Source: Deroplatys truncata (lineage: Eukaryota > Arthropoda > Insecta > Mantodea > Mantidae). From it: DNA of 64,000 nt. The notes under the pieces were generated by a model that did not search any database, was not told the origin of the DNA, and saw only the letters and a list, made by a program, of their open reading frames with translations. The position numbers and the translations under genes are program-made. This document shows, piece after piece, positions 1-64,000 of this stretch (the first letter of the stretch is position 1; each line of letters starts with the position of its first letter). The DNA is taken from the NCBI GenBank assembly GCA_030765065.1, contig CM060979.1, forward strand, positions 21,047,001-21,111,000, in the 5' to 3' direction.

Positions 1-600
1 CAGGCAGACAGCCCACAGAGACACACGGAAGACCCGTGACTCAAAATTAAATTGAGTTTTATTTATGGACGCTCTTTAGCTGCCGTAAATCTACGACACG
101 GGACCACCGGCTTTACTTCCCTTCCTAAGGAAACCATACTAAGGGTTTCTACGTCCGAAGAAATCCATCGCCCTCTGCCAGATTTGAACCCGCGACCTCG
201 GGAACCACTACACCACGGAGGAAGACAGTTTCAGGTTCGAAGACCCGTCTCTCTGGTGCTACCTAGAGAGGATGATGAACAACTCATCGACCAAACAGCC
301 CTCTAGTGCCCACGGGGAATACTCTTTCCTTTGAGCAACCATCCGCGCCAACTGTCCGGCACCGCCATACACCACGAAACCTAGCACACCTGTAAGATGA
401 AAAGGAAACGAAATAAAAGGGAAATGATGGAAAGGAAATCGTGGTAGGTGAGAAACCACGCAAACATACGCCTACCAACCAGAAAAAACCACGAAATCCC
501 CCAAGATCAGAGTGAGCTCTCGACGGGAATCGAACCCAGGATCTCCAATTCCGAGCCTTACACGTTACCGCTCGGTGCGCTAATTGGTATATAGTGCTAT
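1..600 (-). mobile_element. SINE S5, copy a (cut by window start)
   Basis: Read on the minus strand, a tRNA-like head near 600-505 carries a B-box-like GGGTTCGATTCCC. A body follows with pyrimidine-rich stretches and then a tail matching the S5 copy at 62440-62812 over about 370 bases. The element is interrupted by SINE S1a at 34-219, and its tail resumes at 1-33. No reading frame here has protein character. The tRNA origin is inferred from the B-box; the family is unnamed. Confidence 0.6.
34..219 (-). mobile_element. SINE S1, copy a, inserted in S5a
   Basis: On the minus strand it starts with a tRNA-like head containing GGTCGCGGGTTCAAA (B box). Next come the S1 body and a tail ending in ATAAAACTCAATTT. 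The 7-base GGAAGAC at 27-33 and again at 220-226 looks like the target-site duplication, and S5 sequence continues on both sides. Other S1 copies lie at about 26990, 33758, 36310, 36688 and 39345. Confidence 0.7.
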
Positions 601-1438
601 GATAGGCCAGGGCTTATCTGTATGTCTATCTCTCGTCACGATCTTTACTGGGCTGCAACAAAATGCGTAGCGTGCGGATTTAAAATTTGATTGCACCACT
701 AGTGACTGATGAACAGTAAATGGGCGCGAACATTCAGTAATAGAACACGATAATTAGAAAGTCAACTTTGTCATGTAAAATGTGTATAACTTATTCGTGT
801 TCTATGGCTGCGATATATAAGTTTCCCTTTTTTATGACAGTTTTTGTTTATAGGCTTGAAGCGTAAAATATGGGCTAGAAATATATACATATCCTAGGAA
901 GAGGTGTTCTTTGCTTTAATACGTGTTTATTGTGGCACCAGGAAGAATTTCAGCAAGTGTAAAAGAAAGAAGCAGTACTACCAGGTCTTCAAGGATTCTT
1001 ATAAAACGGAATTCCCATTTTATTTTACATGTAATGCTTGTACATTTACTGCGCTGATCATTTTACACACTCTAAATTTCATGTGATCGAAAATGATTAC
1101 GCTTTGCTGGACGAGGGGATGGTTCACGGGGTTCAGTTTCAGGAAGTTGGCAAGCATGATACCTACCAATCCGCAGTTTAATTCTCTTGATCGGTGAGCA
1201 CGTGCATGAGCAGAATCTAAAAGTTACACATGCGTAAATAACTCACATTAGTGGAATAGATATTGATTTCATGTCAATGTAATCAAATCAGTAATAATTT
1301 AATAAACAAGGCTTTCGAAACCGATCATACATAAACGTGGCCATTAGCTGTATTAGATATCACGTAAATAGAGCTAGTGGCAGAGAAGACAGCGGTTCAA
1401 AATAGTGTTTTCTAATGCGGAACAAAATTATAGTGACT
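601..1438. other. AT-rich stretch with nothing recognised
   Basis: No protein-like frame, TIR, SINE head or tandem repeat was seen. The 60-residue frame at 904-1086 has no family resemblance and is probably chance. Confidence 0.5.
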
Positions 1439-1610
1439 GCCTCCGTTGTCGAGTGGTCAACGAGCTGATTTCTCATCCGGAGGTTAGGGTTCGATTCCCG
1501 GCTGGTGAGTGGGTTATTCCTTCCCTTCTATAGAGTCTGGATGTGAGAGTGAACGTGCGTTAAAAAACAATAAAAACTTACTGTAACCTAACCTAATAAT
1601 TCAAAGAGTA
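1439..1610 (+). mobile_element. SINE S4, copy a
   Basis: A tRNA-like head has an A-box-like GTCGAGTGGTCAACGAGC and a B-box GGTTCGATTCCC. A short body and an A-rich tail follow. A related, opposite-strand copy sits at 52735-52820. The two TTAGG-type units in the tail (CCTAACCTAA) are too few to be telomeric. Confidence 0.6.
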
Positions 1611-2405
1611 AAAACAACATCGAACAACAATGAAACCGAGCACGGTCCTAGTTTCACAACAAAATAAAATGCAGTGCATATGGGACGATACATGCTACAA
1701 ATGCAAATTATTTCATATGTCTTTTAAAAGGACAGTAATGCATTAAATTTTTATTTTAGGGATTAAAGGACTTTACTTTTCATATTTTCTACAGAACAGG
1801 GTAATAGAATTGTAAATACATTGAAAAGACTCTAGAAGAGGAAGAAGAAGGTGTATGTTCTGCACAGTTCTTAGATGTTGCCCAAGGCGTCGATAATAGT
1901 CGTGCAATTAATAACTAATTATGTCATTAGTCGTGGCATAATAGTCATTTCATCACGTGGTACATTGACAACATCTTTAATTATTGATAAATAAACAGAG
2001 AAGAAGATGTGAGGTGGGCACCGGGAAACCAAAGTGGGACAGCAGTCAGCGCTACGTAAGCAACTGGATTGCAACCCTCGGCCATACTCTACCTTATTAA
2101 TTTGGCTTTCAAGAACGCTGCGAAAATGAAAGCTTAGACGCTTAGCAACACCTGAAGTAAAGCATAAAATAATTGGAATTTTAAAAATTCATATTCGAGG
2201 CCAGCGTTGCTTGGAATGAAGCTTTCATCACTCGCGAGAGTAAGCGATTCTTTTCGCATGTATAAAGTGGAGATGCTAAATCAGGATATCTTGATTCTTA
2301 TAAAGTTGGCGTACAATATCATCGGTGTGATAATGCATGGTAATAAGAGTTTGTCAGAATTGAATATTACATTCACATGCATTCGAATGACAAACCGAGT
2401 GAGGT
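1611..2405. other. AT-rich spacer, nothing recognised
   Basis: Mostly AT-rich sequence without protein-like frames. A GAAGAGGAAGAAGAAGG run near 1835 is the only simple sequence. The long frame starting at 2207 only gains length by running into the GC-rich retroposon block that follows. Confidence 0.45.
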
Positions 2406-3130
2406 GTGCGACTCGCATTCGGGCATTCGCCCACTTTGACCCATGGTTTTTCGTGGCTTCTCCGGGGTTGGCAGGGGAGTGCTGTGGTGGCTTCTTCTCT
2501 ACCACGATTTCTTTCCCTTCATTTCCCTTTTTCCGTTTCCTTCTCATGTTTCAGAAGGGGAGGGGGGTTCCGACCTCTTCAGCTGCCGTGGTGCGGGCGC
2601 TGCGTACCCTGAGCACTCGACGGGCCGAACATTCCAACCCCTCCCGGAAGAGGCTGTTCGGATTGGGTTGGACTCGGCGGGGCAGTGGTTCCCGATACCC
2701 ATGGGAGATTGGGTACGCTTGGCTGGTTTATCCAGGCGGGGTTGGAGACGCCCCGATGATCTCCGTCACCAACTGGTGACGGCATGCTAGATTGCTGTCG
2801 GCCCTACCAAGGCTACTATTGGTAATCGCCCCTGTGGGGATGACGCGTGTAAGTGGCGTAATATCCACTTCCATCCTCGCGTAAGCGAAGTGACCTTTTT
2901 AGACTCTAGGTATTGACCTCATGGGAAACCCCACGGTGTAAACCCTAGGTTTTTGAAGGGGGGCTTGGGCTATGCTCTTGCCTGGTAGACCTCGCACGAC
3001 CTGTGCTTCTAGGTTTCGTGGCTTATGGCGGTGCCGGAGGACAGATGGCGCGGATAATACGTGCTCAATGGACACCGGCAGTGGAGCGAGTCTGCGAGCT
3101 TGGAATGTTAGGGACTTCCGTGCGTCTCTG
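2406..3130 (+). mobile_element. GC-rich retroposon block, S5-related (copy b)
   Basis: The first about 130 bases (CGCCCACT...CCACGATTTC...CATTTCCC) match the S5 copies on the other strand, and 3005-3055 matches the S5 segment seen near 340-370. Between them is about 450 bases of GC-rich sequence not present in S5a. It could be a longer S5 master or the 5' end of a LINE that S5 derives from. Overlapping frames on both strands reflect high GC, not coding; no reverse transcriptase is visible. Confidence 0.45.
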
Positions 3131-3261
3131 TGACCTGTTCTGCCTACGTTGAATCTCCTATACCTACACATTTAGAAGACAAATCTCGTTTAGATTCTGA
3201 AGAACCACAGGGTTTACTCGAACGTAATAGAAAATGTACGACAATAACACAACACGAAAAA
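3131..3261. other. short spacer
   Basis: Unassigned sequence between the GC-rich block and the first family A piece. Confidence 0.4.
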
Positions 3262-3494
3262 AAGCCCATGCGTTGCATTCAATTGACTTTCTGCACTCGC
3301 TCTTCTACAAATTAATTCCACAAAAGCTTGTTCTTCTATCTACTTCTTGTTAATCGAGATACACTTTCACTAGACACATCGTTGTAGGTATGAACACAGT
3401 ACGCTAAAGCGTCAGATTTTTAAAAACCGAATCTCTATGTGATGCTCCTTGCTGGACCACGAGAAAAAATGAATAGCGACCTAACACTTGAAAA
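3262..3494 (-). mobile_element. Family A piece A1 (right-end part)
   Basis: Reading along the plus strand it begins GCATTCAATTGACTTTC, which is the reverse complement of the family's right end. It continues through the TTAATCGAGAT and GTAGGTA segments and stops where A2 begins. Old subfamily type. Confidence 0.7.
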
Positions 3495-4034
3495 ACATGC
3501 GATGTTGCATTCACATGACTTTATCTACTCTTCTACAAACTATTTTGACAAAAGTTTACCCTTTTGTTTACTACTTGTTAATCGAGATTTACACATTTCG
3601 TTGTAGGTATAAGAAGATATAAGCTAAAGCGATAATACGATTTTTAAAAATCTGATCGTTATGGGATGGCTTCGAAATGCTATTCTCTTTGCATGACCTG
3701 GAGAATAAAACGAGTGGCGAATTCCCACTGGAAAAGAATAACAAAAAATATCTTCGAAATGGTTAACGCCACGAACATTTTTATTTGACATAAGTTTAGG
3801 CTTTAACATTTGTGTGCGACTAGCAAGAATTTATTTCTTAAGGTTTACTAAAGTCATTCAGAATAAAGAGCACTTTACAGGCCCTTCCTATAAAATTAGA
3901 GATGTACATTTTATCTATCATGCAAATACCTTGATGAAAATCGTTTGGGCTATTTTTGAGAAAATAATGGAAAATGCTCCATGTATAGAGAAGTTTGGAA
4001 TTTATTGGAAAACCTTCATGTCACATCCTAGGTA

Positions 4035-5031
4035 GACGCTGATGCAGTAATTTGTATCACAAATTATTTAAATGTAAAGAATGAATATGCATTTTTGTGT
4101 GACATTGATTTGAGATGTTTGTTGATTGTAATTATTGTTGGGAAGTAAGTTTATACTGCCTTACTGAAACTGACAATAATAGCGTGTAATAATGCAGCGA
4201 GGGGGTGAGCTGTTTATCATTATTGGAAACGAGAAGTTACGTAATGTTGGCGCGTTTTCCTTTAGAATCTTCTGGAACATTTCCCTAGAACATATGTATT
4301 CATAATTTTCATTGGATATAAAAATAGACGCTAATGTTGGCGCGTTTTATTAGCCAATTGCAGCTCAGTTATAATCTTTAGGCATATCGGTGTGTAGGTG
4401 TATAAAAGGTAGGTTAGAGGTAAAGACCCCGTCAGTTCGTCGAAAATATTTGTACGCACACGTCGGATATCAATTTGCAGCTTACGCGTAACAGAGTTAT
4501 GAAAAATCTTAAATGTTGTAAAGTTAATTATACAAAAAGTTGAAGTACGCGAATTAAGAATTATCAGTAATGAAGTTATTATAACAGTTTCAGTTTGGCG
4601 AGTGTCAAGATCAATGTGTAAATGTGATAGTGAATGTGTTCGACAATAAAAGTGTAAAACAAATTCTTTCATCAGTGTTATCTTTGGATAAGAGACTCCC
4701 TTCCGTTTACACAACCTGTATAAAGAGAAGTGCTTGACCAAAAGATCATAGCTAGCCGGAGGACAGTGAACAAAAATTAAATAAAATAACAGTAGCATTC
4801 TTTCAAACAAACACTAATACTGCCGCAAATTGCTAACACCAGATGGAGCTACAAACCTAACAAAGAATCACGTCACAAGATGGCTTCACCACGTTGAGTA
4901 AACACATACACAAATAACATTATAAATTTACCATCGCAAATTGGCTACCACAACGTGGGGCTACAAAAATGTTAAATACAAACAATAAGTAATACCACCG
5001 CAACGCCGAACTTAATTTTTTTGAATTTACG
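4035..5031 (+). mobile_element. LTR-like fossil inside A2
   Basis: About 1 kb of sequence unlike its surroundings. On the plus strand it has a TATA box (TATAAAAG, 4401), an arthropod-type initiator TCAGTT about 31 bases downstream (4432) and AATAAA at 4645. After that comes a leader-like stretch with ACGTGGGGC near 4952, which resembles the primer-binding region that follows the 5' LTR in Ty3/retrovirus-like elements. No gag or pol sequence is present, so at most an LTR plus a short leader remains. Old and non-coding. It could instead be an unrelated promoter-bearing fragment. Confidence 0.35.
4401..4440 (+). promoter_or_regulatory. TATA box plus initiator
   Basis: TATAAAAG and TCAGTT are spaced as in arthropod RNA polymerase II core promoters. 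The setting suggests the promoter of the LTR-like fossil and not of a host gene. Confidence 0.45.
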
Positions 5032-5078
5032 GAGCCTCAAATCTCGGTATCGAAGTTTTGGGTGGTAAAAAAGCGGTT

Positions 5079-5429
5079 ATATGAAACATCTCATGCTTCA
5101 GCTCGGCGCCATGATTGGCCGATGAATGAAACGTAGAAACATTAAAATGTCTGCCAAGAAACAACGTGTCGGTATGTCTCTTTGGCAGACGTCGTTGTAC
5201 TGATTGATTAACTAAGCATCAGCAGTCGTTTGAATGAGTGTTGAACCTTGTCCAACTTGATAATTGTTCACTCTAATAAAAATGTTATTGCCGAAGAAAA
5301 TGTGTCTTTTCTCAGTTATTCCTATAATTCTTACTTAAGTTTTCGCTGTGAAAGAACGCTTAACACTGTTAATCAAGCATTCGCGTTTGAAACCTTGAAA
5401 CATCATCTCTTCATGTAATTTATAAGACA
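5079..5429. other. spacer, nothing recognised
   Basis: AT-rich, no protein-like frame, no repeat shared elsewhere in the window that I could see. Confidence 0.4.
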
Positions 5430-5989
5430 ATAGTATATTATGCAACAAGACTGTAATAGTAGTAATTAAGACGCAAGTGTGTTTATGAAACGAGTGGTAA
5501 CGGATTCCATAATTTTCATACTAGCGTCCTAATTACCATTATAATCAAGTTGCATACGACTGTTTTTGGTCGACCACACTATAATTTGAAAACATTTTGC
5601 CTTCATAATTGTGTGTAATTAAATACTGATCGGATGGCAGCACTGAAGGTAGGACCTTGAGTGTTTTTGCGAGCATTGCAACAGTTGGCAGCACTGTTGA
5701 GTCCACGCCGTATTTATTGATTTTTTTGCAGATAACGTGAAAGCAAAACATATTAAAGCAAAGGAAATGAATTCCATTTATTATAATATTAAAATTACAA
5801 TGAACAGAATTTATTTTGTTTTAAATGCATTTGGACTGCTGCTCTGAAGGTGTTAAAAGGTATAGGCGATAGGGGAGATGCATGCGCCGCCGAGTATGAT
5901 CATAATGAGTTGCTGAAGTATTATGGATTCCATAAAAGTTTAGTTACGTCACATGTATTCATCGTATTATAGTGCGGTCGATCAAAAAG
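5430..5989. mobile_element. TIR element X (XYZ family)
   Basis: It opens with a hairpin-forming module: GACTGTAATAGTAGTAATTA near 5449 is mirrored by TAATTACCATTATAATC near 5531. Then come inverted terminal-type motifs GGTCGACCACACTATAAT (about 5568) and ATTATAGTGCGGTCGATC (about 5967). Its interior matches element Y at 26092-26795 but lacks about 200 bases of it. Non-autonomous. Confidence 0.55.
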
Positions 5990-6187
5990 GATCTTAGGTG
6001 TTACATTCACATGATTTTCTCCATCCATTGTAGTTTTATTTTTATACAGCGTCTACAAACTATTCTTACAAAAGCTTACTTTACTATCGTCTTCTTGTTA
6101 ATCACCATAAGCATTTGCATAAATACTTCATTACACGCCATTTCGTTATAGGTACGCAGTGAACAGCGAGTCAAATGTTTTAAGGAG
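5990..6187 (-). mobile_element. Family A piece A3
   Basis: The right-end segment (reverse of GTGAATGTAACACC-type end) starts immediately after element X and covers about 195 bases, including the ACTATTCTTACAAAAGCTTA stretch. Truncated. Confidence 0.6.
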
Positions 6188-6849
6188 GGGTATAGGTGAG
6201 AATGCATGGTTACAAAGAATTGACAATAACTCCTAAAGTCTTTAATATACTGTAATTACTTTGGTTTTAAATTACTTGGTACAGCATTTGAAAAATAATT
6301 AATTCAGTAATCTTGAAAGTTTGAAACGATTTCCTGGAATACTAAGGTCACCATTGCAAAAATAAAGTAATTTAAGTCTTTTTTTTCGTGTACCTTTTCT
6401 AAAAATCCAAAAAGCAATTCCAATAAAACCTTGTGCTCAAGTTCCTTATGTAGTGATGATAAATCCTGTGCAGCTAAATTTTGATTAAGGTATAAAGTTT
6501 TTTTAATGAAAATTTTTCAGTTTTGCTTTGAAAAAAAACTCCCTTAATTTACTGGTATGTATAATCATAAATAATATTATTTTCAAAATGTCAAAAAACT
6601 GCTGCACAAGACTTTTAGAAGATAATTCCAAGTTTCACAGCTCTGATGTGAGTGGTTTCAGAGAAAAGGTACACTGTTTATGGGAAAATGTAATTTTTTT
6701 AGAAAACAGCGTAGAAGATTTATTTTGCTCTAGAGTTTTATATTTCTTTATCTCCACTAGCTAATGCTGGCCATATCCATAGTCTGCATCCTCCTGCTGC
6801 TGTTTTCTCTTCATTTGCTTCCTCTGTTTAGCTGTCATTTGCGAATTAT
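6188..6849. other. AT-rich spacer, nothing recognised
   Basis: Very A/T-rich. A 78-residue frame at 6528-6764 has no recognisable domain and biased composition. Confidence 0.4.
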
Positions 6850-6903
6850 CTACTGCTTACGAAAGCTTATTTTTCTGTTTACTTCATTTTAATCGAGATG
6901 ATA
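6850..6903 (-). mobile_element. Family A piece A4, next to a MITE
   Basis: About 50 bases (ACGAAAGCTTATTTTTCTG...TTAATCGAGAT) match the family A right-end region. The MITE at 6906 begins exactly where the match stops. Confidence 0.45.
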
Positions 6904-6905
6904 TA

Positions 6906-7252
6906 CAGGGTGGACCATTTAAGTTCAGACTGTACAATATCTCCAAAACTAAGCGTTGTAGAAAAGAAATGTCTTTAATAAAAGTTGCTTTATATTATGA
7001 GGAAAAGTAAATGCTATTAGTATTTTTTTGGAGGACGTTATGGTGGTCATTTTAGGGTCAATTTAATTTTTTAATGGGAACCTACAATTACGGTCAACCC
7101 TAAAATGAGCATCACAACATCCTCCAAATAAGATACGACTAATGACATTTACTTTCCCCCATAATATCAAGCAACTTTTATTCAAGACATTTATTTCTAC
7201 AACGCTTAGTTTTGAAGATAGTGTACAGTCTCAACTTAAATGGTCCACCCTG
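6906..7252. mobile_element. Palindromic foldback MITE, 347 bp
   Basis: Both ends read CAGGGTGGACCATTTAAG when each is read inward, and TA dinucleotides flank them (6904-6905, 7253-7254). The two arms are about 165 bases long and differ only at scattered sites, so nearly the whole element is one inverted repeat with a short centre around 7075. The TA target and CAGGGTG tip fit a Tc1/mariner-superfamily non-autonomous element. No coding capacity. Confidence 0.8.
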
Positions 7253-7439
7253 TATATATAATAGGCAACAAGTGCCATCACATGGAGCTTTTTCCATGAC
7301 TTGTAGCAAACAATGGACACTTTTAGTTTATTTGAAGTTAAACGTGTTGTCAGTCTACTGCCATTAGAATGAAATTAAGTTAAAATGAAAATTTAGCTCA
7401 AAAAATAACATGTTTACAAAACAGGTCTCACACTAGGTT

Positions 7440-8010
7440 CTTGTACCTGCCCCGTTGTCGTCCAGGCACGCCATACCACCGATTATTTAACCTGGGCCCT
7501 CCCCGTCCAAACGCACAGACGAGATAAAGCACTCAGGAGGCCTAGCCACACTCCACCGATAGCATACTTCCACTCGTGAAATAGAGGCTATCTGATGGCA
7601 GAGTGAGGTTCAGCTCCTACCAAAATCAAATCAAATCGACGGCTGGCAGGCTGAGGGCAGCCCGAAGAAGTGTTATATAGTGTACCTACCCTTGCTAGGG
7701 TTTAACCACTGGTAGGTAGGAAAGGGTTTTGCAGGATGGCGGTTGAGACTGAGGTTGTGGGAGTAATAGGAGGTAGCATTGAGCTCCTCGACGACTGCAG
7801 GTCAGGGTGCAACGGCCCTAGTGCGCCACTGGTGGATGATATTATCGAAATTGTTTGGGTTAAATTTTGAATTTACCAAGCAACTCATGGTAGGACTATA
7901 AGGAGTTCAGCTTTTGTTGCTGGTTGGAGTACTCCTTTGTTAAGGGGGGTGCCCTCAAGCCTTGCGGGGAACTCGGTGACGCCTGAAGATAGTAAGTGGA
8001 ATGTCCAAAA
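7440..8010 (+). other. GC-rich retroposon-like block, unclassified
   Basis: A block richer in G/C than its surroundings, with TAGGTAGG and GGTTGAGACTGAGG type segments, resembling LINE 5' regions in composition. There is no long frame, no RT motif and no second copy in this window. The sense strand is a guess. Confidence 0.25.
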
Positions 8011-8282
8011 ATGGCCCGTGAGAATCATCTTATTTCTGTGATATAAAATTTTGCGCCAAGATATTGTGCTACTCCAAAAGTGAAAAGATATACTTAGGTA
8101 ATTGTAAAAGGCTTGAATAGGTTATCTGAGTGAAAAAGAAAGTGATTTTAACAAGGTTTAAATCACATCTTTGTGAACATGACATCGAATGCAATGTCGT
8201 TTATAACATAGTTATTTGTTATTGTTTTTGAAAAATTCCTTCACAAAAAACAACCCTAAATGTTTAAATAAAATTATCACGC

Positions 8283-8860
8283 CATAAGCAAGAAATTATA
8301 TTTTACAGAACTTTCGCGTACATCCTCCCTTATATACTGACCTTGAAATTCCGTAGTTTCTCCCATGGCATCACGGGAAACAACTGAATAGCGACAGCAC
8401 CTTAAAATGATACAAATATTGAAAAATTCAAACCAGTAACAACGGTTTTCTCGGAAATTTCTGATGCCACAAAAATGGGTTTTTGAAATAAATCGTGTTT
8501 TAAAGATGTCTGCATTTTCTGTAGTAAGCTTTTGTTCATCTGTTATGGTTTACCAATAATTCAAAATTATTTCATAATGAAGAGGAGTTTACAAATTATT
8601 CGCAGGAAAATTTGTCATGTAAATGTCTTACTGAGGTAGTGTAATAAAATCCCTTGGGGTCAATTTTGAGAAAATAAAAAAGAAGAGAAGTTTCCAGGTA
8701 AAGGGTAGCTTGGGGTGGTCGGATTTTCTTGAAAATGGAGGTGTTTCATATTTGAAAGACGGTAAAGAAATACCAATGGTTGTATTTAACCGACTTTCCG
8801 TTTCTGAGTTTCGCTGTTCGCAGTTTTGGATTCAGGGAACCGTTGAAATCTTGGTATCGA
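8283..8860 (-). mobile_element. Family A copy A5
   Basis: Covers the family's middle and left parts on the minus strand: ATTTCTGATGCCAC, GGTTTACCA, CCAGGTAAAGGGTAG, TTTGGATTCAGGGA and ATCTTGGTATCGAAT follow in family order. It lacks the right tip and is diverged. Confidence 0.65.
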
Positions 8861-9345
8861 ATATCCCCTCCCCACTCCTCTGCAGCTTCTGTTTGAGCGT
8901 TGTCTTTAAGTATCTTACTGTTTAAGTAATCAAGCATTTAGCATAGGTACAGGAGACCGCTTTAATGAAAAACGGAGAACAAAGAAGTTAGATATTTAAA
9001 GCGTTTGGTTGTTTGTTGCTTGCAGTCTGCTTAAAGGACAGAGCAAATTACTAGAAGTTTTCACTGTGGAGAAGTTGAAGGGCACCCGTACTTGCCAATG
9101 CTTGTTTCTGCACGCCACTACAGCCAAACGAATAATGAATTTCATGCATTATTAATGGTAGTGGAAAGCATTTCTTCATTGCGTTTTCTGTCGTTTAAAT
9201 TGTGACACTAGTGTTCAAAAAGTCCCTATCATTTAAAGCTTTTGTCCTGGATCCTTGCGACTTGAGAAAGCGTTTATATTCACACATGTGGATTATTGAA
9301 TTACCGGAGAATACAGTATGTACCTTTACATGCATACAGATACAT
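8861..9345. other. spacer, nothing recognised
   Basis: No shared repeat or protein-like frame seen. Confidence 0.4.
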
Positions 9346-9800
9346 ATTTTAATAGTATATTACGCAATGAGACTATAATGGTAGTAATTAAAACGCGAGT
9401 ATTATTATTAACCGAGCGAGCGAAGCGTATTATCAAACGAGCGTTTTAATCACCATTATAGTCAAGTTTCATACGACTGTTTATGCTCGACCATGTATCT
9501 AAATTAAAGGTTTCATAAGTATTCGTTTCTGGTTTGAGTGATGTGTTACAATCGTTATTCCTTTATCTATGGTTACAATACAATGACCTTGTAGTACCTG
9601 TGTCAAACAAAGTTGCTAGCGTTGTGAGACGTGCTACGCAGAATAATCGATACTTGCGCTTTCACAATGTTACATGGCCACTTCTGATTGGTCGAAAACC
9701 AATACTTTAATGAACAGGTGTACTTTAATGAGGCCCATTACAGTACTGCTACCAGTCGTATAAATGCTATATTTTGGCATGGTCGAGCATAAAAGGAATT
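9346..9800. mobile_element. TIR element Z (XYZ family)
   Basis: It starts with the same hairpin module as X: GACTATAATGGTAGTAATTA near 9370 mirrored by TAATCACCATTATAGTC near 9448. It then carries inverted motifs ATGCTCGACCATG (about 9484) and CATGGTCGAGCAT (about 9778). The interior differs from X and Y, so only the ends define the family. Confidence 0.5.
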
Positions 9801-10048
9801 TCGCGACTTGGAACTCCTTACAATCGATGAAACTAAGGGTCAGAATATTGTGGTGGCTATATTTTAAGCCTGCAGCGCTGTCAATGACTTTCTCTACTAC
9901 CACGCACCTACTAGGTAGAGAAAGTCCTGCGTTACACTAAAACATTCGATATCCATATTTCACGGGAGATGCATGTTTTGTGGTCCCCTGAATAAGAAAA
10001 CGTTTTTCGAAAACTGCGTATGTAACTGTCTGTTTGTCAACAGCTTAA

Positions 10049-10879
10049 CTAAAAAAAATCTGATGTGCTACACTCACATGACTTTCTCTACTCTTGTACA
10101 AACTATTTTTACAAAGGCTTATTCTCCATATGCTTCATGTTAATCGAGATATCAATCTTATTGCTAATTTTCTTGTAGATGCAAGGGGAACATGGTAGGT
10201 TATAAGCGATAGTCAAATCTTTTAAGCGCTGGTTGCTATGTGGCGCATTCCAATCTCTTTGCATGTCCAGGACATAAACAAAATGAATAACGAATTTGAG
10301 AAAAAGTATAAGTATTGGAAAATTTAAGGGAATAACAAGCAATATCTCGAAAATGGTTCACTCAACTAAAAAAATGTATATGACATAAATTGTGTATTTT
10401 AACGCGATCTACATTTTTTGTGTAGTAACATTTTGTCTATCTCTTATGGTTTACCAGTTATGCAAAAGTCGTTCACAATAAAGAATACTTTTGGAGATAT
10501 TCCCAGGAAATTCAAGATATACATTTTATTTGTCATAAAAATATCTTAAGCATATGATATTTTAATCAAAATCGTTAGAGCCATTTTTGAGAAAATTAAA
10601 TTTTCGAAAAATGTTCCATGTAAAGGGTAATCTGTGGTGGGGGGGTTTTCTTGAAAACCCTCGTGTCGCATCTCTGGAAGATACTGAACCTAAATACCAA
10701 GTTTGGTGTTCATCCGACTGTTCGTTTCTGAGTTATGCTGTTCACACACACGGACATGTTTCTAAAAATGCTTTTTTTGGATTCAGGGAGTCTCAAAACA
10801 TATATTTCCGGTGAAATCTCGGTATCGAATTTTTGGGTGGAATACAATACTTCCCCTACTTACTATACGTAATAGAGAA
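10049..10879 (-). mobile_element. Family A copy A7, inserted in A6
   Basis: Full-length young-subfamily copy. On the plus strand it runs from TCTGATGTGCTACACTCAC to ATAGAGAAAGT, with A-runs of the interrupted A6 on both sides. It defines both element ends. The (CA)n tract (reverse of GT) is near 10743. Confidence 0.8.
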
Positions 10880-11260
10880 AGTAAAAAAGTCGGATAAATA
10901 TCAAATTTGACATTTAAATTTAATATCTTTCGAACTTGTGACACGAAGATTCAAACAAAAGGGGGGGATACACAGCATCCCCTCTCCCAATGTCCTTTGC
11001 ATGGAAAAGTTCTCGTTAATATTTTCTCAAAAATGTCTCCAACGATTTTGATTACATTAGCATATGGTAGGATATTTACATGACAAATAAAATATATGTC
11101 TAGAATTTTCTTGAAATAACCTGTGAAGTCTTCTTCATTCGGAAGGAGTTTTGTATAATTCTGTGTAAATGGTAAGCCATAAGAGATAGACAAATGGTTA
11201 CTTCATAAAAAATGTAGATCTGTATAAAAACACACAATTTATTTCAAATAACTTTTTTTT

Positions 11261-11807
11261 TTACTTTCACTACTACGCATAGTAATTCAATATCGAGATT
11301 TCATCGGAAATACATGTTTTGAGGCCCCTGAAACCAAAAAAACGCACTTTTAGAAAAAGGTCCGTGTGTGTCTGTGAACAGCATAACTCGAAAACGAAAA
11401 ATCGGATAAGTACCAAACTTGGAATTTAGGTTCAATGTCTTTCAAAGTCGCGACACGAACGTTTTCAAGAAAATCCCCCCATCCCAATTACTCTTTACAT
11501 GGAACATTTTTCGAATTTTTTTATTTTTCTCAGAAATGCCTCTAAATGATTTTGATTAAAATATCATATATTTAAGATGTTTTCATGACAAATACAATTT
11601 ATATCTTGAATTACCTGAAAATGTCCCCAAAACTCCTCTTCTTTCTTAATGGCTTTTGTTTAACTGGTAAACCGTAAGAGATAGACACAGTTCTTCTACA
11701 CAAAAAATGTAGACCTCATTAAAACACACAATAATCTATGTCATATACATTTTTTCTTACTTTCTTTCTTTTTGGTCGAGTGAACCATACCCGAGATATT
11801 CTTTTTA
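11261..11807 (+). mobile_element. Family A copy A8 (right part missing)
   Basis: Begins ACTTTCACTACTACGCATAG in a T-run of A6 and follows the family to TGAACCATACCCGAGATATTC. It is cut where A9 begins. Confidence 0.75.
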
Positions 11808-11926
11808 CTTTCTCTACTGCGTATGTAAGTAGGGGAAGTATTGTATTCCACCCAAAAATTCGATACCGAGATTTCACCGGAAATACATGTTTTGAGACTC
11901 CCTGAATAAAAAAAAAGCATTTTTGG

Positions 11927-11975
<49 letters not shown>

Positions 11976-12656
11976 CAGCATAACTCAGTAACGAACAGTC
12001 CGTTAAAACTTGGTATTTAGGTTCAGTATCTTCCAGAGATGCGACACGAAGGTTTTCAAGAAAATCCCCCACCCCAGAGTACCCTTTACATGGAACATTT
12101 TTCGAAAATTTTAATTTTCTCTAAAATGCCTCTAAATATTTTTAATTAAAATATCATATGTTTAAGGTATTTTCATGACAAATGAAATGCATATCTCGAA
12201 TTTTTTGGGAATGTCTCCAAAAGTGTTCTTCATTCTGAACGACTTTTGCATAACTGGTAAACCATAAGAGATAGACAAAATTTTACTGCACAAAAAATGT
12301 AGATCGCGTTAAAATACACAATTTATGTCATATACATTTCTTTTGTTGAGTGAACCGTTTTCGAGTTATTGCTTGTTATTCCCTTAAATTTTCCAATACT
12401 TGTCTTTTTCTCAAATTCGTTATTCATTTTTTTTGTCCTGGACATGCAAAGAGAATGAAATGCGCCACATAGCAACCAGCGTTAAAAGATTTGACTATCG
12501 CTTAAAGCCTAGCAATTCCCCTTGCATCTACAAGAAAATTAGCAATAAGAGTCTGCAAATGTTTATCTCGATTAACATGAAGTAGATGGATAATAAGCGT
12601 TTGTAAAAATACTTTGTAAAAGCGTAGAGAAATTCATGTGAGTGTAACATATCAGA
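11808..12656 (+). mobile_element. Family A copy A9, full length
   Basis: Young-subfamily copy, from ACTTTCTCTACTGCGTATG to AGAGAAATTCATGTGAGTG and ATCAGA. It carries a (GT)n expansion of about 43 bases at 11931-11973. It abuts A8 head-to-tail. Confidence 0.8.
11931..11973 (+). repeat. (GT)n microsatellite inside A9
   Basis: Uninterrupted GT run of about 21 units at the family A GT site. Confidence 0.95.
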
Positions 12657-12925
12657 AATTGTTTTTGGCATCAGAGATATCTGTAGTTATTGTTTTGAAT
12701 GTTTCAATACCTTTGTCATTTCTTTAAGTGCTGTCAATCTTTAGTTATTTCTCGCGACGTCTTTGAAAGATTATGGAATTTCAAGGTCAGCATATAGCGA
12801 CCCGCTTTTAAACAACAGACACTCCACCTCGTAGGTACCTAAACGAAATGGTTAATGAAACTATTGCTGCAAAGGATTTGTAGAAGCTATATAAAACAAA
12901 CGATAGTGGGTGGAAAACGACATAT

Positions 12926-13550
12926 GGATGTAACAATGCACATTTTTAAAAACAATTTTGTTGTTGAAGTAGCTGCATATGATAAAATGTATGTGAAATA
13001 ACTTGACCTTTGCTCCAAAACAAAGCAGCAATATTATAGGTACGTTACGATTTAACTGTTTCGTCTGGCGCGTTAAAGTCACGTTCTGTAAACACTGTAG
13101 CCCAAATGTCCTCGCCAAAGTAAAATGTGAAAGAAAACAAGCAAGCAGGTTTAGGCATCAAACACGTGTTATGGTTGCGCTGTGGAGGGCCACCAGTACA
13201 TTGCTACATTGTGCAACGCCCTGAAATGCAGGAGCTGATGCTAATGAAGGGCAGAGTCTCGCTTCTCGAATCCATTTCTTTTAGACCTTGTTGCTGTGTC
13301 ATTTGTTAAATTATTTAGCCTTTAAAGCTTGCGCCAAACACTGTTGCCATATGTAATGGAAAACGTCCAGTATCTTTAATCTCAGATGGAACTGTAGACC
13401 AGAGAGCTGCCGAAATGTTCAGGCACCTAACACTTTTATTTGTCTACTCTTAGTATTGTGTGTTAGAAGCTTAGGATTAAAACCTATCAAATCTTTAAAA
13501 GCGTTGTGATCCCCAAGCTGCGGAATGTGCTGTATACGCACGATGTCTGG
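12926..13550. other. spacer, nothing recognised
   Basis: Overlapping 60-85-residue frames on both strands show no family resemblance. No repeats were seen. Confidence 0.4.
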
Positions 13551-14243
13551 AGCAATTTCCTTATGCGGGTAGGTACCCAGTCCCCGTCATACCTCCAGTA
13601 ATTTCCTTATGCGGGTAGGTACCCAGCTCCCGTCATCGCTCCAGCAATTTCCTTATGCGGGTAAGTACCCAGCTCCCGTCATCGCTCCAGCAATTTCCTT
13701 ATGCGGGTAGGTACCCAGTTCCCGTCATCACTCCAGCAATTTCCTTATGCGGGTAGGTACCCAGTTCCCGTCATCACTCCAGCAATTTCCTTATGCGGGT
13801 AGGTACCCAGTTCCCGTCATCGCTCCGGCAATTTCCTTATGCGGGTAGGTACCCAGTTCCCGTCATCGCTCCAGCAATTTCCTTATGCGGGTAGGTACCC
13901 AGGTCCCGTCATCGCTCTAGCAATTTCCTTATGCGAGTAGGTACCCAGTTTCCGTCATCGCTCCAGCAATTTCCTTACGCCAGTAGGTACCCAGTTCCCG
14001 TCATCGCTCCAGTAATGTCCTTACGCCAGTAGGTACCCAGTTTTCGTCATTCCTCCAGCAATTTCCTTACGCCAGTAGGTACCCAGTTCCCGTCATTCCT
14101 CCAGCAATTTCCTTACGCCAGTAGGTACCCAGTTCCCGTCATCCCTCCAGCAATTTCCTTACGCCAGTAGGTACCCAGTTCCCGTCATTCCTCCAGCAAT
14201 TTCCTTACGCCAGTAGGTACCCAGTTTTCGTCATCCCTCCACG
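13551..14243 (+). repeat. 46-bp minisatellite, about 15 units
   Basis: The unit reads AGCAATTTCCTTATGCGGGT followed by AGGTACCCAGTTCCCGTCAT and CGCTCC. The first nine units carry TTATGCGGGT (or TTATGCGAGT); the last six carry TTACGCCAGT. Units differ mainly at the position between CCCAG and CGTCAT. Not coding. Confidence 0.95.
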
Positions 14244-14339
14244 TGATGCTGCTATGTGCTTAGCGGAGTGATAGATTAAGGTTTTTTTTACTTCTACTTT
14301 GAACTTAGAGTGAAACAAACGAACGAAGTAGCGCCGCGG

Positions 14340-14545
14340 TAACGTGTGCCACTCGATTCGGCCACCGCCCACTCTGACCCGTGGGTTTTTCGTGGTTTGC
14401 CCGGGTCGCTAGACAAATGCTGGGTTGGTTCATCTTCTGCCACGACTTTCCTGTCCCTCATTTCCTGTATCCATCATCTTCCTTGTTATCTGGGTTGTAG
14501 GACCGTCGACGGTGTTCGGCGGGTTGTGACTGGGCGGTGGCTGTG
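14340..14545 (+). mobile_element. S5-related retroposon fragment (copy c)
   Basis: GCCACCGCCCACTCTGACCC, GTGGGTTTTTCGTGGTTTG and CCACGACTTTCCTG match S5 and the block at 2406 in the same order. Truncated; GC-rich flank continues to the mariner. Confidence 0.5.
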
Positions 14546-14617
14546 CGCGGGTCGTTGCGGGTCTGCTAAGTTATGTCTCGCCTCCGAGTGGGGCCCCACG
14601 CATAGTACATGGTGTTA

Positions 14618-15881
14618 CGAAGGCGATACTGGAAATGTTTGGAACGGTATGTTTCTAAAAAGAAATGGATTTTTTTTATTTGACAGCTATTTTCTAATGT
14701 TTTGCGAGTTGATTGCCGTGTACTTTGTTTGATTTGCTGTAATAGTTTGTTAATTATCATCATCTAAAAGTTTTGTGTTCACCCAAAAATGAATTTGGCT
14801 CGAGAACATTTTCGGGCTATGAGTTACTTACGATCACAAACAGTCATTAACGCTTAAACATTGTGAAGATCGGCTTTGGAATGCATCTGGTGAAGAAGCC
14901 CCATCTAAGGTAACAATTTATAATTGGTACAGCGAATTCAAAAGAGATTAGTTTTTTTCTTAGCAATGATTTTCGTGAAGAACTGCTATTACTGATAGTA
15001 TTGCCGCTGTTCAAGCAATGCTTGAAGATCGACAGACATCTATGAATTTATTCGGGCGACATTGGACATTGATATGAGTCAAATCCAAAACATTTTATAT
15101 CAACAGTTAGACGTGGCAAAACTTTGTTGTCGATGAATCTCACATAAACTGGCTCACGATCAAAAATAGGGCATTGATTGGTGCAGAAAATCTCTGGAAA
15201 CATTCCAAGGCGGTACTTCAAATTTGATTTGGAATATGGTTACTGGTGACGAATCTTCGATTTATTGTTATGATCCTGAAAAGAAAAGTCAATCGGCTCG
15301 GTGGGTCTTTCGAACAGAACCTAAGCCTAAAAACTCCGACGGATTCGCAATGCTGGCAAAAAGATGGTTACTAATTGTTATTTTTTAAACGGGCCATATT
15401 GCGACTGTAGCATTAGAAGATAGACTGCCAATTGGTACACGAATGTATGATTACAACAAATTTTTAAAGAAGCTCGAGAAAAACGCTCAAAAGGACAAAT
15501 GTTTCATCATAACTAGCATCGTCGCATACTAAAACTAACAACTGAGTATTTGGAGGCCCAAAAGTCTGCATCATAGACGCTTCACCAAACAGCCCTGACC
15601 TAGCACCTTATGATTTCTCTTTGTTTCCAGACATTAAAGCTAAAATGCGTGGAATCACTTTTTCATTGCAAATGAAGCAGTGGAACATTATAAAAACCTG
15701 TTAAAAAATTTGTTTCTGAAGTGCCTCAGAAAGAGTGGCATCATTGCTTTAAGGACTGGTTTCATCGAATGCAAAGTTCTATGATGGTAATGGGGAATAT
15801 TTTGAAAAACAATAAAATCACTTAGATATTTTTAAGACTAATCCTCGTTTGATTGTCTAGACATTTTCAGTGTGGCCCTCG
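14618..15881 (+). mobile_element. Mariner copy MarA, 1.26 kb
   Basis: TA dinucleotides at 14616-14617 and 15882-15883 flank imperfect TIRs: CGAAGGCGATACTGGAAATG on the left and CGAGGGCCACACTGAAAATG on the right when read inward. Length is typical of mariner. It belongs to the same family as MarB at 18806; flanking UTRs also match between the copies. Confidence 0.8.
14789..15815 (+). pseudogene. Mariner transposase remnant (MarA)
   Basis: The start context AAAAATGAATTTGGC matches MarB. Recognisable pieces follow in order: an HTH-region stretch with EEAPSKVTIYNWYSEFKR; then GTACTTCAAATTTGATTTGG with TGDESSIYCYDPEKK, the first catalytic Asp; then RWVFRTEPKPK; then a C-terminal KDWFHRMQS and EYFEKQ-type end. 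The frame shifts within about 20 codons of the start, and the second catalytic region (HHDN in relatives) is destroyed. It would have cut and pasted the element at TA sites; it cannot now make protein. It is more decayed than MarB. Confidence 0.75.
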
Positions 15882-15883
15882 TA

Positions 15884-16240
15884 GATATAAATAAGTTAAA
15901 CACACAAAAAAGAAGCACGTAGCAGAAACAGTAAAAAGGCAGGTGGTGTATCATAAAGCCTTGAAGTGTTGTGGTCCCAATGTTACGTATACGGCAGGAA
16001 TTTGTTATGCTGCTCACAGCTGTTACTAGACCACACGATTGATCAGAACGGGCGTTTCTTAGAGCGGGTATTCCCCGAAACGCCACAGTTAAGTACTTGT
16101 ATAGGTTATTCCCCTCGGAACACAAGGTTAAGACTGTATCCAACCCCTCTCGGGGAAGGCTAAATTAATGTCGTTCTTGCGTCCGAAAATAGGCACTTTC
16201 AAGGATAGTCGACAATTTGTTTACCTTTTGCGCTATTTAT
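15884..16240. other. spacer, nothing recognised
   Basis: Nothing repeated or protein-like seen between MarA and the next family A copy. Confidence 0.4.
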
Positions 16241-17076
16241 TACTTTCTCTACGTCTCTACTACGTAGAGAAAGTAGGGGAAGTATGCATTCCACCCAAAA
16301 ATTCGATACCGAGATTTCACCGGAAATACATGTTTTGAGACCCCTTGAATCCAAAAAAAGCATTTCTGGAAACATGTCGGTGTGTGTGTCTGTGAACAGC
16401 ATAACTCAGAAACGAACAGTCGGATAAACACCAAACTTGGTATTTAGGTTCAGAATCTTCCAGAGATGCGACACGAAGGTTTTCAAGAAAATCCCCCACC
16501 CCAGATTACCCTTTACATGGAACATTTTTCAAAAATTTTAATTTTCTCAAAAATGGCTAACGATTTTGATTAAAATATCATATGTTTAAGATATTTTCAT
16601 GACAAATGAAATGTATATCTCGAATTTTCTGGGAATGTCTTCAAAAGTATTCTTCATTGTGAACGACTTTTGCATAACTGGTAAACCATAAGAGATAGAC
16701 AAAATTTTACTATACAAAAAATGTAAATCGCGTTAAAATACACAATTTATGTCCTATACATTTTTTTGTTGAGTGAACCATTTTCGAGATATTGCTTGTT
16801 ATTCCCTTAAATTTCCCAATACCTATACTTTTTCTCAAATTCGTTATTCATTTTTTTGTCCTGGACATGCAAACAGAATGGAATGCGCCACATAGCAGCC
16901 AGCGCTTAAAACATTTGACTATCGCTTTAAACCTACCAATTCCCCTTGCATCTACAAGAAAATTAGCAATAAGATTAACATCTCGATTAACATGAAGCAT
17001 ATGGAGAATAAGTGTTTCTAAAACTAGTTTGTACAAGAGTAGAGAAAGTCATGTGAGTGTAACACATCAGAAATTT
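16241..17076 (+). mobile_element. Family A copy A10, full length
   Basis: Complete young-type copy. Its left palindrome is unusual: CTCTACGTCTCTACTACGTA precedes GAGAAAGT, a short local duplication. It ends AGAGAAAGTCATGTGAGTG and ACACATCAGA before a T-run. Confidence 0.85.
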
Positions 17077-17094
17077 TTTTGCTTTCTTCGCCCA

Positions 17095-17360
17095 TCAATC
17101 TATATACGATCGAAAGGTTGAATATCGGGTTTTCACCAGTAAATGATGTTTGAAATCTCCCGAGTCAAAAAGGATTCTTATAGAAAAGCGTATCAGCACA
17201 CAGTTTATGCATGTGCATTAATAGTAGAATCCAACAATGAAAAATATATTAAATGACAAATTTGCTATTTAAGATAGTATCTTCCATACATGCAGGACGA
17301 AGAATTTCCATGGCAAAATCTTGAAGTTTTTTTCTAAAATGTCGGTTTTAGGTTTATATT
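17095..17360 (+). mobile_element. Family A piece A11, strongly diverged
   Basis: AATATCGGGTTTTCACCAGT, TGAAATCTCCCGAGTC and a later ATAGTATCTTCCATACATGC keep family order, but with many changes. One of the oldest copies in the window. Confidence 0.5.
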
Positions 17361-17375
17361 TTTGCAGATTTTTAC

Positions 17376-18095
17376 TATCTCTTCCACGTACCTAGTAGGT
17401 AAAGGAAGTACTGCATTCCATCCAAAAATTCGATACAGAGATGTGACTGGAAGCACATGTTTTGAGGCCCCTGAAGCAAAAAAATATAATTTTTAGAAAA
17501 AGTTCCGTGTGTGTTGTGCGCGCGCGCGAACAACATAACTCGAAAACGAAATGTCGGATAAATATCAAACTTGGTGTTTAGGTTCAGTGTCTTCCAAAGA
17601 TGCGACACGAAGACTTTAAAGAAAATCCCCCCACCCCAAACTACCCTTTACATGGAAACATTTTTTCGTTATTTTTTTTATTAAAATAGCATAATTTTAA
17701 GCTATTTTCATTGTAAATAAAATGTACATCTTAAATTTTCTGTGAATAGTCTGTGAAGTCCTTTATTCTAAATGGCTTTTGTGTAATTAGTAAAACGTAA
17801 GAGATAAACAAAACCTCACTACAGAATTTATGTCAAGTAAAATTTGTTGTGACTTTTACCATATCCGATATATTCTTTGTTATGGTTTGAATTTGCAAAT
17901 ACTTACACTTTTTTCAAGCATTAAGTCGCTACTCGTTTTTTCTGGTCACCAAAAGTGTATTTCAAAAGCCATCACATCACGATCGACTTTTTAAATACCT
18001 GGCTCTCACTTTAGCCTACTGTATCCTTATGCTCGTACCTACAATGAAATTTGTAAATACAATTTTTCTCAACAAGAAGTGAAAGCCTTTAATAT
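17376..18095 (+). mobile_element. Family A copy A12, old type
   Basis: Left palindrome CTCTTCCACGTACCTAGTAG is well kept. At the GT site there is a CG run (GTGCGCGCGCGCG, 17517). The body continues to about 18095 with the right tip missing. Confidence 0.75.
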
Positions 18096-18805
18096 TAAAA
18101 CTGCTATGTCAGCTGATCCGAGCATATAACGAAAATGTGAATAAGGTCAGTATTGCTGCCTTGTTTTTCATCAGAAAGCAAACGGATATAAACATTTCTC
18201 CACATGAAGATTAGGTACACGTGAAAACAGCTAATTACTGACTTGGGAATATTACTCATGTGCTGAAACAAGCAATTTTAATCTGTGGTTCTTGCCCGTT
18301 ACAGAGGTATGATACGTTTGATCAATATTCCTATCTGTTCCCAGTAGCTTACGTATGTTTATTTGTATATGTGTAATACAGGAAAGCTCATATTGCTACT
18401 TTTCCCAGGAAACACAGTCAAGTGTTTTCTCCATGTGCTGTGATTCCCCGTATTCCAAAGCAAGATGACATTTAATAGCGTGGTTAATGGAGACGAGCCC
18501 AGGGATTCCTGGCCTACTATCTGCAATTTTCTCATTGGGAGCTAGTTGAGTGGGGAGCAGGGGGGCACATAATCTATGTCAAGGTGGAATGACAATCTCG
18601 CGTATGACCCCAATTTTTGCTTCCAACTGGAGATCGACTGGAGTCGAGCCAAGTGGTCAGGCCGGATGACATCACCTGCCTCACGGCTAGAGTGCGTTAT
18701 GGAAAACACTGCTGAAAAATCCATTCATATGACCCAAGCTTTTTTCCTCAAGATTTTCGCTGATCCCCTAAATTAACTTGCCATTCTATTAGAGAAAAAA
18801 AAATA
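18096..18805. other. spacer, nothing recognised
   Basis: No shared repeat recognised. Frames on both strands at 18542-18776 overlap and show no domain. Confidence 0.4.
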
Positions 18806-20091
18806 CGTGAGCGATACTGAAAGTTTTTAGAATGCTATGTTTTTAAAAACAAATGAAATTGCTTTATATTTGACAGCTACTTTCTAATGTTTTGCGAGTT
18901 GATTGCTGTGTAGTTTGTTCGATTTTCTCTAATATTTTGTTAATTATCATCATTTAAAAATTCTGTGTTCATCCAAAAATGAATTTGACTACAGAACATT
19001 TCCAGCTATGATTTTTTACGATTTTAAATCGCCACTAACGCCTAGACAATGTGAAGATCGGCTTAGAAATTCATTTGGCGAAGAAGCCCCATCTAGGACA
19101 ACGATTTATAATTGGTACAGCAAATTCAAAAGAGGTCGGTTAATTCTTAGTGATGAACTTCGTGAAGGACACCCAAGAAGGGCTGATATTGAAGAAAATA
19201 TTCCGCTGCTCGAGCAATCCTTGAAGAAGTTCGACGGACATTTGTTCGGGCAACATTGGGCATTGGTATGAGTCAAATCCAAAATATTTGACATCAGTAG
19301 TTAGACTTGAAAAAACTTTGTTGTCGATGGATTCCACATAAACTGGCTCCTGATCAAAAACAACCACCATGTATTGGTATAGAAAAACTCTGGAAACATT
19401 CCAATGCGGCACTTCAAATTTGGTTTGGAATATCGTTACTGCTGATGAATCTTGGATTTATTATTATGATCCTGATAAGAAAAGTCAATCGGCTCAATGG
19501 GTCTTTCGAACAGAATTTAAGCCTACAAAAGTCCGACGGATTCTCAATGCTGGTAAGGAGATGGTCACTAGTTGCTTTTTTTTCCTTCTAAAACGGGCCA
19601 TATTGCGACTATAGCATTAGAAGATAGACGTACTGTTACTGCCGATTGCTACACAAATGTCTGTTTACAGCAAAATTTTGAAACATTTCATGAAAAACGC
19701 CCAAAAAGAAAAATAACGTTACATCATGAAGACGCATCGTCGCATGAAGCAAAACTGAAAACTGTGTATCTGGATGACCTAAAGGTCATCACCATGGACT
19801 CTCCACCATACAGTTCTGACCTAGCGCCTTATGATTTCTTCTTGTTTCCAAAGGTAAAGATAAAATGCGGGGAATTACTTTTTCGCCATTAGATGAAGCA
19901 GTGGGAACATTATAAAAAGCTGGCTTGTGAAGTGCATCAGGAAGAGCGACATCATTGCTTTAAGACTGGTTTCATCGAATGCAAAAGGGTATTTATGTTA
20001 AAGGAGAATATTTTGAAAAACAATAACATCATTTAAACTTTTTAAAACTAATCCTTGTTGGATTTTCTAAGAAATTTCAGTGTTGCCTGGT
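18806..20091 (+). mobile_element. Mariner copy MarB, 1.29 kb
   Basis: Flanked by TA (18804-18805 and about 20092-20093). The inward TIR reads CGTGAGCGATACTGAAAG on the left and about CCAGGCAACACTGAAAT on the right. Same family and orientation as MarA, 4.2 kb away, but better preserved. Confidence 0.8.
18979..20026 (+). pseudogene. Mariner transposase remnant (MarB)
   Basis: The ATG at 18979 opens MNLTTEHF, then the frame shifts into FYDFKSPLTPRQCEDRLRN (N-terminal HTH region) and EEAPSRTTIYNWYSKFKRG. After a broken linker come CCRWIPHKL, then TADESWIYYYDPDKKSQSAQ with the first catalytic Asp, then TGHIATIALEDRRTVTAD. The second catalytic site reads HHEDASSH where relatives have HHDNAS, so the Asp is displaced to Glu. 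The third, LAPYDFFLFPK, keeps its Asp. It ends EYFEKQ-like at 20026. The total length is not a multiple of three and several frames are needed, so it is dead. Confidence 0.8.
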
Positions 20092-20184
20092 TAGTTAGGT
20101 AATTTATATTAAAACATAATTTATTTTTGCGGCAGCTAGAGGAACATGGGAGGTAGTATTGATTCAGTTCAGAGGTAGCGATCG

Positions 20185-20778
20185 TATTGTATTCCACCCA
20201 AAAAATTCGATATAGAGATTTCAACGGAAATACATATTTTGAGGCCCTTTGAATACAAAAAAAGATTAGAAAAAGGTCCCTGCATTTGTGTGTGTCTGTG
20301 AACAGCATAACTCCAAAGCGAAAATAAATACCAAACTTGGTATTTAAGTTCAGTATCTTCCGAAGATGCGACACGAAGATATTCAGGAAAATTCCCCCAC
20401 TGCAACTATCCTTTACATGAAACATTTTTCGAAATTTTTATATTCTCAAAAATGTCTCCGATTTTTCTTAAAATAACATACATCAAAGATACTTGCAATA
20501 TGAATAAAAGGTATATATTTCATTTTCTGGGAATAACCTCTGAACTCGTCTTCATTCAGAAGGAATTTTGCATTATCTTGTATAACCGGTAAACGTTAAA
20601 GATAGACGAAAACGTATATGTAGATCTTTTTTTAAAAAAAATACAATTTATTTGAAATTTTGTGGAATGAGCTATTACCAAGATATCCGTTATTAATGGT
20701 TTAAATTGTTCAATTCTTTTAAAGTCCTTTCGACATTCAGTTTGCATCGAATATTTTATCTTATAGTAGTCACTGGAA
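20185..20778 (+). mobile_element. Family A copy A13
   Basis: Family sequence starts at GTATTGTATTCCACCC without the left palindrome and runs to about 20778 (ATTGTTCAATTC..., TGTCGA-type region). It follows MarB after about 95 bases. Confidence 0.7.
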
Positions 20779-22375
20779 GTGCTCGACAGTTTTGTTTTCC
20801 TGATGTGCATATACCTCAAAATAGTAATTGGTGGAATAACTCTGAATTTCAATACTGTTTCATTTTTCCTGTATAAAATGCAGCATATATTTTACAAACT
20901 TTGTAGCGGTTCCTCCTTTGTAGGACCCTACTGCGTTGATGATGATGGATGCTGTATTACGCACCTGTAGGTCGTTTTGATGCCCGTACTCTTGTGTTGT
21001 ACCTCGGCGATCTCGTAGACTGGAATCTGATGATCGCATATCTGTATGTTTCTGTGTGTTAGAATGTTGTAGTTATTATTTTATAATTCTGCCACGGCTG
21101 CTGTATTGGTGTAGGAGAGCAGTTGTGTCTTGCCAGGGTTGGGTATGGAGAAGGTTAAAATATTTTGCACTGACGTATTCTGTTAATTATTACACTTGTA
21201 TTTTACATAAACCACATATGATATTCACAATTCAGTATCGCCTTTGTCATGCTAAAATATGTATAACTGGTAGACTTTAAATACGTAGTTTTAGCGTTTA
21301 TTTTGAGACTTGCTTATACACGGCCTTCCTGCTCGAACACTGACAAGCTTCTGTTAGCGTTCCCTTCAACCGTTTTCTTAACGTACGTATTTGAATTATA
21401 GGCACGTATTACTGCAGCTGTTTGGTGCTACTATCCAATAACAGTTTGTTACACGCACACACACACACACACACACACACTCATTGTCTTAATTATGAAT
21501 CCAAATTTCGTTACATGGTTACGTAGATACTACTGCATTTCTCCTAATTTTATATTACTGGTTATATAGCTAACAATGGCCTTTCCCCCTCATTATATAT
21601 TTTATATATTATAACGTTATATACTTGTTCTCTACCATGTGTACATTATGAATATATGTGTTTTAACACCCTCTTTAATTATTATATTACAATATTAGCA
21701 AAGAAAATACATAACACGTAAAACTTAGAACAAAATATTAAAGAAAGAAATTATGAATGTGTTGATGCTGAGAAGCTGTGAATTAGATATCTTATTATAT
21801 TAATGAGTTATTGTATTAGTTTGTCCGTGGCTAGTACTGTATGTTGCTCAAATTGAACCTTTAACTGACCAAAGAAAATTAAGAAACAACAGCCTCCTTA
21901 GAATGTCCCAAAACCTAACGGAATGAAAATCCTTAAGCGGAGATAATGCCTGCCGGCGCAAGCGAAGAGACCATTTAATATATGAATTTTCATGGAAGAA
22001 CATTAAGGGATCACAAATATTTTCCAGGAAATTGTGCTTGTGGTACACCTCTGCTTTTAATCCCTATGAACTTTCTATTCTCGGTCCACTTGAAGAAGGA
22101 ATAAATTGGGGGTATTCATAATGGTACGTATTCAGCGGCAAACGTATTTGAGAGTAGTTCTGAGGAATACTTCAGTGCTGCTTAATGAAGTTCTGGCAAA
22201 TGAAACTACATAACATGTGAAAACTCTGTCAAAATGATTACAACCTTTTTGTGAACCAGAACGCTCAAAATTCGTTATAGCCAGATCCTCAGAGAGCAAG
22301 GAAGGATTAAAAGGCCTCAGTTTGTACTCTTTAGTGACCGTCTTTCAATTCCAGTGACAAAGCCTTATTATTATA
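20779..22375. other. 1.6-kb AT-rich region, no gene recognised
   Basis: Longest stretch of the first third with no recognised repeat apart from an (AC)n tract at 21455. Frames up to 74 residues lack domains. Could be single-copy DNA. Confidence 0.4.
21455..21481 (+). repeat. (AC)n microsatellite
   Basis: About 13 AC units, not within a family A copy. Confidence 0.9.
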
Positions 22376-22443
22376 GAGCTCACTGCGCATCTAAGCAGTG
22401 GCGGTTGTAGAGCTCACTGTGCACATAAGCAGTGGCGGTTGCT
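22376..22443 (+). repeat. Short tandem duplication, 2 x about 34 bp
   Basis: TAGAGCTCACTGCGCATCTA followed by AGCAGTGGCGGTTG is repeated at once with two or three changes. Confidence 0.8.
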
Positions 22444-22685
22444 CTGTAGGAGCACGTGAATACCTCAACTTTTGACACTTTGCAAATATATTTATTTTTC
22501 TTTTCTTTGAATGCTATTACACGTAACGTATGCGTGGTAATTTAAAATCTACGACGTTTAAATCTACCGCGCTACTCCTCTAAACTCGATGAAATGTGGC
22601 AATAGGGTCGGTAGCACTTCTTAACTTGTTTTAAGGAGCTTTTGGGCATGCGCAACTGGAATGACGTAATTCCTTATGGGTCAAA
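22444..22685. other. spacer
   Basis: Nothing recognised. Confidence 0.4.
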
Positions 22686-22687
22686 TA

Positions 22688-22924
22688 CAGGTGAGCCAAA
22701 AAACTACGAACCGGCTGCGCGGTGTTTTTCCTGTCCGTGTTCTCGGCGCTCGTTGCCGTCTGCCGCTATCATAGAAAGGCTCGGATGAAACCATACAACA
22801 TTTTTAAAACTACTTTTAAAGGCTTTACTTACCAACTTTATGAAAGGAGATGCTGAAACTGGCCACCGTCGTTGTCCATACATTTTTGGCACCTTTTTAG
22901 GAAACTATCCATCACTACCCATGA
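22688..22924 (-). mobile_element. Fragment of mariner-type element E
   Basis: It starts after a TA with CAGGTGAGCC and ACTACGAACCGGCTGCGCGG, the TIR of the element at 40190. On the minus strand it includes the last transposase codons (the CCAAAAATGTATGGACAACG region). It stops abruptly at 22924 next to family A sequence, so one half is missing. Confidence 0.75.
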
Positions 22925-22929
22925 TCCGG

Positions 22930-23342
22930 TGGTCAATGTCTTATGGTTTAGCAGTTATACGAGATTATCCAAAATTCTTTCAAACAGACTTCAGAGATTA
23001 TGTGCAGCATATTCAGTAGTTAACTTTTATTAGTCATGCGAATATCATCTTATATACATGCGGTATTTTAGTCAAGTACGTTACAGCATTTTTAAGTAAA
23101 TAAAAATAAAGACAAAATCCTCATAAAGAGTCAGGGTTGTGGGATTATCCTGAAAAATCTTTGTGTCGCGTCTTTGGAAGATACCGAGTTTGGTACTTCA
23201 AAAACACACACTTGGATCTTTTTCTAATTTTCTTATATTCAGGAAGCCCCAAAAGGCGTATTTCCGGTGAAATCTCGATAACGAATTTTTGGGTGGAATG
23301 CAACGATTCCTCTACTTTCTGCGGTACAGAAAGTAGAAAGGC
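22930..23342 (-). mobile_element. Family A copy A14
   Basis: It begins TCTTATGGTTTAGCAGTTAT and ends at the family's left end (GAATTTTTGGGTGGAATGCA, TCCTCTACTTTCTG). The right part is absent at the junction with the E fragment, which suggests a deletion spanning that boundary. Confidence 0.7.
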
Positions 23343-23888
23343 TTGTTCAGGGGCATCTTAATGTGCTCTCTGAATGGATTTCGATAACTGGGCAGTATGT
23401 GGGCGGGGCTGGACCTGATTCTGACTATTTATAGTGCAAGAGGTCTGGGTCAATGCTTCCCTCAGTCGATATTCACCGCAGTCTATTTCCAGTGCCCCTT
23501 TACACGAAACATCAATCATTAAATCACCATGCAAGCACCCTGAGGAGAAGAGCCTGCTTAATGGCCACTCTGCAAGCCCAACACAGGAAGTGGAAAATGC
23601 TTCTGCTTCCACGCTGATTTATCATTTCAAAATAGCGTTTTCAGAGACTGCACACAAATAAATTCACACCCTTTATTTTTAGCCTTGCCCTCGGCGCATA
23701 AAGCAAACCTTACAGTATGTACTGCATTGCTCCAGGTGCATAATGTCCACTTAGTCGTGACGTTTCAAAGCGTGGGCGAACCTGGCGGTCGCCTCGGGCA
23801 TTATGGGGCCTTCAGATGAGGAGACTAATGCTTAAGTAATAACAGTTATTAAAAGTGACCGCTAAGCACCAGTAGTGATGCTATTTTT
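23343..23888. other. spacer, nothing recognised
   Basis: Mirror-strand frames at 23358-23661 have no domain. No repeats seen. Confidence 0.4.
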
Positions 23889-25046
23889 ACTTATTCTACT
23901 ATGTACTTAACACGAAGTTGGGGAAGTATTGTATTCCACAAAAAATGTCGATGTCGAGATTTCATGGAAATACATATTTTGAGACCCTCTAGATCCAATA
24001 AAAAGCCTTTTTTTTTTGGAAAAGGTTCGTGTGCTTGTTTGTCTGTCTCTGTACTATTTGTGTGTGTCTGTGAACAGTGAAATTAAAAAAAAATAAGAAG
24101 TACCCGATAAATACCAAACTTGGTATTTAAGTTCTGTATATCTTCCAAAGATGCAACACGAAGACTTTCAAGGAAATCCCCCAGCCAAAACTACCCTTTA
24201 CATGGGAAATGTTTCGTTATTTTTTCTCAAAATGACTCAAGATTTTGATTAAAATACCTATATTAAGATATTTGCATGACAAATATTGAATTTTCTAGGA
24301 ATAGGCTGTGAAGTCCTCTTCATTCTGAATGAAATTTGTCTAATTGGTAAAGTGTATGAGAGAGACAAAATCTTATCGCACAAGGCATGTAGATCAGGGC
24401 GCCAGGATAGCGCAGTGGTTTGATCATGTGAAGTAATCCCAAGGTCCAATGTGGATCGGAATCCACGGTAAAAGCAGTAGGTCCTTTAATTCCACCGCCT
24501 CCTCGTCATCACCCTACCGTAGTGGGTAACAGGTTTCGCCCGCTGGGTGCCTCCACCTCAGAAATGGGTCCAGTTCATCACTTGGTGGAATGAGGTATCC
24601 CCCGAAGGTCATGGGCTATATTGGGAGCGTTAGAAACGACGACGACAAATGTAATCTCATTAAAACACATAACTTATGCCAAATTTAAGTTTTTGTGGCG
24701 TTAACCATTTCAGAGATATTTTTTGTTGTGGGTTTCAATGTTGAAATACATATACTTTTCTCAAAAGGAAAATCGATATTTCAGTTTTTTCCCGTGACCA
24801 CGCAAAGAGAACGAAATTTCAAGGCCATCACATAGCGACCCGTTCTTTAAAACATTTGACTATCACTTACGCCTGTTTTATTTCCCTAATCCCCTTCTAC
24901 CTACAAACAAATATGCAATAAAACCATTACTGCGAATCTTTATTTCGATTAACATGAAGCAGATAGAAGAATAGCTTTTGTAGTAATGCTTTGTTGAAGT
25001 ATGGATAGAGAAAGTCATGTGAATGTAAAACATCAGATAATTTTTT
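23889..25046 (+). mobile_element. Family A copy A15, split by SINE S6a
   Basis: Left and right ends are both present (GGGGAAGTATTGTATTCC; TAGAGAAAGTCATGTGAATG). The SINE at 24396-24648 interrupts it at the AAAATGTAGATC site. Old subfamily (GTGAATG right end). Confidence 0.8.
24396..24648 (+). mobile_element. SINE S6, copy a, inside A15
   Basis: The head GCCAGGATAGCGCAGTGG resembles a tRNA A-box region. The body contains GGGTGCCTCCACCTCAG and CCCCGAAGGTCATGGGC, and it ends in a (GAC)n run. ATGTAGATC (24387-24395) and ATGTAATC (24649-24656) look like a slightly decayed target duplication. A minus-strand partner lies at 49170-49285. Confidence 0.65.
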
Positions 25047-25195
25047 TTTGTATTAATAGCAATTTTGCCGTAGGCTAATATAATTCTTGAGTCTTCTTGA
25101 TTCTTAGCTTTACATAAACTTTTAGAGGCTTTTTAGGAATAAGAACTACAAACTGGCAATATAACTTATTTTCCTAGAACTTCGGTAAAACAGCT

Positions 25196-25862
25196 GTAGA
25201 GAAAGTCTTTCTCTATCCTCTACAGCTTGAGATGAACATTCAAATGTTTAAAAACTGGTCGCTATACACTGGCCTTAAAATTACATACTCTGAAGGTTCG
25301 CAGTACTTCAACAACTGAAATGACAAAACACTGAAAAATTGAAGCCAATAACAACTGATATCTCGGAAATGGCTGATGCCACAAAAAAGTGAAATGAATT
25401 GTGTGCTTTAAAGAGATCTGCATTTTTTAAATAAATGTTTGTCTCTTACGGTTTTACCAGTTATACAACATTATACATTTTATTTGCCATGAAAGTACCT
25501 TAAATAGAGATGTTTTAAACAAAATGATTAGAGCTATTTTTGAGAATATAAAAGCAATTCGAAAAATTTTCCATGTAAAGTGTAGTTTGGTGTGTGGGGG
25601 GGGGGCGATCTTCATGAAAATCATGGTGTGGCAACTTAAAAAAATATTGAACTTAAATACGAAGTTTGATGTTTATCCTACATTTCGTTTTTTATTTATG
25701 CTATTCAGACACACTCACATATGTGTACACGTTTTTGTATAGGGGACATCAATGCATGTACTTCTGTTAAAATCTCGACATCATTTTTTTTTTTTTTTTT
25801 TTTTTGCTGAAATGCAGTATCTACTTGCTCTGCTTACTAGGTACATGGTAGAAAAGGTAAAA
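25196..25862 (-). mobile_element. Family A copy A16, old type
   Basis: It runs from TCTTTCTCTATCCTCTACAG through the minus-strand family order to TAGGTACATGGTAGAAAAGG at the left end. It carries a G-run near 25599 and a T-run of about 24 at 25782. Confidence 0.65.
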
Positions 25863-26091
25863 ATCGTTGTAGGGATACGAAATGTCCAATAAACGAAGTT
25901 TGTGCGCAAAAAAGAGCACACAATATAGATCATCACATTGGTCCAGTTGCAGACTGATAAGATATGCGCGTTTTAGGATTGTATACGTGTATAATTCCAA
26001 AGTAGAAAATCTGGGAAAACATTTGGCCTAAGCGAAAGATATTTGCTAATGAAGATTAGAAAAAAAGCAAAACTTTGAATCACTACAAATA

Positions 26092-26795
26092 ATAGTATAT
26101 TATGCAATGGTAATAATTACGTCTTAATTACTATTACACTCAGGTTGCACAGGACTGTTTTGGTCGACCGCACTATAATTTCCAAACTTTGAGTTTTTGG
26201 ACAAAACGATCTTACTTTGTTAATTGTGTGTAATTAAATGCTGATCTGATGGCAGGACCTTGAGCGTGTTTGCGAGTAGTGCAACAGATGCAGCACTGTT
26301 GAGTCCACGCAATATTTATTGATTTTTTGCAGGTAACGTGAAAGCGACACACACTGAAGCAAAGGAACTGAACTCAATTTAGTAAAATATTAAAATTACA
26401 ATGAGCAGAATTTATTTTATTTTAAATACACACATTTCGTTGTTTATCTGGGAATGTTATATGTTTAGATTTTCCTCACTCCATGAACTGCACACAGTAT
26501 TTTTCATGCTGCTTCCTTGATTTTTGCGGCAATAAATTGTTGTAAACATTCAAAGCCTGTGCCTCAGTTTCCGGCGGTGTTAGATTTTGTAAATCAGTGT
26601 CGCTTTCAAAACTCGCGCCTGCCATTTCTGCCAACTTGGACTGCTGCTTTGAAGGTGTTAAAATGTATGGGAGAGCTGCGCGCGCGCCGAGTAACATCAT
26701 CATGATTCGCTCAAGTATAATGGATACCATAACAGTTGACTTGCGTCACATGTTATCAGCGTATTATAGTGAGGTCAACCAAAATCGTTGTTTAA
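26092..26795. mobile_element. TIR element Y (XYZ family), longest copy
   Basis: Inverted motifs GGTCGACCGCACTATAAT (about 26161) and ATTATAGTGAGGTCAACC (about 26764) match those of X, and the preceding module TATATTATGCAA is shared. The interior holds about 200 bases absent from X, including a tyrosine-recombinase-like fragment. Non-autonomous. Confidence 0.6.
26420..26730 (-). pseudogene. Tyrosine-recombinase-like N-terminal fragment in Y
   Basis: The minus strand encodes SKQQSKLAEM, then ETEAQALNVYNNLLPQKSRK, then CVQFME, a stop in place of an expected Trp, and GKSKHITF. The pattern N-LLP-KS-(x)n-F-EW-K resembles the start of the SAM-like domain of Crypton-type or DUF3504-type tyrosine recombinases in insects. 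Only about 60 residues remain; no catalytic R-H-R-Y part is present. Family assignment is by memory of the motif and could be wrong. Confidence 0.4.
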
Positions 26796-26837
26796 GATCA
26801 ATAAAACTGGAACGTCTTCAAATATTTTGAACTTTAT

Positions 26838-26839
26838 CA

Positions 26840-26873
<34 letters not shown>

Positions 26874-26874
26874 T
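26838..26874 (+). repeat. (ATT)n microsatellite
   Basis: About 12 ATT units. Confidence 0.95.
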
Positions 26875-26989
26875 TAACATTGATGAAGTGAATGGTATCT
26901 AACGCAGATTTTCTTTGTTTCAGGTGAGTGACCAAAATACTGTAATATCCATACCAAAAGTAAGTTGAATTTATTTTAAAGATATTAGA

Positions 26990-27190
26990 GTGAATACCTG
27001 TCGTCCTCTGGTCCCCGAGGTCGAGAGTTCAAACCCAACGGAGGGGGATAGCTTTTTAAGCGTAAAAATGCTTTGGAAGGTAAGTAAAGCCTTTGGTCGC
27101 ATGTAATGCTTATTTACACGTAGAAGAACCTCATACCTTGAAAGAGAATATCATTTCACGCCTGAAGCGTCCTGCTTCTCTCTCGTGGTG
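26990..27190 (+). mobile_element. SINE S1, copy b
   Basis: GTCCTCTGGTCCCCGAGGTC with a B-box GAGAGTTCAAACCC, then the S1 body (AAGCGTAAAAATGC, GGTAAGTAAAGCC, CACGTAGAAGAACCTCA). Diverged and ending near TTTCACGCC. Confidence 0.6.
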
Positions 27191-27754
27191 CTATCTATAG
27201 TCGGTGAGATAATTACCTGTTACCATGCGCGTCTATTGGCGGAATCAGTGACTGCAGGTTGTCACCTGATTACAGAAAGTACCGCAAGAAAACTTAAGTT
27301 AAATAACAATACTAACTAGTCAAGAAATGTTATGTTTATAAGCTCCGTATGTAAAATTTCTTAGAAAAGTCAAAGCGAGACATTTTTTGACTCATTACGC
27401 TACGTTTTGGGGAAAGTAACTCAGACGTTATATAGCCTGTTTTTTAAATGAGGTGGAATGTATGTTACACTTTAACTTTGGTAGCAATGGGTCCAGCCAT
27501 TTTGAGCAAAAAGGGTACCATAAACACGCACATATAAATATAAAAAGTTTAAAAATGCAAGTTTTAGTTTCAGAGTGGATCATTATCTTACTTATGGTAA
27601 ATTGAAAACTACTAGCAAACTTTTGGTTACAATTTTTATTGTAAATTATCTAAGAGTGGTACGTGTTTAATTTATTAAAATTAGAGTACAAAAAGTTACA
27701 AATTAATTTATATATGGATATAACGGCTAGATACAAGCAGGAAAAGTAGATATA
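27191..27754. other. AT-rich spacer, nothing recognised
   Basis: No repeats or protein-like frames seen. Confidence 0.4.
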
Positions 27755-28588
27755 AAAATCTCCCAACAATTCCATGTCGAGATTTCACCGGAAATGCATC
27801 TTTTTAAGCCCCCTTGAGTAAAAAAAAATACTTTTTAGAGAGCTCGTGTGTGTGTTGTCTGCCTGTCTGTGAACAGCATGACTCAAAAACGAAAAGTCGG
27901 ATAAATACCAAACTTGGTATTTAGGTTGAATTCCTTCCAAAGACGCGACACGAGGATTTTCAAGAAAATCTCCCACCCCAGACTGCCCTTTACTTCGACA
28001 TTTTTCGAATTTTTTTTATTTTCTATAATATGCCTAACGATTTTGATTAAAATACCATATATTAAAGGTATTTACATGACAAATAAATATGTATCTTGAA
28101 TTTTCTGGGTATAGCCTGTGAAGTCCTCTTCACTAGGAAGAAATTTTGTATAATCTTGTATAACTGTAAGCGTTAAGCGATAGACGAAAATTCACTAAAC
28201 AAAACATGTAGTCCTCTTTAAAACACACAATTTATTTCAAATAAATTTTTTGTAGCAGCAGCCATTTCCGAAATATCTGTTTATTCATGGTTCGAATTGT
28301 TCAATACTTAGCCATTCTTTTCAAGCCCTGTCGATTTTCAGTTGTTTCTCGCGATGTCATGGAAAGAGCTTAGAATTTTAAGGCCAAAACATAGCGTTCA
28401 GTTCTTAAACATTTGACTGTCGCTGTTCCCTTTGTATCTAAAAGATATGTGTAATGTAGCTATTTCTGCAAAGGTTTGTTTGGATTAAAATGAAGTAGAT
28501 AGAAAAGAAAAATAAGCTTTAATAAAAATGGATTGTATACTCACTAAGAAACGACAGTGTAGAAGGTCATGTGAATGTATCACATCAT
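27755..28588 (+). mobile_element. Family A copy A17, old type
   Basis: From a degraded left end (GATATAAAAATCTCCCAACA) through ATTTCACCGGAAATGCATC to GTCATGTGAATGTATCACAT and CATAT. A18 starts in the following T-run. Confidence 0.75.
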
Positions 28589-28751
28589 ATTTTTACTTTC
28601 TCTACTACGTATAGTAAGTAGGGGAAGTATTGCATTCCACCCAAAAATTCGATACCGAGATTTCACCGGAAATACACGTTTTGAGACCTCCTGAATCCAA
28701 AAAAAGCATTTTTGGAAACATGTCTGTGTGTGTGTGTGTCTGTGTGTGTGT

Positions 28752-28804
<53 letters not shown>

Positions 28805-29505
28805 TGTGTGTCTGTGAACAGCATAACTCAAAAACGAACAATCGGATAAGCACCAAACTTGGTATTTAGGTTTAGTATCTTCCAGAGATGCGACACGAAG
28901 GTTTTCAAGAAAATCCCCCCACCCCAGACTACCCTTTACATGGAAGATTTTTCGAAAATTTTAATTTTCTCGAAAATGGCTCTAACGATTTTGATGAAAA
29001 TATCATATGTTTAGGGTAATGTCATGACAAATGAAATGTATATCTCGAATTTTCTGGGAATGTCTCCAAAAGTATTCTTCATTGTGAACGACTTTTGCAT
29101 AACTGGTAAACCATAAGAGATAGACAAAATTTTACTACACAAAAAATGTAGATCGCGTTAAAATACACAATTTATGTCATATACATTTTTTTGTTGAGTG
29201 AACCATTTGCGAGATATTGCTTGTTATTTCCTTAAATTTTCCAATACTTATACTTTTTCTCAAATTCGTTATTCATTTTTTTTATGTCCTGGACATGCAA
29301 AGAGAATGGAATGCGCCACATAGCAACCAGCATTAAAATATTTGACTATCGCTTAAAAGCTACCATATTTCCCTTGCATCTACAAGAAAATTACCAATAA
29401 GATTGATATCTCGATATCTCGATTAACATGAAGCATATGGAGAATAGGCGTTTGTAAAATTAGGTTGTACAAGAGTAGAGAAAGTTATGTGAGTGTAACA
29501 CATCA
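28589..29505 (+). mobile_element. Family A copy A18, full length, young
   Basis: ACTTTCTCTACTACGTATAG to AGAGAAAGTTATGTGAGTG and ACACATCAGA, followed by a T-run. It is longer than average because of a GT tract of about 95 bases. A GATATCTC duplication sits near 29407. Confidence 0.85.
28721..28817 (+). repeat. Expanded (GT)n with CT interruptions, in A18
   Basis: A long GT run broken by a few TCT steps, at the same family A position as in A9, A10 and A20. Frames reading THTHTH across it are artefacts. Confidence 0.95.
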
Positions 29506-29690
29506 GATTTTTTTTGTCGTCATGCAAAGAGGATGGAATTTCAAACTCATACTATATAGTACATGGAAATGAGTTGAAAGTTTACCTGTATTGACAGAAA
29601 GTAGCTACAATAATAAGGTTTTTCAAGAATAGTTTTTATAAGTTGAGAATGTCATGTGAAGGCAAAACACCAGGTATTTTTTCCCAAGAA
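29506..29690 (+). mobile_element. Family A piece A19 (right part)
   Basis: TCGTCATGCAAAGAGGATGG, then AGTTGAGAATGTCATGTG and AAAACACCAGG correspond to the family's right quarter, strongly diverged. Confidence 0.5.
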
Positions 29691-29753
29691 CGGCGAGTAA
29701 AGGAAGCACAAAATTACTCCTAGCTTTCAATTGAATTTTTAATGTTTTAAGTT

Positions 29754-30612
29754 ATTACTTTCTCTACTACGTATAGTAAGTAGGGGAAGTATTGTATTCC
29801 ACCCAAAAATTCGATACCGAGATTTCACCGGAAATACATGTTTTGAGACCCCTGAATGCAAAAAAAGAGAATTTTTGAAAACATGTCCGTGTGTGTGTGT
29901 ATGTGTGTGTGTATGTGTGTGTCTGTGAACAGCATAACTCAGAAACGTACAGTCGCATAAACACCAAACTTGGTATTTAGGTTCAGTATCTTCCAGAGAT
30001 GCGACATGAAGGTTTTCAAGAAAATCCCCCCACCCTTGATTACCCTTTACATGGAACATTTTTCGAAAATTTTAATTTTCTCAAAAATGGCTCTAACGAT
30101 TTTGATTAAAATATCATATGTTTAAGATATTTTCATGACGAATAAAATGTATATCTTGAATTTTCTGGGAATGTCTCCAAAAGTATTCTTCATTGTGAAC
30201 GACTTTTGTATAACTGGTAAACCATAAGATATAGATAAAATTTTACTACACAAAAAATATAGATCGCGTTAAAATACACAATTTATGTCATATACATTTT
30301 TTTTGTTGAGTGAACCATTTTCGAGATATTGCTTGTTATTCCCTTAAATTGTCCAATACTTTTTCTCAAATTGGACTTCGTTATTCATTTTTTTATGTCC
30401 TGGACATACAAAGAGAATGGAATGCGCCATATAGCAACCAGCTCTTAAAATATTTGTATCGCTTATAACCTACTATTCCCCTTGCACCTTCAAGAAAATT
30501 AGCAATAAGATTAACATCTCGATTAACATGAAGCATATGGAGAATAAGCGTTTGTAAAAATAGTTTGTACAAGAGTAGAGAAAGTCATGTGAGTGTAACA
30601 CATCAGATTTTT
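29754..30612 (+). mobile_element. Family A copy A20, full length, young
   Basis: ACTTTCTCTACTACGTATAG to GAGAAAGTCATGTGAGTG and ACACATCAGA. Very close to A18 over its length. GT tract at 29889-29926 with AT interruptions. Confidence 0.85.
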
Positions 30613-31671
30613 TTATATAAACTGTTAGTAATATAAAACTCTTTATGTACTCCATGTAAATTCAGTACTAAATAAAGACACAAAGTTCAAAAAGTTACAA
30701 AATAAGGGCGTAAAATTAGAAAATAGCATAAAATGACCAAAAAATGTCCCAGTAAATGTGCATTTTTCATAACTGGGACCCATAATGAGGATTTACGTAC
30801 ACGTTAGCAATGCCTAGGATGCATGTCAACAATGTCATGAAACTCAGGGCCCTGAATATCACTGTCCTGTTTCATCAGTCGACATCTTCAGCAGCTTATC
30901 GAGTACGAAAGATGGCGAGTGTTTAGCGTCGATTTCAGCCATTTCTGCTGCAGTTTATTCAATTGTGCGACTGAGTTAAGTTCATATAGAAGTGTTAATG
31001 ACGAAGAGGAGAGGGAGCACCGTTACCAGTGGAACAAGCAGTCAGATCACGAAGCAGCAGTAACTGTGCAGAGCCCCACGTGCGCCTCATGCTAACACAC
31101 CGGATGCGAGTGAGATTCACCCGCCTGGTACACTGACTCTTAACATTTCACCTTCACTTCTTTGTTACAAGCATGGCTTTTTAATGAGCACCACTCCCTT
31201 ACCGCCGTAGAGAAGACACCAAATACTAACAATAGCACATTTCACACTTGTGCTTCAACTATTTATATCTAGTGCAACCTACGCCCTTTAACCGTTTGCC
31301 CGAGGGCCATTTAACCCTTCATTGCGCGAATTATTTTGCTACATATGTCGCTCTTCCTTAATTCCTAAACCGGTTTGTGTATCCCTGTCACAGACACTTA
31401 AATGTAAGCCATTCGAATAGCCTGATCAAATGTGCCTGTGGTAAAGGATGGGGAGGACCCAAGTAAAACAACCGGTGTGGTGGTACGCGTGGGCGATGAC
31501 GGGGTTACACTAAACAAAAATTTTATCAAGTTGTGACTGCAGTTGCATGGATTTTGCTTTTTGTTCTAAAACCTACTACAATAATGTAGGAATAAATTAA
31601 TGTATTTATTTATAAAATAGCTACAAATACTTATATTTTATTGTCGAAACACCAGTATAATACGAAAATAA
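30613..31671. other. 1-kb region, nothing recognised
   Basis: The GC content rises modestly near 30900-31150 without any frame of note. No repeat shared in the window. Confidence 0.4.
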
Positions 31672-33414
31672 AAAAATTGTGTTACATTCACATTACTTTG
31701 CCAACCCTCTATCGTTTATTAGTGGATGTAAATTATTGTTTAGAAATTTTATTTTTCTGTCTTCTTTATTTCAGTCGAGATAAACATTTGCCGAAATAGC
31801 TAATAAACAGATTGGTTATCAAAGGGAACAGCGATAGTCAAATGTTTAAGAACCGGACGCTATATGCTGGCTTTAAAATTCCATACTGATGAAGTACTGA
31901 ACAAATCGAATCATTAATAACGGATATCTCGGAAATGGCTTATGGCAAAAGCAGTTATTTGAAGTAAACTGTGTGTTTTAAAGGTAACTACATTTTTTTG
32001 TGTAGTACGTTTTTGTCTACCGCTTAACGTCTGCTAGTTATACAAGATTTTACAAAATTCCTTCAGAATGAAGAGCACTTCACAGCTATTCCCAGAAAAT
32101 TCAAGCTATACACATTTTTTTCTTGTAAATATGGTTAATAAATTCCATTTTGAAGAAGGTCTTTTGTTGTATTGTTATTTTCCCTACGCTCTGGGAGCCA
32201 ATTTGAAGAAGGTTTGTATTGTAGTTCAAGTGTTGGGGAGCGGAACTCCGCACGAATGGTAAAAAGTTTCCGGTAGCTTTCGTCCCAAAAATGTTTAAAA
32301 AAATATTAACTTTGTAATTTTGACGCTTCTTTAAATATTATATATTTATGTTTGCCTCGGCTGCGTCAGTATTATTTTTAGAGACATGAATTTCTTAACA
32401 GGGCGTGATGCGGCTGAAGAATGTAGGCTTACACAGATTATAATTTTATTTCACTCCTGTTATTAATGCTTGACACGATTTAAATAACACTGCACTGATA
32501 TAGGGAGAGAGCTGTGAGATTTTTTTATTAATTATTTGCACTTTTTAACACGTAAACTATTTTTGTCTCACACGAATACGTATTAAATTTCTCGAGGACG
32601 CATCTCGCGCCCGATTAGGAACACTGTCTACAACCAACGCGTCCACTTATGAGAGCTGTCTACTTGATTTCTACCGCCTAAATTTGTAAATTTCTGTATT
32701 TCAATTTCTGATTGGCTAATCCTAGTCAACAGAATACCTTCATTTAACTAAAGCTTTTTCTGGTTGTTGATTGGCTATTTTATGAACTGTCTCAAAATTT
32801 ACATTATTGTTGCTCCAATAATGACTAGTAGCATTATTAAACTTTCTTACTCATTATTGCCTCAAGGTTACCTCATTGTTAGCAACTTTTAACCTATTAT
32901 TCTCACAGCTCCTACATTATTAAATTACGTAATACATTCATATAACATTATTACATGTATACAACAATATAAACATATACAATGACTGTAATATACACTT
33001 TTTATATATTGTTACATACACATATTGTTTTAAGGCGGGCTGTTATTGTATTTTATATTACATAATTTGTCTGAAATCATTTAAGTGTTAAAAATACTGC
33101 CTCAATTTTAATCAAAATCGTTAGTGATATTGTTTAGAACATGAAAAATTTCGCAAAATGTTCCGTGTAAAGTGTAATTTGGGGTGAAGGGATTTTCGTG
33201 AAAATCTTCTGTCGCATCCTTGGACATTGGTATTTATGCGACTTATGTTTTTGAGTTGGCTGTTCACTGATACACAGACAGGCAAGCAACACACGCACCT
33301 TTTTCTAAAAGGTTTCCCCCCTTATTATCCTGTGAAATCTCGATATCGAATTTTTTGGTGCAATGCAATTCTACCTTCTTTACCTACTATATACGTGGTA
33401 GAGAAAGTTAAGAA
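31672..33414 (-). mobile_element. Family A copy A21, split by a 0.97-kb insert
   Basis: Right end GTGTTACATTCACATTACTT and body to about 32118. The family resumes near 33085 (AATTTTAATCAAAATCGTTA) and ends TACGTGGTAGAGAAAGT. Old subfamily. The insert is described separately. Confidence 0.75.
32119..33084. mobile_element. Unclassified insert in A21
   Basis: About 965 bases unrelated to family A break the copy. Within it, GAGCTGTGAGA at 32509 and TCTCACAGCTC at 32902 form inverted repeats about 400 bases apart, suggesting a small TIR element in the insert. No coding frame was recognised and the family is unknown. Confidence 0.4.
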
Positions 33415-33757
33415 AAACTAAAATATTTTAGATATGTTCTAAAAATAGGCCCTGTGCATATTCGCTCAGACCCATTTTACATTGGATCTCTTATATACGT
33501 CCAGATCGGGAAAGAAGTTAATGGATGGATTTTTAACCTAATAATGAAAGTACCCATAAAGCAATCCATAGGTGACATTTTGTCTAAAGATGATCCAAAA
33601 CTCCATTTTCAGATTTTTTGTATTTTATTCTGCTTGTATTTTGTGGTTTCATATTCTGCTTTCAACGTTCCAATAGCTCTGATATTTATGAAGCAATTCA
33701 GAAATTTAAAAGTTGGTGCGCATATAGTTTGGTTGATACTCCAATTTTCAATTATCG
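33415..33757. other. spacer with a weak 110-codon frame
   Basis: A frame at 33454-33786 ends inside SINE S1c and is hydrophobic in places (one possible membrane span), but shows no domain. I do not call it a gene. Confidence 0.35.
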
Positions 33758-33999
33758 TCCTTCGTGGTCTAGGGGTACCCTTCTAGTTGCCGAGGTCGCG
33801 GGTTCAAATTTCGGGCGTAAAAATCCTTAGCTTGGCTTCCTTCGGAAGGGAAGTAAAGCCGGTGGTCCCGTGTCGTAGATTTACGGCACGTAAAATATAA
33901 AGAGACCTCTGAGCAAAATTTCCTGTCTTTCACACCGAATGGGAAGAATCTGACGCTAAGAATCATGGTAGTCCATAAATAAAACTCAATTGAATTTTT
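33758..33999 (+). mobile_element. SINE S1, copy c
   Basis: The head GTGGTCTAGGGGTACC (A-box region) and GGTCGCGGGTTCAAA (B box) are the best-preserved S1 promoter in the window. The body continues GTGTCGTAGATTTACGGCAC, and the tail is ATAAAACTCAATTGAA. Confidence 0.75.
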
Positions 34000-35751
34000 A
34001 AATGTCTTCTCCAAATTATTTTTTCTACAACTTACAATGTTCAAATTACTCCACGTGATGGATATTTCAACCATCAACATTGGAGCAGAACTATTTAACA
34101 GAGAAACTGAATTTGGCTTATTGCACAAGTGATGTTATATGTAATACTTAGTGCAGAAAGTAAGGAATAGCGTGGCACCAGTATTTGAGAATTTCTTGCA
34201 GTCATTTCCCTATAATCCCAAATTAATTCTTTTTATTATGCTTTAGAGGTGCAGAAATTAAATTATGGGCCACAAATCATCGCGAGGAGCATTTTGAAGT
34301 AGTACAAAATTAGAACCATAACACATAGTAAATAACTCGTTTCTTAGTAATGGTTTAGATTAGAGGTTCCGAATTTGGTATTTTATTTGTAACGCACATA
34401 CAATTATCAGGTAGAATTTGAAATTGATACGTGAAGAATTGAGCATTTAAGTATTTTCACTGATGGGGTTGCCTTAATCCACATTTTTACAGTTGGGGTA
34501 CTGGAATATTGTTTTAAAATAATAAATTTCTTTTTTGGATTTTCTCCAGAATGTTTAATATTCTGACTTTATGTTTGTAGTTACCAAATTTCAGTTCTTC
34601 ATTAAACAAAGTCATGTACATTTTTCTAAAAATCTACAGAAGCAATTAGCTTCAAAATTTAAAAATGTGTTATCTATGTATTAGTGTAACATTTCTCTGC
34701 AGTTATATGTTTTAATTGGGCTTCATATTAGTTTTTAAAAAGTATATCATATTTGAAGAAAAAGTTAAAACACTCATTTTCGAAAGTTTTGATCTTACAA
34801 AATTCGTGAAAAATGACAGTAAAATGATGTTGCAGGGAATTAAACGTATTAATACTTCAAAGTTGCGTGCGAAGTTTCAGGTTTGTACTTCCAGATTTTT
34901 CTGACAAAAAGGTACACAACAGTATTGAAAGATGTAGGTTTCGAAGAACATAGTTTAGAAGTAGTTTACTTTTCTAACATATCTGGCCACATAACATGTA
35001 CTCAGTGCAGTCTTCATACCCGTAGTCAGTATTTGAGGTGGTTAGGGGTTAAACTACGCATTACAGTGTTTTTTGTTGTTTTTCTTTCTTCGTAATTTTA
35101 TAGAAGTGACTTCAATTTAGCAGGTTCAATCATTGTTTTTATTCTGTTCCAGCGATTTTATTCTATGAAATATGTGGTAGGATTACACCTTTCTGCATCA
35201 TAATGATTATATTAATACCCGAAAGCCGCAGCACAATTTTAATTGAATGGCAACTCTCACGGACCGTTTTCATTACACAGTTTGCATACACCTCCCCAAG
35301 GCATGCTTATGTTTCCTCTTTCATACATTCCACCATTGTTTTATCGTCATGATAAAAATGTTACCGATTCGCCCATAGCAGTGTACCTCACCAAACTGAG
35401 CTACTTGAGCTGCCGTATTGTTGCTGGCGGATAACTTCACCGTAAGGGCAGCCAACAAAAGATAATTAATTTTCAGCTGCTATATCACCATTACTCTTAT
35501 ACTAGAGATGACAAAGCGGCTTGCTGTGAATTCCTACTAAATCACAGCAGGTAGAAATCTGTGATGAATGGAGGTATGTGAATTGCTATAATATCAGAGC
35601 AATGGGGTATGTTAGTTCCTACAAGGTTGTAGGTTGGTGAGGCATTCTGAACAATCTTAATACAGGTCGGTGCGGTAAAAAAGTTGTTGTTTGATTAAAA
35701 TTATAACGTTATCAAATAGTTAAGGCGAGTTAAATCCTTTGGTTAAAACTG

Positions 35752-35790
<39 letters not shown>

Positions 35791-36305
35791 AAGTGACAAT
35801 TTTCCTTGGCATCTTCATCAAGAAATGACAATTCAAATAAACACTTTCCTATTTCACTCTCATCAGTAACAAATATTTACGGGATAAAGTCGCTACACAC
35901 TGATCACAGTCAATAGTCTGTTTATATTGAAGGAGGAAAGGGCGAGTCCAGATGTAAACAATGGGCGCGTGTCCGCAGTGGTCGTACAGGTTGTATCAAA
36001 GGAATGCGTATACTATGCTGTGCATGACGACCGTTACTGTTTTTATTCCGTTATAGAACGCTGCATTTTACGTATAGGTATATAAAGTTAATATTACATA
36101 GTCTGTGCACTGCAGTGGACAATAATGTAGGTACCTGCGGAACGTTCTCCGTCTCGCTTAAACAAAAGCTATATCGTGAGAAACTCCTTTCGACGTCACA
36201 AGAGGTAATAGCTGCATGGAATAATACACTTATATCACTGTTGATATATTTCTTACTCTGTTTGCGTAGCGAAACATCATGCCTACTGTAGTATAGTTCT
36301 TAAAA
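34000..36305. other. 2.3-kb AT-rich region, nothing recognised
   Basis: No recognised repeat except (TA)n at 35755. Frames up to 119 residues on the minus strand at 33769-34128 overlap SINE S1c. May be single-copy or old unrecognised repeats. Confidence 0.4.
35755..35788 (+). repeat. (TA)n microsatellite
   Basis: About 16 TA units. Confidence 0.95.
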
Positions 36306-36309
36306 TTTA

Positions 36310-36595
36310 AACTGAATTTTATTTATGGACGCTCTTTTAACTACTATGGTCCTAAGCGTCCCATTCTATATTGAGCGTGAAAAACCAGAAATTGTGCTCA
36401 CAGGCCTCTTTATCAGACTTGAGGTTCTTTTACATGCCATGAATCTACGACACGGGACCACTGGCTTTACTTCCCTTCCGAAAGAAGCCACGCTAAGCTT
36501 TTTACACCCGAAAAAATCCATCGTCCTCCGCCGGGTTTGAACCGCGACCTCGGAACTAAAGGCTAGCATGGTACTCCTAGACCATGGAGGACAAC
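36310..36595 (-). mobile_element. SINE S1, copy d (left arm of inverted pair)
   Basis: On the minus strand the B box region is at about 36545 (GAGGTCGCGGTTCAAAC) and the tail ATAAAATTCAGTTT at 36310. It carries the longer S1 3' part (GCCTCTTTATCAGACTTGAG on the plus strand). Confidence 0.75.
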
Positions 36596-36687
36596 GGGTA
36601 TATTTCTTTACCCACCGTGTGTACCCGGGTACTTTTCAGGTGCCAAGACATTATGCTTTCTGCATCGGTAACTTGAAATCACGGACC

Positions 36688-36932
36688 AAGTCTTCTTACT
36701 CGAGGTCGCGGGTTCAAACCTGGCGGAGGTCGATGGATTTTTTCGGGCGTAAAAATCCTAGCATGGGAAATCAAGCCGGTGAACCCGTGTCGTAGTTTTA
36801 GGGCACGTAAAAGAACCTCAAGCCTGATGAAGAGGCCTCTGAGCAAAATTACCGGTCTTTCACGCCCAATATAGAATGAGACGCTAAGGACCACGGCAGT
36901 TAAAGAGCGTCCAGAAATAAAACTCAATTTTA
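36688..36932 (+). mobile_element. SINE S1, copy e (right arm of inverted pair)
   Basis: GAGGTCGCGGGTTCAAACC through GGAGGTCGATGGATTTTTTC to the tail ATAAAACTCAATTT. It lies about 90 bases from S1d in the opposite orientation. Confidence 0.75.
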
Positions 36933-38269
36933 CGTCACTCTAATTCGCCCTCTAGTGATTATATTGCTGACACATATGCAAGCCAAGAAAGTACTTTCCC
37001 ACCAGACATGCGGCTTTCCTTTTTTTAATATTGCCTGTGAATGCCGACTTTTATAACATGTTTAGAGGATTTGTAAAACTACGCAGTCCAGCACATTTCA
37101 TTTAGGAAAAAGAAGACTATGAAGAAAGACAATTTTGTACAAGGAGCGATGAATGAATATTCACTTGGACACATCACAATATTTGATTACGTTAAGAAAG
37201 TGACCTAAAGAAACAAAATATCGAGAACTTGAAATATTTATTTTAAAAAATTATTTGACTCAGGACTTAATTCCTAGTTGTTTGACAGTGTAATTTTAAA
37301 AATGAAGAAAGATAAGGTGTTGAACCCCGCCGGTCTGTATCACGCTTGCTCATTGCCAAGTCTGTGGTAAGCGGGAGGGAAATTCTTACAAACCACAACC
37401 TTGTAGGAATTCACAAAACTCAAGCAAACCTACGTTTCACCCTCTCGGTCACCCTGTTGATCACGTGCACACTCGCGGTGTAATGAGGCGTCGATTAAAT
37501 TTGCTCTTAGTCCCAGTCAAATGCTTCCGAGTACTGACAGGAAAACTGAATGAGACGTGATTGGACATTATTATAGATACAGACTATAAAACATATTTTG
37601 GGGACATTAATAGCATTGTTTATTGAAGTGAAAATAAATAGTGTAACAATATGGTTAAGAGTTTGGGAGTTTGTAAACTAAAAATAAATATCATAAATGA
37701 AATGCTGAAAATTGAAAGGGGATATACCACATATATATTCACATAGACATAAATCAATATTAAACAAGAATTGTACATAAGAATATAATTCACCAAGAAA
37801 TAAGTTAGAATATTTAACAACCAAGAATTGTACAAAAGCAGATTGTAACTTAGATACGTAAGGGACGGGCGAGCTAGCTAATTCCAGGTAAAAGATAATT
37901 CTAGGTAGAGCCCACCTTTCACCAAGCTAATGAGCAGGAACTGTAAGCAATAAGGAGAAATAGAAGGATACTGATATAGAAAGGAAAGAGACAGAGATAC
38001 TAAATCTGATTCCGTACGCATCACTGGGACGCGTATGCGAAATCTTTTGGAGCAGAATATTCTCATACATAATAAGGTAACGCGGTCCGAGACCAATTAG
38101 AAATGTATTTACATTTTGAGGTGCACAGGTAAGCGTCACTGGGCTTAGGTATTAAACGGGAAAGAAAGCCCCAGATTTTCTCTCTCTTATAGAATCTCGT
38201 CGACACACAGTGATACAGATGCACGTGTGTGCATATGGGTGGGAAGCGTGTGCAGTTAGATCAGGCTCC
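36933..38269. other. 1.3-kb region, nothing recognised
   Basis: AT-rich. A TGAATATAT/ATAGACATA-type stretch near 37730 gives short frames only. Confidence 0.4.
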
Positions 38270-38271
38270 TA

Positions 38272-38318
<47 letters not shown>
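38270..38318 (+). repeat. (ATT)n microsatellite
   Basis: About 16 ATT units. Confidence 0.95.
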
Positions 38319-38559
38319 GGTGGGAATTGTTACAATGGGAAAAGCTAGTCGCCCATAAGATTTATTTGATAATAAACCACATTTTTAAGGGAAATGCAGT
38401 GTATTTTAATTTGCCTCACCTACGAAAATCCTGAGACCAGTGAAATTAGATAGGTAATTATTAGGAATGGAAAAAACAGCAGTCGCTGAGCAACAATAGC
38501 CGGAGATAAGAACACTGCAGCAGAGGGCATCAACCAGAGGAACAACGTTTTCCTGCTAC

Positions 38560-38760
38560 AAAATGTAGAATCCGACAAAAAGTCATATCCGGAATTTGGA
38601 CCACGGATCTTCGGCTTCCCGTGCCACTGCTACCATGGCAACATGCCGGTACAACATCCAATTCCCCAACTGACACATTTTTACCGGTAAACCACAAGGT
38701 GTTCTCGAATGTACTTTAAGTCGCAGGCTTCATAGTTAACCACTATTAGGAGTTAGGGGT
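38560..38760 (-). mobile_element. SINE S2, copy a
   Basis: On the plus strand GAATTTGGACCACGGATCTT is the reverse of an S2 B-box region, followed by CCATGGCAACATGCCGG and the S2 flank ending in AACCACTATTAGG. It matches S2b at 47480-47735 over its whole length. Confidence 0.65.
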
Positions 38761-39235
38761 AGTCAGACTCAGGGTCTCCAGTAACTGGAGCACAGCATCA
38801 CGCGTAGGACATAGTGGAGCCTTTGTGCTCCCAATGTGACCGCTGAGAGAAAGGGATGAAGGGGAGACCCGAAAGGCGACTAGAGCCGGACGACGATGTG
38901 CGCTAGCAAGGACGGGGCTCCTAACGATTCCAGAATTACAGCAATTTTGAAGTCCGCTAGTCTTGCCTATGCCACCCGCAACTTGGTGGTCCCGGGAATA
39001 GACGAGACAGCTCCCAGCGTAAATTCCATCGTCCTGCGGCAACACACCAACCACCTTCGCCTGGTCCTTCAACCCCGAAATACATGAAAGGAATTGATGA
39101 GGACATAAAATTCGTGTTAGAAGAGGAAACCAGAGGAAAGGAAAAAGGGAAAAAATCCAGGGTCAGAGTGGCCAGCTCGACGAGTAGAACCCGGGAATGC
39201 GAGCCATCTCGTTCGGTTATACCGCTATTAGTCCG
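38761..39235 (-). mobile_element. GC-rich retroposon, S5-like head (copy d)
   Basis: The minus strand starts near 39230 with a tRNA-like head and a degenerate B-box (GGGTTCTACTCG). GCCACTCTGACCCTGG and pyrimidine stretches follow as in S5. The rest is GC-rich and not seen elsewhere here. It lies directly beside S2a. Confidence 0.4.
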
Positions 39236-39344
39236 TCACTGTCAGTAAGTAAAATACTGTATGTGGCAACTGAGAAGTTTACCCGCGGTGGTATTCCGGC
39301 CTTCCGCAACATGGGACACAACTGACATCACAGGCGCTCGGGGA

Positions 39345-39570
39345 TAAAATTGAGTAACTACTTCTGTTCTTAGCGTCCCATCTCTCTATCAGGCTTGAAG
39401 TTCTTTTACGTGCCGTAAATCTACGACACGGGACCACCGGCTTTACTTCCCTTCCGAAGGAAGCCATGCTAAGGATTTTTACGCCCGAAACAATCCTCCG
39501 CCAAGTTTGAACCCGCGACTTCGGGAGCTTGAGACTAGCATGGTACCCTCAGACCCCGGAGGACGACTGC
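39345..39570 (-). mobile_element. SINE S1, copy f
   Basis: Plus-strand reverse of S1: TACGTGCCGTAAATCTACGA, GGCTTTACTTCCCTTCCG, TTTGAACCCGCGACTTCGGG. The 3' tail is shortened. Confidence 0.7.
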
Positions 39571-40081
39571 ACTCAGAGGTGTTTACTCCCTCCTTCCGGT
39601 ATGCATGTCTGGTGTTTTGACCACCACGCATAAGGACAGACTTGATGTTGTTTATAAACCTAAAACAAAATCATAAGTAAACAGAAACATTATTAGATAA
39701 ATGAAATAAATTTGGTATTCGCAGCAGACTGCAATTGCAAAGAATAATTACAAATAAATGAATAATTATGTTGCAAAATTCGGCTGCATTGTCTGTTAAT
39801 ACTACTTAGCATTTAGCCCACACTTGATTATTTTTTCACCTGTCCTCCCTTTCACTTTCTGCTGTTTTTTGTTCAGTGTTTGTGAACATGTCATTACAAT
39901 GCTAAGGCTTCCTGTTCTGTAGGGACATGGCCTCGGTATAAATTCGCCCGTTTGCCTCGTGGCGTTACAGCGGGTATTCTTTATGCTGGTACTCACACTT
40001 GCTCACATCGCTGTGCATGCATCACTTATCACTTCTCTTTGTATTGAAAGTTAGCTTAAAGGTAATAAAATACGAGCTATT
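39571..40081. other. spacer, nothing recognised
   Basis: No repeat or protein-like frame seen. Confidence 0.4.
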
Positions 40082-40189
40082 GCTTTCTCTAACACGTACC
40101 TAATGGGTAGAGGAAGTATTGTATTCCAACTAAAAATTCCATATCAAGATTTTCCCGTAAATAAATGTTTTAAGGCCCCTTGACCCCAA

Positions 40190-40762
40190 AAAGTAAGGAA
40201 AACTACGAACCGGCTACGCGGTGTTTTTCCTGTACGCGTCCTCGGCGCTCGTTGCCGTCTGCCGCTATCGTAGAAAGGCGCGGATGAAACCATACAACAT
40301 TTTTAAAACTACTTTTAAAAGCTTTACTTACCAAATTCATGAAAGCAGATGCTGAAACTGGCCACCGTCGTTGTACATACATTTTTGGCACCTCTTTAGG
40401 AAACTATCCATCACTCGCCGTAGTTCACGTTGAGAAATGCTGGCAATTTCCTGGCGGATATTTTGTTTTAATTCTTCCAGAGTGTGTGGGTTTGTCTTGT
40501 ACACTTTGTTTTAAGTTACCCCAGAGATAGAAATCGCAGGGGGTTAGGTCGGGGGACCAAGTGGACCACAAATATCTACTAATAATTCTGTCCTCAAACC
40601 ACTTTCATAAAGTTGTTAAGTAAAGCTTTTAAAAGTGGTTTTAAAAATGTTGTATGGTTTCATCCGCGCCTTTCTGTGATAGCGGTAGACGGCAACGAGC
40701 GCCTAGGACATTGGCAGGAAAAACACCGCGCAGCCGGTTCGTAGTCTTTTATCTCACCCTGT
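40190..40762 (-). mobile_element. Element E: long-TIR mariner-type derivative
   Basis: Arms of about 140-150 bases (40197-40345 and 40602-40756) are inverted copies of each other. They begin AACTACGAACCGGCTACGCG and, at the right end, lead to CACCCTGTAC, so the tip is CAGGGTGAG next to TA. Between the arms, the minus strand keeps the C-terminal part of a transposase. A truncated relative is at 22688-22924. Confidence 0.75.
40345..40575 (-). pseudogene. C-terminal transposase fragment in E
   Basis: The minus strand encodes WSTWSPDLTPCDFYLWGNLK, the region with the third catalytic acid of an ITm (mariner-related) transposase family common in insects. PGNCQHFST-like and CQKCMY-type pieces follow up to the 3' end. 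The N-terminal DNA-binding part and the first two catalytic acids are missing. It cannot be functional; it shows which family mobilised E. Confidence 0.65.
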
Positions 40763-41122
40763 ACCTTCCATATGGGTGACACCAAGATTTTCAAAAAAAT
40801 CTCTCCTTCTCCAAACTATCCTTTGCATGGAAAATGTTACTTTTTATTTTCTCGAAAATACATGATAAATAAAGTGTATATCATGAATTTTCTGGGAATA
40901 GCCAGTGAACTATTATTTTTCTATTTTTTAGTGAATCTTCGATTCCGTTTCCTTTACCCGCCTTGTACCTACAACGAAATGTATAATGAAACTATTTCTG
41001 CAAATGTTTATATGAATTGTTAGGAAGGAAATATAGAAATAAGCTGTTGCAAGAATAATGTGTAGTAGCTCGTATATAAAACTAAACGTTAATGAATAGA
41101 GAAACTGTTACACTTCAGATAT

Positions 41123-41499
41123 TTTTGTAATACGTTCTAATTTTGCTTAGCTGCCTGTACCTATTTATAATTTAGTACATAAAATTAATTGTTCATAGAA
41201 AATAAAAACTAACAACAAGTGATAAGCATTTCTTGTCTATATGCTAAACAATATATATTTAACTGCAGAATTTATGGAGGCAAAAATAAATGCAGCCAGT
41301 ATATATGATTTTCTAAATAAATACCTATCGGAAATATTGTTAGTAAGTGCAATAAGTGCAACACGGGGTGTGAGAAACGAAGATCTTTTATGTCATCGTT
41401 TCTAGAAATCCCTATTTCAGAGGAGGAATTGATAAAATGTGAATATTCTTTCTAAAGATAACGGTATTACAGCCATAGACATAGAATTAGAAAGCGACA
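41123..41499. other. AT-rich spacer
   Basis: Nothing recognised. Confidence 0.4.
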
Positions 41500-41665
41500 C
41501 CGAGCGGGATGGCTCAGGTGGTAAGGTCTGTGCCCCGCATTCGGGAGGTCGCGGGTGCAAATACCGTGGGCCGTTTTTTTTCGGGGGTTTCCTCAGTCGC
41601 CAAGGTAAATACCAGATTGGATGTTTAATACCACGACCCGAAGTTCCACCTTAGGCCTAAAACAA
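41500..41665 (+). mobile_element. SINE S3, copy a
   Basis: The tRNA-like head CCGAGCGGGATGGCTCAG (A box) and GGTCGCGGGTGCAAA (B box) are followed by TTTTTCGGGGGTTTCCTCAG. A second copy lies at 55183. Confidence 0.7.
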
Positions 41666-41763
41666 CAGTAAAAATGAAAACGGATGCTAAACTCTGTCAT
41701 CTGTCCACAGATAATGAAGTGGCTAGACTGGATGGCACGCTAATGCCATCTGCCCGCCGCTTG

Positions 41764-44724
41764 TAGAAGCAGAGGTACAGTTGCGTGGCGTTTAGGCCTC
41801 TTTCGACACGAGTAGAAGCAGAAGTATAGTTGCCTAGCACTGAGGCTTCTGTGGACATGAGTAGAAGTAGAAGTACAGTTGCCTAGCACTAAGGTCCCTG
41901 TTGACACGAGTAGAAGCAGATGTACAGTTGTCTGACACTAAGGCCCCTGTCAAACACGAGTAGAAGCAGATGTACAGTTGTCTGACACTAAGGCCCCTGT
42001 CAAACACGAGTAGAAGCAGAAGTACAGTTGCCTGGCACTAAGGCCCTGTCGACACGAATAGAAGCGGAAGTAAAGTTGCCTGGCACTAAGGCCCCTGTTG
42101 ACACAAGTAGAAGTACAGTTGCCTGGCATTGAGGCCTCAGTGGACACGAATAGAAGCAAAGGTACAGTTGCCTGGCATTGAGGCCTCTGTGGACACGAGT
42201 AGAAGCAGATGTAGAGTTGCCTGGCACTAAGGCCTCAGTGAACACGAGTAAAAGCAGAGGTACAGTTGTCTGGCGCTAAGGCTCCGTCGACACGAGTAAA
42301 AGCAGATGTAGAGTTGCCTGGCACTAAGGCCTCAGTGGACACGAATAGAAGCAAAGGTACAGTTGCCTGGCGCTAAGGCTCCGTCGACACGAGTAGAAGC
42401 AGAAGTACAGTTGCCTGGCACAAAGGCCTCAGTGGACACGAGTAAAAGCAGAGGTACAGTTGTCTGGCGCTAAGGCTCCGTCGACACGAGTAGAAGCAGA
42501 AGTACAGTTGCCTGGCACTGAGGCCTCTGTGGACACAAGCAGAAGCAGATGTACAATTGTCTGGCACTACGCCCTTGTCGACACGAGTAAAAGCAGAATT
42601 ACAGTTGCCTGGCACTGAGGCCTCTGTGGACACAAGCAGAAGCAGATGTACAGTTGTCTGGCACTAAGGCCCCTGTCGACACGAGTAAAAGCAGAGATAC
42701 AGTTGCCTGGCACTGAGGCCTCTGTGGACACAAGCAGAAGCAGATGTACAGTTGTCTGGCACTACGCCCTTGTCGACACGAGTAGAAGCAGAAGTACAGT
42801 TGCCTGGCACTGAGGCCTCTGTGGACACAAGCAGAAGCAGATGTACAATTGTCTGGCACTACGCCCTTGTCGACACGAGTAGAAGCAGAAGTACAGTTGT
42901 CTGGCACTACGCCCTTGTCGACACGAGTAGAAGCAGAAGTACAGTTGCCTGGCACTGAGGCCTCTGTGGACACAAGCAGAAGCAGATGTACAATTGTCTG
43001 GCACTACGCCCTTGTCGACACGAGAAGAAGCAGAAGTACAGTTGCCTGGCACTGAGGCCTCTGTGGACACAAGCAGAAGCAGATGTACAGTTGTCTGGCA
43101 CTACGCCCTTGTCGACACGAGTAGAAGCAGAAGTACAGTTGCCTGGCACTGAGGCCTCTGTGGACACAAGCAGAAGCAGATGTACAGTTGTCTGACACTA
43201 AGGCCCCTGTCAAACACGAGTAGAAGCAGAAGTACAGTTGCCTGGCACTAAGGCCCTGTCGACACGAATAGAAGCGGAAGTAAAGTTGCCTGGCATTGAG
43301 GCCTCAGTGGACACGAGTAGAAGCAGATGTACAGTTGTCTGACACTAAGGCCCCTGTCAAACACGAGTAGAAGCAGATGTACAGTTGTCTGACACTAAGG
43401 CCCCTGTCAAACACGAGTAGAAGCAGATGTACAGTTGTCTGACACTAAGGCCCCTGTCAAACACGAGTAGAAGCAGAAGTACAGTTGCCTGGCACTAAGG
43501 CCCTGTCGACACGAATAGAAGCGGAAGTAAAGTTGCCTGGCACTAAGGCCCCTGTTGACACAAGTAGAAGTACAGTTGCCTGGCATTGAGGCCTCAGTGG
43601 ACACGAATAGAAGCAAAGGTACAGTTGCCTGGCATTGAGGCCTCTGTGGACACGAGTAGAAGCAGATGTAGAGTTGCCTGGCACTAAGGCCTCAGTGGAC
43701 ACGAGTAAAAGCAGAGGTACAGTTGTCTGGCGCTAAGGCTCCGTCGACACGAGTAAAAGCAGATGTAGAGTTGCCTGGCACTAAGGCCTCAGTGGACACG
43801 AATAGAAGCAATGGTACAGTTGCCTGGCGCTAAGGCTCCGTCGACACGAGTAGAAGCAGAAGTACAGTTGCCTGGCACTAAGGCTCCGTCGACACGAGTA
43901 AAAGCAGATGTAGAGTTGCCTGGCACTAAGGCCTCAGTGGACACGAGTAAAAGCAGAGGTACAGTTGTCTGGCGCTAAGGCTCCGTCGACACGAGTAGAA
44001 GCAGAAGTACAGTTGCCTGGCACTGAGGCCTCTGTGGACACAAGCAGAAGCAGATGTACAATTGTCTGGCACTACGCCCTTGTCGACACGAGTAAAAGCA
44101 GAATTACAGTTGCCTGGCACTGAGGCCTCTGTGGACACAAGCAGAAGCAGATGTACAGTTGTCTGGCACTAAGGCCCCTGTCGACACGAGTAAAAGCAGA
44201 GATACAGTTGCCTGGCACTGAGGCCTCTGTGGACACAAGCAGAAGCAGATGTACAGTTGTCTGGCACTACGCCCTTGTCGACACGAGTAGAAGCAGAAGT
44301 ACAGTTGCCTGGCACTGAGGCCTCTGTGGACACAAGCAGAAGCAGATGTACAATTGTCTGGCACTACGCCCTTGTCGACACGAGTAGAAGCAGAAGTACA
44401 GTTGTCTGGCACTACGCCCTTGTCGACACGAGTAGAAGCAGAAGCACAGTTGCCTGGCACTGAGGCCTCTGTGGACACAAGCAGAAGCAGATGTACAATT
44501 GTCTGGCACTACGCCCTTGTCGACACGAGAAGAAGCAGAAGTACAGTTGCCTGGCACTGAGGCCTCTGTGGACACAAGCAGAAGCAGATGTACAGTTGTC
44601 TGGCACTACGCCCTTGTCGACACGAGTAGAAGCAGAAGTACAGTTGCCTGGCACTGAGGCCTCTGTGGACACAAGCAGAAGCAGATGTACAGTTGTCTGG
44701 CACTAAGGCCTTTGTGGACACGTG
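41764..44724 (+). repeat. 48-bp minisatellite, about 61 units, 2.96 kb
   Basis: The unit is GTAGAAGCAGAAGTACAGTT, GCCTGGCACTAAGGCC and a variable CCTGTCGACACGA. Main variants are GCAGATGTACAGTTGTCTGG with ACTACGCCCTTGTCGACAC, and TGAGGCCTCTGTGGACACAA. Variants alternate in part, giving a 96-bp higher-order pattern near 42700-43200. A block of about 1.3 kb occurs twice (about 41900-43195 and 43357-44700). Because 48 is a multiple of three, 60-130-codon frames run on both strands; these are artefacts. Confidence 0.95.
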
Positions 44725-46735
44725 ACGAAACAAGATGGTATTGCACAGTGATGAGATAGAAGGGTAACTGTCCGCCACATACCGAGCCACAAGATATCTC
44801 CTAACAGAATCGTCGCGATATGACCACGTAGTTAAAGCGACGTACAATAAATAAGAGGTGAAGAAAAAAGGTGATAATGTCTGATAGTTATCCAAATGAA
44901 ACTAGTTTGAAACGGCCCTTAAAGCCACCATCACCCTCAGTTTAGCAAAACTGTCAGACAGCAGAATTGTACGAAGACGAACACTGTAGTTTGCATCATC
45001 TGCCTGTAACCGTTTTTGTGTATCTCCATTATGGCATCGCGTTGAACTGCACTTGACCGCTGCACAGAAGGAATGAACCAAGAATCTTAAGCACGCGCTT
45101 TCTCCGGATGTAACCTCGAGTTAAACGCAGAGAAAGACATTTGAAAAAGGCGTTCCAGCAAAAAAAAAAAAAAAAAGAATTTGTGTCCTTTGCAGACACT
45201 GTTTAATGAGTAAAACATATTTGTTTTACTTAGAAGTCATGCTTTGGTAACATCCGCGGAAACCGTACGATGTCCTTCAGAAAGGAAGAGCTTCATTCTC
45301 CGAAATAGCGCGTTTCTCTGCGCGATTTTCACCGTTATGTTTTGTTAGGTAATCCTTACTCGTTATGCCCCGCGGATGTCCTCTCGGAAGTGAGGATAGT
45401 TTAAAATGCCTCCTGTAATCCTTAGCGACTGCTTTGCCTTTTCCTTCGTGAAGAAATAAACAATTTAGTAAACAGATGTTTCCTCAGTTTGTGCATTTCT
45501 GAAGCAGTACATTCTTATCACACATTAAGAGTTTCAGAAATATAGGAGGAGGTGTAAGAGTTTCAAGCAGAACATTATCAAGTTATTGAAACTCAAGCAT
45601 TGCGCTCATAAAAGTAGTTTGATAGCGTTAAGTGAAGCTTTTTCAGGCGGACGAACTTTCAGGGGTTACAGAGGGATGTTATAAAACACCTTGATATAGG
45701 GATACCTACAGTCCGTGACTATATAATGATTTTTAATTTGAATATTTATTCATACTGATAAATGCAAGTAAATACAGACTTTATACGAATGAGGTACTGA
45801 TTTCTACTCTAAAATAGTTAATTTCTGTTCCTCAAGTGCGAAAATACTACCGCTGCGGTATTTTCAAAGTTGCGAGATTTGCTTTCTCTGGAAAATCTTT
45901 CCGTCAGCAAGGACCAGAACACCACTCCTCCACACCTGGAGAACCCTACGTATGAGGGAAAAACAGTTAGCTGTAGTAATAGCAAGTCATTAGCGTGTTC
46001 AGCTGCCAATTTGGTTGTGCAGGGTTCAAACTCCATACAAGCGGTTAAACATGTTTTTGTTTCCAAACAGATGAATGGCGTAGTGCTCAAGACCTATACC
46101 GCTAGTGTTGTTTACTTGCGGCCAACAGAGCAACCGTTCCTTTTGTGTATAGCGAGTACTACTTGAATTTGCAGGTCGATTTTTCCAACCTGACAGGACA
46201 GAAATGCAGAGGAGGAGAAGGTAGTTTAGGGTGGGGGAGAACGACTGGCAACATTCCCCTTGCGTGGCTCGGAACGCGTGATGTCACCTTATCTCACGTT
46301 GGTACGCGCCTGCTACAACTGACCCATCACCCCTCCCAGAAGGTAAATGGACTTGTCCAACTACTGTGCATACAGATAAACATGTCTAGACGAAAAAATC
46401 GTACAGCGCCACCACTCTAACACTATTCCTAAATGTCCCGAGTAATACGTTTAGAGTGAACCCACCTTTAATTTCTCGCGTTTCTTTCAAACTTTAAAGA
46501 GGTATTTACATGGAATGTTTGAACATAGCATGGCCCCGATTATCTGCAAGTAGCAGCAACTCAGGCAAGTCTTATCAGTGGCGTCCTGACGCGTTGTTGA
46601 TTTTGATATATTGCAAACAACCATGAACTCAAGACCATCAAAGTGCTCGCCAAAGTCAGTAACCCCTGAAAGTTTGTCGGTTGAATTCTGCATAAGCTGT
46701 GATCACATTTTGGCATTAACTATCAAGAATACGTT
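44725..46735. other. 2-kb region without a recognised gene
   Basis: Frames of 91-98 residues at 45818-46420 overlap on opposite strands. A GCAGGGTTCAAACTCC B-box-like piece near 46018 may be a decayed SINE head. Poly-A of 17 at 45160. Nothing else recognised. Confidence 0.4.
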
Positions 46736-47255
46736 TTGAGAGACCTGGTTGCCGAGGATGTTCAGTGCATTAGTCTGTTTTTGAAGAGCTCTGTGAGAAT
46801 ACTTGGGGGCGGGGGACGTTATAGATGCCCCATTACTATACATTTGGCAAGTATTACACTGTGGGCTGATTGTACATGTTCTTTGTCTGCTAGCTTATGT
46901 CCGGTAGCCAGTTGGTCGGCCGGTTGCTTGCTTGGGTTGGGGCGGTCGACCAAGGCTAGCGGCTGCATTCCTGCCCCGTGTCAACGTCTTTGTCCAGGGT
47001 CGCGCTCCTTGCCTCCTGCCGACACCTTCCTTACCTTCATTTTGGCGACACATTTGTATAACTTTTATTTTCCAAGAATTAGCAGACTACTTCAATTTGG
47101 CTTGTGGGATTTACAGTCCTGATTCTCCATTTTTCTTTGAATTTAGATCATTTCTGACCAAGTTAGACAACACTCGAGTATTCCGAGTCACGCAACAACG
47201 GCATTTCAAAATGTTCTTGGATATCATTAGAGCGAAAGCTGTTCATAATTATTGA
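46736..47255 (+). other. GC-rich island with two open frames, not called as gene
   Basis: Overlapping frames of 128 codons (46736-47122) and 107 codons (46932-47255) cross a G/C-rich patch at about 46800-47035. The first translates to a Cys/Ser/Leu-rich chain without a domain; the second ends FFEFRSFLTKLDNTRVFRVT. High GC alone can explain both. A decayed exon or retroposon piece is possible. Confidence 0.25.
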
Positions 47256-47479
47256 TTCTATAAATAGGTAGATTTGTTTACCTAGAATAAATATAACATA
47301 AGTCCTAAATAAAAAATGTAAAGCGCTAATTCTGCAAACTTACCTATAACATTATGATCGTATTTCATTATAGCATTTTTCTTCCTTTTTTTTCTGTCTG
47401 TCTTTCTTTAACAAATCTACAACTGCGCTCGGGTAGACTACTGATGTGGCTGGAAATACTTGTTCATATGATAATTAAT
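47256..47479. other. spacer
   Basis: AT-rich, nothing recognised. Confidence 0.4.
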
Positions 47480-47735
47480 TGTTCTTTTACACAAGCTGGG
47501 TGCATGTTAAAGTTGGAAAGTAGAATCAGACGAAAAAGTGAATGCCATGCCCGGATTTGAACCACGGATATTCGGCCTACTACAATTAAGCTGCCACGGC
47601 AACATGCCGGCACATCAAATTCCCCAATTGAATCACATTTTTTCGTGTAAAGTGCAAGACGTTCTGAAATTAATTTTGCGATAACATACCCCAATGGTAA
47701 CTTAAGTCCCAGTCTTTATAGTTAACCCCTACTAG
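47480..47735 (-). mobile_element. SINE S2, copy b
   Basis: Plus strand: GTTCTTTTACACAAGCTGGG, GAAAGTAGAATCAGACG, GGATTTGAACCACGGATATT (reverse of B box), GCCACGGCAACATGCCGGC, then a further 120 bases to AACCCCTACTAGG. In its own sense the tRNA-like part is internal, with a leader in front of it. Confidence 0.7.
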
Positions 47736-47739
47736 GTCA

Positions 47740-48060
47740 AACAGCCATAACTAATTGCTCTTTCACACAAGAGCAATTAATTTCTGTAGGCTGAAATTGC
47801 AAAGGTAGAATCAGACTGAAAAATTCAATGCTATAGACGAGATTTGCAACATAAATCTTCGGCTTATCGTGTGCTGCTGCTCTATCAAACTGAGCTACCG
47901 TAGCAACTTGCTATATTAAATTCCTCAATTGGCTCACATTTTTTCCGTTGAACCACAGACTTCTAAAATTAATTTTGAGGTGACATACCCCCATTGGCGA
48001 CTTGTAAGTACTTTTAAGTCCCGGAATACATGAATTTGATAGGTTCAGCATGAATTTCAA
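47740..48060 (-). mobile_element. SINE S2, copy c, tandem to S2b
   Basis: Repeats the S2b order: GCTCTTTCACACAAGAGC, AAAGGTAGAATCAGACTG, a degraded B box (GATTTGCAACATAAATC), AGCTACCGTAGCAAC, then GAGGTGACATACCCCCATTG. Same orientation as S2b and adjacent. Confidence 0.65.
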
Positions 48061-48271
48061 GGTCAGTACTTGTAAGCGTGCTTGTGTAGGCCGTTTCCAA
48101 TGCGATGTTGACAGTTGCAAATACTAATTTTGTAATTCATTTCTAGGGCTATACCTTTATCATATCCATATCAGGGACACCTTTATCTTTCATTACATAA
48201 AAATCAGTAATTTTCAACATTCATTTTTATCATAGCGTTTTATGATTTGTAATATCTGTTGAAAATTTTAT

Positions 48272-49095
48272 TTTATCTACCACGTACCTACTAGAGAAAG
48301 CATTGCATTCCACCGCAAGGATTCCGTACCGAGATTTCACCGGAAACAAATGTTTTGGGGCCTCCTGAATAAATACATGTTTAAAAAATTGGAAAAACGT
48401 CCATGTTTATGTGTGTCTGTGAGCAACATAAGTAAACAAACGAAATATCAGATGAATGCCAAACTTTGTATTTAAGTTCATCACTTCTAAGGATGCGACA
48501 TGAAAAATTTCAAGAAAATCCTGCTCCCCAACAAATTTTGTATGGGGAAAAAAGTTCGATATTTTTATTTTCTCAAAAATGGCTAATGAATTTGATTACA
48601 GTAGCATGTATAGAAGATATTTACATAACAAATATAATGTAGTTCTTGAATTTTCTGAGAATAGCCCGTTAAGTTCTCTTTTTTATAACTTTGGATAACT
48701 GCTAAGTGTTAAGAGATAAACAAAAATGCACTACAATAAAAGTATACCTTTCAAGTATTTTCAATACTCTTTTTTAGCATAGGGAGTTTTCGAGATAAGG
48801 AAGTTTTCAATACTTTATGTGTTGTCGCTATTCGGTTGTTTCTCGCGATATCGTAGAAAGAGTATGGAATATCAAGTCCAGGATACAGCCACTCGATTTT
48901 AAACATGTGACTATCGATTCGATTTCCTGTACCCTCTATACCTACAGCGAATGTGTAATGAAGCTATTTCTGCAAAGGTTTATCTCGATTAACATGATGT
49001 ATATAGAAAAATAGACTTTCGTAAAAATAGGTCGTAGAAGCTATATAAAAGTAAACGATATTGGATAGAGAAAGTTATGCGAATGTAGGTAACAC
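48272..49095 (+). mobile_element. Family A copy A23, old type
   Basis: Left palindrome CTACCACGTACCTACTAGAG, body, and right end ATAGAGAAAGTTATGCGAATG. The GT site holds GTTTATGTGTGTCTGTG only. Confidence 0.8.
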
Positions 49096-49124
49096 ATAAA
49101 CAAATTGGCGGAGACATATTGTTA

Positions 49125-49285
49125 CTATTTGGGGCCAAGTTTGAGCTAAGTTGCACTTTACAGCACTCTGGTTCGATTCACTTATTATCTCTAACGTTCC
49201 CATATATGGCCTATGACCTTCCGGGTTTACCTCATTGCACCAAGCGAAGACAGAACCCATTTCCGAGGTGGAGGCACCCTTTATT
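49125..49285 (-). mobile_element. SINE S6, copy b
   Basis: TCTAACGTTCCCATATATGG, CCTTCCGGGTTTACCTCATT and ACCCATTTCCGAGGTGGAGG are reverse matches to S6a (24396-24648). The head part is uncertain. Confidence 0.55.
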
Positions 49286-49971
49286 CGGATCTATAATCGC
49301 AATATCATACACGTAAATAACCTCAGTTGAGCACCTTGGAGGATGCAACACTGCAACACAAGTTTGTCGGAGAAGTTGTATACGCTTCCACGACCGAGCC
49401 AGCATACCATAGTGCTACTGCCTAACAAAGCTCACCATACCCTTTAACACATTAATATAGTTAAAACTGTAACATACAATTAAAATACAGTTATTTTTCA
49501 TAGATGTATGAATCATGCCTTAGTCAAACTGATATCCGCTGATTTAAGTACAACTAAACTCTTGGTTTTCGAAAGAGCTCCTATATAGTTGAGACGTAGT
49601 GCCAATAACGTTAGTAAAATGTTGACAATATTGCGTTCTTTGATTAATTACATTAAGGACCATCTCATAAATTAAAACCACTGTCAGACGGAGCGGGCTT
49701 TACGTCCATGCCGTGAACTACAGAAGAAGATAATTAATTAAACACAATTAGCGTAATTTGAAACGGTTTTAAATGCACACATATATTTTTACATCACTTA
49801 AGAATCACATTTTCTTCAAAAACAAAAAAGAGAATCTGCAAAAATACTTCTTTTTCAAAAATGATTTCTTTACTGCTAACCTTTTACAAGAATGTCTTAA
49901 TTCTTAATGCAGTGCATTGGAGTATTGTTCTTGATTTACAGTTTGGATAAGGTCATTAATATTTTAATTGT
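49286..49971. other. AT-rich spacer, nothing recognised
   Basis: No repeat or gene-like frame. Confidence 0.4.
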
Positions 49972-50563
49972 GTTTTACTTTATCTACGCACATAATAAGC
50001 AGAAAAAGTATTGCATTCCACCCAAAAATTCGATACCGAGACTTCACCGGAAATGTATCTTTTGCGGTAGCTTGAATCCAAAGAATAATTCAATTTTAGA
50101 AAAGGACCGTGTGTGTGTTTTTCTTTTTTGTGAGAAGCGTAACTCAAAAACGAAAAGTCCGATAAATACCAAACTATGTATTTAAGCTCAGTATTTTCTA
50201 AAGATGGTACACGAAGATTTCTAAGAAAATCTATCCACCCCAAACTACCCTTTACTTAAAACATTTTTCGAATTCTTTTATTTTCTAAAAACTCTCTAAC
50301 GATTTTCATTAAAATACTATACATTAAATATATGTATATGACAAATAAAATATATTACTTCTATTTACTAGGAATAGCGTGAAGTCCTCTTCATTAGGAA
50401 GGAATTTTGTGTAATCTTGTATAGCTTGTAAACTTTAAGCGATAGACGAAAACGTACTACACAAAAAAATGTAGATCTCTTTAAAACACATTTATTTCAA
50501 ATAATTTTTGTGGCATCAGCCATTTCTGATATATCCGTTATTAATAGTTCGATTTATTCAATA

Positions 50564-51050
50564 CAGGGTTATTCAAAAAGAAGGAACAGACTAAATATTT
50601 ATTTCTAATGAACGACAATAGATGGCGACACATTCGATACATCTCTGAATAGAGAAAAGTTCAAAATTTATTTTATGTGTACAAAATGAGCGAGGACGAC
50701 CAGTGCTTTTCCGTTTGCATACGCAACCATCTTCCACGAATTTATTGTATCAATCGTACATTTCTTATGACGAGGCGGCTCTTTGTTGAGCTTACAACGA
50801 AATTCACGCCGCAATGAAACAATGGATTCACTCTTTGCATAATGCAGCATACAAAATGACTTTTGCTGTGGCGTCGCCATTTTCTCGTAAACAAACACAG
50901 CGTCGCTGTAGGCACTGAATGGAACTAATAGGTGGGGCTTAATACTTTGAACTTTTCTCTATTCAGTGATGTGTCGTATTGTGTCGCTATCCGTTGTCGT
51001 TCATTAAAAATGAATATTTAAAATTTGTTCCTTCTTTTTGAATACCCCTG
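50564..51050 (-). mobile_element. Element D: 487-bp deletion derivative of a mariner-type transposon
   Basis: Inward TIRs of about 85 bases start CAGGGTTATTCAAAAAGAAG on the left and CAGGGGTATTCAAAAAGAAG on the right. The TA target is at 50562-50563; the right copy has decayed to CA. The interior keeps only the first part of the transposase gene on the minus strand. Confidence 0.85.
50668..50880 (-). pseudogene. Transposase N-terminal fragment in D
   Basis: From ATG at 50880: MATPQQKSFCMLHYAKSESI, then REFRCKLNKEPPRHK and TIDTINSW. This matches the N-terminal helix-turn-helix region of a multicopy insect transposase family that usually starts MATPQQKAF. Sequence after about residue 55 is not transposase-like, which marks the deletion joint. 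Relatives have about 300 more residues with the DDD catalytic core, all missing here. Confidence 0.75.
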
Positions 51051-51345
51051 CACTTGTCATTCTTTTTAAATTCCGTCGATTTTCACTTATTGCATGGAAA
51101 TAGTATGCAACTTTAAGGCCAGCTGAGTAGCAACATGTTTTTTTTATTATTTATTTATTTTTTAACATTTGGCTATAGCTGTTCACTTTAAATTCTAACA
51201 AAATGTATAATGTAGCTATTTCTGCAAAGGTTCATGTCGATTAAAATGAAGTCGATAGATAAACTTTCGTAAGAATAATTTGTATACCCACTAATAAACA
51301 GTATAAAGTAGAGAAACTCATGTGAATGTTATACATAAGAATTTT

Positions 51346-52329
51346 TTGTTATGAAAGTGTGGGTCTGTTTTTGGAAGCTTTTTATTTAGAGCAAATATAT
51401 AACGCGTTTAATGTACAGCAATTCAGTTTTATTACTAAAAGGCTCCAGTTAGCTGGTATATTAAAAATGAAAATAGTGTCGTAAGTGGAACAATAATAAC
51501 CAAAAATATATATATATATATATGTTTTTTTTAATTTTTTCGTTTAGCCTCGAAAATTTAAAGTAAATTACAAGTGTAAAAAATTGCAATGTTTTATTAC
51601 AGTTTTGAATGAACATCACCAGCCGCCACTGTTTTCCTAGAATTGCTTATTAGCAAAAATACGTACTTTTTTTTGGCTTTTTGTAGTTTTTAAGACTTTT
51701 GCGGTCATTTAATATTCCGATGTAGAGCACTAAGATCTACATATTATGAATTTCAAACCTAGTTTGTCTCAACATTTATGCTGTATTAATTTACGGCATT
51801 TGAAATGTCCCGATAATTATGTTTCCTTCACATTTTGGGCAAAGCTTCATTTTACGTGTCCTAAAACACTCATGTACCTATGTTGGATTTAATATCTGTT
51901 ATTAAATTTTTCCTGAATTATGTTAAAAAAACAATACTATATGTGTAAATGTTTTCCATTTTCTTTCTAATGCGTAACCTGTTTAGAACTTCCAACACCG
52001 AGTGATTTTCTTTGTAAATGTCATTCAATTACAAATTAAATGAGTAATATAATAGGATAAAGCTTTTTGGACATATCTAAGCTGTATTGTAAATAAAATT
52101 AGTAATCTGTCAGAAGTACATTTATTTTAGTCGTTAAAACTTGAGTGCACTGCTTTTATGTTAAATTCCCATTTTGTTAATCAAAAGTTAATGCTTACTA
52201 GTTGAAAACTGTTGGTTCTAAGGGTTACCTTAATAAGAAATGCGTAAATATAATATAATTAAAAAAATTGTTTTATCTGTTTCATTTGTGTAGCTCCTTT
52301 TAACGTATATCGGGGGCTTGACTTGCTAG
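51346..52329. other. 1-kb AT-rich region, nothing recognised
   Basis: (TA)n of about 9 units at 51506. No other structure seen. Confidence 0.4.
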
Positions 52330-52570
52330 TTTGGTAGTGTTCAAGCACCTCCCTTACTATATGCGGCACCACAGGAAGTGGACAATAATGATACATGTAA
52401 TTAAATGATAATTGGGAAAGTAAATTTGGGAAGAAAACGTTCCAGATCTAATTTAGTGTACCTTCCAGCGTTTGCCAGTTACGAGGAGTGAGGAAAACCT
52501 GGAGGGATTTGAACTGCGGACCGTCAGCTGCCTAACCTGTGCTTTAACGAGTCCGGTCACCCGTTTTTGT
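52330..52570 (-). mobile_element. tRNA-derived SINE S7
   Basis: The minus strand has an A-box-like stretch in CGGGTGACCGGACTCGTTAA and a B box in GCAGTTCAAATCCC, then CAGGTTTTCCTCACTCC. Only one copy in the window; the 3' limit is uncertain. Confidence 0.45.
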
Positions 52571-52734
52571 GGCTTTGACTAAGTCCTACTCGTGGTGTTT
52601 TTATTTGCTAAACTTCAGAGATTTTTTTTAACGTTTATTTGTTCATTAACTTTTACATTGAACACGCATCCATTCCCGCATTCATACTACCATACCCTAC
52701 GAAGGACAGGGAATGATTCTAGATAAAGAAAAAT

Positions 52735-52820
52735 GCCCCGTCCCAACCGGGAATCAAATCCGGGATCTCTGGGTTGAGAAGCAACAAAGTTGATACTCGA
52801 TCACCGAGGCAGCCGAGAAA
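52735..52820 (-). mobile_element. SINE S4, copy b
   Basis: The plus strand shows the reverse of a tRNA-like head: AACCGGGAATCAAATCCGGG and CGATCACCGAGGCAGCC. On the minus strand, GCCTCGGTGATCGAG parallels GCCTCCGTTGTCGAG of S4a. Confidence 0.55.
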
Positions 52821-52942
52821 ATATTGTTGGAAATAAATATGTGAAAGCACCGTAACCATAAATGAATAATCTAAATAGATTTATGTAGTATGCTCATAAC
52901 GTTTATGAATCTTTCTACTTACTAAAACATTCCTTCCAGCCT

Positions 52943-52995
52943 ATTATTATTGTTATTACTTTTATTGTTATTGTTATTACTATTATTGTTGTTTG
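52943..52995 (+). repeat. (TTA/TTG)n microsatellite
   Basis: About 17 imperfect trinucleotide units; Leu-rich or Asn-rich frames across it are artefacts. Confidence 0.9.
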
Positions 52996-53684
52996 TTGTC
53001 ACTTTGGTATGTTTCCCGCCAACTAAAAGCCAGAGTCTTGCTATGACCTGCATGAGATATCTTGGCATAGCTTTGACTAGCGAGGAGCATTTAGCGGGTA
53101 GAGGTAATTCCAAATTTGTGGGATGGCGTTGCGTCATCCACCGTTGCCATGGTTACGGAGCGCGCTAATGTGACAATCCCTGTGCATCCACTAGAACCAG
53201 GTCAACACTGACCTCTGACGTCATCTCTGTCTCTACGACAGAAGGTTTACGATGTTCTGTTGTCAAGGAAGCGGTAATATATTTACGTTACACAGTTGTC
53301 TAGCTAACTTGCTCATCGGTCAGAAATGGGCCAGGAAAAATCATGGCTCAATTAAAAGGAATAACTGACATGCGAGAGGGAGAGACTAAAACAGTTTGCC
53401 ATGCTGGCCTGTTTCCACCAACTCCGTTAGCAATGAAACTTCGATGAAATAAAACGCTTGGAAAAATGGAAGATACCTCTGAAAGGAAATACAACTGCTT
53501 TGCTCTGATTAAAGGATTGCTTTGTTTGCAAGTAATTCAAGCCTGAATCTGAAAACGGCTACATCATCGGGGGAGTATAGCTTTCGATCTAATAGTTCGG
53601 TTTAGAGGTTTACCGAAGTGCACGCTTTGAGATACTCCGAATAGAAAAAGAAAAAAGAAGGGGAAAAAAGCGGGTCCGTGCGCG
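52996..53684. other. spacer, nothing recognised
   Basis: The moderate GC stretch near 53100-53240 has no frame of note. Confidence 0.4.
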
Positions 53685-53822
53685 CGCGCCCATTTGTTAT
53701 TCTATAAACATTTGTTATTCTACCCATTAACTATAAGTCAGACAAATACCAAGTTTGATATTTTAAGTCAGGGTTGCAATATTTGTTTTTAGTTTTTCAA
53801 AAAGTGGTTGAAACGATTTAAG

Positions 53823-54075
53823 AGGACACGGGTAGCCGAGGTCGTTAAGTCAAGTACGCGAGTGAACGAGAGGGCTACTATATAAACCCTGCCAAGCCCG
53901 TCCTCCCGCACGGTTCTTTTTTTTAGTCCATATAACTGGCAGATGCCGGAGAGATACCCTAAACTTCGTCCTGGAACGCCTCCTTCCCAGTCATGATTTA
54001 ATTTCATGAATCATCACTGTCCACCGCCTGTGGTGCAGGAAGAACGGGAGTTAAAGATTACTTAAAAAGAAGTTT
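53823..54075 (+). mobile_element. SINE-like block
   Basis: The start GACACGGGTAGCCGAGGTCG resembles an A-box head. No clear B box; the body includes CCCGTCCTCCCGC and a T-run. Not seen elsewhere in the window. Confidence 0.3.
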
Positions 54076-54091
54076 TAAACTACCTTTTTAC

Positions 54092-54932
54092 CTTCTCTAC
54101 TACGTATAGGAAGTACTGCATTCCACCCAAAAATTGGATACCGATATTTCATCGGAAATACGTGTTTTGAGGTGCCCTGAATCCAAATACAGCATTTTTG
54201 CTAACATGTCTGTGTGTTTGACTCTGAACAGCATAACTAAAACGAAAAGTCGGATAGATACCAAACTTGGTATTTGAGTTTAGTATCTTCCATGGATGCG
54301 AAACGAAGATTTTTAAGAAAATCCCCCATCCCAGATTACCCTTTACATGGAAAATTTTTCGATTTTTTTTTTTTTTTTTTTTTTACTTTCTCAAAAATGG
54401 CTCTAACGATTTTAATTAAAATATCATATGTTTAAGATATTTTCATGACATGAAGTGTAAATCTTGAATTTTCTGGGAATGTCCCCAAAAGCTCTCTTCA
54501 TTCTGAATGACTTTTGCATAACTGGTAAGCTGGAAGAGATGCACAGAATTTTACTGCACAAAAAATATAGATCTCGTTATAACACACTATTTATGTTACA
54601 TACATTTTTTTTTTAATCCAGTGAATCATTTCCGAGATATTCCTTGTTATTTGTTTGAATTTTCCAGTACTTATACTTTTTCTCAAATGGGTATTCGTTA
54701 TTCGTGTTTTTATGTCCTGGACATGCAAAGAGAATGGTATGCTCCACATAGCAACCAGCTCTTAAAACATTTGACTATGGTTTGCACCCTTGCACCTACA
54801 AGAAAATTAGCAATTAGATAGTTTCTGTAAATGTTCATGTCGATTAAGATGAAGTAGATGGAGAATAAGCGTTTGTAAAAATAGTTTGCACAAGAGTAGG
54901 AAAAGTCCTGTGATTACAACACATTAAATTTT
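54092..54932 (+). mobile_element. Family A copy A26, full length
   Basis: CCTTCTCTACTACGTATAGG to GAGTAGGAAAAGTCCTGTGA and ACACATT. Young type with a T-run of 21 near 54364. Confidence 0.8.
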
Positions 54933-55182
54933 TCGTAGCAGTGACCATTTACACAACGCTCACTATTGTCGGTTTGAACTTTTCAATTACATTTTGCAGT
55001 ACTCGGTTTTTATACTCGGAATTTGTGCAAAAAGTAAGTAATATTAAAACTAACATTTATCTGCCTGAATTTTAAGCAGTTGATTGTTATCTCAGCCTCC
55101 CGTATACTTCTGATTACTTACAAAAAATGCGTATTCAAATTATTCCAGAGAATATTTATCGCGATATTAATAAAATAAAACC

Positions 55183-55400
55183 GAGCGGGATGGCTCAGAC
55201 GTTACCGTCTGAGATCCGCAACCGGGAGGTCCCGGTTTCAAACCTCCGAGGTCGACCAATCTGACTGAAGATTTTTTCGAGGTTTTCCTCGGTCGCTAGG
55301 CGAATAATTGGATGATTTGATCGGCGAATTTTCCTATCATCACTACACTTCATTTCCTTCTTGTTCACCACCATATCAGTCATTGGACTGATCGCCCATC
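55183..55400 (+). mobile_element. SINE S3, copy b
   Basis: CCGAGCGGGATGGCTCAG head, B-box-like GGTTTCAAACCTC, then GAGGTTTTCCTCGGTCGCTA as in S3a. The end is near TGGATATGC. Confidence 0.65.
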
Positions 55401-56382
55401 CTGGATATGCTATGATCTAGAGTTTGCTTGCTCCTCGACAGACTACTGACACAAGGTATTGACGTCTAAGTCCTACAAAGAGGAGGTTAATACGAAAAAC
55501 AACAAATACACATAAAAATAACCTTTTATGTGAATAATTTGTGGAATGGATATGAAAATAAACTATGATTTGTGATTGTTACGTACTATATTATTATTAT
55601 TTCGTGTGTTTCTCAAAAATGTGTTGTTGCAAGTACATTATTTTCCACTAATATCTAGTTCTCTGCAAACTGGAAAATTTGTTCATCCTTAAAGTATCAC
55701 CCAGTATCCAGAATCTCTGCCTCTGCAATTTCATTAGTTGTGTACCAGCTGACTCCATTGTAGTGCCACGGCAGGATGACACCTTACGGAATGGAAAATG
55801 AAGTGACTCTTTAAAAGTGGCAATCGGTGTCGCGGTTGTTTTGTTCTTACCGCCCACCGGGAAGTGAAAGCGAAACATCCCGGTTTGGATGGTGGTGATA
55901 ATCCCTTGTCACGTGAGGGAGCAAGCTCACGCACCTGTCAGATAGTTGACAGGGAACATGGTCACGACTTGGGGACAGTTTATCACGTCAGTTTATGCCT
56001 AAAGCACGACCGTCTTTGATCGATAGTAATCTACAGATATCGCTTAATCAGTCCACTCGAAGGTGACAAACATAAATACTGCAACCAGCCTCAATTATCA
56101 CATGATTCTTTAGTTTTTGTAAACTGAGGATAAAAAGATAAAGAAATCCAGTGGCATGGAGACAGGGTAGACAGTGTCTACCCTAAATTGTGAGACAAAA
56201 CTTTGGTTTAGCTGATTGTGGTTTGTAGATTTTCCGTCACATTTAAATAGAATTACTGTCTTTTAATAACTTATCTATAACACTAGTCTGCATGGTATCG
56301 GATGACTGAAAACTAATAAGTGATTCTGACTCGCTTTTTATGCTGATTTCAGAACTGCTTCTAGTTTTTTTCTATCACGTAC
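55401..56382. other. 1-kb region, nothing recognised
   Basis: Minus-strand frames at 55648-55934 lack domains. A 23-base segment around 56171 contains GTAGACAGTGTCTACCC, a small perfect palindrome. Confidence 0.4.
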
Positions 56383-56970
56383 AGTTTTTTCACAATTTCA
56401 TGCGATATAAAGATATTGCTTCCCCCACTAGACATAAAATTGGACTTGATGAAGCAATTTGTAAGGGCTCTACCACAGGATGGACCCTGCTTCAAGTACC
56501 TTTCCAAGAAATTTCCCTTCATTACACAAGACAAATTAAAGGCTGGAATTTTTGTTGGTCCTCAAATAAAGAAATTGATGAAGGATGAAGATTTTGAGAA
56601 GACAATGAATGAGAGAGAAATAGAAGCATGGACCGCCTTCCGATCAGTTACTGAAAACTTCTTAGGCAATAACAAAGATTCTAATTACAAGGCCATTGTC
56701 GAAACAATGTTGGAGAATTTCAAGAAGATGGGTTGTAATATGAGTGTAAAGATGCATTTTCTGCATTCACATATCGGCTACTTTCCAGAAAATCTGGGAC
56801 ATTATAGTGAAGAGCAGGGAACGTTTTCACCAATATGTTAAGGAAATGGAGAGGAGGTACCAGAGGAGATGGAATGAAACTATGATAGCCTGCTACGTTG
56901 GATGTTGAGGAGAGAGTCATCCTCAAGGATCTGCAAGGAAGTCAAAGAAGAGAAAGTTTGAAAAAAAAAT
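56383..56970 (+). pseudogene. Remnant of a multicopy conserved insect protein
   Basis: From about 56410 the frame reads LLPPLDIKLDLMKQFVRAL, then GIFVGPQIKKLMKDE, AWTAFRSVTENFLGN, NMSVKMHFLHSHIGYFPENLG and SEEQG. Similar sequences, usually annotated as uncharacterized and often in many copies, are known to me from insects; there the motif continues ERFHQ...ME.RYQG and ends in a basic RRKSKR-like tail. Both later motifs can be seen here (56870, 56945) but not in the same continuous frame, so the C-terminal third is interrupted. A splice-acceptor-like TATCACGTACAG precedes the match at 56382, which suggests a last exon, and AATAAA lies at 56969. The function is unknown to me. The multicopy habit hints at a transposon-borne gene, but I cannot show TIRs. 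Confidence 0.6.
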
Positions 56971-57536
56971 AAATGAAACACTTTGGCTTCTTGTTTTGTT
57001 AAAATGTAATCATGAAATAAATTAGGGGAGTTCTTGAGACTATTCTTAAAATGTTTCTTGAATAAAAACTTACCTTGTGTGAAATGGCATTTGAATACTT
57101 TTCTACGCTCATTAGTAAAATTGTCAAAACATTACTTATTTTGTGTAAAAAACTGACGTGATAGAAAAAAAAACGGAAATTATTTCTGGAATTAGCATAA
57201 AAACTTGATTCAAGAACACCTACTTTTAAGAAATCATCTGACAAAAGGTTTGAAAATGCAGACTAGTGTAATTCTTATATTTTGAAAAGGAGATATTTCA
57301 CTCTCTTGCACAGCGCTTTCCCTCTCGGATAGATATTTTCCTTATATGTTCACTCTGTCACTGCATCGACAAAATATGTGGATGCACTGCTACTGTCAGC
57401 TTCGTTCCGTAGCACCTCTTGGGTAGACACATTGTAATATGTCCAGCTTCAGCAGAGCTTAGGATAAAGGTCGGCTCGGGCCGGGTTCTGGCTTGATTTG
57501 AAAAATGTTTGACGCGCTTGGGCTTGAAAGTAAATA
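56971..57536. other. spacer, nothing recognised
   Basis: AT-rich followed by short GC stretches; no domain or repeat recognised. Confidence 0.4.
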
Positions 57537-57692
57537 CCATGCTCAACATATGCATTTTGTTTGTCATGTAAATATTTTAAACGTGTGGTATTTCAATCAA
57601 AAGCTTTAGTGCCATTTTTATAAAATCAAAAATAACGAAAACCTGTCTATGTAAAGGGCAAATGGGCACGGGAAAAAAATCGATCACATTTT
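57537..57692 (-). mobile_element. Family A piece A27
   Basis: CATTTTGTTTGTCATGTAAA, CAATCAAAAGCTTTAGTGCC and TCTATGTAAAGGGCAAATGG follow the family's minus-strand middle part. Confidence 0.55.
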
Positions 57693-58176
57693 TTGGCCCG
57701 CGATCTTAAGGTGCTTGGAATAGCACAAACATCTCACAGCATGCACATATCCATAGCTGTAGTAATACTAAATGAATGCTTGCTTCGCCCAATTGCGAAT
57801 AACGTTGCTTCAGCACGACGGCTACAGAATCCGACTCCCTCCGTCCACCCACACCCAGGACATGGTGGTCAGAGTGCAGTAATAGGGGCGCCATGTGGCC
57901 AACAGCGCAGTATGCTATTGACTTGCCGTTTACTTCATGCAGATTCCGGGATCTCAGCCGCCACTATTTCTGCAAAGTGGCTCCTCAGTTGGTCCCAAGT
58001 ATAATCGGCGCAACAGTTCTAGACACGTGAAAATCTTAATGAGAGCTATGATGCGAGTTGTTTACCAGATCAGGTGGTGACCGGTCGACGGCATGCTGCA
58101 GGAGTGCGTGGGACAGTCATCGTCAAATATCCACAACGGTTATGCACTGCGTTGCGCTGATAAACTTAGTTATATA
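57693..58176. other. spacer, nothing recognised
   Basis: Mirror-strand frames at 57693-58004 show no domain. Confidence 0.4.
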
Positions 58177-59139
58177 CAGTATATTAAAATCCATGCTATA
58201 AAAAGCGCTTAATATAAAAAACGCTGTCAATCATTGCCTCCAATTCTTCCACATCTAACAACCCTTCCTCTTCTGCGGAATCACTCACATTATTGCCGTC
58301 ATCACTGCTGTCACTACTTTCTGCACCATTATCCTGGATGAGAATTATTTCTATTTGATTTTCTGCAATTCCGTATTTTTCGGAATAATGATTCTTAATT
58401 TATTCAACATGTCGACATACATTTTCCCATTCTGGCCTTCCAATTTCAGCAAATTGCTGGCGTTATAGCTGCTCCACATATTTTAATTTAAAAGTGATAT
58501 TTCTGCATGCCACCCATTTTTTGACATCAGCCCAGATTAATTCGATTGGGTTTGGATCTGGGCGATACGATGACAGTCTAAGTACATTATGGCGATGTTG
58601 TATTACTATCTGGTCAAGTATGTATGACTTCTGAAGCTGTTTGTTGGCTTTAATTAAGTTTTATAGCTTTGTTTTACTCATGCTTTCATCTAAAGCTTTA
58701 TTATGTCTAAGTAACCAAACTCTCATTTCTTCTTTCAAGGAAGTTGAGGTAGGTGGTTTGTCAATTTGAGTGTTGACCCATTGTGAAGCATTGTCGATGA
58801 CCAGAACAGACCCAGCAGGCATATTAGGTATCAACATGGCGTTGATTCACTTCATGTAATTTTCTGTATTCATTTCTTGATGAAAATCTCCTGTTGTTTG
58901 TTGCGACTTGTAAAAGAAGGGCATTTGGAACGAAGCCGATCTTTCCAACAGCACGAACGATAATAAGTATTTGCCCTTTGGGAACAGGTGCCTGCAAACC
59001 TAATTCGCTATCGTCACTCCAACTTTTAGCTGCTGTATGACTGCTGTGTATGTATGACTCATCTTCATTCATTATAGTATTTTTCTGAAATTTGTAGCAC
59101 GACCTTGAAAATTGATGCTGATATAACTACACACTGATA

Positions 59140-59273
59140 TAAGTACATATAAAATTAGTCATTTGGAAAGGTAGAATCAGACTGAAAAATTCAATGCCAT
59201 AGCCGGGATTTGAACCACGGATCTTAGGTTTTCCGTGCCGTTGCTCTAACCGACTAAGCTATCATGGCTACAT
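59140..59273 (-). mobile_element. SINE S2, copy d, inside the transposase remnant
   Basis: The minus strand begins GCCATGATAGCTTAGTCGG (A box), with ATCCGTGGTTCAAATCCC (B box) and GGCTATGGCA, giving a matched acceptor-like stem with the start. CAGTCTGATTCTACC follows as in S2b and S2c. The anticodon arm does not fold properly, so it is a SINE head and not a working tRNA. Confidence 0.75.
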
Positions 59274-59276
59274 TTA

Positions 59277-59330
59277 CTTTTTATTTTTATTTTTTTATTT
59301 TATTATTTTTTTATTTATTTATTTTGCTTT
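59277..59330 (+). repeat. T-rich (ATTT)n-like tract
   Basis: About 50 bases of irregular T3-7A repeats bordering SINE S2d. Confidence 0.85.
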
Positions 59331-59870
59331 TCTGTTAGAACTCTTCTATTTGATTTCGGTTTCTTCCATTTGAACCCTAAATCTTTAATAATTTTTCTGA
59401 GATTTGTAGCACCACCTTGAAAGTTTCTGCTGTCTTTCAGCTGGATGAGCAATCTGCTTATTGTTAGCACAGTTTTTTCTTCCACATAGGAATTGTGAAT
59501 CGTGCGCCGAATGACGCATTCGAAATCGTCTATTTCTGTAATACGTTTAGCAACCTTATGTTTCTTCCCAGTTGTGTCAAATGGTACTCTTTCATCCATA
59601 TGTTTTTTTTCTCTTATCTTTGAGAACTCTGGAAATGGAACTCGGTGAAACACCAGTTGCTTTGACTACTCTTTCTTTCGCTCTCTTAAGGCTTTTGTGG
59701 AACTCGGATATAATTTCTTCCTTCATCTCTGCTTCTTGCTTCATGAAGTCGATGACATTTGCAATTATTTCCCTACTTTGACTATGTAACACCTTACCAC
59801 TTAACTTTGAAAACATAGGAGCCATGGTTATAAATATAACAAATATAAAGTAAGTACTATTTATATACTG

Positions 59871-60779
59871 CTCTCTTTAAAATTACAACCAGATGCAGAC
59901 ACTTTCTATGCAGACTGCGTGTTACGCACTGTGAGTAAGCAAAGGTATTATATCGCTTTCGTTGATAAAGCTAAACATAAACCATTCCTAGGCTCGGCAG
60001 CTGGGATGGCAATCAAGGTCACTATTCCAGAAGTTTTGCGCGAGTAATACCTTAGTGCATGCGTTACCAGGTCTTCCAGCAGGGGAAAACATCTCCATGC
60101 CGGTACTTGAGATCTAACCGCAGTCAGCAGCGCTTCGTGGACTGATAATAATAAATAATAATAACTGCAAAATAATTTTAGTTAAAACAAAATTAGATAA
60201 TTGGTCCCGGGCCAAGTGGTACAGTATAACCTATTCTCGGGTTCGGGCCGGGCCGTGCCTAGGAATTTCGGCCCTTATAGATCTCTGGTTCAGAATGCTA
60301 CTGCACATGCTCTCTTTACCCCACTCCTCATGTTCGGTGCCAGTCTTTGGGTAGACATGTCTATAGTCGACATCTCCATGCAATAATGGCGTTTAAAACC
60401 TAAAATACCTACCCATCCTTGATTTTTCTCAGAAAGACGAAAAGTGACAAGAAGATTCCAAGGTAATTAATACATAAAATACAGATGGCTTAGAAGTTAT
60501 AGTCCTAGGAAATGTTACTACTGCGGTGAAGAGTCATGAAGAGTCAATGAAAGACTGAAGCTAAAAGTATGAAGCAAAATGTCGTATTTAAAATGCGAGT
60601 ATACTTTATATGTTAGGAAGAAACAGGATTAGTCATTGTTTGTCTGAAACTTCTCTCTCTCTCGGCAAGCAATGAGACAGTGAAAGTGTGACTTGCTGAT
60701 CCAGAAGATTCGTCAGCAGCAGCACAATTAGGTATGCATGTGTTATGAGAAAATCTCTACCCAAAATTTTTGTTATGTA
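59871..60779. other. 0.9-kb spacer, nothing recognised
   Basis: A (AATAAT) stretch near 60147 and short GC-rich patches; no gene or shared repeat recognised. Confidence 0.4.
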
Positions 60780-62062
60780 CGACGGCTGTCTCAGAAGTAC
60801 CCGACCTAACAAAGAAAACAAACATTTTGGGAAAAAAACATCTTTATTTCTCTACATAGTCTCCTTTCAGCTCGATACACCTTTCCCAGCGGCGTTCAAT
60901 AGCTTCGATACCCTGTTTATAGTGAGAACCGTCGAATTCTGCAGAATAGCAATGAACTGCAAACTGCACCTCTTGATTGTTAGCAAATCTATTACCACCA
61001 AGCCATTTCTTCAACTTTGGAAACAGAAAATAATTAGAGGGGGCTAAGTCTGGCGAATAGGGTGCATGAGGAAGCAACTCGAACTTTAACTCGTTGATTT
61101 TGACCATGGCGATAATGGATGTGTGAACTGGTGCATTGTCTTGATGAAACAGAACTTTCTTTTTCGCTAATTGCGACCGTTTTTGCCTAATTTCATCATT
61201 CAAACGCTGCATTATGTTTGCATAATACTCGCCGTTGATTGCTTTTCCTTTTTTAAGATAATCAATGAAAATTATCCCACGCGCATCCCAAAAAACTGAC
61301 GCCATGGTCTTGCCTGCGGATGGAACTGTCTTCGCCTTCTTTGGAGCCGATTCTCCCCTTTCAATCCACTGTTTTGACTGTTCCTTCGTCTCAGGTGTGA
61401 AGTGATGGACTCATGTTTCATCCATGGTTATGAATCGACGAAAAAACTCGGCTTTATTGCAGCGAAACATCGCCAAACACTCGACTGAAACATTCTCATG
61501 ACCTTGCTTTTGTTCCATTGTGAGTAAACGCGGCACCCATCTTGCGCACAGCTTTCTCGTGTCTAAATTTTCAGTTAGTGTGCGATGAAAACTTTTTGAA
61601 ATGCCTGCGATGTCTGCTAGCTCGCGCACTTTCAGTCGACGGTCATGCAATACCATTTTGTGGATTTTCTTCACAATTTCTGGCGTGGTCACCTCATTTG
61701 GTCGACCACTGCGATGTTCGTCTTGGCAGCTCGTACGGCCTCGCTTAAACTCTGCCACCCAATATTTTACTGTTGTAAACGAAGGAGCAGAGTCCCCCAG
61801 AGTAGAATCAGCTTTAATATTAGTTGGACTAAGACCTTACAAATAAAAGTATTCTATCACATAACATTGGCCAGTTTTATCCATGTTTACAAATTCGCTG
61901 AGAGCGTTCACGATTGATGGCTGCCAAACAATTACTAAACAACGTAGCACCGTCAAACTTCAAACTTAAGCTTTATAAGATTGGTACTTTCTACCATAAT
62001 CATTTGTTTAAAAAACAACCGCTATATATACGTCAGGTCGGGTACTTCTGGGACTGTCCTCG
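60780..62062 (-). mobile_element. Full-length mariner MarC, 1.28 kb
   Basis: TA at 60778-60779 and 62063-62064 flank TIRs of about 28 bases: CGACGGCTGTCTCAGAAGTA on the left and CGAGGACAGTCCCAGAAGTA on the right, both leading into CCCGACCT. This is the standard mariner layout, with 5' and 3' UTRs around one transposase frame. It is a different family from MarA/MarB. Confidence 0.9.
60844..61884 (-). pseudogene. Mariner transposase, in one frame but inactive (MarC)
   Basis: From ATG at 61884 to the stop at 60844 is 347 codons, the normal mariner length, all in one frame. Order: N-terminal HTH (SAPSFTTVKYWVAEFKRGRT; RPNEVTTPEIVKKIHKMV; KVRELADIAGISKS), LCARWVPRLLT linker, TMDET (first Asp, residue 155), HQDNAPVHTS (Asp 249), YSPDLAPSNYFLF (residue 284), and the end CIELKGDYVEK. 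There are two premature stops: codon 16 (where relatives have Lys), and codon 158 (TGA at 61411-61413, where relatives have Trp). The third catalytic acid is Asn in place of Asp. It would have been a DD34D transposase acting at TA sites; this copy cannot be active. Confidence 0.9.
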
Positions 62063-62064
62063 TA

Positions 62065-62439
62065 GCTCTCCTACCAAGTGTTATATATTCTTTCAGTCAG
62101 CTACTAAGAGAAAAACTCACTTTCCTAATTTCGTAACTTTTCTTACTATCTTCAATATTCCCGGGCCTATTCTTGAAAGTTTGAACGTCATTAAAAGTCT
62201 TCCTGATAAACAAAATGACAAAATAATAGTAACATTTTAATTGTTATGCATTCAACATTATCAAATCTTCGTATCGCATTCTTGGAAGACGTCAGAACAC
62301 AACAGAGGCGGACACCTCCCGCACTGCGACTTACGGGAGTTCTATTACGGCTACAAACCCCCAGGAGGAAGAGGTGAAATGAAGGAAACACAGTAGGCTA
62401 TAGGTCGCAGGCAGACGAGTTCACACAGACGCGCGGAGT
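62065..62439. other. spacer, nothing recognised
   Basis: No shared repeat or domain seen. Confidence 0.4.
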
Positions 62440-62812
62440 CCCTAACAGTTCCTGGCTCGAAGACCCGTCCCACTACTGGAACGGCCCAGAGAGGACGATG
62501 AACGATCCGTTGAACCAAGCAGCCTTCTAGTGTTCACGGGGAATACTCTTTCCTTTGATCAAGCAGTTGACACCGCCATACGCCACAAAACCTAGAAGCA
62601 CACCTGCAACATGAGAGGGAAACGGAATGAAAGGGAAATGTTATAAAGGAATTCGTGTTAGATGTTAAACGACCCTACCCTCCGTCTACGGACCAGGAAA
62701 ACCACAAAAAAACTCAGTTCAGAGTGGACGGTCAACGAAATCAAACCCGAGACTTCCCCAATACGAGCCTCACACGTTACCGCGGAGGCAACTCGCTCAG
62801 ATATATAGGTAG
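62440..62812 (-). mobile_element. SINE S5, copy e, uninterrupted
   Basis: The minus strand starts near 62812 with GCCTCCGCGGTAACGTGTG and a B-box-like GGGTTTGATTTCG. It continues CCACTCTGAACTGAG, GTGTGCTTCTAGGTTTTGTG, GAAAGAGTATTCCCCGTG and GGGACGGGTCTTCGAGCC. The same order with the same landmarks is found in S5a (1-600). Confidence 0.65.
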
Positions 62813-63240
62813 GTAGTAGATAAAGTAAAATCTGTTTTTGAACAATCAAATATATACACTTTTTGTGCAGTCTATATAAAACGCTTGTGCAGCTTTAGTT
62901 GTTTTTAACTACTGTTTCAAATATTACAAGAAGAAAAGAGAAATGGAATTGTGCGGTCATCAACCGTGACATTGAAATGGAAAGGTCATGCTGCACGCTG
63001 TGTTCCCCGACGACGACTTTTTTCTCACAAAGTTAATCGTTTGTCGTAAGGAACTATCCATTAGTGCGTGGAGTCAGTGACCAGCTGGCGGTTGACAAAT
63101 GATAACCTGAAAGGACAAACGTCATTACCTCTATCCGCTTTAGCCTCCAACAGTACGCTAACATTGTTGCCGAACAGTAGTTAACCACCTTATTGCATGA
63201 TACTTTCTCTCTTACAAAAAAAAAAATTAAACTTTAGATA
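62813..63240. other. spacer, nothing recognised
   Basis: No feature seen. Confidence 0.4.
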
Positions 63241-63495
63241 ATCTATACTAATATTATAACGAGAGAAAGTTTGTGTGTGTTTGTGTATGTAGGGTAATCT
63301 CAAAAACCACTAAACCGATTTTGATAATTCTTTCACCATTGAAAAGCCCAATTTGTTCTGATGGACAGGGGCTATAAAACACCTAATTTCATTTCGTAAA
63401 TTACTAAAATATTAAAAAGGATTTACAAAGCCCTTGTACTTGAATACGAACAAATTGCAGTAATAAAAGAGCATTATCACTAACCTTGACTTTTA
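63241..63495 (+). mobile_element. Possible Helitron-type 5' tip
   Basis: TCTATACTAATATTATAACG followed by AGAGAAAGTTTGTGTG and AACCACTAAACCGATTTTGA is a motif order I associate with non-autonomous Helitron-like repeats of many insects. No 3' hairpin plus CTRR end could be placed, and no coding sequence is present. Confidence 0.35.
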
Positions 63496-63514
63496 ATTGA
63501 GAAAGCCATGAAGT

Positions 63515-63604
63515 AGAAAGACTCTGATGCGTTACATTCATATGACTTTCTCTACTCTCTATCGTTTATTAGTGGGAATACAACCTATTCTTACTAAAGC
63601 TTAT
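63515..63604 (-). mobile_element. Family A piece A28 (right tip)
   Basis: TCTGATGCGTTACATTCATA, then TCGTTTATTAGTGGGAATAC, is the old-type right end. It is only about 90 bases long and back-to-back with A29. Confidence 0.65.
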
Positions 63605-64000
63605 TGCTTCCTCTACCACGTACATAGTAGGTAGAGAAGAGCATTTCATTTCCACCCAAAAATTCGATAACAGATTTCACCGGAATTATATGTTTTGAAG
63701 CCCCATGAATCCAAATAAAGCATTTTTTGGAAACATGTCCGTGTGTGTATGTGAACAGTATAACTCATAAGGAAAATTCGGATAAACTTCGTATTTAAAT
63801 GCATTATGTTCCAAGGATGCGACACGAAGACTTTCAAAAAAATTCCCCCTCTCTAAACCACCCTTTATATGGAACATTTTTCGAAGTTGTTTATTTTCTA
63901 AAAAATGGCTCTAACGAGTTTGTTTGAAATCATACATGTTAAAGATATTTACATGAAAAATAAAATGTATATGTTGAATTTTCTAGAATTAGCCGGTGAA
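63605..64000 (+). mobile_element. Family A copy A29, cut by window end
   Basis: CTTCCTCTACCACGTACATA palindromic left end, ATTTCCACCCAAAAATTCG, GT site (GTGTGTATGTG, 63742) and body up to the last base. Truncated only by the window. Confidence 0.8.

Follow-up and report, generated by a model that had tools for sequence, protein, structure and literature searches.

Family A, a non-coding element roughly 850 bp long that occurs in a 64,000-nucleotide stretch (the window) of the genome of the mantis Deroplatys truncata, is very probably a non-autonomous Helentron of the HINE, or DINE-1, kind that is moved by an autonomous Helentron with a nearly identical 3′ end. The same genome contains an intact-looking protein-coding Helentron whose tail sequence is almost identical. 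Family A is a very abundant Helentron passenger of the already known DINE-1/HINE kind, while the family itself is new; a literature search with both 11-base ends gave no paper on such a repeat among the matches listed. An intact-looking autonomous Helentron is linked here to a repeat whose well-preserved copies exceed 100,000 in a genome of 4.3 Gb, and the many near-identical copies of this repeat provide material for studying end recognition and target choice by Helentrons.

The 5′ end of family A carries a subterminal repeat, ACTTTCTCTAC, which folds back on the nearby GTAGGGGAAGT; the interior holds a (GT)n stretch, and the 3′ end is ordered GTAGAGAAAGT-C-ATGTG..CACAT-CAGA (Table 1). In the window, ACTTTCTCTAC occurs 27 times with at most one mismatch where 1.46 occurrences were expected, a number reached in 0 of 100 shuffles, and 19.1% of the window is matched by the family A consensus (E 1e-8). 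Six copies, one of them older, have both ends, with many fragments of relatives in between. The first-pass annotation of the window was borne out in its description of family A as lacking coding sequence (the longest stop-free stretch of the consensus is 105 codons, and two ORFs overlapping family A copies were without a Pfam match at E 0.01). Also real are the subterminal inverted repeat, the internal microsatellite, the head-to-tail copies and the ATGTG..CACAT motif just before CAGA that it reported. The 3′ stem spans just 5 bp, and its energy alone is not significant (z −0.66). Its start at 9891 had to be abandoned, as the exact left repeat there (9887-9897) is part of a diverged relative (75% over 107 bases) and not of a full copy. 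A further feature, absent from that annotation, is the 5′ inverted repeat within the left end, whose fold (z −3.93) was equalled in none of 200 shuffles. Terminal inverted repeats at both extreme ends were not found in family A; the 3′ repeat sits 22 bases inside the end, and the two ends are therefore asymmetrical. Canonical Helitrons have TC...CTRR ends, and none were seen in family A.

Table 1. Family A copies, their parts and their relatives in the window (window coordinates).
Feature	Position	Strand	Remarks
Full-length family A copy	10059..10882	-	53119-53942 on reverse strand; 93% to consensus
Full-length family A copy	11807..12656	+	Both ends present, consensus match
Full-length family A copy	16242..17071	+	5′ end with perfect inverted repeat ACTTTCTCTACGT...ACGTAGAGAAAGT; fold z −6.29
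Superfamily fragment, diverged	17374..17826	+	
Superfamily fragment, diverged	20184..20720	+	
Diverged relative	23915..25045	+	Two aligned pieces
Diverged family A relative	27762..28588	+	Ends just before the 28595 copy
Full-length family A copy	28595..29507	+	Directly behind older relative's 3′ end
TRF array in 28595 copy	28721-28816		Region corresponding to (GT)n
Reference copy, left border	29752..29756	+	TTATT, common variant of the TTTTT border
Full-length family A copy, reference	29757..30607	+	
Reference copy, 5′ subterminal repeat	29757..29767	+	ACTTTCTCTAC
Reference copy, 5′ inverted-repeat partner	29780..29790	+	GTAGGGGAAGT
Reference copy, internal microsatellite	29889..29926	+	(GT)n; borders approximate
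Reference copy, 3′ subterminal repeat	30575..30585	+	GTAGAGAAAGT
Reference copy, 3′ stem-loop	30587..30603	+	ATGTG-AGTGTAA-CACAT, then terminal CAGA
Reference copy, T-run at 3′ side	30608..30614	+	
Older family A-like copy	54090..54928	+	Both ends; 80% to consensus

Across the 4.29-Gb genome, the exact 33-base 3′ end of family A was counted 118,432 times (59,084 + 59,348) and the exact 30-base 5′ end 131,038 times (65,403 + 65,635), the reversed controls giving 0 in both cases. The genome-wide count for GTAGAGAAAGT was 668,437 against 4,701.

Profile searches of the same genome returned at least 152 matches to Rep (PF14214; 150 of 291 candidates scored) and at least 150 to PIF1 (150 of 289 candidates scored); among the matches listed, Rep and PIF1 lie in a frame of the same reported length at 18 loci (2,108-2,543 aa). 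At the C9 locus, Rep (66068003-66068578) and PIF1 (66069968-66070636) share a frame of 2,324 aa. When C9 was sampled alongside C13 at the same offsets, the letters were identical 1.6 kb behind the helicase, both copies read AGATTTTTTT at 2.4 kb and then diverged, and they were unlike at 3.2, 4.0 and 4.8 kb; upstream they were still alike 3.8 kb from Rep, save for a 2-base shift. The C9 unit ends in GTAGAGAAAGTTATGTGAATGTAACACATCAGA, followed by T7. This end matches that of family A at 31 of 33 bases, whereas 20 shuffled 64-kb sequences gave 24/33 at best. Subterminal inverted repeats with at least 11 identical bases in common are a mark of a HINE and its Rep-helicase element; at the 3′ side, where the partner was read, the repeat is identical at 11 of 11 positions, and the ATGTG..CACAT palindrome near the 3′ end is common to both. 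A search for a Rep-helicase element whose last 30 or so bases resemble those of family A had been proposed with the original Helentron/HINE-type reading, and the element found in this way supports that reading.

The partner's 3′ end was read whole in C9 and partly in C13; other copies were located with a 47-base probe, which has 62 occurrences at up to two mismatches (control, 0). Linkage of the end to the two domains was compared over 62 + 20 listed Rep rows and 61 listed PIF1 rows. A listed Rep or PIF1 match lies upstream, on the same strand and within 15 kb, for 52 of the 62 ends, and the other 10 have neither among the listed matches compared. Among the matches listed, all 18 Rep loci with a frame of at least 2,100 aa carry the partner end, 5,007-5,035 bases from the Rep start (5,029-5,035 in 16 of the 18), as do 28 of the 30 Rep rows with a frame of at least 1,000 aa, two being without it. 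The end is absent from all 20 highest-scoring Rep loci (0/20), which form another group, taken here as canonical-like. Ahead of the last 33 bases the partner sequence is not family A, and the last 60 bases match at 38/60 ungapped; the Helentron read here is therefore not the direct parent of family A and falls, under the published 80% rule, into a different subfamily. The same rule allows differing subfamilies within one family.

Empty sites were sought for 57 full-length elements, some of which were left out for short flanks, and 12 queries gave a candidate. At 96-99% identity, 4/4 sites show T5 on the left and the target's own T-run on the right (+5 T), with the insertion at the 5′ edge of that run. 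The earlier description of insertion inside T-runs was correct about the runs and needs amending as to the place. Where the empty site is a minisatellite unit, the T number given is that of the most similar unit, and many other units have a broken T-run there. The site of L073 (93%) is ambiguous in its T count, since G and T come after the T-run of the empty site, and that of L098 (90.5%) gives +8. The candidates for the window copy at 28595, L016 and L026 were set aside as trivial matches to neighbouring element ends, and those for L094, L024 and L020 (81-84%) as too diverged to count. In the locus sample, the left T-run is exactly five in 43/70, six in 8 and two in 9 (array L009 counted once); most loci were chosen by their exact end motifs, close to the beginning of C1, and the sample therefore favours well-kept copies. 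Genome-wide, at least five Ts stand to the left of 103,007 of the 131,038 exact 5′ ends, and at least six to the left of 25,618. TTATT left borders number 10,091 and TATTT 737, and since TTATT is so much the commoner (13.7 times), we read the left Ts as element-borne; the TTATT borders, as sequence evidence, suggest that these Ts belong to the element.

The constant gain of five Ts could also be written as a TTTTT target duplication. Family A would then be a DDE MITE whose 11-base inverted repeats represent degenerate terminal repeats, with TTTTT as its 5-bp target-site duplication, a reading to which the inverted repeats at both ends and the +5 T at 4/4 near-identical empty sites lend some colour but which we consider very improbable. 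The ends are asymmetrical, with the right repeat 22 bases inside, and at 18/18 long-frame loci a Rep-helicase unit is bounded by this same 3′ end. Moreover, five of the full copies sampled have TTATT as their left border, and in none of them does the right border begin with TTATT (5/5), and the excess of TTATT over TATTT is unlike random decay of a duplicated T5. On the strength of the Rep-helicase partner, the end asymmetry and the TTATT borders we rejected the DDE MITE; as to the target-site duplications raised in the first-pass annotation, the +5 T at the four sites is better read as element-borne sequence. There is also hardly any likelihood that the Helentron merely has an element resembling family A on its 3′ side and truly ends elsewhere. 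That the partner was read at its 3′ end only, and that family A is so common in the genome, would fit such an arrangement. However, the two copies compared diverge directly behind the T-run and stay unlike at three further offsets, the distance from the Rep start is nearly fixed in the 18/18 long-frame copies, and what precedes the last 33 bases is not family A sequence.

If family A is a Helentron passenger, the Rep-helicase protein of the autonomous Helentron would move it. An HUH-type Rep would recognise the fold-back at the 5′ end together with the 3′ subterminal repeat and its small hairpin, and nick at the element ends; the helicase would peel off a single strand, and this strand would be joined into a T-run with no paired staggered cut of the kind made by DDE transposases. 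Family A is a target for itself because it carries its own T7 run; nested insertions in this run would give composites with several 3′ ends, and one half of some composites may later have been lost. It is possible, though in our view unlikely, that the arrays with several 3′ ends or head-to-tail copies are instead one-event products of rolling-circle read-through or tandem synthesis. Four consecutive 3′ ends in L059 and a lone 3′ module between T-runs in L090 are in keeping with such products, as is the frequency of a 3′ module after sampled 3′ ends, 13/81 (biased upward, because L059-L064 were chosen for close 3′ ends) versus 6/72 for a 5′ module before sampled 5′ ends; the junction filter overlooked L010 and L021, which both carry a 3′ module by eye. 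Against read-through, the nested insertions in L062 and L098 are flanked on either side by host sequence, and a paralogue of L072 without the interruption exists in L093 (98.6%). The modules that follow one another in L059 come from different subfamilies, and two full copies in the L026 cluster differ by 11%. Returning to nesting, we put forward tentatively that Helentron passengers bring their own 5′-TTTTT (variant TTATT), insert precisely where a target T-run begins on its 5′ side and have a target of this kind within themselves, and that self-nesting builds modular elements with several 3′ ends, maybe copied onward as units, which could be a route to new Helentron subfamilies and arrays.

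The partner resembles canonical Helitrons in combining Rep (PF14214) with a PIF1 helicase. In its features, family A is like DINE-1/INE-1 of Drosophila as described in PMC4067079: both are non-coding, with subterminal inverted repeats, a 3′ stem-loop, a microsatellite, a short inverted repeat with its 5′ arm inside the 5′ subterminal repeat, TT or T-rich targets and a Helentron partner. The repeat is 11 bases long in family A and 13 in DINE-1 (Thomas et al. 2014, PMC4067079), and family A differs in its more than 100,000 exact ends in one genome. HINE-Mo/Helentron-Mo of the mite Metaseiulus (PMC4067079) likewise has subterminal repeats, close to the 5′ end and deeper inside the element at the 3′ end, a 3′ palindrome, flanking Ts and a Rep-helicase partner; its 3′ repeat lies 38-60 bases from the end and that of family A 22. 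The mite Helentron has an RPA ORF (PMC4067079), whereas the RPA-type OB fold (PF16900) gave here two neighbouring matches on C14 only and none near the Helentrons, bearing in mind that a diverged RPA may escape. To which end the flanking Ts belong is left open in the 2014 paper that named HINEs (PMC4067079); for family A, the four empty sites and the genome-wide counts place five Ts at the left and offer a testable answer. Finally, non-autonomous Helentron elements of the oyster are, in the portion of PMC7492417 used here, passengers tied to tandem repeats, as in this genome; the oyster elements carry satellite-like repeats, whereas here the element itself sits within a 3.4-kb tandem unit (C1:20-119 kb).

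The first-pass annotation had read family A, the dominant non-coding repeat of the window, as a Helentron/HINE-type element. The repeat itself was confirmed: six copies with both ends lie in the window, together with numerous pieces of older relatives. Family A is about 850 bp long (744-990, median 856, in 55 aligned copies that include two rows from locus L062 with a common end and one outlying row from L063). The left end, with the sequence TTTTT-ACTTTCTCTAC-TACGTATAGTAA-GTAGGGGAAGT, forms a fold-back (z -3.93). The right end consists of GTAGAGAAAGT-C-ATGTG-AGTGTAA-CACAT-CAGA, after which comes a T-run, and the body includes a (GT)n microsatellite and, about 635 bases from the start, a T7 run. 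The consensus is free of stops over at most 105 codons, and two ORFs overlapping family A copies gave no Pfam match at E 0.01. A second subfamily (L010, L060, L061, L071, L095) differs in the segment at about 640-770 (GTCTTGGATATGC...), and some of these loci carry a small inverted piece. Other features of the window are tabulated below; the mariner-type remains comprise two adjoining frames that match Transposase_1/DDE_3 and, weakly, an HTH domain, plus a separate Mos1-type HTH.

Further features of the window, in window coordinates
Feature	Position	Strand	Details
Tandem array	13551-14241		46-bp unit, 15 copies, 94% matches
G+C-richer tandem array	41763-44722		nested periods of 49/97/437 bp, ~61 copies of the 49-bp unit
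Mariner-type transposase remains	60844-61836	-	
Mariner-type transposase remains	18933-19271	+	
Open frame	56365-56841	+	158 aa, without Pfam match

We searched the genome (4.29 Gb, 818 contigs) for the ends of family A. The exact 33 bases of the 3' end occur 118,432 times and the exact 30 bases of the 5' end 131,038 times, both counts being floors that leave out decayed copies; each reversed control gave 0. The 11-base repeat alone has 668,437 occurrences versus 4,701 for its reversed control, a count that includes more than one occurrence per element and related families too. Copies selected by their ends show a median substitution of 3.7% from the consensus. Close to the start of contig C1, locus L009 (G000:C1:20-119 kb) is a tandem array of a 3,409-bp unit, with one family A copy in each sampled unit and 98.9% identity between two adjacent units.

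Profile searches of the genome returned at least 152 matches to the Rep domain PF14214 (150 of 291 candidates scored) and at least 150 to the PIF1 helicase (150 of 289 scored). At 18 loci Rep and PIF1 were reported with equal frame length, 2,108-2,543 aa. Short samples taken at matched distances past the helicase were compared between two copies, C9 and C13. The copies are identical at 1.6 kb and different at 3.2, 4.0 and 4.8 kb; at 2.4 kb both contain AGATTTTTTT, directly after which they part. In C9, the 110 bases ahead of this divergence point close with GTAGAGAAAGTTATGTGAATGTAACACATC, then AGA and T7. This end matches that of family A at 31 of 33 bases, the 11-base repeat being identical; 20 shuffled windows gave at best 24 of 33. 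A Rep-helicase unit with a closely matching 3' end is what the first-pass annotation had proposed to look for, and it supports the Helentron/HINE reading.

A 47-base probe of the Helentron end occurs 62 times in the genome at up to 2 mismatches (control 0). Ends were paired with 62 plus 20 PF14214 matches, including every one of at least 1,000 aa among those listed, and with 61 PIF1 matches. For 52 of the 62 ends, a listed Rep or PIF1 match is present on the same strand no more than 15 kb upstream; the other 10 have no partner among the matches compared. All 18 Rep matches with frames of at least 2,100 aa have a family A-type end, at a distance of 5,007-5,035 bases from the beginning of Rep, and the end is absent in 2 of the 30 with frames of at least 1,000 aa. 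It was found in none of the 20 top-scoring Rep matches. These belong to a second, mostly broken PF14214 group (e.g. C1:38116489-38117034), which scores higher and was taken as canonical Helitron-like. The genome search placed no RPA-type OB fold near the Helentron loci. Since C9 and C13 are still alike 3.8 kb upstream of Rep, except for a 2-base shift, we infer a partner unit of at least 8.8 kb. Likeness to family A is confined to the last 33 bases. Over the last 60 bases only 38 match, and we therefore regard this Helentron, from sequence, as a relative that could supply protein and not as the direct parent of family A.

Among the fetched DNA, four empty sites have 96-99% identity to their filled counterparts. 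Two lie in minisatellites of 49 bp (L025, target T6) and 92 bp (L027, target T7), where the target T number was taken from the most similar unit and the T-run is broken in many other units; two lie inside other family A copies (filled L072/empty L093, T7; filled L062/empty L094, T5). Each of the four filled sites carries exactly five T to the left of the element and, to its right, as many T as the target has. Less similar pairs were ambiguous or discordant (L098, +8). Genome-wide, at least five T precede 103,007 of the exact 5' ends and at least six precede 25,618; the left-border variant TTATT stands at 10,091 of these ends versus 737 for TATTT, and none of five sampled full copies with TTATT on the left has a right border beginning with it. 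From the empty-site counts, the variant counts and these right borders, we read the five Ts (sometimes TTATT) as element-borne, with insertion at the 5' edge of the T-run in the target. A duplication of TTTTT at that same edge keeps some residual probability as an alternative. Thomas et al. 2014 (PMC4067079) reported no target modification and did not assign the Ts to one side.

The T7 run of family A is itself a recurrent target, holding 6 of 72 sampled 5' ends. A 3' module follows 13 of 81 sampled 3' ends, a fraction biased upward by 6 of 40 loci picked for close 3' ends; the junction filter overlooked two cases seen by eye. At L059 three additional 3' modules, which belong to different subfamilies, stand behind a full copy, giving four 3' ends in a row. 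Host sequence flanks both sides of the insertion in the T7 run at L098, and at L062 the nested copy sits at a different T5 of the host; the remaining nested cases retain just one half of the host, either front or back. The composites would be accounted for by nested insertion and a later loss caused by recombination between the repeated halves, although copying that read through beyond the first 3' end could also have produced them. The insertions at L060 and L073 have common flanks, placing them at the same position in one host repeat; their bodies differ by 4.4%, and L060 has an extra 3' module.

Family A is a new example within the known Helentron/HINE kind, in which it stands out by its copy number, its intact-looking partner and the accounting of its flanking Ts.
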